Below are positions 1-64,000 of a stretch of DNA of 64,000 bases, piece by piece. The notes beneath the pieces are model-generated. The model ran no database searches, was not told the origin of the DNA, and saw nothing but the letters and a program-made list of their open reading frames with translations. The translations under genes and the position numbers were made by a program. The stretch comes from Tritrichomonas foetus (taxonomy: Eukaryota; Parabasalia; Tritrichomonadida; Tritrichomonadidae): the NCBI GenBank assembly GCA_001839685.1, contig MLAK01000926.1, positions 121,428 through 185,427 of the forward strand, given 5' to 3'. The stretch's first letter is position 1, and every line of letters begins with the position of its first letter.

Positions 1-742
1 TAAAAAAAATTGAATGAAAATAAAATATGAATAAATTTAATTTGATTTAAATCATTAATATTATTATTTTACATCTCATGCAGCTATTAACTAATAATAT
101 AATATATCTTATTACAATATTAACACTATATTAATTAGATATCAAAAGATATTTCAAATATAAATTTTCTGATGGTAACTTTTTCAGAAAATGATTATTT
201 TTAATTTGTGAGGCCCCAAAAATGGACTGTTTAAAACATCTTTATCCAATTTATTTTCTGCATATAATAATAAATAAATTTAATTACCCATTAGAATACA
301 AATACAAATACATAGCAACAATATAAGAATTATTTATTTCTTCCAGTTGGGGATACTTAAACAACCAATTTTAAAAAATTTATTCCGGCATTATCGTCAT
401 CTATCAAAAATCGTTAGCAGGCAACTTAAATCATTCATAGGAATGTCTACAACTTGACGTCGAGCTTTCTCAGCCACGAAAAAATAATTGATGATGGAAT
501 CTTCATTTCTCATGATGATAACATTTAACTGATATTTCAGATTTATCAGCTATAATAAAACTATAAAATCATATTTAGGACATCGAACAGGTTTTTGGGA
601 TTACATTTTTCTATTTAATTGGAATGTTTGACCATCCATGGAGAAATTAAGGCCAAAATATAAATATAACCATCTCTTGCTAAACTATGCCCTTAACAAA
701 AAATGAGAATATGAGATTTTCAATGATGATTTTATGAGATGC
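1..742. other. AT-rich intergenic stretch
   Basis: No open frame with coding character and no RNA gene was recognised before the tRNA terminator. Confidence 0.5.
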
Positions 743-763
743 AAAAAAAAAAAAAATAAAAAA
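743..763 (-). terminator. Pol III T-run terminator of tRNA-Asp
   Basis: On the minus strand, directly after the tRNA 3' end, come six T, one A and then fourteen T. A T-run here is the standard RNA polymerase III stop signal. Confidence 0.8.
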
Positions 764-764
764 G

Positions 765-835
765 CTCGCTGGCCGGGAATCGAACCCGGGTCACAGGAAC
801 GACAATCCTACATGATACCATTACACTACCAGCGA
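765..835 (-). tRNA. tRNA-Asp (GTC)
   Basis: The minus strand folds as a full cloverleaf. The acceptor stem TCGCTGG pairs with CCAGCGA. The anticodon stem TAGGA/TCCTG encloses the 7-nt loop TTGTCGT with anticodon GTC. The T arm is CCGGG-TTCGATT-CCCGG and the discriminator base is G, usual for tRNA-Asp. There is no intron. The TTCGATT box is a good internal B box. CCA is not encoded, as expected for a eukaryote. Confidence 0.95.
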
Positions 836-1635
836 ATTTATTTCCATCTTTTGGAGAAATAACAAGTAAATAAAATTCATAGATTTTTCATCAATTATCT
901 AATTTCATCGACTTCTTGATTAATGATTCATATTGAAAACAATATTATCTGCCAAGCAAAATGAAACAATATATTCAAATGAAAATATCAAAAAATATAA
1001 TTTGTACCAATTTGTTAATTTCTCTATTTTCAGATTAGTGATATATAAACAATGTATGTAATACATACATATATTTGAATATCCAAAAACAATGTTATTT
1101 CCACAATAAATGATGAAATGAATTCGATTAATTGAGTAAATAACAATCTAGCAGGGAAACATGATTATATCATATATTGGAGTTATTTTCTCGATTTTTC
1201 ACTTATCCAGGTTTTCCAAATTCTTGAAATTACTCATGAGAGTCTAATCAAATAAAAATGCCGTTTTTTCTTTCTATTCAATTTATTTACTATTCTTTTC
1301 AAAAAAATTGTGAATAAAATAATGTAACCATCTTTACGTGTAATTCCACTTAACTTTGCCAGCATTGTTATTGTTCTCAATTTTGTTTCCATCAGAAAAT
1401 TCTATTTTAAGTATATCTTATTTATAATTATATATTAATTTAAAAAAATATATAAAATATAAAGAAAATATATCATTATCTCTATATATATCATATATGG
1501 AACGTTTTCATCTTTAAATACTCGGTTATTACTTCAATTCATTCATCAATATTGATCACTTTTCACAAATTCGAAAGAAGTCGCTTGAAATTTTTGATTA
1601 ATTTGTGATATGAATTTTCTTAGACAAAAATTTTC
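836..1635. other. Intergenic stretch upstream of the U-box/VWA gene
   Basis: AT-rich with no coding-like frame. Only the last part, next to the ATG at 1654, has a recognisable signal. Confidence 0.5.
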
Positions 1636-1646
1636 TCACTTCACTT
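1636..1646 (+). promoter_or_regulatory. Putative initiator (Inr) TCACTTCACTT
   Basis: Two overlapping TCACTT units lie 8-18 nt before the ATG at 1654. They fit the Trichomonas vaginalis initiator consensus TCA(+1)-pyrimidine-(T/A), which would give a 5' UTR of about 11-16 nt, normal for trichomonads. The same doubled motif lies just before the unrelated DJ-1 gene. Assignment is by analogy. Confidence 0.5.
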
Positions 1647-1653
1647 TTAAGTG

Positions 1654-3819
1654 ATGTCGAAAGATAATGAAACTCCACAAGAATTTATCTGTCCAATTAC
1701 TTTGGAAATCATGAAGGACCCTGTTCTCATGCCAGACGGCCAGTCATATGAGCGCTCTGCAATTGCTGAAGAATTAAATCGAAATTCTGTTTCTCCAATC
1801 ACGAAGCAACCAATGTCCATTGACGATGCCAAAGACAACGTTGACCTCAAACAACAAATTGAGAAATATCTTAATAAATCAGATGATTCAAACGATTCAC
1901 AAGATCCATCAAAATTGGATGTTGAGGTTTCTCCAATTAACAACATATCACTCGCTGAATTTAAAGCTCGATATACTGAAGATCCAGATAATCACCGAAA
2001 TTATTTGCTTCATGTTTCAGTCAAGCCAGAAGCCATCGAAAATCGAGCACCATTACATTTAATTGCGATGATTGATGTTTCCGGATCAATGGATTGTAAT
2101 GCTTGTCAAAATGTTGCAGATTTTGAAAACATTATTTTAACAAGACTCCAGCTCGTTCAGCATAGTCTTAAAACCATTATTGCTTGTCTTAGTGACCATG
2201 ATATGATTACTCTCATTTCATTTTCTGATGATGCCGCAATTGTCCTGCCATCAACATTAACCGATGCAGCAGGAAAAGTCTTAGCTAATCAAAAAGTTGA
2301 AGAATTAGTGACTTGTGGTTGCACCAATATTTGGTCAGCCTTAGATAAAGGTGTAGATCAAGCTAGAGAACACATCGGAGAAGGATTTAACACATCACTC
2401 TTGCTATTTACTGATGGAGAGCCTAATCGTAACCCACCAATGGGAATCGTTCCTTGTCTTCGTGAGAAGCTCAGTGGTGGTGTTGTCAATTTTACAATTA
2501 ACTCATTTGCATTTGGATATGCAATCGAATCTGAATTAATGGAAGAAATTGCTGAAGTTGGAAATGGAGTTTTCGGATATTGTCCAGATTGTACAATGGT
2601 TGGTACCATTTTTATTAACTTTATTGCAAATATGATTGCAACTGTAAGTCCATTATCTGTTTTAAGAGTTAAAAATGCAGTTTATGATGTAAAACATAAA
2701 ATTTATATCTATAATGGAACAACAACAAATCTAATGGTTCCGTTAAAGAATGTTGATGACTTAAACATTACTCTTGACATATTAACAACAAATCAATACT
2801 TCGTATGTAATGATATTGGTCCAATTGCCAATAGCAATGAGCATGTGCTCTTTAAAGATCAACAATATCGTAGTAAACTTATTCAATTAATCAATACGCA
2901 TAAATTTGGAAGGAATTGTGAACAAGCCATAAATGATATTAAGCAACTCTTTAATGAATTAGAAAGTTTAACAGATCGAAGTGAATTCCTTGAAAACATA
3001 ATGACTGATCTTATTAATCCTAGTGATAGTTGTGGACAAATTGAAAAGTCTTTCCAAAAAGATTATTACTCTAAGTGGGGTAAATATTACTTAAGATCAT
3101 TATTAAGGTTCCACATAGTTGAACAGTGTGGAAATTTCAAAGATAAATCATTACAGCTTTATGGCGGTGAACTTTTCCATCAAACAAGGAAAGTTGCAAA
3201 TAAAATATTTATGGCAATTCCTGCTCCCAAACCAATTGAAATACCTGCCTATGGAGGAAGAGGTCATTCTAGACAAAGAGGAGGAATGCCAATTAATATG
3301 GCTCGTTTTAATGATAGAAATGCTGGTTGTTTCAATGGTGATGCACTAGTGTCAATGAAAAATGGTAAAGAAAAGAAAGTTGATCATCTTAAGAAAGGAG
3401 ATGTACTCTCAAATGGTGGAAAAGTTGTATGCGTTGTAAAAACATTAAATCAAAATGAATCAAAAATAGCTAAAGCTGTAAAAATTGGAAATGCTTTATT
3501 CACACCATATCATCCAATTAAAGTTGATGGAAATTGGATATTCCCAATTGATTATGCAAAACCAGAATTATATGCAGTTGATTTTTGGTATAATTTAATT
3601 TTGGAAGGAGCAGGAAGTGCAACAATTGGTGGCATTGAAGCAGTCACACTTGGACACGAAAAGAAAGATGGCGTTTGTAATCATCCTTATTTTGGTACTA
3701 ATCAGGTCCTTAAAGCATTAATGAAGTATGATGGGTATAATAAAGGAGAAATCGAAATTAACAATAAATTAACAGCTAAACGAGATCCAGACACGAATTT
3801 AATCATTGAATATTATTAA
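1654..3819 (+). CDS. U-box / VWA / Hint (Vint-type) fusion protein
   Basis: A predicted 721-residue protein that combines an E3 ubiquitin-ligase module with a self-processing module. Residues about 9-75 form a U-box (FICPITLEIMKDPV, then PDGQSYER). Residues about 134-330 form a von Willebrand A domain with an intact MIDAS motif D141-V-S143-G-S145. The last ~165 residues look like a Hint domain of the Vint class: GCFNGDALV around Cys559 resembles block A, with Cys as the splicing/cleavage nucleophile, and T617-P-Y-H620 matches the block-B TxxH. The order U-box, VWA, linker, Vint is known from other protists. The frame opens with GTG three bases earlier, but the ATG at 1654 follows an initiator-like motif and is preferred. 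The stop is TAA followed by TAAAA. Hint activity is inferred from motifs only; cleavage would separate the ligase/VWA part from the tail. Confidence 0.85.
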   Translation: MSKDNETPQEFICPITLEIMKDPVLMPDGQSYERSAIAEELNRNSVSPITKQPMSIDDAKDNVDLKQQIEKYLNKSDDSNDSQDPSKLDVEVSPINNISLAEFKARYTEDPDNHRNYLLHVSVKPEAIENRAPLHLIAMIDVSGSMDCNACQNVADFENIILTRLQLVQHSLKTIIACLSDHDMITLISFSDDAAIVLPSTLTDAAGKVLANQKVEELVTCGCTNIWSALDKGVDQAREHIGEGFNTSLLLFTDGEPNRNPPMGIVPCLREKLSGGVVNFTINSFAFGYAIESELMEEIAEVGNGVFGYCPDCTMVGTIFINFIANMIATVSPLSVLRVKNAVYDVKHKIYIYNGTTTNLMVPLKNVDDLNITLDILTTNQYFVCNDIGPIANSNEHVLFKDQQYRSKLIQLINTHKFGRNCEQAINDIKQLFNELESLTDRSEFLENIMTDLINPSDSCGQIEKSFQKDYYSKWGKYYLRSLLRFHIVEQCGNFKDKSLQLYGGELFHQTRKVANKIFMAIPAPKPIEIPAYGGRGHSRQRGGMPINMARFNDRNAGCFNGDALVSMKNGKEKKVDHLKKGDVLSNGGKVVCVVKTLNQNESKIAKAVKIGNALFTPYHPIKVDGNWIFPIDYAKPELYAVDFWYNLILEGAGSATIGGIEAVTLGHEKKDGVCNHPYFGTNQVLKALMKYDGYNKGEIEINNKLTAKRDPDTNLIIEYY

Positions 3820-3898
3820 TAAAATTCATTTATTAATAGATGATTTTAATCATTTTACTTTAAACTTCTTTCCAATTCGTGAAAATTGTGCCAACATC

Positions 3899-4378
3899 GA
3901 ATCGATGGGCAGGATTTTTTTTCCTATGAGTTTTGTTTTTTGACACTAAAAATGGGTAAATGTGATGTGACTTTGCGGGCCCCTTCGACTCATTCGGCCA
4001 TTGGAAGAGGTGCTGCCACGTGACCACAGCTTCGGATCGCTTCGCTCCCTCCGCTGTGTTCACGTGGCGCACCTCCTCCATGTCGAAGTGACCCAAAGAA
4101 CCAGCAAAGTTCACATCACATTTACCNTGTGACTTTGCGGGCCCCTTCGACTCATTCGGCCATTGGAAGAGGTGCTGCCACGTGACCACAGCTTCGGATC
4201 GCTTCGCTCCCTCCGCTGTGTTCACGTGGCGCACCTCCTCCATGTCGAAGTGACCCAAAGAACNAGCAAAGTTCACATCACATTTACCCATTAGGTTTTT
4301 TCCACTTTTGACCTTTATTTGACCTTTCACTTCACATTTACAAAACTCATAGGAAAATAAATCTCTGCCGAATCGATG
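3899..4378. mobile_element. Mutator-like foldback MITE with 9-bp target duplication
   Basis: The element spans 3908-4369 and is flanked by the exact 9-bp direct repeat GAATCGATG (3899-3907 and 4370-4378). Its ends are inverted: GGCAGGATTT at the left against GGCAGAGATTT at the right, then both arms share TTTTCCTATGAGTTTTGT. Internal arms GGTAAATGTGATGTGA and TCACATCACATTTACC are also inverted. The core is far more GC-rich than its surroundings. A 9-bp duplication is the hallmark of Mutator-like elements. It has no transposase, so it is non-autonomous. A 162-bp internal unit is present twice (3966-4127 and 4128-4288), with an N at 4127 and another at 4264, so the duplication may be an assembly artefact. 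Confidence 0.75.
3966..4288. repeat. Tandem 162-bp GC-rich hairpin unit, two copies
   Basis: Two near-identical units with a 162-bp period. Each contains a long inverted repeat, GAGGTGC/GCCACGTGA/CACAGC against GCTGTG/TCACGTGGC/CACCTC, around a loop of roughly 20 nt, so single-stranded DNA would fold strongly. The open frame crossing it on the minus strand is a by-product of the repeat and contains N. Confidence 0.8.
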
Positions 4379-4458
4379 AGAATTTGTTTTGTTATGGAAA
4401 AATAGTTGACCAAATATAAATTTAAAAAGTTGAAAATTTAAACAACTTAAGACATAAG

Positions 4459-5643
4459 ATGAATAATCGAGATCTCCGCTTATCTCAAGCAATGAGATCA
4501 AGATGTCCAGTTGAATCTAAAGTCCTCAGTAATACAAATACGAGTATCAACATGGAAAACGAGCTCGAACGCTTTGTTTCTCAGATCGAAGAAAACACAT
4601 TTACGATTCTTTCAATTAAGCAGAAATTCAAATTAATGAAAACAAACAGCGAAGTTTTCAAAAGTGAAACAGTTGAAAAGTTGGATACTTTCGAAAAACA
4701 AATTAACGAGATTGAGAGTCATGTCATAAATGCTTTTACTGACTTTAACAAGCGTCTGGATCATATGGAGTTACTTGGATTTAGGCCTGCTTCCTACCAT
4801 CCTGCAAAAATTATCACAATTAGTGATAACCATCAAATCACAAGTGCTTTTTATTCATCAGATTTTGTGTATATTGGTACCGATTCATCCCGAATTGTTA
4901 TATATGCTGGTAAATCGATGCAATTTACCAACGAAATCGGCCCATTAGATGGCGCGCCAGTCGTTGATATCGGCCTTGTCTCTCGAGCAGAAAATCCAAT
5001 ACTGGCAGCTCGAACAACAGCAAATATGATTCACATCATTGATATCATGAAACCATCCCAAAAGCGTTCAATCTCATCAAAATTATACGTAACGTGGCCT
5101 TCAAACCTTCCTTCATCATATCGTCTTGTTACTGTTGAAGAAGAAAATAAATTGAACTTCTATGATGAAAATATTGCTGTATCAAACACAATAGAAACAC
5201 CTGTTGAAAAAATGTATCCTGGGCCAGATCGTCTGATTGTTACAAATGGCAAAATTCTCTCCATTTTCAATCTCGATGATGAAATCACTGTTGAAAACTC
5301 TATTGAGCTTCCATTTGCTCCAAAATTAATTTCATCCTCTAGAACGTTCTTTGTTGCTTCTGGTGAATGTAATGATATTGCTGTTATTGAGTTTAATGGT
5401 AATTTTAAACTGGTGAATGTTGGCGGTCCGTCAAGGTTTTTGTTCACGTGGGGATCATATTATTTTCGAGTTGGTGAAGATACCCTCGTACAGTGTCGCG
5501 ATTTTACTGGAAAAAATGAAGTTATTACGATTGGTGATCCAGCTTGGTGGCCGCATGAGAAACAAGGGCCACTTGCTGAATGCAAGATTATGGAGTCAAC
5601 CTTAGTAACAGCAGTTGACCTCAAATGTGTGTTGTGGAATTAA
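4459..5643 (+). CDS. Coiled-coil protein with propeller-like C-terminal region
   Basis: A predicted 394-residue protein I cannot assign to a named family. Residues ~30-110 are charged and helical (ENELERFVSQIEENTF, then KLDTFEKQINEIESHV), which suggests a coiled coil. The rest alternates short beta-rich segments typical of a WD40-like propeller, for example DFVYIGTDSSRIVIYAG and NEVITIGDPAWWP, ending in KCVLWN. No signal peptide or membrane segment is visible. It may be a cytoskeletal or scaffold protein, but this is speculation. The ATG at 4459 is the first in frame. The gene starts 81 nt beyond the right target duplication of the foldback element, so the element could affect its promoter. 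Confidence 0.75.
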   Translation: MNNRDLRLSQAMRSRCPVESKVLSNTNTSINMENELERFVSQIEENTFTILSIKQKFKLMKTNSEVFKSETVEKLDTFEKQINEIESHVINAFTDFNKRLDHMELLGFRPASYHPAKIITISDNHQITSAFYSSDFVYIGTDSSRIVIYAGKSMQFTNEIGPLDGAPVVDIGLVSRAENPILAARTTANMIHIIDIMKPSQKRSISSKLYVTWPSNLPSSYRLVTVEEENKLNFYDENIAVSNTIETPVEKMYPGPDRLIVTNGKILSIFNLDDEITVENSIELPFAPKLISSSRTFFVASGECNDIAVIEFNGNFKLVNVGGPSRFLFTWGSYYFRVGEDTLVQCRDFTGKNEVITIGDPAWWPHEKQGPLAECKIMESTLVTAVDLKCVLWN

Positions 5644-8003
5644 TTTATATAAAAATAATAAAGGGAAGAAAATATATAAATGAAAGATTTAACTAATTAA
5701 TATGAAAGAATTAACAAAGTAATGAAAAGATTGATAAAGAAATGAAGGACTTAATAAATGAATGAATGAATGAATGAATGAATGAATTAATTTGGAAATG
5801 AAATTCATGAATGAAAAATGAGAAATAATATTCATGAATATGGGAATCATATCGAAGAAGGGGAGATGCAAATAAAAATAAAGCTAAGGGTGGAGCAGTA
5901 ATAGTTGTATATAATTTTTGGTTGGAATTTTGAATGGATTCTGGTCATCAAAATTAATGATAAATAAAAATTCTTCTTAAAATCTCATTGATAAATGATA
6001 GAGTGCACTTAAAATGAATTATTATCTAAAAAAATTTTTTTGCTGGGAAAGTTATGATTTTTTCTTGATAATTATGGATTGTATTGAAATGACAAAGTCA
6101 ATTTGGTGAAACCAATAGAAAATATATGTGAGATGATTTGCATCCTAATGTTACTTCAATAATTTCAAATTTTAATCTGATTATATTCATATTCATTATT
6201 AGATCTAATAATTACTCCATAGAAATATTATGTTTTCTCCTATACTGGTGACTCAAAATACGAAAAAAAAATTGAGAGGATTTTACTGTTAATAACTGAA
6301 ATAAAATTAATAGGATTTTTGAGATGAACTCATAAGGAAACTTTAATGTCCATCTTGTTCCCATACATCTTCACCATTTTAATTTGCTCAAACAGCTTAT
6401 GATTCTTTCTTTCTCAAGAATCGTTCCAATTTATCGTTTTTTATTAAACGTTCATCTATCTGTGTTCTCAAATATTCAATCCATCGTCTCTTCTATTCAA
6501 TCTTCAAATCAGTTAACTTAATTTTGAATAGAACATTTTTGTAATTTTTACTTTTTGAATACTTTTGTATCTTGAACCGAAGTTATTACTCTATGAATAA
6601 CGAATAGTGTACAATTTATTGACCACTAATATCAACTAAAATTGATTATTGATTTTTCCAGATATTACGCTTGGTACCGACTTGAAAATGCAAGAAAATC
6701 GTTTTGATAAACTTGAGCCGATTTTTTAGAGAAAGATTTTATCAGAATTCATGGAAAATTAAATTGACCTCCTAGAAATATATTGAATGACATTTGATAA
6801 ATTGAATGTGATTTATTGAATCAAACGAGATTTATTTGAAAACTTTTTTTCCTCAAGAAACAAATCGTGAAAAGCGACAATCTAAATGATGGTTTCATTT
6901 CTTCAACAATAGCCCATATGGTTGATTCTTTCAAAAAAAAAAAAAAAAATGTGGAAGAATGAATGGATTCACAAAATTCACCACTCTGAGCTTCGAAAAA
7001 AGATGACAGTACCAAATACAATTTTTGAAATTTATAAAATTATTAAAATTGTTGAGCGTATACATGGGAGGAATAAGGAGTTATAAATTGAACAATGATG
7101 AGAAAATATGTTCCATATTTTTCAATTTGTCATAGAAAAATAATGTTCTCTCAATTAATTCAATAATTGAAGAAAATAATTTTCATACAATTTCTAGATA
7201 AAATCATTCAATCTCATTGGTTAGTTCTGATTGTTTACAGTAATATTGATTTGAATGATCGATATCACATTTTGGAATTTCAAAATATTCAAATAACTAA
7301 TCATATATAAGTAAAATAATTCACTTTATATCACACTAACAACTTTATCTAATAGTTAATAAATCCTAATTAAATAAAAACTGATTCTTTTTCAAGAAAC
7401 CATGAAAATTATATTCTAAATTATTTTCTCAAAAGAAATTGTGAAGGCTTTAAATAATTCATTTGATTATTTTTGTTTTAAATGTTTTTTATTTGTTTTC
7501 AACGCTTTTTTTGTGTATCCTTTTTATCAGAATTTCTGTTATCTTAATTTTTATATTGGACTCTTTTGAATCTGAACGGGAGATCGATTTCTTTTCGGAT
7601 CATCACTATTCATTTGCGTTGCTGAGTCATTATTTTGCTCAACACAAAAAGTATTTCTTTCTTTTCTGAGTTGACCCATGATATTTTTTTGAATTCAGCT
7701 TTATACAATTTTTTCTATATATTTTAAATATTTTTGAGATCCTTGTGAATATAAATAAGTCAATTTTTAATATAATTATTGTGTTTGATTTTTCATTTCA
7801 GATCAACTTATTTCACTCTATGCAATTTTTGAATAGAAAATTTCATTTTTCATGTTTTTGAATTCGTTGGTCATTTGAATACTAATTCAAACATTTTCAT
7901 CACCTCAAGAATCTCCAAGGGATGTCTCAATTTTATTCAAAAATATTTGCTATTGTTTTCAATACAAACAGAAAATTGATAAATCATGATAGTTGTTGTT
8001 TGC
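5644..8003. other. Long AT-rich gene desert
   Basis: No ATG-initiated frame with coding character was found. The longer open frames here start at TTG or are antisense low-complexity. A short (AATG)n tract lies at 5757-5786 and an A-run at about 6934-6949. Confidence 0.5.
5757..5786. repeat. (AATG)n microsatellite
   Basis: About seven perfect 4-bp AATG units just downstream of the gene ending at 5643, within a larger stretch of degenerate ATGAA repeats. Confidence 0.85.
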
Positions 8004-9115
8004 ATTTTGTAAGATGTATACAAACTAAATAGTCTTAACGTACGAAATCACTAAAATGATCCTTATCATCAGTATTACTTAATACCATCAGTCAAAAATC
8101 AAAACCCAAATAGCTAAAAGAATGACGAAAATTTCCCTTATCGCAAACTTCGCAAATGGCCGAATTCAAAAATATTTCGAAAATGATTCTGAAGAAGCTA
8201 TTGTTTCAGTTTTCGGGTGAACAGCTTTCAGTCAATTGTTAAATCTATATTTTATAGTTATGAGCCATATTTATTCATAGTTTTGAAATTTTGCAACAAT
8301 TAAACCGAAAAAAGAGCGATTTTGGAGAAAGCCTAAAAAAAAATTGTGAGAAGCTTTTTTTCCAAGAATCACAAAGATTATAATACTGCTTCCCATAATT
8401 CTATTTACACTTCTTCTATCGATTTTTAATTAAAAATCGCGAAAATTTTGATAGTTTTAACTCAGTGATGTTGAATTAATTCAATTTCCATTTGACAAAT
8501 ATGAATGTATTGAAATCTTTTCTGTCATAAAATTTTTGTATATGAAGAAAATAGACTGGCAGTCCTCAACAGCACATTCTCAAGCAGGGATACAGATACA
8601 ACGATTGAAAGACCAAATCAAGAAAAATGGAATCCAATATGTTTTTTTCCAGACTCGATGCCAAGTGAATTTTCTGATGACTCGCCATTTAGATGGCAAA
8701 ACATTCGTAATCTTCTCATTGATGCCTAAATTTTTTTTATTTATATCAAAATTATTAATATTTTTTTTATACTTCATTTTTGTATTTTGGAAAACATTAT
8801 AATTTTCGATGGAGGGTCATATGATAATAAAAAGCACGATTTATGATAAGAAATAATCAAGATATTAATGCTATAAAATCACTTTTTATCTCAATAATTC
8901 TCAGAAATTTCTGTTGGGTTTATTTTTTTCTCACAATTTTTTTTTGGATTTGGTTTTCTCTGTATCTTGATTTTTAAATTATAATATTTATATATTATTA
9001 ATAGGATTACAATTAAATAATTTTTAGATGACAATAATATCAACAATTATTCATTTAGATCTCTCAATAGTCTTCTACATCTAGAGCTAGTTAGTTTGTA
9101 TACATCTATTTTGTA
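8004..9115 (+). mobile_element. 1096-bp TIR transposon, copy A, with 8-bp target duplication
   Basis: The element proper is 8012-9107. It begins AGATGTATACAAACTAA and ends with the inverse, giving terminal inverted repeats of about 21 bp with one mismatch. It is flanked by the exact direct repeat ATTTTGTA (8004-8011 and 9108-9115). Two further copies of identical length lie at 29049-30144 and, inverted, at 60187-61282. It carries only two small frames (32 codons at 8122-8220 and 86 codons at 8542-8802), so it is probably non-autonomous. An 8-bp duplication is typical of hAT and P superfamilies, but the AGATG terminus does not match the usual hAT ends, so the superfamily is open. Confidence 0.85.
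8542..8802 (+). CDS. 86-aa ORF inside transposon copy A
   Basis: The frame starts MKKIDWQSSTAHSQ and is kept at the same length in all three copies. The first ~50 residues look protein-like; the rest is hydrophobic and Phe-rich, as expected from T-rich DNA. I recognise no domain. It may be a relic of a larger transposase or a chance frame; the copies are too similar for conservation to be informative. Confidence 0.3.
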   Translation: MKKIDWQSSTAHSQAGIQIQRLKDQIKKNGIQYVFFQTRCQVNFLMTRHLDGKTFVIFSLMPKFFLFISKLLIFFLYFIFVFWKTL

Positions 9116-9290
9116 TTAAAACTACCTTTTCTAATAAGCCTCTCAATTCTTTTCGATTTGCTTGAATAACTTTAATTTCTATTCAAATTATGCATCTTTA
9201 TCATCATAGACATTCAATTAATTTTATCGTTTATCTGATAGAAAAAAAAACTCTACCAAAAATAAAAAGAGTTATTTTTTTTTAAGCAAA

Positions 9291-9965
9291 ATGAATATTT
9301 CAACTTCCTCATCAGCATTTCCCGCACCAATTCCTATTCCAAATCAGTTAGACTCACTACCGAAAGGATCCCAACTTGATAAAATACAGCAAAAGAGAAG
9401 GCGAACTAATTTTAGTGTTGACGAGGATCTTCTCTTCCTTCAACTAGTTGGACAATATGGACATGACTGGAATAGAATATCTAAGTATTTTGAAGGAAGA
9501 ACACCGCGTTCATGCAAAGATCATTATGTCAATGTATTAAGTGGAACCATTAAAAGGACCAAGTTTACTGCTGAAGAAGACTCCCTTTTATTACATCTTT
9601 ACCAAATTCACGGACCACGCTGGACAATTATTGGCCACTACTTCCCAGACAGACCATCGATCTCTCTCAGGAATCGAATTGCTTCGCTCCAGATGAAAAG
9701 CGCTAAGTATGACACTACGAACAGTGGTGCTGAGGTTGATAGTTCCTGTATTAGAAACTATAACTATAATTCATTCTGTTCACCCCAGAATTTATATATG
9801 AATGAATTCACACCTTATAAAAATTTCAATAGAAGCTCTGAATCAGCTCAGGAACCAGAAATCAGATCGTCAATAGGAAATAATATCATGCAATCATTAA
9901 CCGACCTTGATGTTGCAATGTTTGATATTCAAGAAATATATAAGATTTCTTCATTGTTGTTGTAA
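9291..9965 (+). CDS. R2R3-type Myb DNA-binding protein
   Basis: A predicted 224-residue nuclear protein with two adjacent Myb repeats at residues ~37-140. Repeat one runs RRRTNFSVDEDLLFLQLV, then GHDWNRISKYFEGRTPRSCKDHY. Repeat two runs KFTAEEDSLLLHLYQIHG, then RWTIIGHYFPDRPSISLRNR. Both keep the spaced aromatic core and the recognition-helix patterns of trichomonad Myb factors, which bind Myb recognition elements in promoters. The tail after residue ~145 is Asn/Ser-rich and poorly structured. The ATG at 9291 is the first in frame. It lies 176 nt right of transposon copy A. Confidence 0.9.
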   Translation: MNISTSSSAFPAPIPIPNQLDSLPKGSQLDKIQQKRRRTNFSVDEDLLFLQLVGQYGHDWNRISKYFEGRTPRSCKDHYVNVLSGTIKRTKFTAEEDSLLLHLYQIHGPRWTIIGHYFPDRPSISLRNRIASLQMKSAKYDTTNSGAEVDSSCIRNYNYNSFCSPQNLYMNEFTPYKNFNRSSESAQEPEIRSSIGNNIMQSLTDLDVAMFDIQEIYKISSLLL

Positions 9966-10336
9966 GAGCAACTGATAATTGTAAATACTATGTTATTACC
10001 ATGTTGTTTTATTTTATTCTTTCTTTCTCTTTTTTTAATATTCATCAAAAACTCAAGCAATTCATCATTTTATCTCTAAAACCAAATTCATTAATCGATG
10101 GGTCTTCCATGATTGATGCAGCAAATGAAAATCTTTTATCACGAAACTAATAATATTCATGTATATTTTTTTGGGCGATGAAACTAATTGTGATAGAAGG
10201 TGAACCAACATACTATAGTGATTGATCATTTCCATTAATTTATTTGAACTCAAACATGGGATTTATTTGTTTTATCGATAGAATTATTAAAATCGTGAAT
10301 GTCATCAATATTTCTATTCAAAAATAATCTGTCAAA
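9966..10336. other. Intergenic stretch
   Basis: AT-rich with no supported gene. The 62-residue minus-strand open frame inside it lacks coding character. Confidence 0.45.
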
Positions 10337-10759
10337 ATGGGCGAAATGATATCTCCGCTTCTTCTCCTTTTCGCCATCGCCCTTTTTTTCGTCATGCTTT
10401 TTTATCAATCATACAAACTTATGGTGATATCTGACTACCAACTTCATCTCATTAATGGAAATGATTTCATCGAAAAATATAAAAAAAGCGTGAATTTCTT
10501 TTTAGGTTTTGCAATTTTCACAGCAACTTATTGCACACTTGCGGTTCGTTCTTTCGGGTTAATCATTTTTTCAATTATTCCAACTGGCTTAGATATCTAC
10601 AGATCTAGTCAACATTCATTGATTTTCACAGAACCACATTTTGACAATAGTATTGAAAAAATGAAATGTAAGCTTCTTGTCAATTCTCTTCTTTATATTA
10701 TTAATATAATTTATGCAATTACAATTCTTGTGTTGCAAAATCAAGAAAAAGGTGCTTAA
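10337..10759 (+). CDS. Cornichon-family ER cargo receptor (Erv14-like)
   Basis: A predicted 140-residue membrane protein with the size and layout of cornichon/Erv14 proteins, which load transmembrane cargo into COPII vesicles at the endoplasmic reticulum. Hydrophobic segments lie at residues ~5-25, ~52-77 and ~112-132. Between the first two sits ISDYQLHLINGNDFIEKYKK, which corresponds to the family's conserved DLExDYxNPxD region but is divergent. The third segment follows a short loop, as in the family. The stop overlaps TAAA. Assignment rests on layout and weak local similarity, so a different small membrane family is possible. Confidence 0.6.
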   Translation: MGEMISPLLLLFAIALFFVMLFYQSYKLMVISDYQLHLINGNDFIEKYKKSVNFFLGFAIFTATYCTLAVRSFGLIIFSIIPTGLDIYRSSQHSLIFTEPHFDNSIEKMKCKLLVNSLLYIINIIYAITILVLQNQEKGA

Positions 10760-11941
10760 AATTACAAAACAATCTAAATAATACTAAAACAATGCTAAAA
10801 TCTTGCGGGATTGTTTAAATTCATCAATTGTGAATCAAAGAAGAGGATTTTTCCCATTCCATCATAATTACTTGTTATTGTTTTGACAACCTCCCTTCAT
10901 GTATGATATATGCACTTTATTTGATAATGTGCTGTTCAGTTAATCCAGTTAGTTATATTATTTGTGATCATTATTCATATCGATGTTGGTTTCATTGATG
11001 TTTTATTCGTCTGAATTTTTTATTGAAGGCATTTTTTTAAATGCCTAAGGCGGATACTTGAACTCTTTCTATTAAATGTGCGAAAATTCATTACTTTTTC
11101 TTTTTTGTTTCCATTATCGTCAGAAACTCATCTAATTGATAGATATCATTATCTTTTCTGTAAATTTTGATATCATAAGTACATGAAAGCCTTTATTCTT
11201 ATTCATTCCCACTATTTCCGAAAAGATAAAAATGCTTTAAATTTTCAGGCTAAAAGAACAAATATGGGTTTTCCAAGTTTCTAAAAAAAAAGATGATCAT
11301 TTGATTCGCATGTATTGAAAAACACTTGTTATCTATCCTATCTCAAATATTCGATGTATAGAATACTTTGCATGAGTATCAAGCATATTTTCGAAATAAA
11401 AGTCATAATATTTCATTTCTCAACTTCTACATACAGAAAATCTTCATAATTAGATTTTTAACTTAATTATAACATAATATTAATATACTCAAAATTCGAG
11501 GGTCACTTAGTCCGTAGAATTTTGCTTTCACCATATCTAAAAGTCTCAATTCAAATTGAAAGTTTTCCCTTTGAGATGGAAAAAAAACTTTACTTTCCAA
11601 TTTCACCTAAACCATTCCATCAATGGTGAATTATATGAAACTTTGAACTATTATGGCCGTTTATTAATTTATTCAATTTTGATCTAATTGAAAATCCGAC
11701 AATAATAAAAGGTTAAATTGAAGGTTAACAGTGATTCTTCAGAAAAAGGATATCATCAAGCCAAACTTCCGAATTGTGAAATTTCCTATAATTATTAATA
11801 TTTGGTTTTCTAATTTGCTTGAAATATAGATTGTTTTCCAAATATGTCAAATGCATTATTGTAAATGCCAAAAAGCCTTCAGAAGCTTGAAAAAACACTA
11901 AAAAACAACTCTCTTATTAGAACAATTTTAATCGAATTTTT
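10760..11941. other. Intergenic stretch of about 1.2 kb
   Basis: AT-rich throughout. No coding frame, RNA gene or repeat was recognised. Confidence 0.5.
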
Positions 11942-11958
11942 AAACGGCCAAACCGTTT
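11942..11958. promoter_or_regulatory. AAACGG/CCGTTT inverted repeat upstream of CCT-theta
   Basis: AAACGG and CCGTTT are separated by 5 nt and lie 25-41 nt before the ATG. Each arm contains an AACNG-type core like Myb recognition elements, so a paired Myb site is possible. This is inference from sequence only. Confidence 0.3.
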
Positions 11959-11969
11959 TGCTTTTGTGG

Positions 11970-11975
11970 CCACTT
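11970..11975 (+). promoter_or_regulatory. Putative initiator CCACTT of CCT-theta
   Basis: GGCCACTTATC lies 8-13 nt before the ATG at 11983. Related CCACTT or TCACTT motifs sit in the same position before OLA1, DJ-1 and the U-box gene. Confidence 0.4.
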
Positions 11976-11982
11976 ATCTGAG

Positions 11983-13596
11983 ATGGCGAACAAGCAATCT
12001 TTCAACGGTTTCTTTAAAGAAGGAACACGATATTTCAACGGAACAGATGAAGTACTTCTCCGCAACATCGAAGCAGTCGTTGATTTAAGCAATCTTACAC
12101 GAACATCTCTCGGACCAAATGGAATGAAGAAAATCATCAAGAATCACTTTGGCAAACTCTATGTCACAGGTGATTGCGCAACTATTCTTCACGAAGCCGA
12201 AATTCAACACCCAGCTGCTAAAATGTTAGTTAACGCATCTCAAATGCAAGCCGAACAAATTGGCGATGGAACTAATTTTGTCATCACCTTTGCTGGTGAA
12301 TGTTTGAATCTCGCTGCACAGCTTATTCGTGCTGGCATCAATTCCAAAGATATTGTTGCTGGCTATCAAGAAGCCCTTGCCAAGGCCCTCGAGCTCCTCC
12401 CAACCCTCAATGTTGCAAAGACCACAGATATGCTTAACCACGAACAAGTTGCTGCTGCTCTCCGCACATCCCTTTCATCCCATCAATATCTCAATGCCGA
12501 ACATCTCGCCGACCTCGTTGCCACAGCTTGCATCCAAGCCAACCAAAACCAGAAGCTCAAGTTTTCTGTTGACAATGTCCGTGTTGCCAAAGCTCTTGGT
12601 GGCTCAACAGATGATTCATTTGTCGTCAAAGGCTTCGCCGTCAGACGTGAAGTTATGGGAACCATCCGCAAGATGGAGAACTGCAAGCTCGCCGTTTTCG
12701 CAACATCATTCGACCTCCCAGAATCAGACACAAAAATGCAAACAGTTTTCAATAGTGGTGAAGAAATGCAAAACTACAACTTATCACAAGAAAAGCGCAT
12801 GGATGAAATTGTTTCATCAATTGCCGAAAAAGGAGTCAATGTTGTTGTTTGCCAATCCAAGATCACCGAAATGGCCATGCACTTCCTTGAGAAGCACGGC
12901 ATCATGGCTCTCCAACTTCCATCGCAGTGGGACATCAAGCGTCTCTGCCGCTGCGTGAAGGCCCTCCCACTCCTCCGCATCTCTCAGCCACAGGACGACG
13001 AGATTGGCCACTGCCGCCTCGTCGAGGTCAAGGAAATCGGCTCAACACCACTCGTTATTTTCGAAGCCGACCAAAGCGACGTTTCAACAATCATCATCAG
13101 AGGTGCCACACCAAACGTGATTGATGACGTTGAGCGCTCAATAGATGATGCAGTTAACACATATCTCGTAATGACAGAGTATCCACAGCTCGTCCCGGGC
13201 GCAGGAGCAGCAGAAATGGAGCTTTCATGCCAGATCGCCAAGTGGGCAGAGTCCCGCCCAGGAATGGATCAATACGGCGCAAGGAAGTTCGCAGAAGCAC
13301 TCGAAATTATTCCAAAGACAATCGCTGAAACATGTGGATTAAAGATTGCCGATTTCCTCGCTAAGCTTCGAGCTGCACACAACAAGGGCGACAAGAACGC
13401 CTGCGTAGATATCGTCGAGCTCCAAGTCGGCGACGCTGAGAAACTCGGCGTATTCGACGTGGCTCACGTTAAAGAATGGGCACTCAAATTCGCAGTTGAT
13501 GTTGTCGTAACATTATTACGTGTTGATCAGATTTGCATGTCCAAGCCAGCCGGAGGACCAGCACCGCGTTCACCAGAAGCACGCGACATTGATTAA
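11983..13596 (+). CDS. CCT8: Chaperonin CCT subunit theta (TCP-1 theta)
   Basis: A predicted 537-residue subunit of the cytosolic group II chaperonin, which folds actin and tubulin in an ATP-driven eight-subunit ring. The N-terminal region matches CCT8: FFKEGTRYFNGTDEVLLRNI, then TRTSLGPNGMKKIIKNH. The nucleotide motif GDGTN is at residues 94-98, with the catalytic-type Asp95. Length is normal for the family. The usual TNDGATIL is TGDCATIL here, a Gly-to-Cys change at residue 65. The gene is more GC-rich and codon-biased than its neighbours, which suggests high expression. Its ATG lies just after a CCACTT initiator-like motif, and the stop overlaps TAAA. Confidence 0.97.
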   Translation: MANKQSFNGFFKEGTRYFNGTDEVLLRNIEAVVDLSNLTRTSLGPNGMKKIIKNHFGKLYVTGDCATILHEAEIQHPAAKMLVNASQMQAEQIGDGTNFVITFAGECLNLAAQLIRAGINSKDIVAGYQEALAKALELLPTLNVAKTTDMLNHEQVAAALRTSLSSHQYLNAEHLADLVATACIQANQNQKLKFSVDNVRVAKALGGSTDDSFVVKGFAVRREVMGTIRKMENCKLAVFATSFDLPESDTKMQTVFNSGEEMQNYNLSQEKRMDEIVSSIAEKGVNVVVCQSKITEMAMHFLEKHGIMALQLPSQWDIKRLCRCVKALPLLRISQPQDDEIGHCRLVEVKEIGSTPLVIFEADQSDVSTIIIRGATPNVIDDVERSIDDAVNTYLVMTEYPQLVPGAGAAEMELSCQIAKWAESRPGMDQYGARKFAEALEIIPKTIAETCGLKIADFLAKLRAAHNKGDKNACVDIVELQVGDAEKLGVFDVAHVKEWALKFAVDVVVTLLRVDQICMSKPAGGPAPRSPEARDID

Positions 13597-14182
13597 ATAC
13601 ACTCAATGAATTCATACATTTCCAATTGTCTCTTTTTATTATTATTTTATCTCTTTTTATATTCCTGACTTATTGAGTGTAAGGTGATTTAACTTGTTTG
13701 TTTTATCTGTTTAACTTGTTTGTTTTATCTGTTTAGCTTGTATGTTTTATATAAAATTGGCAATAAAATAGATTTTTTATATGGGAGATACTCGTTGTTA
13801 TTCTGAGAAAACTCATAGTATCTATGATTGTATGAATACTGATCGTTTCGACGAAATTCTTTCGCATTCCTGAAGAATTCTTTCGCATTTGGTTCATCTT
13901 TCAATTTATTTCTATTTCCATAATACATTAGAAGATGATATTATTTTATAAATGCAAGAAATCTTTTTGCTTATTTTAGTGACTTTAATTTTTATACATT
14001 CTTTTAAGACTTCGCATCATTCAACATTGTTGGACATTTTTAAATCAAACAAATATTTTTTTACTTTTCCTTTTTGAAGAATGAATATTTTGTTTGTCAT
14101 TTTTATTATCAAAAAATTCCTCATTTAAAAATCAAAATCTTTTCTTATTTTTATTCCAGAAATCAAAGAAATCACAAATTTT
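13597..14182. other. Intergenic stretch with a short tandem repeat
   Basis: Apart from the 22-bp repeat at about 13688-13750, no supported gene. The 67-residue minus-strand frame here is low-complexity and not convincing. Confidence 0.45.
13688..13750. repeat. 22-bp tandem repeat, about 2.8 copies
   Basis: The unit is TTTAACTTG then TTTGTTTTATCTG. Two copies are exact and the third is diverged. It lies about 90 nt after the CCT-theta stop. Confidence 0.8.
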
Positions 14183-14459
14183 ATGACAAACACAAGAAAA
14201 AAATTCGGTTTAACAGAAGAATTCATTCATTATTTTAATAATGAATCAAAAGAACAATCTCATCATAAATTAAAGAAGAAATCAGATGAACTTCGAAAAG
14301 AATATATTTATAATAAGAACAAGTAAAATAAATCGATCAGATGATATTCATCATCTAATTAAATATATTTCCAAAATAGAAAATTTCGATCTTAATTCTC
14401 GAATTCAAACATCATTTTTACAAAATAATTCAGATAATAGCAATAACACAAAAGAATAA
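14183..14459 (+). pseudogene. Possible frameshifted small gene remnant
   Basis: A 47-codon ATG frame (14183-14326) begins MTNTRKKFGLTEEFIHYFNN and has normal codon character. It stops at TAA just where the +1 frame continues with similar character (NRSDDIHHLIKYISKIENFD) to a TAA at 14457-14459. Together they read like one ~90-residue protein broken by a frameshift. Open sequence also extends upstream of the ATG. The family is not recognised, and chance is possible. Confidence 0.35.
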
Positions 14460-14689
14460 GTCTTCTAGAATTTTTTATGTCATTTGGTTCAATTAATATA
14501 TTTCGTTACATTTAGCTAAATAACGCTGAATATTCCATAGAATCATCAATATATTGTATTATTGGAAATAACTATGAAATTCTTCATATTCTGAAGAATG
14601 AGAATTGATGCAATTGTCTTCACTTTCACTTCATTTATTATAGACTAACATAACGATTTTATTGAATGATTATACTAACACAATTTCTT

Positions 14690-15946
14690 CTAATCATCAT
14701 CATCATTTTTATTACTAGAGCAGATATTTTGAAGCATCATTATTGCATCCTCTGCAAGCTCTGCGTGCTTTTCATTTTCGCTTCCACAAATATTTTGTAA
14801 TATATCAAAACACAGATCAAGGGATTCATTTAAATTAAATTGATGTTCATATTTAATCATTACAACCTTAGATGCTATGTCAGTAATAGAGTCAATGAGA
14901 TCTGGAATATACTTATTATTTTCCAAATAAGCTAATTCTTCAAAAATATGGATGATATTGGCATTAATTAGATCAGGGACCATTTTAAGTGGCAAATTAT
15001 AAATGATAGATAAAAATGATGGAATAATTGTTGTTTTAATTTTATAATCACCATTTGTAATTAAATGAAAATAAGATTGAATTAAATCAATTTTAAAAGC
15101 ATCAATATCAAAGTTATCACTTAGAATCGAAATAATTTCTATTAGACATCGTTGCATATCATAGTTATTATTTTCTGTTAGTAGCAAAAAGATAGTATGA
15201 ATGTTGTCTAATACAATACTTCCCAATTTTGCTATTGCTTTTTCAGAACGGTGAAAAATATTAATTAATGACTTAAAAAGGAAAAATAGAATATGTGAAT
15301 CTTGAACTGAAATCAAACGAGTGATAAAATTCTCAAATTCAAAGATTTGTTCTGTATCAAAAGGACAATTTATAGGAAAAAAAGCATTTGGTGGTAAAAT
15401 ATCATCAAAATAATCAAATTCTTGTTTGGAAATTCGATACAAAATGTTGGAAATTAGAAATGTGAGATTTTCTTGAGAAACAAAATAACACAAAATATAA
15501 ATACCACCTGTTTCAACAAATACTTGTCTTCCTTTATATGAGGCATGTTCTAGAAGTTCCGCTATTAAAGGCAACGTTTGTGGAGCAAATGAATATAAAC
15601 ATTTTAAATAACCAAGAAGACAAAGACGAGTGGAGTTTTCAATAGGACCATTTACAATGAATTGAAATAACTTCAAATCGAGAATGATGGACTTTTGAAA
15701 ATAATTTATAAATTTTTGAAGAAAAGATTCACTGAAAATTGGGGTTTCATTTCCAAAATTCATGTATAATGTATTTACAGGTGATTCCATCCTTTCCATG
15801 ATAGAAATGCATTCTTGAGATAATTCTTCGGAGCAAATTCTTGATTGGTCATTATTTTCAACGTCTTCCTCATTACTATCACTATCATTTATATTTCTAC
15901 ATCTTTCTTTTTGATTATTGATACCTGACTTATAATCAAAATTCAT
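14690..15946 (-). CDS. ARM-like alpha-solenoid protein, function unknown
   Basis: A predicted 418-residue protein. After an acidic, disordered N-terminus (residues 1-45) it consists of repeated ~40-residue helical pairs such as PLIAELLEHASYKGRQVFVE, LGSIVLDNIHTIFLLLTENN and PDLIDSITDIASKVVM, the pattern of armadillo or HEAT repeats. It ends in an Asp run. Such solenoids bind other proteins, for instance importin-alpha types, but no signature fixes a partner. There is no signal peptide. It is transcribed divergently from the BTB gene. An AACCGTT Myb-like site lies about 25 nt upstream of the ATG. Confidence 0.75.
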   Translation of the reverse strand: MNFDYKSGINNQKERCRNINDSDSNEEDVENNDQSRICSEELSQECISIMERMESPVNTLYMNFGNETPIFSESFLQKFINYFQKSIILDLKLFQFIVNGPIENSTRLCLLGYLKCLYSFAPQTLPLIAELLEHASYKGRQVFVETGGIYILCYFVSQENLTFLISNILYRISKQEFDYFDDILPPNAFFPINCPFDTEQIFEFENFITRLISVQDSHILFFLFKSLINIFHRSEKAIAKLGSIVLDNIHTIFLLLTENNNYDMQRCLIEIISILSDNFDIDAFKIDLIQSYFHLITNGDYKIKTTIIPSFLSIIYNLPLKMVPDLINANIIHIFEELAYLENNKYIPDLIDSITDIASKVVMIKYEHQFNLNESLDLCFDILQNICGSENEKHAELAEDAIMMLQNICSSNKNDDDD

Positions 15947-16224
15947 TGAATTCTATCAGAAAATGAAAACGGTTAATAATATGATTTTTATTTGCTCAAA
16001 ACACTTTTTCAATTATATGGTAATGTCATCTTCCCCGAATTTATCAAGATTAAAGCAGATATTGATGAAAGAAAAACTCGGGCCATATAAAGACTCAAAC
16101 CATAATCATATTCACAGATTATTGAAGCTTTACTTGGCTATACATTAACTTTGACCCACTTTTTCTGTGTTGCTATTTGATAGTTACAATTTAAAAAGTG
16201 GATCATGTTCTAAATAGCTACCAA

Positions 16225-17592
16225 ATGAATCAGACCGCTTTTTCCTTTTCTTTTCCAAAAGGCTTTATTCCACCCTATCCCGACGATTTTGTAATTCATG
16301 TAGGTGATATAGACTATACCTGCCACGTAAGTTTTTTAGCATCATTTTCACCATCAATTAATTATTTGATTTTATCGGATCCTACGATTCGAAATATCAA
16401 TTTTCCCTTTGAAGACCCAAACAAAAATTTTTACGAGTTGATTAAATTCATTTATGGCCACAAAATAACGATCAACGATTCGAATATAGATTTTTTCGCC
16501 AATGCAGGTCGATTCTTTGAAAATCCAACTCTTTTGAGCTTTATTTCCGAATACCATATCAAAAAGTCACCAGATGTCGTTTTGCACCGACTATCCCAAA
16601 ATCTACCGATTAAATTTATCGAAAGAGAAATACATCATATAGCTGAAAATTTCGCAACCTTCATGAATTTAGAGCAGATGTCTTTTCTTCCACTCGTTTA
16701 TTACGATGCAATATTTTCATCACCCAATTTTAATCTTGATTTAGACGATTCCGACCACCGACTTTTTGAGTGGATTTCTAACATTGTCCAATTGAGAGGC
16801 AGTGAATTCATTCCTCTTTATTCACATGTTTATTTCGATGCATTAAATATTAACGACATTAATTTATTTTTGTCATATGTTCCAGTTGATTGCATATATG
16901 GTGCACTTTGGCATTCAATTGCACAACGGCTCAAACAAAAAGTGGACACGTGCAATTTAAATACTCGAAATCAGATTCCAATTGAATCTAAAAAGATATA
17001 CCAATACACCGATAAAGTTGTAGATGTACCACCCGAGCTTCAGATTCTATCACAAGTGTTTCCATATAAGAAAGGCGGCCATTTTCAAGGAATTTTTAGT
17101 TTCATCGGCCAAAATGGAAACCCTCAGCATAGAGGTTACATTACAATGGATTGTGGTGGAAATAAACGACGTTTTTTGCATATATTAATCGGTAACTATT
17201 CAGCAACAACGTTCAGATGGGACAATTTCAGTGGTGAAAGATGCCTCGAAAAAGACCAATGGTTTACAATCGAATTCTTGATATATAAAGTTAGATTAGA
17301 AAAGTACACTTTATCGTCACCAGAAGATAAACCTGATAAATCACAACCAAAATCATGGCGTCTTTTCGCATCAAATAACGGAACTGACTGGGTGCTACTA
17401 CATGAAGTAACTGATTGCAAACTGACAAACAGGCCCCGTTCAGTTGTCGTTTTCACTGTAACCAATCCATGTCCAGATTTTTATAATCATTTCAAATTTG
17501 TCCAATTGGCTAATCACTCGAAGTTTGCTGATGACCAGTATGAGTTTACATTAAATCACGTCGAGTTCTTTGGTGAAGTTCAAAAATTGTAA
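16225..17592 (+). CDS. BTB/BACK protein with discoidin-like C-terminus
   Basis: A predicted 455-residue protein. A BTB/POZ domain lies in the first ~110 residues (FVIHVGDIDYTCHVSFLASFSP and following), then a BACK-like helical region. From ~residue 280 comes a beta-sandwich like F5/8-type C (discoidin) domains: YITMDCGGNKRRFLHILIGN, WRLFASNNGTDWVLLHEV, and NHFKFVQLANHS. This BTB plus F5/8C layout is common in trichomonads and is usually thought to be a protein-interaction or Cullin-3 adaptor scaffold. The open frame starts with GTG at 16198, but the first ATG in frame is 16225, which I chose. Confidence 0.8.
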   Translation: MNQTAFSFSFPKGFIPPYPDDFVIHVGDIDYTCHVSFLASFSPSINYLILSDPTIRNINFPFEDPNKNFYELIKFIYGHKITINDSNIDFFANAGRFFENPTLLSFISEYHIKKSPDVVLHRLSQNLPIKFIEREIHHIAENFATFMNLEQMSFLPLVYYDAIFSSPNFNLDLDDSDHRLFEWISNIVQLRGSEFIPLYSHVYFDALNINDINLFLSYVPVDCIYGALWHSIAQRLKQKVDTCNLNTRNQIPIESKKIYQYTDKVVDVPPELQILSQVFPYKKGGHFQGIFSFIGQNGNPQHRGYITMDCGGNKRRFLHILIGNYSATTFRWDNFSGERCLEKDQWFTIEFLIYKVRLEKYTLSSPEDKPDKSQPKSWRLFASNNGTDWVLLHEVTDCKLTNRPRSVVVFTVTNPCPDFYNHFKFVQLANHSKFADDQYEFTLNHVEFFGEVQKL

Positions 17593-17632
17593 CATATTAA
17601 AAATTGTTCTTTCAGTGAATTTGCTTAATACT

Positions 17633-18068
17633 TTATATGTTTTGTTTATTTTCATTTTTTTCAACTGAAAATCCTTCTATGAAGACTGATCCTATATAAT
17701 TTAGGAAGTAATTGTTCGCATATGGAAATGACGCTAAAAATATAATTAAGATTTTTTCTATCAAAGCGATCTCGTTTATTCGTTTCATGTATTCTGCCTT
17801 TTTCACATAAAATTCATGATAGATAGAGAGATGATTCACACTTTGCGAATTATTACTCATTTGCATCAAATGCTCGGCAATTTTCATCATGATGAAACAA
17901 AAAATTTCCCCATGACTTTAACTCAATCTGTCTCAAACGAAAAAAGTGATATCTAAGTGAATAAATCACATTCAGCCAAAAATTCAAGTCAGCTTGCTTG
18001 AAAGCTTTCATCTCCAAGTTTAGACAATAATAAAAAACTGTAAATACAGGAATATAAATTTTCATCAA
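17633..18068 (-). pseudogene. Frameshifted small membrane-protein remnant
   Basis: Two minus-strand frames join here. The first (18065 down to 17853) starts MKIYIPVFTVFYYCLNLEMK. The second (from 17890 down to 17633) has a helical stretch YHEFYVKKAEYMKRINEIAL, then a hydrophobic segment and a short tail. The order signal-like start, lumenal part, helix, one membrane segment, short tail recalls p24/TMED cargo proteins, but similarity is weak and no GOLD domain is clear. A frameshift near 17880 would explain the overlap. It may also be two unrelated chance frames. Confidence 0.3.
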
Positions 18069-18117
18069 TTCATTTAGTTTTATTCAAGTTAATGTTAATT
18101 ATTCTTTCCTTCATTGC

Positions 18118-19284
18118 TTACTTCTTCTTGCCACCACCTGATCCATGCTGGAAGAAGATGATATCACCATCTTGGACAACGTAGTTCTTTCCTTCTATTC
18201 TCATTTTTCCGGCCGATTTCACAGCTGTTTCTGATCCGAGCTCGTGGAGGTCGTGGTAGTGATACACTTGAGCCTTGATGAAGTAGTCGAGGAAGTCTGA
18301 GTGGATGACACCACCGGCGATTGGTGCTGTTGCTCCATCGCGGACTGTCCAGCCACGGACTTCATCTGCTCCGCATGTGAAGAAGTTGATGAGGCCAAGG
18401 TCGTGATAACCTGTTGTGATGATTCTTCCGATTGATGATTTGGTGTTCTTTTCTTTGAGTGTTTTTTCGGCTAATTCTGGTCCCATTTCTTCAAGTTCAC
18501 GTTCGAAGACAGCAGAGAATGGGATGATTGGTTCACCTGAGAAGTTCTTGATCCATTGTGCGACTGGGCCAAGGAACTTGTTCTTCTTTGTGAGGTATGA
18601 CTTCTCATCCATATTGAGAAGATAAATGGTCGGCTTTGATGTAAGAATGTTCAAACCTTCGATGTACTCGATTTCGACTTGGGTCCAATCTCCGGCACGA
18701 ATTGGGCGTGGGTCATTGTTCAAGAAATCAAGGACCTTGTTGCAAAGTGCGAATTCGTCTTTATATTTACGTGGTTCGCATACCATCTTCTTTTGGAGAT
18801 CGGCTTGAAGTTTTGTCATCCATTCGATATCTTTTTGTTTGAGTTCTTCTGAGATGATTTGGAGGTCGCGGACTGGGTCGACTTTGCCTTCGACATGAAC
18901 GACATCTTCATCTTCGAAAAGACGGACGACTTGATAGATTCCGTTGACTGCGCGAATGTTGGAAAGGAATTCGTTTCCGAGACCTTCGCCTTTACAAGCG
19001 CCACGAACGAGACCGGCAATATCGGTGACTGATAATGTTGCTGGAACTTCGCTCTTTGGCTTGAAAAGCTGGCAAAGCCATGTGAAACGTTCATCTGGAA
19101 CTTCAACGCGGGCAAGATTTGGCTCGATTGTGCAGAATGGATAGTTTGCTGTACCAGCGAGATCACGCTTGGACAAAAGATTGAACAAAAGTGACTTACC
19201 GACGTTTGGCATACCGACAATACCCATTGTAAGGGTTTTGCTGAACTTAAGCATAGCTTTCTTTGTGGGCTTTGCACCGGACAT
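18118..19284 (-). CDS. OLA1: Obg-like ATPase 1 (OLA1/YchF family)
   Basis: A predicted 388-residue cytosolic P-loop NTPase of the YchF/OLA1 class, linked in other organisms to ribosomes and stress responses. The P-loop GMPNVGKS is at residues 24-31, and G3 DIAGLVRGACKGEGLGN starts at 88. G4 is NMDE rather than NKxD, the known change that shifts this family to ATP. The C-terminal ~90 residues form the TGS domain (IRTEGKNYVVQDGDIIFF-like end). Length is normal. GC content and codon bias are high for the window, which implies strong expression. A GACCACTT motif precedes the ATG by 7-14 nt. Confidence 0.97.
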   Translation of the reverse strand: MSGAKPTKKAMLKFSKTLTMGIVGMPNVGKSLLFNLLSKRDLAGTANYPFCTIEPNLARVEVPDERFTWLCQLFKPKSEVPATLSVTDIAGLVRGACKGEGLGNEFLSNIRAVNGIYQVVRLFEDEDVVHVEGKVDPVRDLQIISEELKQKDIEWMTKLQADLQKKMVCEPRKYKDEFALCNKVLDFLNNDPRPIRAGDWTQVEIEYIEGLNILTSKPTIYLLNMDEKSYLTKKNKFLGPVAQWIKNFSGEPIIPFSAVFERELEEMGPELAEKTLKEKNTKSSIGRIITTGYHDLGLINFFTCGADEVRGWTVRDGATAPIAGGVIHSDFLDYFIKAQVYHYHDLHELGSETAVKSAGKMRIEGKNYVVQDGDIIFFQHGSGGGKKK

Positions 19285-19958
19285 TTTTTAAAGTGGTCAA
19301 AATTGAGAATTAGATGGCTGAATAAATCTAGACTATCGTTCTTCATTTCAAAGTTATATTCAATTTCGTAATTCTATAACTTTTTTAAAATAACCTCTTT
19401 GAAGGATAACGATATATTAAAGTGTTCCAATCTCTCAGAATCTTCTCATGAGAAAGAAACATGCTTTCTTTTCTGATTTCGACTTTAATATAAATTGAGA
19501 ATTATAATTTTAAATTTGGACAGACACAACAACCTTAATACTTTTCCTCAGTTGTAGTAAAATCCTGTCTCGGAATTCATTAAGGAAAAATCCTGGATTA
19601 GTTTGATACCGACATGTTATTTGAAAAGAAATATTACTTTGTGATTGACCGACTAAGTTGGCATAATTTCTTAACTTATTGCTTTCATGTTAAGAACAAA
19701 TTCTGAAGTGATTAAATCACATAATGTGGAAATGATTTCGGACATAGTGTTCAACAGAGACTGATCATACCTGTTAATTTTTGTGTATTTAAATGGCCAC
19801 TATTTCTCAGGAGGAAGACCATATAAATATGGAAAAAGTTTGTGATATTATCGCTAATCTTGGCATATTAATCGTCGTAAATATTATCAGAAAGTGAATT
19901 TTTGAATTGAATTGAAATAATTTGGTATTTTATTCATCATTTTCGACACGCCTGTTCA
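19285..19958. other. Divergent intergenic region between OLA1 and the HECT ligase
   Basis: Apart from the OLA1 initiator-like motif, no gene or repeat was recognised. Confidence 0.45.
19291..19298 (-). promoter_or_regulatory. Putative initiator GACCACTT of OLA1
   Basis: On the minus strand GACCACTT is followed by TTAAAA and the ATG. The position and sequence match the motif before CCT-theta. Confidence 0.4.
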
Positions 19959-21980
19959 ATGGAAAATGACTATTATGACGCATACGAAATTCAATACACC
20001 AGGGGATGCGAGTGCATAAGCTGCCATTTCCAAGAGTGCTTTTCCTGCCCAAATTTCGTTTATAAAAAAAAGACGAAAGAAGAATTATTGGAACTGGCAA
20101 ATACAAACCGATATTCAAAAGATAAGCTATGCCCAAATTTATCACCAATAATTGTTAATCCCATGATTTTTGCCGATATTGATGATTTTTCAGATTTCGT
20201 TTCCAGTTTTATTGAAAGTCCAAATGGAGCAGATTATTCAATTTTTGAAAAGACAATCCAAGATCCAAGTGTTTTTTCTTTGACTTTTATGCAAGGTGAT
20301 GATGCAACTTATGAAGATTTTTCTGTGGATGAAGAGACGTTAGTAAAATTTATGCAAAAGTCCATGAAAATGAAATATAAATTAAGCCAATATAATTCCG
20401 ATATCAAAAATTTAATATTACATTATCTTCTCAATGAAAATAACAGATCTATTCATTACATAAGAGGTTTACTTTTATCATTTAGTTTGATGCATATTTT
20501 GCCATATCTTGATTTTCAACAATGCTGCTTGAATCTTTACCATCTTGCACATCAGGACACATTTTTTAATTTATTAAAAACATATCATTTATATGGACAG
20601 CTAGTTGTAGAATCATTAAATCAGATACTGACAGACTTAATTGCGATAACTCGAAATGTTCCTCAAGTCATAGATTCAATTACACATTTAATAATAATGA
20701 TAGTTTTTATCTGGCTTCATAACCAAAGCGGAGTTCAAACAATTCCGAGGGCATCTTTTATTAATGAACATATTTTATGTCTATTTAGTATTGAGAACAT
20801 ACTTTCTGAACTTCAAGACACATCCAAAAATTCGCCACTTTCGAAAATTTGTTTTCTTACAACGAATACTAAATATTTAATTTATGAATTAGGAATCAAA
20901 CGTAGTATGACAAATCGAATTGTTACATCATTATTAAACTCAATATTGAAAATTGAAGTTAATCGTGACAATTTACTCGACGATACCATGAGAGTTTTAA
21001 CATCAGTTTATAATAAATCAGATTTTCTTAAACCATTGCAAGTAACTTTTATTGGTGAAAAAGGTCACGATGAAGGAGGTGTGTCTCGTGAATTCTTTCA
21101 TTTGGTTATACTTCAATTATTTTCTCCTGATTTTGGTATGTTTGATTTAATTGATAAACGGTTTTACTGGTTCCGTGAAAAATGCTTCAATATTAATAGT
21201 TTTTATATGGCTGGTATATTAGTTGGACTCGCCATTTATAACTCCATCATGCTTCCAATTAAATTTCCGAATGTATTTTATAAGAAATTATGTAATTATG
21301 TTCTAACAATAGAAGATTTAGAAGAAATCGAACCAGATTTAACCAACTCTCTGAAGTCTTTAGAAGCTCTTGATGATGATGCTTTTGTTGATTTAGATAT
21401 GCGATTTTCAATTGATGTTGAAAATTTTGGAGCAGTAGAGCATGTTCCTTTAATTGAAAACGGCGAGAATGTTCTTGTGAATAAAAGTAATCTTAAAGAT
21501 TATATAAGTTCTATAATTCAATGGAAACTTGTGAAATCTATTGAGCGGCAATTTTTGGAATTTCAACGCGGATTTTATGATGTACTTGGACCAACACTAA
21601 TCAACATATTTTATCCAGATGAAATTGGAGTTCTTGTGAGTGGTCTCGAGCAGTATAATTGGACAGAATTTAAAGAAAATACTGTTTATTCTGGTTATGA
21701 TGCAGATAGTAACAATATAAAATTATTTTGGGATGTTTTTAATGAGTTAGAAGAAGAACAAAAAATTAACTTTTTGATGTTTGCTACAGGTTCAAAAAGT
21801 GTTCCTGTTGGTGGATTAAAAAATACAGCTTTAGTGATTCAAAAAACATCAGGAAATAGTTTCCCGGTCGCGCACACGTGCTCAGGAATTCTACAACTTC
21901 CTGTATATGAAAGTAAAGAAGAAATGAAAAGCAAACTTTTGATTTGCTGTGAATACTGTGAAGGATTTGGCATTATTTAA
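19959..21980 (+). CDS. UBE3A/E6AP-like AZUL-HECT ubiquitin ligase
   Basis: A predicted 673-residue E3 ubiquitin ligase. The N-terminus carries an AZUL zinc finger, the module otherwise characteristic of UBE3A: Cys17, Cys22, Cys27 and Cys30 keep the 5-5-3 spacing of the human protein, and Cys58 supplies the distal ligand. The AZUL of human UBE3A binds the proteasome subunit PSMD4. From about residue 320 comes the HECT domain (VTFIGEKGHDEGGVSREFFH), with the catalytic Cys641 in HTCSGILQLP near the end. The middle is helical. It is shorter than human UBE3A (about 870 residues). The C-terminus extends past the usual HECT end with a Cys-rich stretch. The stop overlaps TAAA. Confidence 0.9.
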   Translation: MENDYYDAYEIQYTRGCECISCHFQECFSCPNFVYKKKTKEELLELANTNRYSKDKLCPNLSPIIVNPMIFADIDDFSDFVSSFIESPNGADYSIFEKTIQDPSVFSLTFMQGDDATYEDFSVDEETLVKFMQKSMKMKYKLSQYNSDIKNLILHYLLNENNRSIHYIRGLLLSFSLMHILPYLDFQQCCLNLYHLAHQDTFFNLLKTYHLYGQLVVESLNQILTDLIAITRNVPQVIDSITHLIIMIVFIWLHNQSGVQTIPRASFINEHILCLFSIENILSELQDTSKNSPLSKICFLTTNTKYLIYELGIKRSMTNRIVTSLLNSILKIEVNRDNLLDDTMRVLTSVYNKSDFLKPLQVTFIGEKGHDEGGVSREFFHLVILQLFSPDFGMFDLIDKRFYWFREKCFNINSFYMAGILVGLAIYNSIMLPIKFPNVFYKKLCNYVLTIEDLEEIEPDLTNSLKSLEALDDDAFVDLDMRFSIDVENFGAVEHVPLIENGENVLVNKSNLKDYISSIIQWKLVKSIERQFLEFQRGFYDVLGPTLINIFYPDEIGVLVSGLEQYNWTEFKENTVYSGYDADSNNIKLFWDVFNELEEEQKINFLMFATGSKSVPVGGLKNTALVIQKTSGNSFPVAHTCSGILQLPVYESKEEMKSKLLICCEYCEGFGII

Positions 21981-22234
21981 AGAATCACCTTTGATTACAA
22001 ATCATACAAGCTTGTCTGTTAAAATTTATCATTTAGTCAAATCCCCTTTCTCTTTCCTTCTTATTTCTAATTTTTCTTATTTTTTGATTAATTTCTTTTT
22101 TTTTCTTAATCTTGATTCAGACATTTTCATCTAGGATATTCGAAGTTTGCTGAATTATCAATTTTAGAAATTTCAAAAAATGGATAAAGAAAATAATTAA
22201 TACTTTATAAAATCGAAAGAAAAATAGAATAATT

Positions 22235-23029
22235 CTATAATTCACTTATTGCTTCAAGAACAACAGATAGAGAATCAGGTGATAAGTTTGGAAGTAATGC
22301 CAAAATTGCTGTTAGGGCTCTTTCATCACTTTTTTCGTTACTATTTTGATTTTTCGTAAAGTTTTGTTTTGGTGACTGTTGATTATTTTTATAGTTATAC
22401 TGATCAGTATATAGTAATCTTTGATGGGATCTATGGCTCGATATTTTTGGTGATCCTTTTCTGTATTTATTGGTCATATCGTCAGATAACATTCTTGCAT
22501 GACGACCAATCTGACCATTATCTCTTCCTTGAGATTCTATTGAATTAACAAAAGGCCTTGATGTTTTAGCCATTCCATTTCTTTCATTGTCAGAAATTGG
22601 AATTTCATCAAGAACTTCAAGTTGTGGTAAAATTGAAATGACATTTTCACGATAACATTCATATTCAGCTATCGGATTTTCAGCAAGCCAGAGTCTATGG
22701 AGACCGTTTAGTCCCGACAGGTATTGCAGCTCGTCAAAATTATCAATCTGGTTATGCCTGAGCAATAATTCTTTTAACTTTGGACAAAACGAGAATTGCT
22801 TTAATGTTGTTATTTCATTCATTGGGAGAGAAACAATTTCGACATTCGGCATCGATTCAAATATTGATACATCTTTCAGTTCATAGCCCCACATATTGAT
22901 GGCTCGCACATCATTCAAACTGTTGGCTCGAGTACGATGAAGAATCATATGCTGCGTAAGTGCGCCATTGTTAGAGTGCGAATCTGTCATTAAATTTTTA
23001 TTGGTTAGAAATTTTATTGATTTCGGCAT
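22235..23029 (-). CDS. CFAP410: CFAP410 (C21orf2) homologue, LRR protein of the cilium base
   Basis: A predicted 264-residue protein that matches CFAP410 along its length. Leucine-rich repeats at residues ~25-140 include MILHRTRANSLNDVRAIN, WGYELKDVSIFESMPNVEIV and LHRLWLAENPIAEYECYREN. They are followed by a disordered Ser/Asn-rich linker and a C-terminal helix, ALTAILALLPNLSPDSLSVV, which corresponds to the oligomerising helix of CFAP410. In animals it acts at basal bodies with NEK1. A flagellated parabasalid would use it at the kinetosomes. A second Met at residue 14 could be the start. Confidence 0.85.
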   Translation of the reverse strand: MPKSIKFLTNKNLMTDSHSNNGALTQHMILHRTRANSLNDVRAINMWGYELKDVSIFESMPNVEIVSLPMNEITTLKQFSFCPKLKELLLRHNQIDNFDELQYLSGLNGLHRLWLAENPIAEYECYRENVISILPQLEVLDEIPISDNERNGMAKTSRPFVNSIESQGRDNGQIGRHARMLSDDMTNKYRKGSPKISSHRSHQRLLYTDQYNYKNNQQSPKQNFTKNQNSNEKSDERALTAILALLPNLSPDSLSVVLEAISEL

Positions 23030-23382
23030 TTCAACACAAAAATTGAGAAGGATCCTAGTAGAAATTTTTACACTCTGAAAAAAAGCCGCACTTTTACTTT
23101 TTCAATAAAAAAATTCTTTCATTTTTTATTGAGGAATGAATAATTCAAATAAGCATTTGATCGGCTTTTTCCATCATATCAATTTAAATCATACCCTGTG
23201 AAATTTGAGGAAATTTACAGAAAAAGTTTAACAAAATTCAATAAAATAAAATCTGTCAGCATTTATTGTCCAACTCTTCCAAACAACAAATAGCAGATTT
23301 ATATCTCTCGCCCCATGCCATTATAATAATCTTAAATATTTTAAATAATTTGAAATAAACACTTTTTTTTGCTGATATGTGA

Positions 23383-23421
<39 letters not shown>

Positions 23422-23455
23422 GATTGAGAAATAATACATTTTAATATTAATGATT
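23030..23455. other. Intergenic stretch with a 33-nt A-run
   Basis: No gene recognised. The A-run at 23384-23416 reads as T33 in the sense direction about 40 nt after the legumain-like stop. Confidence 0.6.
23384..23416. repeat. A33 homopolymer
   Basis: Thirty-three uninterrupted A on the plus strand, downstream of the protease gene in its sense direction. The length is prone to sequencing error. Confidence 0.9.
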
Positions 23456-24721
23456 TTATAGTTTATATATTTCTTCAACAATATCGCTAGTCTCATATGA
23501 ACTTGCCAAATTACTGAAGAAGAAAGAATATTCATAAAATGATTCACCAAGTCGATTCAGTGATTTCTGGAGGGCCTGTAAAACCTTTTTGTATGCTTTC
23601 GAGTTCAAGTTTTTACAAGGCTTGTTGAGATTCTCAGTGATAGAGAATTTATTTTTCAATCCATTCATGATTTGATTCAATCGAAATTCAGAAATTTGTT
23701 CAGCCACGTATGACACCATCATGCGAGATTTTCTGAGATTATTTATTTTATTTTCTTTGGTTGATAATTCAATTTCCGTTTTGATTGCTTTTGTTGATGA
23801 TGATTTAATTTCTACTTTTTGGTGAGCTTTTGGATTTATTCTGTCAGATTTATCATGAACACCAAAGAAATTATATAATGGCAAGTTTTTGAGGGTCAAA
23901 TCCCCGTATTCAGAAACTGTTGATGATGGAACGTTTTTTGAGCAGTATTCAAAAAGATCACCAATAGTGGCAGATGAATCAGAAATTTCAATGAAATTAT
24001 CTTTTGCCAGAGGATATTCTTCTGTCAAGTAGACTCCTAGATCTTGATCATATAATGCTGCATATGATGATTCTTCATCGCCGGTGGATGTCTGAAAATA
24101 AATGTTTGGAATGTTTTGAATGACTTCTGCTATTGAGCCAGCATAGCAGGACGATATTATAAAAAATAAATTTTTATACATTCCTTTTGTATGCATAACA
24201 TTCAAAGTTTGAAGCAAATCGTTAGCCATGATGTAGTCTCCACATCCATCAGGAACGCCGAGTACTTGGTCGCCTCCATGATTTTCATAAAATACGAAAA
24301 CATCATCTTTGGCAGTTGAATGTAAGGCTGGGCCATTTGTAGTGTTTCCAGTCAGGACGTTGAAAAAGTTTTGAGCTGTAACTTTGTTTCCAATATAATC
24401 AATATTTTCGACGCCTGGATAAACATCGACGCCATGATCAAGTGCTCGATAAATATGTCCTTTATATATATTTTCTGGTGAATTTACTATATCGTCGTAG
24501 CTCATTAAAATAATATGCGATTGATTGATTCCGCCTTTAATTAGAAGCTGGTATTGATTGTAAACGTCTGCTGTATGTCGGTAATTGTAGTATGAATTGG
24601 ATCCGCAAAATATTACGGCCCAAGTATCGCTGAAGCAATGAGAAATAAGAGCGAAGAAGAGCATTTTCAAAATTGAATTGACCGATATGATGTAAATTGG
24701 TATCAAACTCTTCAATTCCAT
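23456..24721 (-). CDS. Legumain-family (C13) cysteine protease
   Basis: A predicted secreted or lysosomal asparaginyl endopeptidase. Numbered from the first Met (421 residues), the catalytic pair is His148 in FYENHGG and Cys192 in ISSCYAGS, both in normal C13 context. The early motif YRHTADVYNQYQLL also fits. The start is uncertain: Met20 (ATG at 24664-24662) opens a compact signal peptide MLFFALISHCFS ahead of the mature-like WAVIFCGS, as in trichomonad legumains, so the protein may be 402 residues. The C-terminal ~110 residues are helical, as in the family's prodomain. No membrane anchor is seen, which argues against GPI8, the other C13 branch. Confidence 0.88.
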   Translation of the reverse strand: MELKSLIPIYIISVNSILKMLFFALISHCFSDTWAVIFCGSNSYYNYRHTADVYNQYQLLIKGGINQSHIILMSYDDIVNSPENIYKGHIYRALDHGVDVYPGVENIDYIGNKVTAQNFFNVLTGNTTNGPALHSTAKDDVFVFYENHGGDQVLGVPDGCGDYIMANDLLQTLNVMHTKGMYKNLFFIISSCYAGSIAEVIQNIPNIYFQTSTGDEESSYAALYDQDLGVYLTEEYPLAKDNFIEISDSSATIGDLFEYCSKNVPSSTVSEYGDLTLKNLPLYNFFGVHDKSDRINPKAHQKVEIKSSSTKAIKTEIELSTKENKINNLRKSRMMVSYVAEQISEFRLNQIMNGLKNKFSITENLNKPCKNLNSKAYKKVLQALQKSLNRLGESFYEYSFFFSNLASSYETSDIVEEIYKL

Positions 24722-25441
24722 TCAAATATCCAAATTTTTCTATGTATTCTTTCAGATTATGATAATTCATTCAATTTTGGTTACTATTCATGATTAATAA
24801 TGGTTGACATGGAAAATATCATGGAATCAGATTGAAATGGTAAAATATCCTTATGAAACTTCATCTGCAGATAAAGAAATGATAAGCCATAATCCAGATA
24901 AAATCTTTTGAATTTTGAAATCATTTGTTCTCACCAAAAATGGTTCTAAATCTCTTACACACTTTTTATATGAAATGAGGTATATTGTACGTACTTTCTT
25001 TTTTCACATTCAAAATATATTTCATGAATTTTTGAGATTTCATATTCAACGAAGAAACATTTTATAAATATATGCACATTATGTCTTAATAAACATACTG
25101 TATAATATATCGGACACTATTTTAATTAGATGATCTATTCTAATAAATGAACTCAATAAGCAATCATTGAAAATAGTCCAGAACTAGGCAAAAATCTCTT
25201 AAAAAGGGTTTTATATAGTTTTATTCATAGATTTTAGTGATTCTTCACAAATAATTATTATTTTATACATAATTTTGTATTTTAATAATTTCATGTTCTG
25301 AATAAAATTACAAAGCTCTAAGAAAAGGTTTTCTATAGTTTTGTTCATAGATTTTAAAAAATTAAATAAATAAATCATATTTTTCAAAATAATTTTTTTT
25401 GTATGGAATTTAAACATATCGACATATTTTTATTAGATAAA
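24722..25441. other. Intergenic stretch with a short diverged direct repeat
   Basis: No coding-like ATG frame. Two ~27-bp diverged direct repeats (around 25210 and 25330) share TATAGTTTT then TTCATAGATTTT about 120 nt apart. Confidence 0.5.
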
Positions 25442-25996
25442 TCATTCATTATTATCACTCGTTGGTTGTTCATCATTCGCATTTACCATCACAATATCTA
25501 TAACACTGTCAACTTGATTATTCTGATCGACAGATTGATTATTTGCATTTGCTTGCGAATTCTGTACATTTATTGGTTGATTTTGTGCGTTTAAAGCGTG
25601 ATTTATCGTTTTTGGAATTGTATCGTTTTTACTTTCTAAACCTAGCCACTTTTTCTTAAGGTCTCTGCCTGTCCTTGCTGTTGGACCGAATATATTTGGA
25701 TACATTTCTATAATTTTCGCCCAATTTCCTTTTCCCAATGTCGCGACACCATTTTTTAGCGCTTCTACTTCTTGTTCTGACCAACGAACAGGTATTCGTT
25801 TTCCTCCTGCCCTCTGTCGTCCAAACGAGTCTAACGGCGGTGGTCCAGGATTATCTTTATTTTTAATATATTCGTTTCTCATATAGATTGAATAGCATCG
25901 CATAACATCCTTGTGTGTAAATTGCGTTCTTTTTAATGTTGCAACGAAAGCATCGAGTTCTGCGTCTGTTGTATGATTTTCATCAAATCGTAACAT
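25442..25996 (-). CDS. Telobox-type single-Myb protein, candidate telomere-binding factor
   Basis: A predicted 184-residue protein with one Myb/SANT repeat near residues 78-130: RWSEQEVEALKNGVATLGKG, then NWAKIIEMYPNIF, then a third helix GRDLKKKWLGL. That helix resembles the telobox VDLKDKWRN of TRF1/TRF2 and plant TRB proteins, which reads telomeric repeats. The region before it is helical and the tail is Asn/Gln-rich. The open frame begins with GTG at 26020; I chose the first ATG at 25996. Telomere binding is inferred from the helix only; a transcription-factor role is possible. Confidence 0.8.
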   Translation of the reverse strand: MLRFDENHTTDAELDAFVATLKRTQFTHKDVMRCYSIYMRNEYIKNKDNPGPPPLDSFGRQRAGGKRIPVRWSEQEVEALKNGVATLGKGNWAKIIEMYPNIFGPTARTGRDLKKKWLGLESKNDTIPKTINHALNAQNQPINVQNSQANANNQSVDQNNQVDSVIDIVMVNANDEQPTSDNNE

Positions 25997-26306
25997 TTTT
26001 TTGAGGTGGAACTGATTCACATAAATTCACCAATAACCGATTTTCAAAGTGAAGTACACATTCAATAATTAATCATTTCCGCGGATTTTCAATACCATCA
26101 ACTCATAGCTAGAAACTTATCGCAAACAACAATCGATTTTAGGCCTCTGCTACTATACCACAATGACTGGAAAGTTTCGTATTCTTTAAGTATTAGAAAA
26201 TTGTAGATAAAGTTTTTCAATTATTATTTGGTCACAATTTGAGAAGAAAGGCCATATAAAAACAGAATATTTTGCGTTGTTTTATGCTGTACGTTTAGTC
26301 AAAGAA
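25997..26306. other. Divergent intergenic region
   Basis: A 310-bp region between the telobox Myb and LRR genes. A GGTCACAATTTG stretch at about 26230 may belong to the LRR promoter; nothing firmer is visible. Confidence 0.4.
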
Positions 26307-27110
26307 ATGAAATCTGGAAATCAAACCAAACAAAGCCCTTATCCAAAGAAACTCATCGTTCCGAATCAAAAATTGCATCAGATACCAATTCCAAAAAATC
26401 CCACAAGGATTTCTTTTATAGATTTTTCAAACAATCCTATCAAATCATTATCAAATCTTCCACAAATCACCACACTCGAAAAATTATCAGGTGATGACAC
26501 AAAAATCAATTCCTTTTATGGTGTTGTTGAGCAGCCACACCTCACAAGCCTTTCTTTATTCAATACACCAATATCGCAATGCAAATACTTTAAACTAATG
26601 GCGTCGATAGCATTCGGTCATGCTCTAAAAATTGTGAACGATGATCCTTTAACTATTCGCGATTTAGACGACCAATTTCGATATGGTCCAATTATTCGAA
26701 AACATCTTGTTCAGGGCTACATCATTGAATCTTTAACACCAACGATTGATCTTAGAAGTACAATTGATAATTCAAGGCTGACATTGTTGTATAAACCATC
26801 AAAATCATATTTCGATATCAATGATGAAGAGGAAGACATCGATGATGTTGTTTTGTCAGCTTTTAAATCAGCCCCGAGGAGAGTTAGTCGAGATCCAGTT
26901 GACATTTTGAATTACCACAAAGCTGCCCTTGAAAAGTTTCAATCTTGCTATTCAGGCAAAAGAGTGCCTTTTCCATCTCCTCAGCAAGATGTTGGAATGT
27001 ATGATCTTCCATCTGATGAATCTCCTCTCACTGAAACAGAATCAGTCAAGATCAATGAAATTGGATCTACCCAAAAAGTAGAAGAAATGCTTTTCCAATT
27101 CTCTGACTAG
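26307..27110 (+). CDS. Short leucine-rich-repeat protein, function unknown
   Basis: A predicted 267-residue protein. Residues ~20-95 form three or four irregular leucine-rich repeats (ISFIDFSNNPIKSLSNLP, then LTSLSLFNTPISQ), followed by a helical capping region and a disordered acidic tail with EEEDIDD. It resembles the small LRR proteins of cilia and cytoskeleton, but no family signature is clear. The open frame begins at TTG 26277; the first in-frame ATG is 26307. Confidence 0.7.
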   Translation: MKSGNQTKQSPYPKKLIVPNQKLHQIPIPKNPTRISFIDFSNNPIKSLSNLPQITTLEKLSGDDTKINSFYGVVEQPHLTSLSLFNTPISQCKYFKLMASIAFGHALKIVNDDPLTIRDLDDQFRYGPIIRKHLVQGYIIESLTPTIDLRSTIDNSRLTLLYKPSKSYFDINDEEEDIDDVVLSAFKSAPRRVSRDPVDILNYHKAALEKFQSCYSGKRVPFPSPQQDVGMYDLPSDESPLTETESVKINEIGSTQKVEEMLFQFSD

Positions 27111-27208
27111 AATTTTTTTTCGTTGTAATCCTTGACACTTGTTATTGTAATAAAAGTAAAAATACTTCCATTTTCCTCATTTTGGGAATTCAAAATTAAT
27201 TTATTCTT

Positions 27209-27328
27209 GAATTATGATCTCAAGATATGAATTATGATCTAAAGATATGAATTATGATCTAAAGATATGAATTATGATCAAAAGATATGAATCATGATCA
27301 AAAGATATGAATCATGATCTAAAGTCAT
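27209..27328. repeat. 20-bp tandem repeat, six copies
   Basis: Six head-to-tail units of GAATTATGATCTAAAGATAT with a few substitutions between copies. They lie about 100 nt after the LRR gene stop and 140 nt past the HydG stop, in a convergent intergenic region. Confidence 0.9.
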
Positions 27329-27468
27329 GTATCAAATAACCACGTAATTCTATGAGAATCTATATTTCGATCATTGATATCTAGAAAATCGATTATATAC
27401 GTAAAGTATGGATAAAACTGCTGAAGAAATAAATACGATGAGAAAGTGAATAGTATTATGTGATTTAT

Positions 27469-29031
27469 TTAGAAGTAGAGATCGCGTTCGCCCTTCTTGA
27501 TGCGATCGATTCTTTGCAAAGTTTGCTTCCTTCTTGCTGGATCTGTGATTTTCTGGATTTCCTTGCTGATCAAGTCCCATCCTACCTTTTGTGTTTCTGG
27601 TGATGCATAATCGATGAGGTATTCAGCAAGTGTTTGAATGGCATTTGGATGACACATATTGTGGATTTCACCAGACTTGGCCCATTTCATGAATGCTTCA
27701 CCTGTTCGTCCAAGCCTATAGCAAGCTGTGCACCATGATGGAACGTATCCTTCTTCCATTAATCCACGAACAACAACATCAAGTGGACGATGGTCAAATA
27801 ATGAAAATTGTCCTTTCGAACCATCAGTTTTCTTACCTTCGGCATTATATGAGCCGACTTCTGTACTTGATGCAGCTGACAGTTGTGAAATACCAAGCTT
27901 CAGAAGTTCGCTTCTCATTTTCTGGCCTTCGCGGGTTGAGATGATCATTCCTGTATATGGAACTGCACATCTTGTTACAGCGACGAGTTTCTTGAAGTCT
28001 TCATCACCAACAGTGTGTGGTGGATTTTCGGAGAGTGGTGTTCCTGTTGCTGGACGAATTCTTGGGAATGAGATTGTGTGTGGACCTGTTCCGTATGTCT
28101 TATCAAGGTGCTGTGAATGCTGCAACATGGCCAGCACTTCAAACCTGTAGTCTTAAAGTCCGAAAAGTGCACCAATTCCAACATCATCAATACCACCAAG
28201 TTGAGCACGATCCATGCATGTGATTCTGTAGTCGTAGTCAGCCTTTGGCCCGTATGGGTGATACTTCTTGAAAGATTCTCGGTGGTAGGTTTCTTGGAAA
28301 ACTGTGTAGGTTCCAACGCAGCCCAAAGCTTTGAGTCTCCTCATGTCAGAAACGGCAATTGTTGGAATTTCGACATTGATTCTTCGAATTTCACCACTTT
28401 TGCCAGATTTTGTCTTGGACGCGACTTTAACGGCTTCCAAAAACTCATCAAACGTGTAAAGTGGAGACTCGCCAGTGAGCATAAGAACACGCTTATGTCC
28501 CATGTCTTCGAGAACTTTAATTTCCTGCGCAACTTCATCAAGTGTGAGTTTGCTTCGTTCGATGGTTGTATTTGTTCCGCGATAGCCGCAATACGTGCAG
28601 GAGCAGTTGCAGTGGTTTGCGACATACAATGGGGCGAAAAGAACGATTCTGTTTCCATATATATGATTCTTGATTTCGAAGGCGGTTTGATAGAGTTCTT
28701 CGAGCGTTTTATGGTCAGTTGTTGGAATGTTCAAAAGAGCAGCGGCTTCATGAATATCGAGTCCGAGCATGAATTCTTTATTTGAAGCTGGCGCGTCCTT
28801 CATTGTGGCGCTTTCTTTGGCTTTCTGTAAAACTGCTCGAACATAGCCAATGTCTTTGGCTTTGTCATTCGACTCGACGATAGCTTTATAGATCTCGTGT
28901 TCGCGGATGATCGTGTCTGGCTCAGGAAGCTTGTGTAATTCTTTCTCTGGCGACCATTTTGTGCCTGTGAGGCATTGCTTGGAAATATTACGAATGAAAC
29001 TTGATGCTGTTCGAACTGATGAAGAAAGCAT
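27469..29031 (-). pseudogene. hydG: HydG, [FeFe]-hydrogenase maturase, with one in-frame stop
   Basis: A HydG of 520 codons read through one stop. HydG is a radical-SAM tyrosine lyase that makes the CO and CN ligands of [FeFe]-hydrogenase, here for the hydrogenosome. The N-terminus MLSSSVRTASSFIRNISKQ is a typical hydrogenosomal presequence. The radical-SAM motif CX3CX2C is Cys141, Cys145, Cys148. The auxiliary-cluster motif CX2CX22C near the end is intact, and the C-terminus GERDLYF is the family's. Codon 293 (28155-28153) is TAA where the family has Tyr in GL-Y-DYRFEV. Frame is unchanged on both sides, so a single base change suffices. The gene starts only 17 nt from transposon copy B. It is a recent pseudogene, an assembly error, or a readthrough case. 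Confidence 0.93.
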
Positions 29032-29048
29032 TTTTACTAGATCAGTTC

Positions 29049-30144
29049 AGATGTATACAGACCAAATAGTCTTAACGTACGAAATCACTAAAATGATCCT
29101 TATCATCAGTATTACTTAATACCATCAGTCAAAAATCAAAACCTAAATAGCTAAAAGAATGACGAAAATTTCCCTTATCGCAAACTTCGCAAATGGCCGA
29201 ATTCAAAAATATTTCGAAAATGATTCTGAAGAAGCTATTGTTTCAGTTTTCGGGTGAACAGCTTTCAGTCAATTGTTAAATCTATATTTTATAGTTATGA
29301 GCCATATTTATTCATAGTTTTGAAATTTTGCAACAATTAAACCGAAAAAAGAGCGATTTTGGAGAAAGCCTAAAAAAAAATTGTGAGAAGCTTTTTTTCC
29401 AAGAATCACAAAGATTATAATACTGCTTCCCATAATTCTATTTACACTTCTTCTATCGATTTTTAATTAAAAATCGCGAAAATTTTGATAGTTTTAACTC
29501 AGTGATGTTTAATTAATTCAATTTCCATTTGACAAATAAGAATGTATTGAAATCTTTTCTGTCATAAAATTTTAGTATATGAAGAAAATAGACTGGCAGT
29601 CCTCAACAGCACATTCTCAAGCAGGGATACAGATACAACGATTGAAAGACCAAATCAAGAAAAATGGAATCCAATATGTTTTTTTCCAGACTCGATGCCA
29701 AGTGAATTTTCTGATGACTCGCCAATTAGATGGCAAAACATTCGTAATCTTCTCATTGATGCCTAAATTTTTTTTATTTATATCAAAATTATTAATATTT
29801 TTTTTATACTTCATTTTTGTATTTTGGAAAACATTATAATTTTCGATGGAGGGTCATATGATAATAAAAAGCACGATTTATGATTAGAAATAATCAAGAT
29901 ATTAATACAATAAAATCACTTTTTATCTCAATAATTCTCAGAAATTTCTGTGGGATTTATTTTTTTCTCACAATTTTTTTTTGGATTTGGTTTTCTCTGT
30001 ATCTTGATTATTAAATTATAATATTTATATATTATTAATAGGATTACAATTAAATAATTTTTAGATGACAATAATATCAACAATTATTCATTTAGATCTC
30101 TCAATGGTCTTCTACATCTAGAGCTAGTTAGTTTGTATACATCT
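29049..30144 (+). mobile_element. 1096-bp TIR transposon, copy B, without target duplication
   Basis: Same length and orientation as copy A, with about fifteen scattered differences counted by eye. The left end has two extra changes in the inverted repeat (AGATGTATACAGACCAA). The flanks ATCAGTTC (left) and AAAAGATT (right) do not match, so no target duplication is seen. The left edge is 17 nt upstream of the HydG ATG; the right edge abuts a coding-like remnant. Confidence 0.85.
29579..29839 (+). CDS. 86-aa ORF inside transposon copy B
   Basis: Same frame and length as in copies A and C, with one visible substitution (His to Gln in TRxLDGKTF). No domain recognised. Confidence 0.3.
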   Translation: MKKIDWQSSTAHSQAGIQIQRLKDQIKKNGIQYVFFQTRCQVNFLMTRQLDGKTFVIFSLMPKFFLFISKLLIFFLYFIFVFWKTL

Positions 30145-30332
30145 AAAAGATTATTGAAATTCTCTATAATTGAATAATTTTCACAACTTTTTCTGTATTT
30201 TTTTAATAAAAGATTTTCAAGAAATTGTTGACTGTCCCATTGAAAATTATGACGGTTTATATTTGAAATTGAATATAAACAGGATAAATAATTGTATTCA
30301 ATTTTGTTTAACAATAAATTGCATCAAAGCGC
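30145..30332 (-). pseudogene. Coding-like remnant abutting transposon copy B
   Basis: The minus strand is open for about 60 codons (for example NFQWDSQQFLENLLLKKY) and runs into the transposon end. No ATG precedes it; a TGA closes the frame upstream. It could be the cut end of a gene that the transposon or a rearrangement removed. The family is not recognised. Confidence 0.3.
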
Positions 30333-32364
30333 AGGTAAAATGTGTTAATATCAAAAGATAGAATCATAAATCTAGATTTGTATATGATCCTACATTTTTA
30401 TTCATTATAAATCAAAGAATATTGAGATAAACACCAAAAGATGCTAGAAACACTGCTTTCTGTATTAAAATTGATTTTTAATACATCAAGCTGCTTCCCA
30501 GAGCCATGCGACGAGGTGCAATTTGGAGAAAAAGTGAAGTGATTTTCTATCATACAACAAATGTATGATACAATTTTTGATATAATTAGTTATCGTCTCT
30601 CATTTTAGAAATTTTCAATTTGAAACCATCATTGTGTTAATTCGAAATTTCGTGTGAATGAACAACTAATGAATTCACAAACATAGTGTTATTAGCACAA
30701 TTAATAAAATTTACAATTTACTCAAAAAAGTAAGAGATTGAATTCTATTGCGGTATTCATTAAAAAAATGCAAGACAGATTGATATTTAATGGCTAGCCA
30801 ACCATAATTGGTTATCTTTGAAGACATTTAATTAACAAAATAAAAGTAATTTCAACGATTTCCCAATTAAATGTTTGAATTAGTACCTATAACTACACAA
30901 AAAATATCATAAGCATGTATCTAGTTTACTGCAGTACCTTTGACATTAACAATAATTTTCAACATGACCCCTCAATTTTGTTTTTCTTGATTCTATTTTT
31001 TCTCATTCTTACTTGAAATTCATTTGATTCTCATGTATGATGATGGAAATGATACATCCTATTTGAATTAATCATATAGCTTGTTACATCATGCCAACTT
31101 CAACATGAATATGATACAGAAAGTATGCAATCCTATGCGATATTTCAAACTATTATTATTATTATTATATGAAAAGGAAATATCTAACACTACCTGAGTG
31201 AAAAGAAAATTTTATAAGGAAAAATAAGGAGATATCGCCAACAAAAGAAAAATAATTTCAATTATTTTCGATCAAAATGCTTCAATTATTGAATATAGAA
31301 AAGAAAAGTATTATTTCGAATTTTTTCCATGGTATACATTATAATTTACGCTTTCATATTTTGAATTATTATTATATTATAATTAGAAGATTATATTATT
31401 CTTGGTAAATTGAGATTCTAATTTTCTGATAAGATATTTGCACAACAGGTTTTTGAATGAATTTTCATCGTTTTTTTTTTCGATGATCAACAGAACAAGA
31501 AATATCAGTTTTGATCAAATTTTCAGGAAAATAATATTATTTATTGGATTAATCGTGAATATGGAAGTTTAAATGAGCGTTATTCTAACCAAATGTTTCA
31601 TTAGATTTTCACTGATGCAATTGTATGGCAAATATGAATAATCAAATGAAGATGCATTCCCATAATTGAAACATTACTGTGTTGACGTATTTTTTGCGGA
31701 CAAATGTATTTTAAAAGTATCTTACTCGATGTTGATCATTAATTAACGGTCAACTATATCAAAAAGTTTCACAAATTCCCTAAAAAATGTTTATTTCAGC
31801 CAAAATTGATGATTCAAAAATGCGAAATATTTGTTGATAGAATACTATATATATAACTAAACTTATCTACCTAATATCTAAGGAAAATATTAAAATCGCG
31901 GTTGACATACGTTCATTTGATTCAAACAAGTTGTGATGATCGTTTGCTTTTTTGAGAAAAAGTTGAATAGGTGATTTCAATTGAAAAAGTTCTATCATAC
32001 TGTCCGTTCATAAAGTTTTCATTCATTTCTCCTTGGGTAATTGTATCTTTCCGTGAATTCATGCCAATGGCTATTCAACGTTTTTGCTATTCAATTAATT
32101 GTTCTGAAAATAATTTAAGGAATTGCAACTTTTTCGATTAAAAAAGCTATACATCATTCAATTCCAATTAACTTAAACAAAAAGTTCCACTTCCTTTTTA
32201 TCAATAACTTTTTCCCTTCTCATTTTTTCTCAGTTAAAAATTTTTGATTGAGAATGGAAAAACTATAAAATTAAATTGAATATTTGAATGAATCTGTAAA
32301 GATCGAGGTGAAACACATTCAATTTGGAAATTTCTGTAAAAATCTTAATAAACTTATTCCCAAT
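30333..32364. other. AT-rich gene desert of about 2 kb
   Basis: No supported gene. A 33-residue ATG frame at 30441-30542 (ending EPCDEVQFGEKVK) has coding-like composition but no context. A perfect 8-bp hairpin TATCATAC/GTATGATA lies at 30548-30570. Confidence 0.45.
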
Positions 32365-33021
32365 ATGAAATCGGCCATTGCAACTCAAAGGGTGAAATTT
32401 TCTCAAGAAGAAGACACAAAGCTAAAGGAGCTAGTGAAAAAGCATGGACAGAATTGGAAATTAATATCATCGTGTATGGAATCTCGTACACCTCGGCAAT
32501 GTCGTACAAGATATCAAAATTACCTCACACCAGGTTATTTCAATGGTGAATGGACGAAAGAAGAGGATCAACTCCTTTATGATAAATATTGTATATATGG
32601 ATCACATTGGAAAGAAATTAAAAAGTTCTTTCCTTCAAGAACAGCAAATGCTATAAAAAATAGATGGAATTATTATATATCAAAGAGCGGATTTTCCAAT
32701 TCTTCAGCTTCAAGCTTAAATAATAATGATAATTCATATAACATGAATATTAATCCAACAAGTACACAACAACAACAGACTATCCATTACCAATCAAGTA
32801 TTATTCAACCTCAACAGTTCACTTATGATCAACAAATGCAAAATTACAACAACCAAAACAACATAAATTTCCAGCAACAAAATCATCAACGACAAAATTT
32901 TTTTATATCTTCAAATTTTAATGCGCATGCTTTTGTCGCATCAAATTGTGCACCTCAGCAAGTTGTTACACCACCAACATATTATCAGTATGTTCCAACA
33001 AGTGGCAATTTTGTTATTTAA
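32365..33021 (+). CDS. R2R3-type Myb DNA-binding protein
   Basis: A predicted 218-residue nuclear factor. Myb repeat one (residues ~8-57) is RVKFSQEEDTKLKELVKKHG, then NWKLISSCMESRTPRQCRTRY. Repeat two is EWTKEEDQLLYDKYCIYGSH, then WKEIKKFFPSRTANAIKNRW. Both recognition helices are canonical. The C-terminal half is Gln/Asn-rich and unstructured. It is a stronger match to classic Myb than the protein at 9291-9965. The open frame begins at TTG 32284; the first in-frame ATG is 32365, which places the DNA-binding domain at the start, as is usual for trichomonad Mybs. Confidence 0.92.
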   Translation: MKSAIATQRVKFSQEEDTKLKELVKKHGQNWKLISSCMESRTPRQCRTRYQNYLTPGYFNGEWTKEEDQLLYDKYCIYGSHWKEIKKFFPSRTANAIKNRWNYYISKSGFSNSSASSLNNNDNSYNMNINPTSTQQQQTIHYQSSIIQPQQFTYDQQMQNYNNQNNINFQQQNHQRQNFFISSNFNAHAFVASNCAPQQVVTPPTYYQYVPTSGNFVI

Positions 33022-33232
33022 ATTGCATTTTTTTATTTTATGTGAATAAAAATGTGTTTTGTTTTGATTTTGCTATTTAAATTTTTTTTTTCAATTTGCT
33101 TTTTACAATTTTATAGTTTTGCTGAGCTTAATTGCTTTCTAAATATCTGATTAAAGAATATGACAACAGAAAAAACATAAATAATTAATAAAACATATTA
33201 CATATAAGTTTTTAAATATATATTTTCTATTT

Positions 33233-34546
33233 CTAATCTGTATGAAGTATTGTTTCATCGGTTTTGAATAACCCTGCTTCATTAATGATTGCCGTCCAGA
33301 TTAATAAAATAGGGACAAAGATGAGATTTGACCAATAGAAGCTGTATGATGCAGTTTTCATTCCTGTTCCAGCATTAATAGTTAATACATATCCAATCAA
33401 AGCTGATGGAAGTGAGTGAATTAACAAAATGATTTGTGATTCAACTTTATCAATATTGAGAATCCAACACCACAAAGCTGCAATAATAGGCGAAATAATA
33501 AATCTTAAGAACATATTAAAAATAACAGGGAGCCATGGACATCCTTTGAAAGGATGTTCCCACATAAAGATGCCGATGGAAAAGAGTCCACATGCCATTA
33601 CGGCTTTTTCAAGATTAAGTGCTGTAGTGTCAACAAACACAGGCATTTCCCATTTTGTCGCACTCCAAATAATACCAACGATAATGAAAACATTATTAGG
33701 TGTAACAACAGACCAGAAAATAGCTTTCAATTTTGAATATGTTTTCTCCTCAGATATGGATTCGTCAGTATCCTCATTTTCTTCATGATTGCTTACATTA
33801 TTTTCAATAACAACATGAACATCATCTTCATGAATGTTGTTGTTATTTTTTGGTGTGTTATCTCCAATATTATTATCAATATTAGAGTCAAGTGTCGGGC
33901 TATTGGCTTCTCGATTATTATTTTCATCTGATGATGAATGATTATTTGATACTGTTGACGGATTGCCATCTTTTTCAATTTGGTGTTGATGAGAATCACC
34001 AATGTGATGAATTGTACCTGTTCCTCTTTCAATTCCATCTTCAAGCTCTTCTTCTTCTTCCATGTAATTTTCTTCTAACTCACCTTTACTATGAGGCAAA
34101 ATAAATAGAGTATGAATAGGTACAAGAAGAAAACTAGTAACTATGTTGGTCATAACAGGTATGTGAAGGTACACATCACCGAAAACTGCTCTTACGAGTG
34201 AGTAACCAATGATAACATTATTAGTGTAGCAATTCGAAAATAAACTTTCTAAATACTTCGCTTTTTTATTTTTGAATGGAAAGGCAAAAACAATAATTGC
34301 TAAAATGATATGTAATGTTAGTTGAATTAGTAATTCAATAATAAATGGTGACCAGCTGTCATAAGTTAACTTTTGCTTACCGATTTGTCGAAAGAACATT
34401 CCGGGGAAACAAATTACATAAAAGATTTTTCTGATAATTGAGGCATCTTCGAGTCCAAACATTTTTTGGATTAATCCCACACAGCCCATACCCATGATAA
34501 CGTATGATGCCATGCATACTTGAAATACTCCGATATAACTCAGCAT
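33233..34546 (-). CDS. Auxin-efflux-carrier-like membrane transporter (AEC/PIN-like)
   Basis: A predicted 437-residue transporter of the AEC (PIN/PILS) superfamily. About five N-terminal membrane segments, among them IRKIFYVICFPGMFF and IIELLIQLTLHIILAIIVFA, are followed by a long acidic, His/Asn/Ser-rich cytosolic loop (residues ~160-270). About five C-terminal segments follow, including NNVFIIVGIIWSATKW, LFSIGIFMWEHP and LIHSLPSALIGYVLTINAG. This 5+loop+5 layout is that of AEC proteins. The substrate is unknown; other protist members are unstudied. Confidence 0.8.
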   Translation of the reverse strand: MLSYIGVFQVCMASYVIMGMGCVGLIQKMFGLEDASIIRKIFYVICFPGMFFRQIGKQKLTYDSWSPFIIELLIQLTLHIILAIIVFAFPFKNKKAKYLESLFSNCYTNNVIIGYSLVRAVFGDVYLHIPVMTNIVTSFLLVPIHTLFILPHSKGELEENYMEEEEELEDGIERGTGTIHHIGDSHQHQIEKDGNPSTVSNNHSSSDENNNREANSPTLDSNIDNNIGDNTPKNNNNIHEDDVHVVIENNVSNHEENEDTDESISEEKTYSKLKAIFWSVVTPNNVFIIVGIIWSATKWEMPVFVDTTALNLEKAVMACGLFSIGIFMWEHPFKGCPWLPVIFNMFLRFIISPIIAALWCWILNIDKVESQIILLIHSLPSALIGYVLTINAGTGMKTASYSFYWSNLIFVPILLIWTAIINEAGLFKTDETILHTD

Positions 34547-35126
34547 AAAAGCTTTTGAATGATGTAATATTTGATATTCTATTTATGAATTCAAATTTGA
34601 AAACTGACGATATATTATCGTCTACTATTGAAAAAGTTATTATTTTTATCCCCGGTTATGATTCGTACAGTCATTCTGATCGAAATACTCTTTATTCGAG
34701 TTATATGATACCAATTGTATTTTTCTTAAGGCTTCAGAACAGTGATTTTTAGATGCAACTCCCGAATCAAAATTTAATGCTTCATAATGAAGAAAAATAA
34801 TAAAATTCTAATAAAACATTGTGTAGTTGTATTATAAATAAGTATGATAAGAAAAAACCAAATTTTATTAATTCTAGCTTTATCTATTTTTAATTTCCTT
34901 CATAATTAAGAGCTTTCATGAACTTTAAATTGGATAAAGTACTTCAAATATAATATGATTGTAAAAAATATTTTTTAATCAAATACAATAGCCGTATGTA
35001 ATGAGATATTATAACAATTACATAATGAAGTTGTATCACTATATTGGTCAAAAAAATTACCTCTAAATTCACCATTTTTCTTGCACGTTTTTTTCTGCAG
35101 AAAAAATTTTGTGAGAAGCAAAGATA
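34547..35126. other. Divergent intergenic region
   Basis: A 580-bp AT-rich region between the transporter and the 1921-residue protein gene. The 65-codon frame at 34555 begins at TTG and is not supported. Confidence 0.45.
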
Positions 35127-38100
35127 ATGGATGATCAGGTGAATTCTAATACAAGTCGTCTCGAAGAACAGCTCAATGAATCACTTGAATCACTTCGTAC
35201 ATATGCTGAAAATCGCGTTCTTCATTTCGACAATAACGATTTTGTTAATTATTCCAGAAATTTCCCAAAAATTCCCACCAAAGCAGATCTCGATAAACAG
35301 CGAATCGAATTCCAAAAGGAATTCACAGAATACAATCCACTTTTCAAGCCGAATTTTTTTGTCCAAAAGTCAATTCTTACAAAGAAGCATATTATTTCTA
35401 ATCTTTCAAATTTTCTTTCAGATTTCTATCGAAAAGAAGTCAAACACCTCAGAGATATTGAAAAAATCATCACCAACAGAATTCAAAATGTTGACGACAT
35501 TTCATCATTTATGGATCAATATACATTATTTATGAAAACAAACACAGCTAAGATTAATCAATGCCAGACATCACTTAGCAGATTATCCATTCCATATGAG
35601 CCAATAAAAGCCGATATGCTTTACTATTTCCAAAAGTCACTGTTAACAGAAAGACTTAAATTCCCATTGAATTTCTTAATGAATTCATTTCGAAATTATT
35701 CGATTTTTTACAGAAATCAAATTCTTGAAAAGTTAACAGAAAGAATTAAAAGCGATATTGCTTCTTCTCAAATTCCATCATTACCAAAAACTCAAGATTT
35801 GCTAGAAAGTGAAATCAAAAGAATTTCCAAAATTTGCGAAATTCCCTTTGATCTCGATTCTTATAATGGACAAGAATTTTTCTACCATTGTGAAAAAGCA
35901 TTCACAGACATATTTTTAGCACCATTTCCAATTGATTATTTCGATTTAACAAAAGTTGAAATTCCAAAATCAGATGATTTAATTGACAATATAAACAAAT
36001 CAATAATTGAGATAACTACCATTGATAATGGTCTAATGGATTCGTTAAAGAACATAATGACAGGTAAACATGATGAAATGATGAAATTATATTTAGAAGA
36101 ATCATTTAAATTTAATATCGATAAAACAGTAAATAGAGACCAATTTGTTGCATTCATGAAACTTCGGTATATCGGCATAAGGAAATTATTACTAAAAATA
36201 TATAATAATTCAATTCAATTCATCAAATTAAAATGTAAATTAACAAAAAGTGAATTTACTAGTGACAAAGTAACAAAATACTTCCAAATCAATGTTAGAC
36301 AAATTTTTTCATTTGCTTCAAAATCAATTAATAAACTTTTTGGCGAAATTGATAGAGATGCAGTTCTTGAATCAATCTTTTTTTATGAAAACCGATTTGA
36401 AGAAAGCAAAGAAAATTTAATAAATGCGCTTTTAGCCGTTTCTGACCATGTTAATTCAAAACAACATGATTTAATCATTAATGAAGTAATTGAATTAATA
36501 GACAAAAGGCCAAATTTACTCTATGACTCATTAAAATCTTTCGATCGACAATTTGAAGTAAATATTTCATTAATGGAAAATATTGGAAAGTCTTTATGGC
36601 TTTTAATTAATCTTCAAACTTGGTTTGAACAAATTATTACAACGCCTAGAAAGTATTCGGATATTTATTTGTTTGCGAAAGAATCTGTACCTATTTCTAG
36701 GTTTGAAGTCTTCTCGAGTTTCTCACTAATTATGAAATTCTATCGTAAAGCTCCTTTTATTGCAAAAGAAATGTGTTATTCTTTAGCAATTAATCCAATT
36801 AGATATTCTCTTTATATGGAGAATTCTTTATGGGAATCATTAATTGAAAGCATTCAATATTTTGCTGTAAGATCACCTCCTCCCTTTGAAATGAGTTCAA
36901 TTCCTAATGTTTCAAAAGACATTTCTCACTTATTTGAAGATAAAATCTTTAATAAATTCGATGAAATTGAAAAATCTTTTGAAACCTTAAATAATGAACA
37001 ACAACAAGCATTCACATTGAATTTCATTCGACTTCAAAAATGTTTTAGGAAATTGAGAAAAATTTATTTTACACAATATCAACTTATTCCTATTTATAAC
37101 CAACAATTGAATACTTCTTATAAATTACCAAATTATGATGTACCACAACTAACAATAGAATTTTTTTTGAATCCAGATATTGAAAAATTCGAAAAACTTT
37201 ATCAACAACAAAAGCAAATGACAAAATTGTTAAAATTAGCGGTTCGATTTAATAATTTCCAGAGTGATTCAATTTTCATACGAAATCATTTCGATTTAAA
37301 TCAAAATGCCAACCCAACTGATTTTTCTGTGCTTTTTTATAATGAAATCGTTCAAAATCATCTTATTGAATATTCTGCTCATATTTTGTTTTATTTTCCC
37401 TTCGAATTTTGTAAAGATAAACCATTATGTGATTTATCACAAATAAATGAAAATGAAATAGATGAAGTTCACAGGTTTTATTCAAAATATTCATATTTGT
37501 ATGAAATTGCAATTATGTCACAAATAGAAAATATGTTCTTTAATTACAATCCTGTTAAAAAATATTTTAATACGGATTCTCAATTTTTTAATTCACAAAC
37601 AAACAAGATTTCTCCTTTTGCTATTCCAAATTTAACTGAATGCCTTCATTTACCTGAATCTATTTTGAAAAATGCTCATACTCTAGTTTCTCATCGTTTA
37701 AGAATTTGTAATATACTTCGTTATGAATCTTCAATTCCGATTGATAAAACTCATTTATTTTTAGCTTCAGCGAGTGGAAAATTGACATGGGAAGGGAATC
37801 TTTTGGAGCATTTACAATTAGAAATAGAAAACCATCCCTTGATTGATCCAGTTTCAGCATTTGAGAATTTTGATTGTTTATTATTTTATCGCTTTAATTT
37901 AGTTATCCTGGCAACTATCATGCATTTTGTAATTAATGGTGAAAAAGATGATTTAATTGAATCTACCAAAGAAATCTGGCTTAAAATCCATACAGAAAAA
38001 GAATCAAAATGTTTCAAATTTTCAAAAGAATGTTATTTACCAGAATGGATGGATTTATTTATGAATAATGTTTTTAACAAAGCAAGACAAGAAATAATGA

Positions 38101-40892
38101 ATCAATTTACAATATTTGATAATTTATTGGCCGAAAAACTTTTACAAGAACCAAATCTTCGTTCAATTGATATCATTCAAACCGAATTTTTGAATATTTT
38201 AATGAAATATGCATTTTCTAAATTGAATCGAAAAGGACCCCTTTCAAGTTTTTCTGTAGAAAAATCAATCTGTGAGATTAATCAATCATCTTTAATTACT
38301 CATGGGTCAGATGAGTTTTCTTCAGAAGAATTCAACAAGTTAGTCATTCAAAAACAAATAGATGAAATTAAATCTATGAGAGAAAATCTTGAAAATCACT
38401 TCAATAATTCAAATTTCAGTGTTTCTGTGTTAAAACCAGATTTTTATAATGATAAAAAAGTGATTATGAAACCACAAATGTTTAATCCAACTCCCCACGA
38501 TAATCAAAAACAAATTAACACAGAAGTGAAATATAGGATCCTTAAAATCATAACTAAAATTCGAGAAGCAACACGACAACCAAATTTAACTAAGGATGTA
38601 TTGGTTGAAGCCCTTAAAAAAATATCACCAGCAATTTCTTTGGATGTTCCTTCTTATTCTATTTTATATGAACGTAAAAAGCCAATCAGTGCCAAACTTC
38701 AAACTGACATTGAACGATTATGTAACACTTATAAGAATTACATTCGAAATTCAATTATTGAAATGAGTTCGATTCAAGAATCTATTAAACTTTTGAATCT
38801 TTTTGATAAGACTGTTCAAAACGAATTTTCTTCTGTACTTGACGTGACAGTTTCTGCACAAATGAATGATAAGATCATGGTATTAAATGAATTAAATGAT
38901 GAACTTGATCGAAAAATTATACAAACCAAAAAAGAAGATGAAGAAATAGCCAATTCAATAAAAAATGAATATGAAGAACTTCTAACTGACTTAGACATGA
39001 TTGTGGTGAAAGAAAGACAAAAATATCAAGAATATCACGACAGTCTTTATGGAAATGTGACAAAAACAATCCAAAGACAGATTCCAGACGAAACCAAGTT
39101 AAATTCTCTCACAAGAACATTAAAAACAACCGCTAAAAACCAAAATGAAAATGAAGAAAACACAACAACAGAATCAAAAGAAGATGAAGCCACAATAAAT
39201 AAGAATCAAACAGAAACAGAAAACAGAGCAAAACTCGATCCAAATGTAATTGAACAACTCAGTCCGATTAAAGAGAATGACTTCAACAAAAATCAAGAAA
39301 TCAAAGAATCACATAATTTAAATACAAACAATCAAAATAACATCTTAAATGAATCAAATGAAAAGGAAAAGGAAAGTGAAAATGAAAACAATAATGAAAA
39401 TGAAAACAATAATGAAAATGAAAACAATAATGAAAATGAAAACAATAACGAAAATGAAAACAATATAGAAAATAAAAATAATAATGAAAATAAAAACAAC
39501 AATAAAATTGAAAATGAGATTGAAAGTGAAAACAATAATGAATATAAAAACATTAATAAAAATGAAAACGATATTGAAAATGAAAACAATTTTGAAAATG
39601 AAAATAAAAACAATCATGAAAAGGAAGATGAACAAAATAATCCAAATCGAATACGATTTTCCATCAGTGCACGAGGAAGTTGCACTCCTGTTGTCAAAAG
39701 CCGTCCACCAAGCAGTTCTGCACACCTAATTGTCAGTGTCGCTCCACCACCACCACCACCACCACTATCCCCTCCTTTTGGACAACGACCAATCCACCAG
39801 GATCCTTTAAAACGTCGAAATGTTCACCAATCGATCATGACACAATATTTGAAACCGACAAAAGTTGAAAAAGCAAATTTAGAAATCCAAAAATCAAAGA
39901 AAGAAATCTTAAAAATCCGAGTCCTTCATTGTCTGAATGATTTGGCAATGAAAAAATATTTTAATGCAAAAATTGCAAACGTTTCACAAGAGTGTAAAGA
40001 AGTAAATACAATGATGTGGAATGCAAAACGGAATTTTGATGATGATGTCAGGTCAATGACTACCAAGATTGAGGAGGGCTATACTGAGCTTACAAATTAC
40101 GAAAATGAGATTGAACAGATTAAACAAAAACTCGAAAAAAGAAGGCAAGAAACCGTCCAGCTTTCTCACTGGAAAGAAATGAATTTACAAATGGGTGATT
40201 CAATTCAAGAACAGTTGAAAGATTTTACATCAAATCATGATTTCGATGTTGATGTTTTTGCACTGATCAGGAAAATTGAAGAAGCACAAGTAGAATTAGA
40301 TGACTTAATTATGGAAACAGAAGCAATGGAAGACGAATTTGATCATGAAATTCGAGAGCCCATGGCTGCAATTGATTACTACAAACGACAAATCGCTCGA
40401 ACAAAAGTTCAAAAGGCTGAACTTGTTCAAACAATGAAAGAAAATTTAAATTCTACTTTGAACGCAACATTAAACACAACTTCAGAACAAAATGAATTAC
40501 AAAATGATGATCAAATAGCAATTCAAGTAAATGACAATGCAGAGACTCAAAACGAAGAAAGTAATGAAGTTGAAGGAGAAATAACTGTTCCTAATATTTC
40601 ATTAATTCAAATTGAGAAACTTAAAGAGCAATACAATAAATATAAAGAGTATGTAAAGATGAATTCTGAACTCGTTGAGAAAAATAATGAATTAATGGCA
40701 AGAATTATGGAGCTTGAAGCTCAAAAAGCAACTTTGAAGCCTGAAGTGATCCAATCAATCGAACAACTCACAACTGAACCACAAATGATGATGCAGCCAA
40801 TGGGTAAACCTGTGAACATGACAAATACCAAGAAAATCGTGAAGCCTGTTGTTACACCAAGAAGACAGCCGGTTAGAGCATCAGCCAAATAA
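35127..40892 (+). CDS. Giant coiled-coil protein (1921 aa), probably cytoskeletal
   Basis: A 1921-residue protein with no named catalytic domain. Residues 1-1280 are mostly helical and divergent. Residues ~1410-1500 are a low-complexity stretch of NENN-type repeats encoded by an 18-bp DNA repeat. Then comes a Pro run (PPPPPPP), followed by ~300 residues of strong coiled coil (YTELTNYENEIEQIKQKLEK and similar). The end is basic (PVVTPRRQPVRASAK). Size and layout suggest an axonemal or cytoskeletal structural protein. From memory, the N-terminus weakly recalls the DUF4549 region of CCDC162-like ciliary proteins; I hold this at low confidence. The ATG at 35127 is first in frame; the stop overlaps TAAA. 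Confidence 0.8.
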   Translation: MDDQVNSNTSRLEEQLNESLESLRTYAENRVLHFDNNDFVNYSRNFPKIPTKADLDKQRIEFQKEFTEYNPLFKPNFFVQKSILTKKHIISNLSNFLSDFYRKEVKHLRDIEKIITNRIQNVDDISSFMDQYTLFMKTNTAKINQCQTSLSRLSIPYEPIKADMLYYFQKSLLTERLKFPLNFLMNSFRNYSIFYRNQILEKLTERIKSDIASSQIPSLPKTQDLLESEIKRISKICEIPFDLDSYNGQEFFYHCEKAFTDIFLAPFPIDYFDLTKVEIPKSDDLIDNINKSIIEITTIDNGLMDSLKNIMTGKHDEMMKLYLEESFKFNIDKTVNRDQFVAFMKLRYIGIRKLLLKIYNNSIQFIKLKCKLTKSEFTSDKVTKYFQINVRQIFSFASKSINKLFGEIDRDAVLESIFFYENRFEESKENLINALLAVSDHVNSKQHDLIINEVIELIDKRPNLLYDSLKSFDRQFEVNISLMENIGKSLWLLINLQTWFEQIITTPRKYSDIYLFAKESVPISRFEVFSSFSLIMKFYRKAPFIAKEMCYSLAINPIRYSLYMENSLWESLIESIQYFAVRSPPPFEMSSIPNVSKDISHLFEDKIFNKFDEIEKSFETLNNEQQQAFTLNFIRLQKCFRKLRKIYFTQYQLIPIYNQQLNTSYKLPNYDVPQLTIEFFLNPDIEKFEKLYQQQKQMTKLLKLAVRFNNFQSDSIFIRNHFDLNQNANPTDFSVLFYNEIVQNHLIEYSAHILFYFPFEFCKDKPLCDLSQINENEIDEVHRFYSKYSYLYEIAIMSQIENMFFNYNPVKKYFNTDSQFFNSQTNKISPFAIPNLTECLHLPESILKNAHTLVSHRLRICNILRYESSIPIDKTHLFLASASGKLTWEGNLLEHLQLEIENHPLIDPVSAFENFDCLLFYRFNLVILATIMHFVINGEKDDLIESTKEIWLKIHTEKESKCFKFSKECYLPEWMDLFMNNVFNKARQEIMNQFTIFDNLLAEKLLQEPNLRSIDIIQTEFLNILMKYAFSKLNRKGPLSSFSVEKSICEINQSSLITHGSDEFSSEEFNKLVIQKQIDEIKSMRENLENHFNNSNFSVSVLKPDFYNDKKVIMKPQMFNPTPHDNQKQINTEVKYRILKIITKIREATRQPNLTKDVLVEALKKISPAISLDVPSYSILYERKKPISAKLQTDIERLCNTYKNYIRNSIIEMSSIQESIKLLNLFDKTVQNEFSSVLDVTVSAQMNDKIMVLNELNDELDRKIIQTKKEDEEIANSIKNEYEELLTDLDMIVVKERQKYQEYHDSLYGNVTKTIQRQIPDETKLNSLTRTLKTTAKNQNENEENTTTESKEDEATINKNQTETENRAKLDPNVIEQLSPIKENDFNKNQEIKESHNLNTNNQNNILNESNEKEKESENENNNENENNNENENNNENENNNENENNIENKNNNENKNNNKIENEIESENNNEYKNINKNENDIENENNFENENKNNHEKEDEQNNPNRIRFSISARGSCTPVVKSRPPSSSAHLIVSVAPPPPPPPLSPPFGQRPIHQDPLKRRNVHQSIMTQYLKPTKVEKANLEIQKSKKEILKIRVLHCLNDLAMKKYFNAKIANVSQECKEVNTMMWNAKRNFDDDVRSMTTKIEEGYTELTNYENEIEQIKQKLEKRRQETVQLSHWKEMNLQMGDSIQEQLKDFTSNHDFDVDVFALIRKIEEAQVELDDLIMETEAMEDEFDHEIREPMAAIDYYKRQIARTKVQKAELVQTMKENLNSTLNATLNTTSEQNELQNDDQIAIQVNDNAETQNEESNEVEGEITVPNISLIQIEKLKEQYNKYKEYVKMNSELVEKNNELMARIMELEAQKATLKPEVIQSIEQLTTEPQMMMQPMGKPVNMTNTKKIVKPVVTPRRQPVRASAK
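39350..39630 (+). repeat. Coding 18-bp repeat (Glu/Asn low complexity)
   Basis: An 18-bp unit GAAAATGAAAACAATAAT occurs about five times almost perfectly (39377-39466) and continues in degraded form to ~39620. It encodes (ENENNN)n inside the 1921-residue protein. Perfect units next to degraded ones indicate recent expansion. Confidence 0.85.
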
Positions 40893-41264
40893 ATTATTGA
40901 AAATTAGAAAGTATAGAATCTATTCAATAGATAAGTTAGGAAATAGAGAGTCCTAAATGCGCGATTTTTTATTTATTTATTTGTAAATTATTGATAAATA
41001 TATATTATAATGATTTTTTTCAATTTATATCATATAAAATTTTGTGTTTTTTTATACATCAACCAATATTGCATATATGTTATGTTTAATTTCGTTTTGT
41101 TAAATAATACGAATGAAGTATATTTTTTTATTCAAATTATCTCTCAGTATCCATATATAATATTCCAAAAATACATATTAATTAGTGAGATATTAGCCAA
41201 ATATTGCTCATTACATTGGTGGCGGTTAATCATTAAAATAAGGTCAAATTATAAATTTCGCAAG
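40893..41264. other. Intergenic stretch with a palindromic 3' motif
   Basis: No gene. The 20-bp sequence ATAGAATCTATTCAATAGAT at 40913-40932 recurs at 59373-59392, each time just after a stop codon. Confidence 0.5.
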
Positions 41265-41807
41265 ATGGGTGGAGAAGAATCTCAACCAAAAGGGCAAAAT
41301 AGCCAAACACCACAAAATCAAATTCACCCAACCCAACAAAACCCACAACAACGCCAGCAATATCAACAACATGACGCGAAACAGCAACTTGAGGCAATTC
41401 AACAAACAAAAGAATACGACGGAATTCACCCTTTGCATCCGCTATTGACACGCGTCCTCATGAAAGAACAATTTCCGCAAGACATTCGAATTGACAGCGC
41501 AAATCTTCCTCGCACGCATCAAATGTTGAAACAGCACATCGCAAATTTGAATTCAACGATTGCCCAAAACCAGGACAGAATCACAGCTCAGACGAAGAAA
41601 CAGCTCGAAGATTATATTTTATTAGCAGGCCTTCTCGAAAAACGCCAAAACGAGCTTGATTCGCGTTTGACAAAAATATTGATTCTTTTCCGCCAATTTG
41701 AAGACGACGTTAAAACGACAACTGATTTGTTAAAGAATACAATAGAAAAGGCAGATGAAATTGCTGCACAAATCGATCCAAACCTCAACTTCAAAAATTT
41801 TCAATGA
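41265..41807 (+). CDS. BORCS5/myrlysin-like small coiled-coil protein
   Basis: A predicted 180-residue protein. It starts MGGEESQPKG, a good N-myristoylation context (Gly2), then a Gln-rich disordered stretch (residues ~10-55). Next come HPLHPLLTRVL, a ~100-residue coiled coil (LLEKRQNELDSRLTKILILF and following), and DPNLNF near the end. This order matches BORCS5 (myrlysin): MG start, disordered part, PLL motif, coiled coil with an ERQ/KRQ element, and a Pro/Leu-rich end. BORCS5 anchors the BORC complex to lysosomes for ARL8-kinesin transport. Sequence identity is low. The open frame begins earlier at 41010, but Met at 41265 opens the plausible protein. Confidence 0.55.
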   Translation: MGGEESQPKGQNSQTPQNQIHPTQQNPQQRQQYQQHDAKQQLEAIQQTKEYDGIHPLHPLLTRVLMKEQFPQDIRIDSANLPRTHQMLKQHIANLNSTIAQNQDRITAQTKKQLEDYILLAGLLEKRQNELDSRLTKILILFRQFEDDVKTTTDLLKNTIEKADEIAAQIDPNLNFKNFQ

Positions 41808-42023
41808 AATATCATTTTTAAACTGAAGCGAAATAATTCAAAAACTAAGAAAACTTATTTTTTAATGACTGGAAAAAACTTTATTTTGTTGTATTAATAA
41901 AAAGGATTTTCATATTGACTGTCTTTTTTTCCCCTCTCCTTTACAGAAACCATAACATTATATTTCTTTTCCATTATCTCTCTTCCATTATCTCTTTTGA
42001 TTTATTTCAAGATCTAGGAGAGT
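41808..42023. other. Intergenic stretch before the minisatellite
   Basis: AT-rich with no gene recognised. Confidence 0.4.
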
Positions 42024-42360
42024 TGAATGTGTGTTTGTAGTCGAATGTGTGTTTGTAGTNNNNNNNNNNNNNNNNNNNNNNNNNNNNNNNNNNNNNNNNN
42101 NNNNNNNNNNNNNNNNNNNNNNNNNNNNNNNNNNNNNNNNNNNNNNNNNNNNNNNNNNNNNNNNNNNNNNNNNNNNNNNNNNNNNNNNNNNNNNNNNNNN
42201 NNNNNNNNNNNNNNNNNNNNNNNNNNNNNNNNNNNNNNNNNNNNNNNNNNNNNNNNNNNNNNNNNNNNNNNNNNNNNNNNNNNNNNNNNNNNNNNNNNNN
42301 NNNNNNNNNNNNNNGAATGTGTGTTTGTAGTTGAATGTGTGTTTGTAGTCGAATGATGAA
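42024..42360. repeat. 18-bp minisatellite with assembly gap
   Basis: Two units of GAATGTGTGTTTGTAGTC stand on the left and two on the right of a 255-nt N run (42060-42314). The gap is almost certainly a collapsed array of the same unit. True copy number is unknown. Open frames crossing it are artefacts. Confidence 0.9.
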
Positions 42361-42614
42361 TTCATCAATTGTCAGCTGCTTTTGGATAGCCCTCGAAAAA
42401 AATGAACATCATTCAGATTCACAAAGTAGTGCATTTGATATTTCTGGACAACTTTTGAATTCTTTCTCTCTTTCAATCAAAGACTTTGATTTTGATCAAC
42501 AAAAACAATCTGTCTTGGTCAAAAATGAAAAGAAAAATCGAAAATCTCATTATTTATATGTATTAAAAATGTTTACTGAAAAAATAAAAATAAAACATCA
42601 TGAATTACATTTCC

Positions 42615-45600
42615 TTAATGATTCTGAAATTGAAAACTTTGTTGTTGTTGCTGCTGCTGCTGTTGCTGTTGTTGTTGCTGCTGGTTCATTTGTTGGAGTT
42701 GCTGTAAAATGTTCATTGGAACTTGTTGTTGTTGAAATGCCTGTGCCATTTGCTGTCCTTGAACACGACCCATAAATTGGGCCCTTCCCATGTACTGTTG
42801 CATCATTGGCTGGAATTGTCTCATCATTTGTTGTTGACTTTGAGAAAGTTGTTGTTGCTGCTGCTGTTGATTTTTTTGGTTGTTTTGTTGATTACTACCA
42901 TTTTGTTGTTGGTTTTGATGTTGCTGATTTTGATTTTGTTGACTTTGCTGGTTTGGAACTTGATTTTGGTTTTGTGAAGAAGTAGCGATTTGCTGTGGTG
43001 GTTTTTCTTCAGTTCGTGCTTTTCTCGGCTGTGGGGGCGGCTTGGGAATTACAGGCTTTGGAGCAGGTGGTGCAAAAGGTTTTTCTATATAATTCACGCA
43101 CTTTTTAGCATCAGGCATCTGTTGAATAAGATATATTGCAACAGGTGCAGCAAGCCCGTAATATTCTGGACCAGAAATTGAAAGTGCACGTGGATTGTTA
43201 TCTTTTTCAGCACGGAGTTCAAGAATTCTTTTAAGAATTAAATTCCAAGGTGATGTTGGTGAATTTCCTTCATATTTAATTTCAGGATGTTCATCCATCG
43301 TCACTCTAAAAAGTGGAACTGGATCTCCAACATCAAGGATTTCACATGTATATCTAACTTTTTTAGATGGATCAAGTGTTGATGCATACATTCTACTTGA
43401 TTTAAAACCAGCTGGATAAATGTAACGTTCTGAATGAAAGGCAGAACGATCTGTTACAATATGTCCGAGACAACTAATATAAGCAGTCGATGTTAAATTA
43501 ATTGGCATGACTGGAGTACCATCTTCATTATATTGAATATCAGGTGCGGGTGTAAGTTCAGGTGCAGCAGCAGGTACTTTTCGTTTTGGTTTTGTTGCTT
43601 CTCGTTCGCGAAGACATTCAAGTGTGTTGTCCTCGATATATTTCATGACGAAATCCAATCTTCGCATTACACGAGTATCTAATGTTACAAAAGTTGGTGG
43701 ATCTCCATCAAAAACTCCATCAAAAGTTGGCAATTTTAGAATTTCGGCACAAACGCCCCATCCGCGAACACTGATTTCTTTAAAGAAGACAAATTCCATT
43801 TGATTAGTCCATCCACGTGGTACATTTCTCCAACGTGGTAAATATTGGAAATATTCACTTAATTCTTCTTCAGAATACTTCAAAAACATTCGTCGAAGTC
43901 TTGAAAGAGATTGGAATCGTTGCTTAATTCGTCCAGCAGTAATTGTTGGATTACCTGTTTCCTTTTCATCATCTTTGTCATCTTCATTCTTGCTCTCTTT
44001 CTTAATATTTGAGTTAGAAGTAGAGCTAGAAATAGAATTAGTGGCAGGTTGAGAGCTATCATCAGATTTTGAGTCAGATTTATCATCACCGCCTGCATTC
44101 ATCATTTCTTCAACAAATTTTTCCATTTGTTCATCTGTTTTATCTTGGAAGCCACATTGTTCGCGGAAACCAGCCCAGTCGTATTCACCATCAGGCTTTA
44201 AAGGAACTCCGCCTTTTAACATTTTCTGTAAAACAGTGGATTTATCACGTTTTCTCCAAAGGTTGATTTTCGGTCTTAAAATTTCAGTCGGTACATCATC
44301 AGCATGATGACCATCAGAAGAATAGTATTTTTTAATACCTACAGCGAGCTTTTTAAGTCTCGGTGTGAGGTTTGTTGATGATGGCAAATCAGTATTTTCC
44401 ATGGTACGACAAGTAAATGGAATATCTGAATCTTGCAGAAATTCATCATATCGAGCAAATCCACATTTCCATGTTCCATAAATGAGACAACGATCATCAT
44501 TCAAAGTCCACCAATCAGCTGGAATATTTCCTTGGCATTTAGGAACAATAATATCAGGGAAGTTTCGATTTGCTTTTTCTACAGCCATTGTTACGTAATA
44601 CAAAAGTTCAATTCGTTTTATCCATGCTCCCCCTTTTCTTTGCATGAGTTGAACAAATTCAGGATCAATCATTGAACTCTGTCGCATGAAATCTGAATCA
44701 ACGGCTTCAGCATCATCAACATTTACATAATTTGGATCGAAGTCTTCAGAAGTTGCTTTTTCAAGAAGCATTCGAGCTGTTGTAAACATAGATAAATCAT
44801 TATGATTATAAAGTAACCATCGTAAAAATGCACGCGCAGCAAGTTTAATTTGAAGAACTGGTCGTTTTAAGCCACACAATCTTTGTGCATCATCCCAGCG
44901 ATCCCAACCGAACCAGAAAAGAAGATGTTGAAGTTTTTCTCTTTCACTTCTTCTCCATTCTTTAGAAACATCATCATCAACTAAATCATCATCATTATTG
45001 GGATTTTGTGTTCGCCTTCTTGTTCGCATATGACCGTCATCATTTTCAGGTTGTTCATCTTCAGCCACCTCTTGTTGTTGTGGAAGGATCTTTGACCAAA
45101 AGTTTGGATCTTCTAAATCTACATTATTATCGCCAGTATCAACGTCGAAATTGGCTTTAGAAAATGTTGAACCAGCAGCTTCATTATAAACCACAACTGT
45201 TGAACGACTGAGAATTTGATCAATGTCTTGCTCACAAAAGTTTTCTTCCTCGATATCATTTAACATATGATAAGCACCTTTTCGAAGTAATTTATCAATT
45301 TCTTGATTCTTTTGTTTATCAAGAACAGCTTGACCTAATCCGAGCTTCTTTGAAGCAGCTTCAAACATGTGTTCTTCATAAGTACCCTTCATTAAAAGTC
45401 TATAAACTTTGACAACTTTGTGTTGACCGATTCTATGACATCTAGCTTGAGCTTGAAGATCATTTTGAGGATTCCAATCACTATCGAATATAATGACAGT
45501 ATCTGCTGCATTCAAGTTAATTCCAAGACCACCTGCTCTTGTACAAAGTAAGAAAATAAAAACATCAGAACCTTCTGCATTAAATTGATCAATCATTCGC

Positions 45601-47384
45601 TGTCTTTCACGGCCAGGAACACCTCCATCAATTCTTAGATATTTATAGCCGACACCGAGTAGATAATCGCCTAAAATATCCAACAATTGAGTCATTTGAC
45701 TGAATATTAAAACTCGGTGACCATCAGATTTCAATCTTGGTAAAAGCTTATCAAGTAAAATGAATTTTCCACTTGATCGAACAATGCAATCTAAGAAATC
45801 TTCATTATTTTTATAGCCACCTCTTTCAGCGACGATTTTATCTTCAGCTCCTTTAATTAAGAAAGGATGTAGACACACTTTTCTTAATTCCATCGAAATA
45901 TTTTGAAGATTTGCTGATTTCGAAAGGAAGCCGGCATTCATTTCTAGAACAGCACGATAAAATTGCTTTTGAGTTTTTGTTAAAGCACATTCGATGATTG
46001 TTTCCTCTTTCCGTGCAATAGTTTGATCAACATCAACTTTCAAACGACGAAGAAGATGAGGCTTTAAAATCGAGCGAAGTTTGACAATATCGTCAGTGGT
46101 TGAAGAATTCGTGATTTCCGTGAATTGACCAGGATGAAGGAATTCCAAAAGTGATTGTAATTCTTCAACTGTATTCTGAAGAGGTGTACCAGTCAATAAA
46201 ATTCGGTATTCACTTCGAATGTTCGCTAAAGCTTGAAGAAGTTTTGAATGAGCATTTTTAAGTCTATGGGCTTCATCAACAACTAAAGTGCTATACACAA
46301 AAGGTGCAAATGTGGCATTATCATTCATTATATTTTCATATTGAATGATTAAAACGTCAAATTTAGGACCAGTCCCATCACTGAAAAAGAATTCGTTTTG
46401 TCGAATTACTTCACGAGCCCTTTTTGAGCCCGAATACACAATTGCATTCAAATCAGTCCAATCTTGAAAAGATCGCTGCCAGTGTGGAAGTGTGCTGAGA
46501 GGTGCAATAATTAAATAGGGTCCAGGCAGATGTTGATGAGTGAAAAGATAGTCTAAGAAGGCAACTGCTTGAATGGTTTTTCCTAAACCCATTTCATCAG
46601 CTAAAATGCAGTTTCGTCGGTTATACCATGAATAAATTAACCAATTTACACCATCTTGTTGATAATCAAAAAGCTTTCGACCTCCTTTGTATTCCTGAGG
46701 AGGCAACGTGGTATGGGTTTCTGGTTTGGGATATTCAAAATCATCAATACTACCCAAATTATTCTTGGTATTTCTTTTCTTGAAAATTTCAACTTGTGTT
46801 TCGTCTACATCAGTTTCCCATGTGCAAAAATCATAACTAAGTGAGAACCATTTCACCAAATATTTAGGTGGATCAAAGCTTTCATCGATGGCAATAATTC
46901 TTTCCGGCTCATCAAATGCTGAATCGTAGTAAGGTTCCGGCTTGGGGTATGGATTTTTCTTATGATATCGTTTCAATGTTTGCGCTGCATTTGGATATTG
47001 GACGTAATCAGCCTCAGAAACCCATTCGCATTCTCGATAAGGCCGATCTCGTTTCTTTACAAAGTAATCGAATGAGCCGTCCTCATTTTTTCGATAAGAT
47101 AAAATTGATTCGTATGGCGATTTTTCAACGGATTCGAAAACTGGAATAGGATCTTCTTGATCACTCGATTCTGAAGACGAGAACTCGACATAATCGGAAT
47201 TGTTGTTGGACGATTTCTTCATATTTTCGAAGGAAGATGACTGGACGAGCCCCTCGCTCGGAGCTTCAGATTCAGGGTGATAAAAAAATCGGATCGATTT
47301 GGGAGTCGCTGGTGGAGGTTGGAGCCCCGAAGGAGAAATGGTATCTGGTGAAAGCGGGACTAAACTATTTACAAAAGAGAGCAT
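42615..47384 (-). CDS. CHD1-like chromatin remodeller
   Basis: A predicted 1589-residue nuclear ATPase. Tandem chromodomains occupy residues ~85-205 (second: YLVKWFSLSYDFCTWE). The SNF2 helicase core follows, with GLGKT at ~266-270, DEAH at ~372 and the C-terminal helicase motif CHRIGQHK. A SANT/SLIDE-type region comes next (LLFWFGWDRWDDAQRLCG) and a poly-Gln tail ends the protein. Two chromodomains without PHD fingers point to the CHD1 branch, which reads H3K4 methylation and spaces nucleosomes. The open frame extends to a TTG at 47435; the first ATG is 47384. The tail has 15 or more consecutive Gln and further Gln/Asn-rich repeats. Confidence 0.93.
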   Translation of the reverse strand: MLSFVNSLVPLSPDTISPSGLQPPPATPKSIRFFYHPESEAPSEGLVQSSSFENMKKSSNNNSDYVEFSSSESSDQEDPIPVFESVEKSPYESILSYRKNEDGSFDYFVKKRDRPYRECEWVSEADYVQYPNAAQTLKRYHKKNPYPKPEPYYDSAFDEPERIIAIDESFDPPKYLVKWFSLSYDFCTWETDVDETQVEIFKKRNTKNNLGSIDDFEYPKPETHTTLPPQEYKGGRKLFDYQQDGVNWLIYSWYNRRNCILADEMGLGKTIQAVAFLDYLFTHQHLPGPYLIIAPLSTLPHWQRSFQDWTDLNAIVYSGSKRAREVIRQNEFFFSDGTGPKFDVLIIQYENIMNDNATFAPFVYSTLVVDEAHRLKNAHSKLLQALANIRSEYRILLTGTPLQNTVEELQSLLEFLHPGQFTEITNSSTTDDIVKLRSILKPHLLRRLKVDVDQTIARKEETIIECALTKTQKQFYRAVLEMNAGFLSKSANLQNISMELRKVCLHPFLIKGAEDKIVAERGGYKNNEDFLDCIVRSSGKFILLDKLLPRLKSDGHRVLIFSQMTQLLDILGDYLLGVGYKYLRIDGGVPGRERQRMIDQFNAEGSDVFIFLLCTRAGGLGINLNAADTVIIFDSDWNPQNDLQAQARCHRIGQHKVVKVYRLLMKGTYEEHMFEAASKKLGLGQAVLDKQKNQEIDKLLRKGAYHMLNDIEEENFCEQDIDQILSRSTVVVYNEAAGSTFSKANFDVDTGDNNVDLEDPNFWSKILPQQQEVAEDEQPENDDGHMRTRRRTQNPNNDDDLVDDDVSKEWRRSEREKLQHLLFWFGWDRWDDAQRLCGLKRPVLQIKLAARAFLRWLLYNHNDLSMFTTARMLLEKATSEDFDPNYVNVDDAEAVDSDFMRQSSMIDPEFVQLMQRKGGAWIKRIELLYYVTMAVEKANRNFPDIIVPKCQGNIPADWWTLNDDRCLIYGTWKCGFARYDEFLQDSDIPFTCRTMENTDLPSSTNLTPRLKKLAVGIKKYYSSDGHHADDVPTEILRPKINLWRKRDKSTVLQKMLKGGVPLKPDGEYDWAGFREQCGFQDKTDEQMEKFVEEMMNAGGDDKSDSKSDDSSQPATNSISSSTSNSNIKKESKNEDDKDDEKETGNPTITAGRIKQRFQSLSRLRRMFLKYSEEELSEYFQYLPRWRNVPRGWTNQMEFVFFKEISVRGWGVCAEILKLPTFDGVFDGDPPTFVTLDTRVMRRLDFVMKYIEDNTLECLREREATKPKRKVPAAAPELTPAPDIQYNEDGTPVMPINLTSTAYISCLGHIVTDRSAFHSERYIYPAGFKSSRMYASTLDPSKKVRYTCEILDVGDPVPLFRVTMDEHPEIKYEGNSPTSPWNLILKRILELRAEKDNNPRALSISGPEYYGLAAPVAIYLIQQMPDAKKCVNYIEKPFAPPAPKPVIPKPPPQPRKARTEEKPPQQIATSSQNQNQVPNQQSQQNQNQQHQNQQQNGSNQQNNQKNQQQQQQQLSQSQQQMMRQFQPMMQQYMGRAQFMGRVQGQQMAQAFQQQQVPMNILQQLQQMNQQQQQQQQQQQQQQQSFQFQNH

Positions 47385-48165
47385 TGAAAACCGAGAATGA
47401 TTGGCCTTGTATTGAGAAGCTTGAACTTCATTCAATCGTCAGCTTCATTCAAATTTTTTCCATTTGTATATAATTTGGTGTCACTTTTCGGATTTTTCGA
47501 AATGACAACTTAATAAAACATTTCTTCTTCTAATCACTACAGATGAATTAAGTTAATATATCCAAGTCAAATCTATCAAAAACAAGTGAAAATGTTTTAT
47601 AATTACCGATATTTCGAGGAATTGTTTTTTTTTTGTTAAAGAGGTTTCATTTGATAGAAAATACAGAATTTTTTATGGGAATTGAATGCAATTAGCGTTT
47701 CTGAATTTCGTGGTGATTTTTCTTTATGTTTTTCTATATTTAATTCTTTATATAAAGAATTTATCTAATTTTGAATTGGCAGAATTAATATCCTATCTCC
47801 ATAATAAACTCTCAAAAAGTTATTCCAACCAAAACATTGAAAAAGATATTCTCCGATTTTTTCAGAAAGGTCGAAAAATTTTCAATTCAAAACGCTATAA
47901 AATGTTTGTGTCGGTCGGATTTCAAAATAAAAATATCGTGAACATTAATATAGATTTGAGATAAATAATTCGATGCATATTTTTTCTAACTTAATTGTTA
48001 ATTTTAGATTGGTTTTTTAATGATATAAAGCAAATAAATAAGAAAAAAAACATCGCGTGAATTATACTTAATGTTAAATTTTGAATGGTTGTTAATTATA
48101 AAAGTATTCAATATATTTCTTTTCATTCAATTTCTTGAATCTCTTCATTTCATTTCCCAAATTTT
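47385..48165. other. Divergent intergenic region
   Basis: About 780 bp. It contains one possible small gene at 47686-47964, annotated separately; nothing else was recognised. Confidence 0.4.
47686..47964 (+). CDS. Possible small membrane-anchored protein
   Basis: A 92-residue ATG frame: an N-terminal hydrophobic segment (residues ~3-23), then a charged helical part (AELISYLHNKLSKSYSNQNI and following). Codon use is coding-like. There is no homologue I recognise, and the gene has no clear promoter motif. It may be a chance frame. Confidence 0.35.
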   Translation: MQLAFLNFVVIFLYVFLYLILYIKNLSNFELAELISYLHNKLSKSYSNQNIEKDILRFFQKGRKIFNSKRYKMFVSVGFQNKNIVNINIDLR

Positions 48166-49911
48166 ATGCATCCAACAATTCATACATTAATGGGACGTGG
48201 CTACGATGCCAACCCATCGCTTGCACTCATCGTAAAGGGCCAAGTTTTCTTATTCAATGCACCGCCTCTTGTCTATCGCGCTTTTTTAGATTCGAATATC
48301 TCAAATCAAAATATAAAAGCCACTTTTGTGACTAATTGCACACCACAATGTATTAGCGGTTATGTTCACCTGCTTTTTGACAATTTTTATGGTGAAACGA
48401 CGAATTTGACTATTCATGCGCCAAAAGACTTTTTACAATATTTCTGCACCAATCCTGAAATTCTCAAATCAAAAATTGTCAATCCAAAAGTGTTGTCAAA
48501 CTATGAAAGTCCAACTTTTCAAGTTCGTTCCATCGAATTATCAAAATCACTATCTTATGTTGCTGACATTCATTACACTGAGTCGATAATTGACCAGAGC
48601 AAATTAAATAAATTAGGTATCGCCAAAGGATTTTGGATCGGTCAATTAAGAAAAACTGGAAAAGCAAACGTTGATGGAAAAGACATCACTTTTAATGATG
48701 TTTTTTCAACACTTGAACTTAAATATAAAATCCTTTTTGTTGATATACAAAAAGAAACAGATATTCAAATTCTGCATGATTCTATTCCAGATTTCTCAAT
48801 ATTCGATATGATTGTTCACTTCACGCCACAAGGTTTATTGAATGATGCCTATTTTAATAGCTTTCCAGAAAAAGTTAAAAATTTCTGTTTCTGTGAAGAC
48901 GCAGTTATAATGCTCGAAAAAGCTGCCGCAGTTTATAGTGTTCATTCAAAATGTGATTTAAATCTTTTCCCGCTTCTTCCATCAGGAATTAAACGACATT
49001 TGAAGCTGCCTCCACACTTTGTGTCACTTTCATCGAAAGATATCATCAAATTTGAAACAATGGAAATAAACAAGCCTGAAGAAACTCAAATAATTGAATC
49101 AAGCCTGCCTTGTTTTTCTAACTATGCTTTAACTTTTTTGGGTACGAGTTCTGGTTTTCAAACTGCTTATAGAAGTGTTTCTGGCATTCTTCTTCATCTC
49201 AATAATAATGGATTTGTGATTTTAGATTGTGGCAATGGATTTTACCAACAGCTCCGTCGAAAATATGGCCCAACCAATGCTTTGTTTGTTTTACAACATC
49301 TGAAATGCATTTGGATTTCACATCGACATTCTGATCATGTTCTTGGAATAATAGATATTCTTGATGAACGATGCAGGATTTCAAATAATAAAGTTATTTT
49401 AGCGTGTGATGAATTAGTTAAAAATGAAATTGCTTTGAAAGAACGAGCCTTTAACACAGATTTTAAAATTAAATATGTAAATAGAGCTCAACCTATTTCA
49501 ATAAATGATTACGTGATTGATTCTGTGCCTGTTACCCATTGTGAAAATTCAATGGGTTGTGTTATAACATTAAATAATGGATATCGAATTGGTTACACTG
49601 GCGATATGTTTGACGACGGCGCTTATTTACAGGGTGTTGGAAAATGTAATTTGTTGATTTCAGAAGGAACCTATGCCAATAATAAAGTGCATAATTGTAA
49701 AAAATATAATCATATGACAATGTCGCAAGCTTTAAATCTACAAGAGAGTCTTGGAGCAGAATATTTAATCATGGTTCATGCAAGTGCTTCTTTACCTACA
49801 CATGAATTAAATATTAGAAAGGAAAATGCCATTTTTGCATTTGATTATTTGTGTATTCCTGATGATAAGATTAACGATATTTTCCAAAAGATAAAAAGTA
49901 TTAGATACTGA
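48166..49911 (+). CDS. tRNase Z, long form (ELAC2-like)
   Basis: A predicted 581-residue endonuclease that removes tRNA 3' trailers. The C-terminal half is the active metallo-beta-lactamase domain: LGTSSGFQTAYRSVSGILL, then the zinc motif H386-R-H388-S-D390-H391 in WISHRHSDHVLG, then YTGDMFDDG and VHASASL. The N-terminal half is the inactive lactamase-like domain that marks the long form. Size is short for long tRNase Z (usually 700-900 residues). The usual HLHADH is HRHSDH; the metal ligands are intact. The ATG at 48166 is first in frame. Confidence 0.93.
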   Translation: MHPTIHTLMGRGYDANPSLALIVKGQVFLFNAPPLVYRAFLDSNISNQNIKATFVTNCTPQCISGYVHLLFDNFYGETTNLTIHAPKDFLQYFCTNPEILKSKIVNPKVLSNYESPTFQVRSIELSKSLSYVADIHYTESIIDQSKLNKLGIAKGFWIGQLRKTGKANVDGKDITFNDVFSTLELKYKILFVDIQKETDIQILHDSIPDFSIFDMIVHFTPQGLLNDAYFNSFPEKVKNFCFCEDAVIMLEKAAAVYSVHSKCDLNLFPLLPSGIKRHLKLPPHFVSLSSKDIIKFETMEINKPEETQIIESSLPCFSNYALTFLGTSSGFQTAYRSVSGILLHLNNNGFVILDCGNGFYQQLRRKYGPTNALFVLQHLKCIWISHRHSDHVLGIIDILDERCRISNNKVILACDELVKNEIALKERAFNTDFKIKYVNRAQPISINDYVIDSVPVTHCENSMGCVITLNNGYRIGYTGDMFDDGAYLQGVGKCNLLISEGTYANNKVHNCKKYNHMTMSQALNLQESLGAEYLIMVHASASLPTHELNIRKENAIFAFDYLCIPDDKINDIFQKIKSIRY

Positions 49912-50270
49912 TTAGCGATATTTTCTAGGAAATTACCATGAATAAATTGTATTTAAATAAATATGTTTATCGATACTCACACTAGCTTGTTTTTCTCTGC
50001 TTTAAGTTTTTAGTTATCATTCTTCATGTATGTTGTGATTCTTAGTCAAATAATAAACATTATTATTCAAAGATAATCTCATAATTTGTTCCCAAAAATA
50101 AATATGACTTTCACATTTCCATACCAAGACAACTAGATAGAAAAGAATATTGCCTTTGTCAATTGAAGAAAGCAAACAAAATAAAGCAAAGCAAAGTAAT
50201 AAATAAAGAAAAGAAACTTAAATGAAGCAAAGTAAAGTAAATAAAAGTAAAATTTTACCTAAGAAGGCAT
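49912..50270. other. Convergent intergenic region
   Basis: Contains an A/G-rich low-complexity stretch with repeated AAGCAAAGTAA words at ~50170-50245. No gene. Confidence 0.5.
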
Positions 50271-50834
50271 TCAAAGGACAAGTGTTCCAGATCCGATTTC
50301 GTTGGCCTTTTCATCACCAAACAATTTTCCGATTAAAGCTAAAGCGAATTTGGAGGCTGTTCCTGGTCCGCGGGATGTGACTATGTTTCCATCAATGACG
50401 ACTGGATCTTCGAGCTTGTTTCCGCCATTTTCTGTGATCTTTGCATCGGAACCTGGATATCCGCATGCATTCTTTCCTTTGAGGAGTTGGGCTGCTTCAG
50501 CGAGGACAAATCCTGGTGCAGCGCAGATGGCGGCAACAACCTTTCCGGCGTCGTTGTGGGCTTTGAGGGCTTCAAGAACATGAGCGTCTTTGGCGAGGTT
50601 CTTTGTGCCTGGCATTCCTCCTGGGCATACAATAGCGTCATAGAGTTGTGTATGAACGCTTTCGAACTTAACATCGCACTTCATTGTAATATCGTGAGCA
50701 CTTTTGATATTTAATTCGTTATGACCAACGGCAGCAGTTGTAACTTCGGCTCCAGCGCGGCGAAGGAAGTCAATTGGTGTGATAGCTTCGACTGGTTCGA
50801 ATCCTGGTGCAATAAGAACAAGAACTTTAACCAT
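50271..50834 (-). CDS. DJ-1/PfpI-family protein (DJ-1/PARK7-like)
   Basis: A predicted 187-residue DJ-1-type protein, thought to be a redox sensor, glyoxalase or deglycase. The nucleophile-elbow Cys104 lies in AAICAAPG, and the partner Glu16 lies in GFEPVEAI, equivalent to human Cys106 and Glu18. The early motif VLVLIAPGFEPVEAITPIDF is highly typical, and length is normal. GC-rich codon use suggests strong expression. The ATG follows TCACTTCACTTTAA on the minus strand, the same initiator-like string as before the U-box gene. No targeting signal is seen. Confidence 0.95.
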   Translation of the reverse strand: MVKVLVLIAPGFEPVEAITPIDFLRRAGAEVTTAAVGHNELNIKSAHDITMKCDVKFESVHTQLYDAIVCPGGMPGTKNLAKDAHVLEALKAHNDAGKVVAAICAAPGFVLAEAAQLLKGKNACGYPGSDAKITENGGNKLEDPVVIDGNIVTSRGPGTASKFALALIGKLFGDEKANEIGSGTLVL

Positions 50835-50837
50835 TTA

Positions 50838-50848
50838 AAGTGAAGTGA
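50838..50848 (-). promoter_or_regulatory. Putative initiator TCACTTCACTT of DJ-1
   Basis: The minus-strand string TCACTTCACTTTAA directly precedes the DJ-1 ATG. The doubled TCACTT is identical to the one before the U-box/VWA gene. Confidence 0.5.
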
Positions 50849-51106
50849 CCACTTATTCATCAAAATATTCATCAATGTGAATATTTTTTTCACAAAATCC
50901 CACTTTTATCATATCACATATTCATTTTACGAATCGATGAGACTGATTTCACCTTCCGATAAAAATATTTGACCTCTTCTATTACTTTTTCACCTTGTTT
51001 TCCACTTTTTTAAAATTAGTAACTATTATCCACTTTTTAAAAGGTATCTTGGGGTTTAAGTGAAATATTTGATATAAAAAATCGACCATTGTTTACATCT
51101 GTTAAG

Positions 51107-51655
51107 ATGGGTCTTTTCTTCAGCGATCTCTTCAAGAAGTGGTTTGGAAACCGTGAAACACGTTGTTTGATGCTTGGTCTCGATGCTGCCGGTAAAACTA
51201 CAGTCCTTTACAAGCTTAAGCTCGGAGAACACGTCACAACAATTCCAACAATCGGATTCAACGTTGAAACTATCGAATACAAGGGATTCAACATGAACGT
51301 TTGGGATGTTGGAGGTCAAGACCGTATCCGCGCCCTCTGGCGTCACTATTTCCACAACACACAAGGATTGATCTTCGTCGTCGACTCTAACGATATTGGA
51401 CGTATTGACGAAGCTCGTGACGAACTTCACAAGCTTCTCGAAGAAGACGAACTTCGTGACGCCATCCTTCTCGTATATGCCAACAAGCAAGATCTTCCAA
51501 ACGCAGTTAAGCCACAAGAACTTGGAAACCGCCTCCGCCTCAACACACTCACAAACCGCCCATGGCAAATCCAGGGAACATGCGCCACAACAGGTGATGG
51601 CCTCTATGAAGGACTTGACTGGCTTGGAGAACAAATCAACAAGAAGTTCAAGTAA
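51107..51655 (+). CDS. ARF1: ADP-ribosylation factor (ARF1-like) small GTPase
   Basis: A predicted 182-residue ARF that recruits COPI and other coats at the Golgi. It has Gly2 for myristoylation ([17 protein letters not shown]), the P-loop GLDAAGKTT at 24-32, switch [26 protein letters not shown] as G4, and [15 protein letters not shown] as G5. It is almost colinear with animal ARF1. The open frame extends upstream to 51089, but the Met at 51107 gives the correct ARF start. Codon use implies strong expression. The stop overlaps TAAA. Confidence 0.97.
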
Positions 51656-52018
51656 AGGGCCAGACCTTAATATCTAAAAAGTTTAATCTCTTTAATTCAA
51701 TTCGCAATTTTTGATTTCGGTTAATTTTACCTCATTCTTTTCTGATTCAATAAAAAGTTGAACAACAATGCCGAAAATTCGTAAGCAAGGCTGTTCATTC
51801 AAAAAGGAGAAGATTTTTTCAACTCTGAAATATTTTGTCAGATTTGGAAATTGTAATATTTTCCCAAACAATTAATTTGACCACTAAAGACATAATTTTG
51901 AATAATTTATATGGTGAAAATAGATTTATTATTATAATTTTGATGACATCTCCAAAAACAAAATGTTTAAAAATAATTTTTATATTTCTCGAAATTAAAA
52001 CAAAAAGTGATACATAAA
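51656..52018. other. Intergenic stretch
   Basis: No supported gene. A 35-codon ATG frame at 51768-51875 (MPKIRKQGCSFKKEK start) has some coding character but no context. Confidence 0.4.
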
Positions 52019-52840
52019 TTAAAGTTCAATATTTCTTAGGCGGGAATATACACCAAACTGCCGAATCCATGTGATATAGCATGAAATAGTGGAAATAATC
52101 ATCATTATTATTGCTATAAATGCGATACATAAGCATATTATTGCTGCATTTGTTATTTCGTGTATTTCTTGAGCTAATCCTTCAACTTCTATATGTCCTT
52201 CATTAAATCCATCAGATTCATATTCGATATCGGGAAATGGACCTTTTCCAAACGATTCAAAAACGACAGGTGGTACAAAATATGAACTCCAATTTATGTC
52301 GGTCAACAACATTGCAGGATCACGGAAATTTGTCGTGAACACTTTAATGATCTTTCCTTTTGATAAAGATTCAGTTAACCGAAATCGAAACTGAGGCCCT
52401 GGAGCTAACAATAGACATGAATTGCTTCCAGATGCTTTCCATTTTCCTTTATGCTTTGTGGAATAGGAAATTCCTCTCCTACAGGATGTAATTGGAATGT
52501 TGATTCCTGAAGCAAAAAACTTGGCACCAGGATCAAGCTTAACTATTCCATACACTATTGATTTCGATATAATCGCAATAAATGGAGGATTAGAATCAAA
52601 CAAAATATAATTCGGGGGCTGATGTAAAGGAATTTTTCGATGACCACCATGGAGTTCAATAATTGTTCCAGTAGTTCTCATTGGTGTGACAATGAAAAAT
52701 CTTTCACCACCTTCCCAAATCCAACAAAATGTTTTTGACTTATTACTGGTTTTGGCATAAAACACTGATCCTACAGAGTTAAAGAGATGAACATTTTTAC
52801 ATATTTCAGATGATATTTTGATAAGAAAGAGCATAATCAT
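52019..52840 (-). CDS. Type I membrane protein, function unknown
   Basis: A predicted 273-residue protein. A weakly hydrophobic N-terminus could be a signal peptide. The lumenal part is beta-rich, and a single membrane segment at ~232-258 (AAIICLCIAFIAIIMMIIST) precedes a short basic tail (WIRQFGVYSRLRNIEL). The lumenal domain is not recognised. The plan fits a surface, Golgi or lysosomal protein. Met3 is an alternative start. Confidence 0.7.
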   Translation of the reverse strand: MIMLFLIKISSEICKNVHLFNSVGSVFYAKTSNKSKTFCWIWEGGERFFIVTPMRTTGTIIELHGGHRKIPLHQPPNYILFDSNPPFIAIISKSIVYGIVKLDPGAKFFASGINIPITSCRRGISYSTKHKGKWKASGSNSCLLLAPGPQFRFRLTESLSKGKIIKVFTTNFRDPAMLLTDINWSSYFVPPVVFESFGKGPFPDIEYESDGFNEGHIEVEGLAQEIHEITNAAIICLCIAFIAIIMMIISTISCYITWIRQFGVYSRLRNIEL

Positions 52841-53613
52841 TCTGACGACATAATGATGACTTTGAATGGTTTATGCAAATATAAGGTAACTCATAAATTT
52901 GCTATTTTTCAACTTTTTCAATAATGTTATTCAATAAAATTTGAAAGATTCCATTTTACACAACGAGGCGAAGTGATCAGTATCATATCATCCAAAAAAT
53001 TTTACGTTATTCAATTTTGATCAAATCATATTAACTCATTTTCTCAAAATCTGTTGACTATATTTCTGTTTAATTAAAGAACCATACTAATTATAACATT
53101 ATAAATAAATATTTCTAAAAGCTAAGGAAAAAGATAAATTTTGATGTAATATACCGTTATATTTCAATCATCCATTCACTTTTCAGAACGATATATTGGC
53201 CATTGAAAATAAATAACATCATTGAAAATTTTCCACAAATTGAAAAATAGTCGTCCAATAAATTTATTGAAATTTTGCCGAAATAAAATTTAAATAAAAT
53301 TTAAAATAATCATGCATGGGATTCATAATCTCAATTTTAGATTGCCATGTAGAATAGTACAGAATTTTCATAATGTAGTTACATCATGTTTATATTGACT
53401 ATAAAAATATCTGAAAGTCTTTATTTCAATAGTTTATTGGTTGATTCAATACAATTTTTGTGTGAATATTCAAACATGATTACGATTGTTCAATTCTGTT
53501 AAGAAAAAGTTTGAGAGCTATTTCACAATTTTATTCAATCATGAACTCTGCTATTGAAATTTTCCATACCAAATAATTTTTTTGAATAGATAATTGAATA
53601 TACTTCTCAAAGA
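52841..53613. other. Divergent intergenic region
   Basis: About 770 bp, AT-rich, with no gene or repeat recognised. Confidence 0.45.
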
Positions 53614-56600
53614 ATGGACACTCAGTGCATTTCCGCTGAGATTCCTCAAAATATGACTGAAAATTCGAACACTAATAATCCAACAAGTGTTTTATCAACT
53701 CCCACACCCAATTTTTCGATAAACCAAAATTCGAATTCATCATCAAAGATAAACATCCCAGATGCAAATAACGGTATTAAGATAAATAATTTCAATAGCC
53801 AATTGAACCCTGTACCTGTCATCCCAAAAATGAACGAGCCGAATTCCAATATTCAGCCTGATCCGAATATTCCGAATTGTCAAAATTCCATCAATACCAT
53901 TCAACTGCGATCACCAAGGACAGCAAACTCTCAGTCAAATCAATATTTCCCAAGAAATTCAGAAATGCAATTAAGAAGAGCTTCGCTCGCCCCTTCATCA
54001 CAGCAACGCATCAGCATGCTCAACTACTACATGCAAGCCAACTCGAACAACCAGTCAGGAGCAATTGGGCAAAACCAATTTTTAGCTCAACAAAGATATG
54101 CCATGCAGCTACAACAGCAAATGCTACTCCAAAGACAGAGGGAGCTTCAGAAGCAAATGCAAATGCAACAACAAAATGGAGCAACAAACGATAATAAACA
54201 GGATAGTCCACCAAACTTGACCCCCACTCCAAACACTTCTGCTATTCCCGTAGCCAACCCTGCCTCAACTGCTCCACAAAGTCGGTCACCTGTTCCACAA
54301 ATTCCACCTCATCAAAATACTATGCAAAATTCGAACAACATGCAAAATGCTAATAACATTCAAAATGCTAATAATATACATAATATTAATAACATACAAA
54401 GCGTCAATAATATACAAAATGCAAATAACATTCAAAATGCTCATAATATACAGAACTTTAATAACAAACAAAACTTTAATAACATACAAAGCGTCAATAA
54501 TATACAAAACTTTAATAATATACAAAGCACCAATAATATACAGAACTTTAATAACATACAAAGCGTCAATAATATTCAAAACGTTAATAATTTACCTCAT
54601 GCCAATCATGGACAAAATGAATCTCATGGACAAAATGTGAATAATGTACAAAACGGTACTAATATGCAAGATGCGAATAGCATGCAATATAGTCAATGTA
54701 GACAAAACTTGAACCCTACCCAAACTAGTAAACCTCATTTACAATTGCCTTTACCAAATCATAATTATAAAAAATCATCACCATCACCATTTCAAACAAC
54801 AGCCATATTAGCTCCATCTTCGAGTTTTGCCCATACAAGTGATGGTATTCACACAGGATTCTATAATTGGCCCTCATCCAAATCCAATCAAGATCTTGCC
54901 AATCTGAAACGTGAGTTGAAAGTAGCTGCTAAACAAGAAGAATTTAATTCGCCAATTCTCTCAAAAAGTGGTTCTTCTAAAGTATTTGCTAAAGGGGCGA
55001 CTTATCAATCACAACAATCTAAACAATCTAACGAACAAGTCACATTTGAATTAAATTTAAATTTGCCAGCTGAATCAATCCCACCTCTTCCGATCGATGC
55101 AGATAAAATTTGGGCGAGAATTCAAGATCCAGACGAACCGGTGACATTTACAGAATTATTAGATCACGTGTATAGTAATGTTAATCCCAGTAATATACTT
55201 GCAGCATTATCACAAGATAAATCATTAAAGACGAGTTCAATTTCAATCGAACTTTCGCGCCATTTGAATTACATGCATCGAATTTTTAGAGCTGATGAAT
55301 TAATTGCCTTCACATCAAACACTCGACTTGATCCTGCTACATTAAGAGCATCACTAAAACCTCGACAATTAAGTCTATTCGACTGTGTGATAATTTTGTT
55401 AGATAAAATTCTGAAAGGTGTGAATAATGACAATGATAAAAAGCTAACCCTTCGAAACTTTTCCGAATATTTAATTCCAAGTGAATTAATTTCACCTGCC
55501 ACTAAAAGATCGAGATTATTATACTTAATTTTCTTGCCAATCAAATCTGTAAATGGTGACGAATACTTTATTACTGTTCATACAAACAAAAATAATGTCC
55601 GAATTTATTCCAAAGATACTCCTGGTAAAGTATTAATGAGTTTTTCTTTAGATAAAGTGAATTCGAGCGTTCGAGGAGATCATCTCATATTTGTTGATTC
55701 ACAGAAAAATGGTGCACCTATGCTTGCCTATAAATTTACATCAGGTGAAGGTGCTTTTGTATGGAATGAAGCATTTTCATCCAACAATTATGATCCACTC
55801 CTTACATTTATGACATGCATTCCACAAATGCTTGAATATTGTGATGGTGCACCAAAAGAGTTTTTTGATCAAATATGTGCTTTGATTAGTTCACCGGATT
55901 TAGAACTTGCCCAAGCCATTTGTGAAATTGGAAAAACTCAGTTATTAGGTCAAGAAGCATTTGAAAAGACACAGGCTACAATTAAAATGGTTCTCAGTTT
56001 ATTAAGTGAGAGAAATCTTCTTTGCCAATTTATTCGTGCATCTTTTCAGGACGAAATCGATCACACTAATAAGCCAGATACTATTTTCCGCGAGAGTTCA
56101 GTTGCCACCATGATTAGTGGGATTTTGATGTCATCAAGTGATATTGGATTTGCTGATCAAGTATGTAAAGTATTAACAAATAATATCACAGACTTAAATA
56201 ATGCAGTTTTAGCCTTTACTCGTGTTCAAAAACTCATTCAAACGCATACGAAATTTGTTTGCTGTCAAGCTTTTAAGGCGACACGAAGAAAATATCCAAA
56301 TAACTTAGTCCCTTTGTCAGCTACATCAGCTATCCTCTTTTTAAGATATTTAATTCCATATTTCCTGAAAGTATCTAAAGAATTAACCATCTTTAGTCAA
56401 AAATTAATAAATCCATTTGTATTTTCGCTGAGAGACGATCCCAAGTATTCTGTTGAAGCTCGCACCTACCATATAATCGTAAGATACTTATTAATGATCA
56501 CCAAGCCAAAAGATGACCAAATAAGTATTCGATCTGCAAACACCAAAGAAATAATTATTGATTTCTTAAAATCTAATTTTGAACAACTTCTTATTCATTT

Positions 56601-56736
56601 ACCGAAAATAATATATGGTAAAAACGAACATGCCTTAAAGTTTTCGATTTTAGAGATTCTCGAGAACTACTTCAACGGTACTGATGAAAACTATGAAAAA
56701 AGAATGTTTGATAAGACACTTTTCCCATCTGATTAA
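53614..56736 (+). CDS. RasGAP-domain protein with Asn/Gln-rich N-terminus
   Basis: A predicted 1040-residue protein. Residues 1-430 are disordered and Asn/Gln-rich, with a run of about a dozen NIQN(A/F/V)NN-type repeats at ~240-330. Residues ~640-720 may form a PH- or C2-like fold. Residues ~750-980 form a RasGAP domain: an arginine finger Arg826 in TIFRESSVATMISG and the FLR-type motif ILFLRYLIPYFL at ~908. It should speed GTP hydrolysis by Ras-type GTPases. The finger has the FRxxS context of active GAPs. Confidence 0.82.
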   Translation: MDTQCISAEIPQNMTENSNTNNPTSVLSTPTPNFSINQNSNSSSKINIPDANNGIKINNFNSQLNPVPVIPKMNEPNSNIQPDPNIPNCQNSINTIQLRSPRTANSQSNQYFPRNSEMQLRRASLAPSSQQRISMLNYYMQANSNNQSGAIGQNQFLAQQRYAMQLQQQMLLQRQRELQKQMQMQQQNGATNDNKQDSPPNLTPTPNTSAIPVANPASTAPQSRSPVPQIPPHQNTMQNSNNMQNANNIQNANNIHNINNIQSVNNIQNANNIQNAHNIQNFNNKQNFNNIQSVNNIQNFNNIQSTNNIQNFNNIQSVNNIQNVNNLPHANHGQNESHGQNVNNVQNGTNMQDANSMQYSQCRQNLNPTQTSKPHLQLPLPNHNYKKSSPSPFQTTAILAPSSSFAHTSDGIHTGFYNWPSSKSNQDLANLKRELKVAAKQEEFNSPILSKSGSSKVFAKGATYQSQQSKQSNEQVTFELNLNLPAESIPPLPIDADKIWARIQDPDEPVTFTELLDHVYSNVNPSNILAALSQDKSLKTSSISIELSRHLNYMHRIFRADELIAFTSNTRLDPATLRASLKPRQLSLFDCVIILLDKILKGVNNDNDKKLTLRNFSEYLIPSELISPATKRSRLLYLIFLPIKSVNGDEYFITVHTNKNNVRIYSKDTPGKVLMSFSLDKVNSSVRGDHLIFVDSQKNGAPMLAYKFTSGEGAFVWNEAFSSNNYDPLLTFMTCIPQMLEYCDGAPKEFFDQICALISSPDLELAQAICEIGKTQLLGQEAFEKTQATIKMVLSLLSERNLLCQFIRASFQDEIDHTNKPDTIFRESSVATMISGILMSSSDIGFADQVCKVLTNNITDLNNAVLAFTRVQKLIQTHTKFVCCQAFKATRRKYPNNLVPLSATSAILFLRYLIPYFLKVSKELTIFSQKLINPFVFSLRDDPKYSVEARTYHIIVRYLLMITKPKDDQISIRSANTKEIIIDFLKSNFEQLLIHLPKIIYGKNEHALKFSILEILENYFNGTDENYEKRMFDKTLFPSD
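54340..54600 (+). repeat. Coding repeat encoding NIQNxNN units
   Basis: A 21-24 bp unit (AATAACATACAAAACTTT and variants) repeats about a dozen times inside the RasGAP gene. The copies diverge mainly at the variable residue. Confidence 0.8.
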
Positions 56737-56908
56737 TTGTTTTTATTTCTTGTTATAGTAAAATATTATTCTATTTTTTGGGTAATTTTTATTTAAATTA
56801 GCAGATGTGATTAGCATTTTTTTGATATAATTAGAAAGAAAAAGAAGAATTAAGAGAAAGTAAGAGACCAATAATGAGAAAGAAAAGAAAAATCAAAAAG
56901 GAAAAGGC

Positions 56909-56932
56909 AAAAAAAAAAAAAAAAAAAAAAAA
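56909..56932. repeat. A24 homopolymer
   Basis: Twenty-four A between two convergent genes. Confidence 0.9.
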
Positions 56933-56974
56933 TATGATAGAGGTAATTTCTTTTGATGTATAATAATAACAAAT

Positions 56975-57934
56975 TTATTTTTTGTATGCTGTTTCAATAG
57001 TTATTGATTCCGATAGCTTTAGAGATTTGCCACATCGCTGTTTTTTGTTCTTCTTGGCTTTTTTCTTCTGTAATAATTGATACTTATCAGAAACACTAAT
57101 CATAAGAATAATGAAACACACAAATACGAAGCTCCATTTGTATAAATAATGTGATGTATAACGAATTTTCTCATTTGGAACAGAGCATTCAATAGCCAAA
57201 TAAATTGCAATAACAAATAAAACTGGTAAAAAAACATTTGGTAAGAAGAAACTAACGATAAAAGCTATTCCAAGTGTGAAAAAATAAAATTTAGCATTAG
57301 TAGCAATACTTTGATAATAAGTAGCTTTTTCGGAAATGCTTTTAACTGTTTGAATAGTTTGAACAACTGAATTTTGGATTGCTTGGAACTTTGAGCGCTC
57401 TTCGTCAAATAATTTTTGATATTCCACAAATCTTTTTCGAACTTGAACCATTAATTCATCCAAACTCTGTCTAGCAGTATTTAAAAACTCTGTAGATAAT
57501 GATACTGCTTGAAATACACTTAATATTCTTTCCATGTTGACTGAAGTAATATTTTCATGAACTGCGTGGAAGCATATTGTATCTATATTGATAAAATAAA
57601 TTGTGAAGATATTGAAGCTTTCAGAATCAAGTTGGGTGATAAAAGAGAAGTCAGAGTCATACACAGGAAGCTGATCAGATCTTCCATCTCGTGACTGCTC
57701 ACATATCATAATTGCTATTGCCAATTTAATCCTTTTATCAACATCTAAATTTATACATAAATCATTCATTGTTTTACCCAAATTTTCGTAGCATTTATCA
57801 ATTTTTTGTTTGGCGTTTCTTGTGATTATTGAAGCACTTCTGGATTCCTCAGCAGATGCAGTTGGAGGTGATTGTTGTATCACTAAAAAGCTGCTACCTG
57901 AGATTACGGAGAAAAATAAAAAGAAAATAGGCAT
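56975..57934 (-). CDS. GEX1/KAR5/Brambleberry-like nuclear-envelope protein
   Basis: A predicted 319-residue protein with the layout of the KAR5-GEX1-Brambleberry family, which is required for nuclear fusion after mating. A signal-peptide-like start (residues 1-18) is followed by a Cys-containing domain (Cys48, Cys60, Cys78, Cys121) with the family's KRxxLAxxxxxCE pattern as KRIKLAIAIMICE, then FNIFTIYFINIDTICFHAV. A coiled coil follows at ~150-205, then three membrane segments (~213-231, 233-250, 266-281) and a basic tail. Several family Cys are missing, so the fold may be reduced. Function in karyogamy is inferred from the family; sex is not established in trichomonads. Confidence 0.6.
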   Translation of the reverse strand: MPIFFLFFSVISGSSFLVIQQSPPTASAEESRSASIITRNAKQKIDKCYENLGKTMNDLCINLDVDKRIKLAIAIMICEQSRDGRSDQLPVYDSDFSFITQLDSESFNIFTIYFINIDTICFHAVHENITSVNMERILSVFQAVSLSTEFLNTARQSLDELMVQVRKRFVEYQKLFDEERSKFQAIQNSVVQTIQTVKSISEKATYYQSIATNAKFYFFTLGIAFIVSFFLPNVFLPVLFVIAIYLAIECSVPNEKIRYTSHYLYKWSFVFVCFIILMISVSDKYQLLQKKKAKKNKKQRCGKSLKLSESITIETAYKK

Positions 57935-58105
57935 AATGAACGTTTAATAAATCAACTTTTTCCGAACAAGAATATTCAATTTTATTTGATCGTCAATTGT
58001 CTTCGTATTTTTTTGCCAATTCACTCGTGAAAGAATATCTTGTGATTGTAGGCAAGCTTTTGGTAATCATCATTTACTAATGTTTTATTACATAACAAAA
58101 TCATA

Positions 58106-58744
58106 TTAAAGTAGAATTGTATAATTTTCACATGGACTTGGATCCTCTGCATCACTATCGTAAAGAGTTGCTGCATACTGTGAATAATCAAACTTTTCAG
58201 GAAATTGATTTGGGACCGTGAATTCAAATCCAGAATTTTCATCGTCATAAGAATCCACTATTTCCGGAAAAGCAATTTCTTTGCTTTCACTTGCTATATT
58301 CGGAATTGGATACTCTTTTCTATTTAAAAGAACCAGCCTCTCTCTTGTTGATGCCTTTTTAGTGTAAATTAATAATTTCTTCACTTCTTCAAATGTTGAT
58401 GTTTTGTTAAAACATGTGGATAAGTGAAAATAAATATTCCAATGTTTGATATCTGGATAAGAAAGTTTCAGTTTATCTTTATTGTTTTTTCTGGAATTAT
58501 CGATCAGGAAATTATGATGTCTAAAGTTATAAGAATGGCTATTGGTACTAATGCCGATAAAGTTGCTGAATATTTTAGAATGTGAAATAATAAGGTTATC
58601 ACTAAACCATCCAATTCCTATTTGAGGAATAATTTCTGGATATTTTTTTCCAAATTCCAAGCAATAATACACATTTGTTGAAAATGCTTTTGGTTTAATT
58701 AGCTTCCTTAATTCATCTAGTAGAGGTTCATGGTGTAATGCCAT
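58106..58744 (-). CDS. IBP39-like initiator-binding-domain protein
   Basis: A predicted 212-residue protein. Residues ~20-120 resemble the winged-helix initiator-binding domain of T. vaginalis IBP39, which binds the TCA(Py)(T/A) initiator: GIGWFSDNLIISHSKIFSNF, then NSHSYNFRHHNFLI, then WNIYFHLSTCF. The N- and C-terminal parts differ from IBP39, and the acidic tail may recruit RNA polymerase II. The family is expanded in trichomonads. This gene shares the window with the initiator-like motifs noted upstream of several genes. Assignment is from pattern recall; a search is needed to confirm. Confidence 0.5.
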   Translation of the reverse strand: MALHHEPLLDELRKLIKPKAFSTNVYYCLEFGKKYPEIIPQIGIGWFSDNLIISHSKIFSNFIGISTNSHSYNFRHHNFLIDNSRKNNKDKLKLSYPDIKHWNIYFHLSTCFNKTSTFEEVKKLLIYTKKASTRERLVLLNRKEYPIPNIASESKEIAFPEIVDSYDDENSGFEFTVPNQFPEKFDYSQYAATLYDSDAEDPSPCENYTILL

Positions 58745-59416
58745 TGTGAATTAGGATGATATGAAAATAATTATTATTTCGTTCTAGTCAAAACTATTCA
58801 ATTTTGATCCTCATTTCGCAACATTTGAATGCATCTTTAATTTTGTCATTCGTATTGAAAATTGAAGGAAATACACGTTTAGGTCTCTCAATTTCATTCT
58901 GTATCAGGACTTTTCGTCAGTTTTATGGTGTCTTTCCAAAGACTTTGGTAAAATAAATCCTCGAAAATAATATATATTTTCTGTTGGAATAACAATTTTT
59001 TCTATTTTTATTGATATAGAAAAATTCTAAGATATTTCTTGTCAGACAAATTGATTAAATTTGAAAAACAATTTTTTTTGGGAATCATTGCATTGTGATA
59101 ATAAAAGAAAATTGTAAGGTGATAAACATGTCAAAGAAATGGAAAGTGAAGCAAAAAAGAATAGTCAATAAACTATTGACTGATTGTTAATTTCAGAGGG
59201 TGTTAGCTCGACATAGTTAATAGTCAAACATTCACATGATATGAAAAAACATGAGCTGAGTGAATTTTCTCTTCTTTCAAAGAAGTGATATATAAGGCAT
59301 GCTATTTCCTAACAGCGTAAAAAAACAAAGTCAAATTATTTTTCAATACTTGAAATAGTTTATTCGATCGGAATAGAATCTATTCAATAGATGAGTTCAA
59401 AAATATCAATTTTTTA
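58745..59416. other. Intergenic stretch
   Basis: No supported gene. A perfect hairpin AGTCAATA-AAC-TATTGACT lies at 59163-59181, and the 20-bp palindromic repeat shared with 40913 lies at 59373-59392. Confidence 0.45.
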
Positions 59417-59803
59417 TTACTTTCTCTTTATTTGTTTTGTTGCTTTGGTACATTTAGACTTGCAAGTCTTCAATGATTTTTCTAGTGATTTAACTTTCTT
59501 ACCTGTGAGTTTATCAAGTCCCTTCTTATGTAAAATGTCTTTAAATAATTTTTCCATTCTTTTCTTCTCTTTCCTTTTTTCCATAAATCTAATAAATTCT
59601 TGAACCTTATCTGTTGATATCTGTGTGTTACTTGATAAATCACGGCGTATACTATTGAGTTGTTGCATCATTATATCATTTTCGGCATTATTAGATTCCA
59701 AAAGTTTATTATATGCGTAAATCATAAACATATCATCTGGTAATTCACTTCCTTCATCAGAATCATATGATGAGCCCATATATAAGAGTAGTCCGAATAT
59801 CAT
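59417..59803 (-). CDS. Small secreted-type or membrane-anchored protein
   Basis: A predicted 128-residue protein. A short hydrophobic start (MIFGLLLYMGSS) is followed by an acidic part (YDSDEGSELPDD), a coiled-coil-like middle (NDIMMQQLNSIRRDLSSN) and a very basic Lys-rich end (KKVKSLEKSLKTCKSKCTKA). No family is recognised. The start is the first ATG in frame. Confidence 0.6.
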   Translation of the reverse strand: MIFGLLLYMGSSYDSDEGSELPDDMFMIYAYNKLLESNNAENDIMMQQLNSIRRDLSSNTQISTDKVQEFIRFMEKRKEKKRMEKLFKDILHKKGLDKLTGKKVKSLEKSLKTCKSKCTKATKQIKRK

Positions 59804-60178
59804 AATAACTAAAAAATTAATAAACTATTCAAAGTGATGACTTTTTGAAAAGATGCATCAATCTCAGCAAAATGATGATATTTCACATTATAACTACTCA
59901 GTGAAATTGACATCTTGTACAAACTTTGTACTGCCAAGTAAACAATATTTTAGAAAATTTTCAAGAAATTTGTCGAAAAAAAAATCATGTTTATGCATTT
60001 ACAACATTAAAGAGTCAAATTTCAAGATCCATCCATAGTGTATTGGGAAATCAATAACTCTATTATTCTCATACTATATTTAGTTTTTAATGTAAAATGT
60101 AACTCATATGAGAATCAATAAAAATCATAAATATATAATAAACGGTCGTCATCTCATCAGATATTGACACAAAATTCA
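59804..60178. other. Intergenic stretch before transposon copy C
   Basis: No supported gene. A 61-codon ATG frame at 59853-60038 is low-complexity and weak. Confidence 0.4.
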
Positions 60179-61290
60179 ATTTAAATAGATGTATACAAAC
60201 TAACTAGCTCTAGATGTAGAAGACCATTGAGAGATCTAAATGAATAATTGTTGATATTATTGTCATCTAAATATTATTTAATTGTAATCCTATTAATAAT
60301 ATATAAATATTATAATTTAAAAATCAAGATACAGAGAAAACCAAATCCAAAAAAAAATTGTGAGAAAAAAATAAACCCAACAGAAATTTCTGAGAATTAT
60401 TGAGATAAAAAGGGATTTTATAGCATTAATATCTTGATTATTTCTTATCATAAATCGTGCTTTTTATTATCATATGACCCTCCATCGAAAATTATAATGT
60501 TTTCCAAAATACAAAAATGAAGTATAAAAAAAATATTAATAATTTTGATATAAATAAAAAAAATTTAGGCATCAATGAGAAGATTACGAATGTTTTGCCA
60601 TCTAAATGGCGAGTCATCAGAAAATTCACTTGGCATCGAGTCTGGAAAAAAACATATTGGATTCCATTTTTCTTGATTTGGTCTTTCAATCGTTGTATCT
60701 GTATCCCTGCTTGAGAATGTGCTGTTGAGGACTGCCAGTCTATTTTCTTCATATACTAAAATTTTATGACAGAAAAGATTTCAATACATTCATATTTGTC
60801 AAATGGAAATTGAATTAATTCAACATCACTGAGTTAAAACTATCAAAATTTTCGCGATTTTTAATTAAAAATCGATAGAAGAAGTGTAAATAGAATTATG
60901 GGAAGCAGTATTATAATCTTTGTGATTCTTGGAAAAAAAGCTTCTCACAATTTTTTTTTAGGCTTTCTCCAAAATCGCTCTTTTTTCGGTTTAATTGTTG
61001 CAAAATTTCAAAACTATGAATAAATATGGCTCATAACTATAAAAAATAGATTTAACAATTGACTGAAAGCTGTTCACCCGAAAACTGAAACAATAGCTTC
61101 TTCAGAATCATTTTCGAAATATTTTTGAATTCGGCCATTTGCGAAGTTTGCGATAAGGGAAATTTTCGTCATTCTTTTAGCTATTTGGGTTTTGATTTTT
61201 GACTNATGGNATTAAGTAATACTGATGATANGNATNATTTNAGTGATTTCGTACGTTAAGACTATTTAGTTTGTATACATCTATTTAAAT
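60179..61290 (-). mobile_element. 1096-bp TIR transposon, copy C (inverted), with 8-bp target duplication
   Basis: The element proper is 60187-61282, inverted relative to copies A and B. It is flanked by the exact direct repeat ATTTAAAT (60179-60186 and 61283-61290). Terminal repeats are intact. Both small frames are present (86 codons at 60752-60492, 32 codons at 61172-61074). Six N positions (61205-61241) mark poor sequence in one end. Confidence 0.85.
60492..60752 (-). CDS. 86-aa ORF inside transposon copy C
   Basis: Same frame and length as in copies A and B; the predicted protein is identical to that of copy A. No domain recognised. Confidence 0.3.
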   Translation of the reverse strand: MKKIDWQSSTAHSQAGIQIQRLKDQIKKNGIQYVFFQTRCQVNFLMTRHLDGKTFVIFSLMPKFFLFISKLLIFFLYFIFVFWKTL

Positions 61291-61340
61291 ACTTATTTGG
61301 CAAAACTGAAATATTTGTCAAAAATTGCCCATTCGCTTGT

Positions 61341-64000
61341 ATGACTTCTCTTATTCGATATCGACTTGAAAAACAGCCCGGAGTTCATCAAATGACTGTT
61401 CCATGTGAATATACGTTCCAGTCCTTTATTGACAAAATTAATGCCAAATATGGGAAAGATTACCAAACTGTTTTTATTATAAGCGACAATGCCAGCATCG
61501 ACCTCGATGATGAAATTAAAGACTGGCTTCCTGAAGATCCAGATTCCGTTTTCTATATCGCTACTGATGAAATCGATCAGTCAAATTTACGAAAATGTGT
61601 GGCAGAAATTCATGGCCACTACGATTTAATCAACGATGATGACAGAGATGACGAAATTGATGCCACAGTGCCAATTCGCGTCATGTATCCAACAATTCCA
61701 AAAGCAGACACAGAGTCGGCCATTGCACCAGATGTTCTGCAAACCGTAGCTGGCGCAAAAATTAACTTAAATTATCGTAACAGAACTAATAACAGAGTTG
61801 ATCGGCCAGATGAGTTTCTTTTGTTTTCTACAACAAATTACAAAAATATGACAGAACCTCAAAAAGTGACATTTCCAATGAATTCGACCTATTCCCAAGT
61901 TGAAAGGAAAGTTCGAGAATGCTATGGGATTTCTCCAGAAAAGAAAATACTTTTGTATCTTCCAACTGGTCTTCCATTCCCAAAACATTTTGGACCTAAA
62001 AACGAAGAAAATAAAATTGGAAACTTTTTCAGCAATGCTGTTGATGTCAAGCATCACATTTATGTAGTTGTTATACGTGACATGCCAAGTCATCTCTTGG
62101 AAAACAAAGTCCGCGAAGTATGTAATATCTCCACAAATGAAATGAAACTTTTAATTTCCCCCGTTTGCCAAAGCACAAAAGTTGGATATTCAAGAATGGC
62201 TTGTTTATTGGGAACTTTTTATTATAATGGATGTAAAAATATTTCGTTTATTAAAGCTGCTGCACGATGCACTGGATTTGCCCCATTAATTTGTTGTTTG
62301 CATAAAATGAATGCAAGAGAGGAAATATCTGGTTCTGATCTCGTTACTGTTTCAGCAAGTCTTCATGCAATATTTTCTAAGATTCTTCCTAAAAACTGTG
62401 ATCCAAGACACGTTCTTGAAAGGTGTTTGGAATGTGCATGTTATATTTTAAGGGTTCCTGGTGCTGAAGAGGCAGAATTAATTGTTCCACAAATTCCAAT
62501 TATGAAAGGATCAACAGATCCATATATGAAATATATGGAAAGTATTCGACTTAAAGATCATTTCTACCAATATAATCCAGATATAGGTCGGCCTTATGAA
62601 GTTGTATTTCTTCAAAAGCCAAAAAGTTATATAATCCAAAATATTTTCACGAATTTTGCTTCTTATCGTCCAGTACCACCATTATCAGTCCGTTATATCA
62701 ACATTACAGCCATTTTACAATATATTAAAGGTCGAACCTTATTGTTTATTGGTGAATCTGTTCGTGCTGGTGATCGAGATGGCTCAATTAATGTGATTGA
62801 TCCATTTGTTGGCGAGATCCAAAAAGCAAGTGTTGAAAATCTCGCAAATGATGTAAGTAAGAATGGTGAAAATAATCTCGAAAACTTAATTCATCCTGAA
62901 CATGTTGAAGAAGTAATTGAAGTACTTTTTGATTGTTCTGGTTCAATGTTTATGGATCTCAATAGAAAAACTGCTATACATCGCAAATATGATCATTCAA
63001 CAACACCACCAACACCAGTTGTTGGTGATACTGATCGCTATACAATTGCTTATCAATATTTGGTTACCTTTTTGAATCGTTCATTCGGATATCGTCTTCC
63101 ACAAGTTTTTGGATTCATCTCCTTTAACGATAAAATAAATGTACAAAGTGACTTTTCACCGCTTTCACCAACAATTGAAAAATGCTTGAATAATGTTGTC
63201 ATTCAAAAGAAATCCCATATCTGGGATGCTATCAATGTTGCAATTGATCAACTTGTCAGGTTCAATGGTGATAAATCCAAATATAAAAATGCTCGAAATC
63301 GAATTTTGGTCTTTTCTGATGGAATTGACTTAGGATCAACTAAAACACCAGAAGAAGTTTGCCAAAAAGCAATTAGAAATCAAATCATTGTTGATGCAGT
63401 AATCGTTACAATTGTTGAGGAATGCGTACCACTCTGCCAACTTTGCCATTTGACTGGTGGTTATGCTTTCCGTCCAGAAAACACAGATGTGGGTAATGCG
63501 CTTTTCGAAAAAGAATCATTCCTTTCCTTAAAATTACGACCAGAGCCATTCATTGAAAAACGAAAAATTACAAAAGAAATATTCGACAATTCCAATAAAG
63601 CATTCGATACAGATATTCATAATCAAGAAGCCATAACAAAAACCATGAAAGTTGGATTATCCACTCCTAAATGGGAAATTAAAAATGGTGTTGGAATTCA
63701 TGACGGTATTGATGAAAGAAAAAGAAGAATGGTCCGTGAGCTTAGGAATTCCATTCGTGTAGCTGATCCAGATATCAAATTATTTATTAATAGCCATGAT
63801 TTCAATGATTGGAAAGTTTACATGCTTGGACCAAGTGGTACAGCTTACGAAGACCATTGGTGGTATTTATCCATTTCATTTCCATTTGATTATCCATTGG
63901 TGCCACCACTCTTCCGGTTTATTACAGTACCTTACCATTTAAACGTATCTGAAGATGGAATTGTATGTGCATCTTTCCTAGGAAGAGCTTATCAATCAAA
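61341..64000 (+). CDS. VWA-E2 ubiquitin-conjugating fusion protein, 3' end cut by the window
   Basis: An open frame of at least 886 codons. The first ~260 residues contain two ubiquitin-like-fold candidates (start MTSLIRYRLEKQPGVHQMTV). A VWA domain follows with intact MIDAS D531-C-S533-G-S535 and FSDGIDLG. At ~790 onward comes a UBC (E2) domain: KRRMVRELRNSI, then DWKVYMLGPSGTAYED, then YHLNVSEDGIVCASFL, with the catalytic Cys876. The usual HPN triad reads HLN; the Asn is kept. The gene continues past 64000, so the C-terminal helices of the E2 are unseen. The start is the first ATG, 51 nt right of copy C's target repeat, so its promoter may lie in or near the transposon. Confidence 0.85.
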   Translation, partial: MTSLIRYRLEKQPGVHQMTVPCEYTFQSFIDKINAKYGKDYQTVFIISDNASIDLDDEIKDWLPEDPDSVFYIATDEIDQSNLRKCVAEIHGHYDLINDDDRDDEIDATVPIRVMYPTIPKADTESAIAPDVLQTVAGAKINLNYRNRTNNRVDRPDEFLLFSTTNYKNMTEPQKVTFPMNSTYSQVERKVRECYGISPEKKILLYLPTGLPFPKHFGPKNEENKIGNFFSNAVDVKHHIYVVVIRDMPSHLLENKVREVCNISTNEMKLLISPVCQSTKVGYSRMACLLGTFYYNGCKNISFIKAAARCTGFAPLICCLHKMNAREEISGSDLVTVSASLHAIFSKILPKNCDPRHVLERCLECACYILRVPGAEEAELIVPQIPIMKGSTDPYMKYMESIRLKDHFYQYNPDIGRPYEVVFLQKPKSYIIQNIFTNFASYRPVPPLSVRYINITAILQYIKGRTLLFIGESVRAGDRDGSINVIDPFVGEIQKASVENLANDVSKNGENNLENLIHPEHVEEVIEVLFDCSGSMFMDLNRKTAIHRKYDHSTTPPTPVVGDTDRYTIAYQYLVTFLNRSFGYRLPQVFGFISFNDKINVQSDFSPLSPTIEKCLNNVVIQKKSHIWDAINVAIDQLVRFNGDKSKYKNARNRILVFSDGIDLGSTKTPEEVCQKAIRNQIIVDAVIVTIVEECVPLCQLCHLTGGYAFRPENTDVGNALFEKESFLSLKLRPEPFIEKRKITKEIFDNSNKAFDTDIHNQEAITKTMKVGLSTPKWEIKNGVGIHDGIDERKRRMVRELRNSIRVADPDIKLFINSHDFNDWKVYMLGPSGTAYEDHWWYLSISFPFDYPLVPPLFRFITVPYHLNVSEDGIVCASFLGRAYQS

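Follow-up and report, generated by a model that had tools for sequence, protein, structure and literature searches.

Three copies of a 1096-bp repeat were found in the window, i.e., the whole 64-kb stretch of DNA that was analysed from Tritrichomonas foetus, a parasite of cattle. Copy A, very probably a non-autonomous P-superfamily element of the deletion class alpha described below, was placed at 8012-9107 (+), copy B at 29049-30144 (+), and copy C, inverted, at 60187-61282 (-). Each copy is exactly 1096 bp, which is the equal length given in the preliminary description. Copy A differs from copy B at 14 sites and from copy C at 5 sites and 6 N. The terminal inverted repeat of copies A and C matches over 20 of 21 bp, 17 bp of them perfect, and in copy A it occupies 8012-8032 (+) and 9087-9107 (-). 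The repeats of about 21 bp described earlier hold for these two copies, whereas the left repeat of copy B has 2 substitutions. The two exact 8-bp target site duplications of that description were also found, i.e., ATTTTGTA to the left (8004-8011) and right (9108-9115) of copy A, and ATTTAAAT adjoining copy C on both sides (60179-60186 and 61283-61290). A duplication was looked for in the flanks of copy B and none was found; recombination, later deletion or assembly may account for this.

An 18-bp perfect subterminal inverted repeat was recognized at unit positions 324-341 and 917-934 of copy A, with its left arm at 8335-8352 (+) and its right arm at 8928-8945 (-). Repeats of at least 18 bp appeared in 1 of 300 dinucleotide shuffles. 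The repeat probably serves for binding or assembly. The centre of copy A holds two remnants of a transposase gene. The N-terminal remnant (8542-8625, +) opens with ATG and MKKIDWQSS..., its start and frame being read by eye as in the longer relative L044 and the protein P0007. The C-terminal remnant (8622-8729, +) lies in another frame and ends with ...NIRNLLIDA and a stop, so the unit preserves the beginning of the gene from its ATG onward and, in a different frame, its final codons with the stop. The two remnants meet at 8622-8625 (+), a deletion junction with GAAA microhomology at which about 1 kb of transposase sequence is gone. Pfam searching of the unit's two short reading frames by themselves gave no match.

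Other features of the window were noted. The gene of the hydrogenase maturase HydG (27469-29046, -) has an in-frame stop at 28153-28155, and its split reading frame may be a dead gene or a sequencing error. The left end of copy B lies 17 bp upstream of the HydG start codon. A 722-aa frame was found at 1651-3819 (+), which, by eye, resembles a U-box at its start, von Willebrand A in its middle and Hint/intein at its end. A stretch of N lies between short tandem repeats at 42014-42361.

The repeat was searched in the T. foetus assembly (63.7 Mb, 1064 contigs). The 17-bp end, with at most one mismatch, was found 546 times forward and 544 times reverse, and the reversed-pattern control was found 1 and 3 times, so the ends are far from chance. 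The genome holds about five hundred copies. The "hundreds or thousands" expected earlier are therefore right as hundreds, and thousands were not reached in the assembly.

Transposase families were searched in the same genome, giving 4 matches for MULE, 0 for IS1595/Merlin, 11 for hAT, and 1 for the P-type RNase H domain. Among these 16 transposase loci, the ends of the unit were present in only one, the P-type locus L044 on contig C546. Unit positions 5-614 correspond to L044 2780-2170 (97.7% identity), and 611-1096 to L044 1158-672 (99.2%). Between the two blocks, L044 carries about 1 kb that the unit does not have. A 219-aa frame in this extra segment matched the P-type HTH domain PF12017 (E 2.7e-6, 28.1 bits, cut-off 23) and PF21787 (E 2.9e-5, 24.8 bits, cut-off 24.6), and these scores are modest. 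The preliminary description left the superfamily as unknown and proposed looking for a longer relative with the same ends and a transposase. L044 is such a relative, and it points to the P superfamily. L044 is not intact. Its left end is altered, and stops divide its transposase into open pieces, one more of which lies in another frame. Judged by eye, the part carrying the third catalytic residue is missing.

The extra segment was used to search the genome for further forms. Only L044 matched it in full; 9 loci share one end of it (class beta), 21 the other end (class gamma), one has both edges (class delta), and one lies on contig C493. Nineteen of the 21 gamma loci were fetched and inspected. 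On the scale of L044, 2113 bp, class alpha comprises 1-615 and 1627-2113 (junction GAAA), beta 1-575 and 1424-2113 (junction match of about 10 bp), gamma 1-751 and 1606-2113 (2 bp), and delta 1-694 and 1498-2113 (6 bp). The four classes are internally deleted derivatives of one colinear parent. The 18-bp subterminal repeat, sought in copy A only and judged in other classes from their retained segments, falls in segments that every sampled class retains. Of the extra segment, the C493 locus (12441-12546) retains bases 886-991 alone, and it may represent a fifth deletion class. TRFO_32366 and TRFO_06899, both annotated as "hypothetical proteins", are pieces of this transposon. TRFO_06899 (P0007, 140 aa) retains the transposase's coiled-coil start, and its junction, by eye, places it in gamma.

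A complete copy was not found via the extra segment, the C-terminal piece or a full-length relative from a metagenome. When the C-terminal piece was used as a protein query, 513 first-look candidates came up, and the best 150 of them were scored, all of which matched. The metagenome relative had 28 matches across the genome, with L044 as the best. A scaffold gap may conceal a complete copy. Genome searches scored the best candidates only (40 of 615; 150 of 513), and thus their counts are lower bounds.

Target site duplications were examined in 59 copies, i.e., those with two ends among the sampled loci, which are not a random sample. Exact 8-bp duplications were found in 42 of the 59, duplications of 9 bp in 2, and a 7/8 match in 1, and when flanks were swapped among copies no pair matched at 8/8. 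The true transposition with 8-bp duplications proposed earlier is borne out by these counts. By class, the exact duplications were counted by hand as 20/30 in alpha, 5/8 in beta, 15/18 in gamma, 1/1 in delta and 1/1 in another form; for L044 no exact duplication was scored. The set left out L001 and L045 (duplicates), L010 and L011 (N-gapped), and L051 (one-ended). The denominator kept L044, whose left end is altered, together with five copies flanked by N or a contig end (L002, L005, L008, L013 and L023), one with a single N (L004) and two whose right end is truncated (L046 and L049). The targets showed no strong motif and no palindrome, complementary pairs being 56/168, a value reached or exceeded in 1767 of 2000 shuffles.

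The median pairwise divergence was 0.73% among 30 sampled alpha copies, i.e., the 1096-bp class, and likewise 0.73% among 18 gamma copies; beta distances were inflated by about 40 misaligned columns. Because of this low divergence the amplification burst looks young, in line with the recent activity suggested earlier. At one locus (L009, contig C40), two unit copies face each other head to head with about 270 bp between them. L009-L012, the first longer-copy candidates from the terminal-repeat list, were rejected as pairs of ordinary copies or scaffold N.

The transposase core was studied by profile and fold. A PDB search with an 18-sequence profile found the P transposase, with the profile match at 6p5a 333-376, and single-sequence PDB searches, whether by the L044 frame or by P0010, did not find it. 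The modelling predicts an RNase H-fold D-D-E core of P type. One relative with 39% identity was used for the fold test, with a mean pLDDT of 68.5 and rmsd of 7.6-7.9, and in this model the match to P was clearly better than that to MULE. The third acidic residue was chosen by eye from an HPxEN motif, at which the relative P0012 has K. For the GTP-binding insertion region, the fold alignment spans P 128-566, parts have pLDDT below 50, and no Pfam match for such a domain was obtained. A THAP domain was detected neither in the L044 frame nor in the 18 aligned sequences, several of which are fragments without the N-terminus. In the unit, no plus-strand stop-to-stop frame longer than 45 aa ends upstream of the start. 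Five N-termini (P0007, P0008, P0009, P0013 and P0026) open with a coiled coil, by eye.

The ends, the 8-bp duplications, the longer relative with P-type domains, the colinear gene remnants and the three further deletion classes support one reading. The 1096-bp unit is very probably a non-autonomous DNA transposon of the P superfamily, which lost about 1 kb of its transposase at GAAA and then reached about five hundred copies through a transposase acting in trans. The assignment is to the P superfamily only, by its core. The unit is not filed as a canonical THAP-bearing P element because all known P proteins carry THAP, as the relevant passage of PMC1562414 has it. The loss would have taken place in a longer parent, in whose transposase gene GAAA matches on either side marked its limits, possibly by interrupted gap repair after excision, and failed repair of this kind would make new deleted forms. 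A full-length copy elsewhere, present now or recently and not seen in the assembly, would supply the transposase in trans. The chemistry may be cut-and-paste like that of P, in which the transposase would pair the ends, excise the element and insert it with an 8-bp stagger.

It was also considered that an element of another superfamily captured a fragment of a P transposase, with L044 as the captured form. Such an event would fit L044, which stands alone as a long copy and has an altered left end as well as a broken gene. However, the unit has the start region and the stop of the gene in the right order, four deletion classes have one colinear parent in common, and such ends were not found to enclose any other transposase. 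The 8-bp duplication and the subterminal repeats also fit P. We regard capture as very unlikely. A non-autonomous hAT element is less likely still. The hAT superfamily too makes 8-bp duplications, like those at the copies, and 11 matches to the hAT dimerisation domain exist in the same genome, but none of these 11 loci has the ends of the unit. L044, whose frame is without PF05699, contradicts this origin as well. A Mutator-like (MULE) origin can hardly be credited, since it is contradicted by L044, the modelled fold fits P clearly better, none of the 4 MULE loci has a pair of ends, end-like stretches at 4 substitutions, one of which is present in each of two of them, can also be chance matches (3 such lie outside the copies in the 64-kb window), and Trichomonas vaginalis MULEs give duplications of 10-14 bp in the section of PMC2725143 on them. 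Merlin/IS1595 was rejected with 0 matches to PF12762 in the genome at E 0.001.

The P-superfamily unit was compared with known systems. According to the parts of PMC7776569 on Drosophila P, both elements have 8-bp duplications, terminal and subterminal inverted repeats, a transposase with an HTH and an RNase H D-D-E core, and internally deleted non-autonomous copies beside a longer one. In contrast, the terminal repeats are 17 bp in the T. foetus unit and 31 bp in Drosophila, and the T. foetus element has AG...CT ends, no detected THAP, and no complete copy seen in the assembly. The ends differ from known P ends, as the preliminary description had remarked. Zebrafish Pdre2/THAP9, as outlined in sections of PMC7776569 and PMC10983969, shares short terminal repeats (13 bp in Pdre2), 8-bp duplications, internally deleted copies and distant subterminal inverted repeats (12 bp in Pdre2, with a spacer of about 400 bp). 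The zebrafish protein, however, carries THAP, its element has CATACC... ends instead of AG...CT, and its host is a vertebrate. The Anopheles P-MITEs in the portion of PMC1562414 on these elements are likewise non-autonomous derivatives of P; they have 8-bp duplications, and their ends are common to a P subfamily. Their centre is unrelated to P, whereas the centre of the T. foetus unit is still transposase with a plain deletion. IS481EU, a family of DNA transposons in parabasalids, shares the host group of the unit and also occurs in T. foetus; in the passages on it in PMC10045372 the duplications measure about 4, 15 or 25 bp and the ends are of TG..CA type, unlike those of the unit.

The kind of element is already known, and the host group, the undetected THAP and the AG...CT ends are what differ. 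Full-text searching, judged by title and the start of the abstract, gave no paper on P elements in trichomonads among the matches listed, and a prior Repbase or Dfam entry is possible. A P term together with Trichomonas returned only PMC3164196, a wheat-rust genome paper. With this result one T. foetus repeat family is named; in the assembly of another strain, about 16-17% was reported as unclassified repeat in the section of PMC11415386 on repeats. A P-superfamily lineage without detectable THAP from a parabasalid bears on the age of P elements and on the time of THAP gain. The five hundred or so near-identical copies could act as strain markers.

A broader scenario was considered, which we hold to be improbable. 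The parabasalid P would be an old THAP-less lineage, and THAP a later animal addition. The T. foetus lineage would be ruled by its deletion products, with the coiled coil of TRFO_06899 from gamma (21 loci) possibly poisoning the pairing of transposase, as a KP-like repressor.

Other transposase-like sequences were observed in the genome. L075 (1086-4240, contig C142) is a distinct P-like transposon, 3155 bp long, whose ends are CCCGACCGACTCGA and whose 807-aa frame is intact. L076, L077 and L078 (contigs C310, C887 and C532) make up a third lineage of P-like transposases, whose open frames measure 700-821 aa. The Pfam P-domain scores of both families were under the cut-offs. L075 and L076-L078 were rejected as parents of the unit, as they are other sequences and L075 also has other ends. 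Near hAT or MULE matches, L032 and L036 have frames of about 220-250 aa and share a C-terminal stretch with L034; by eye, these resemble mariner-type transposases.
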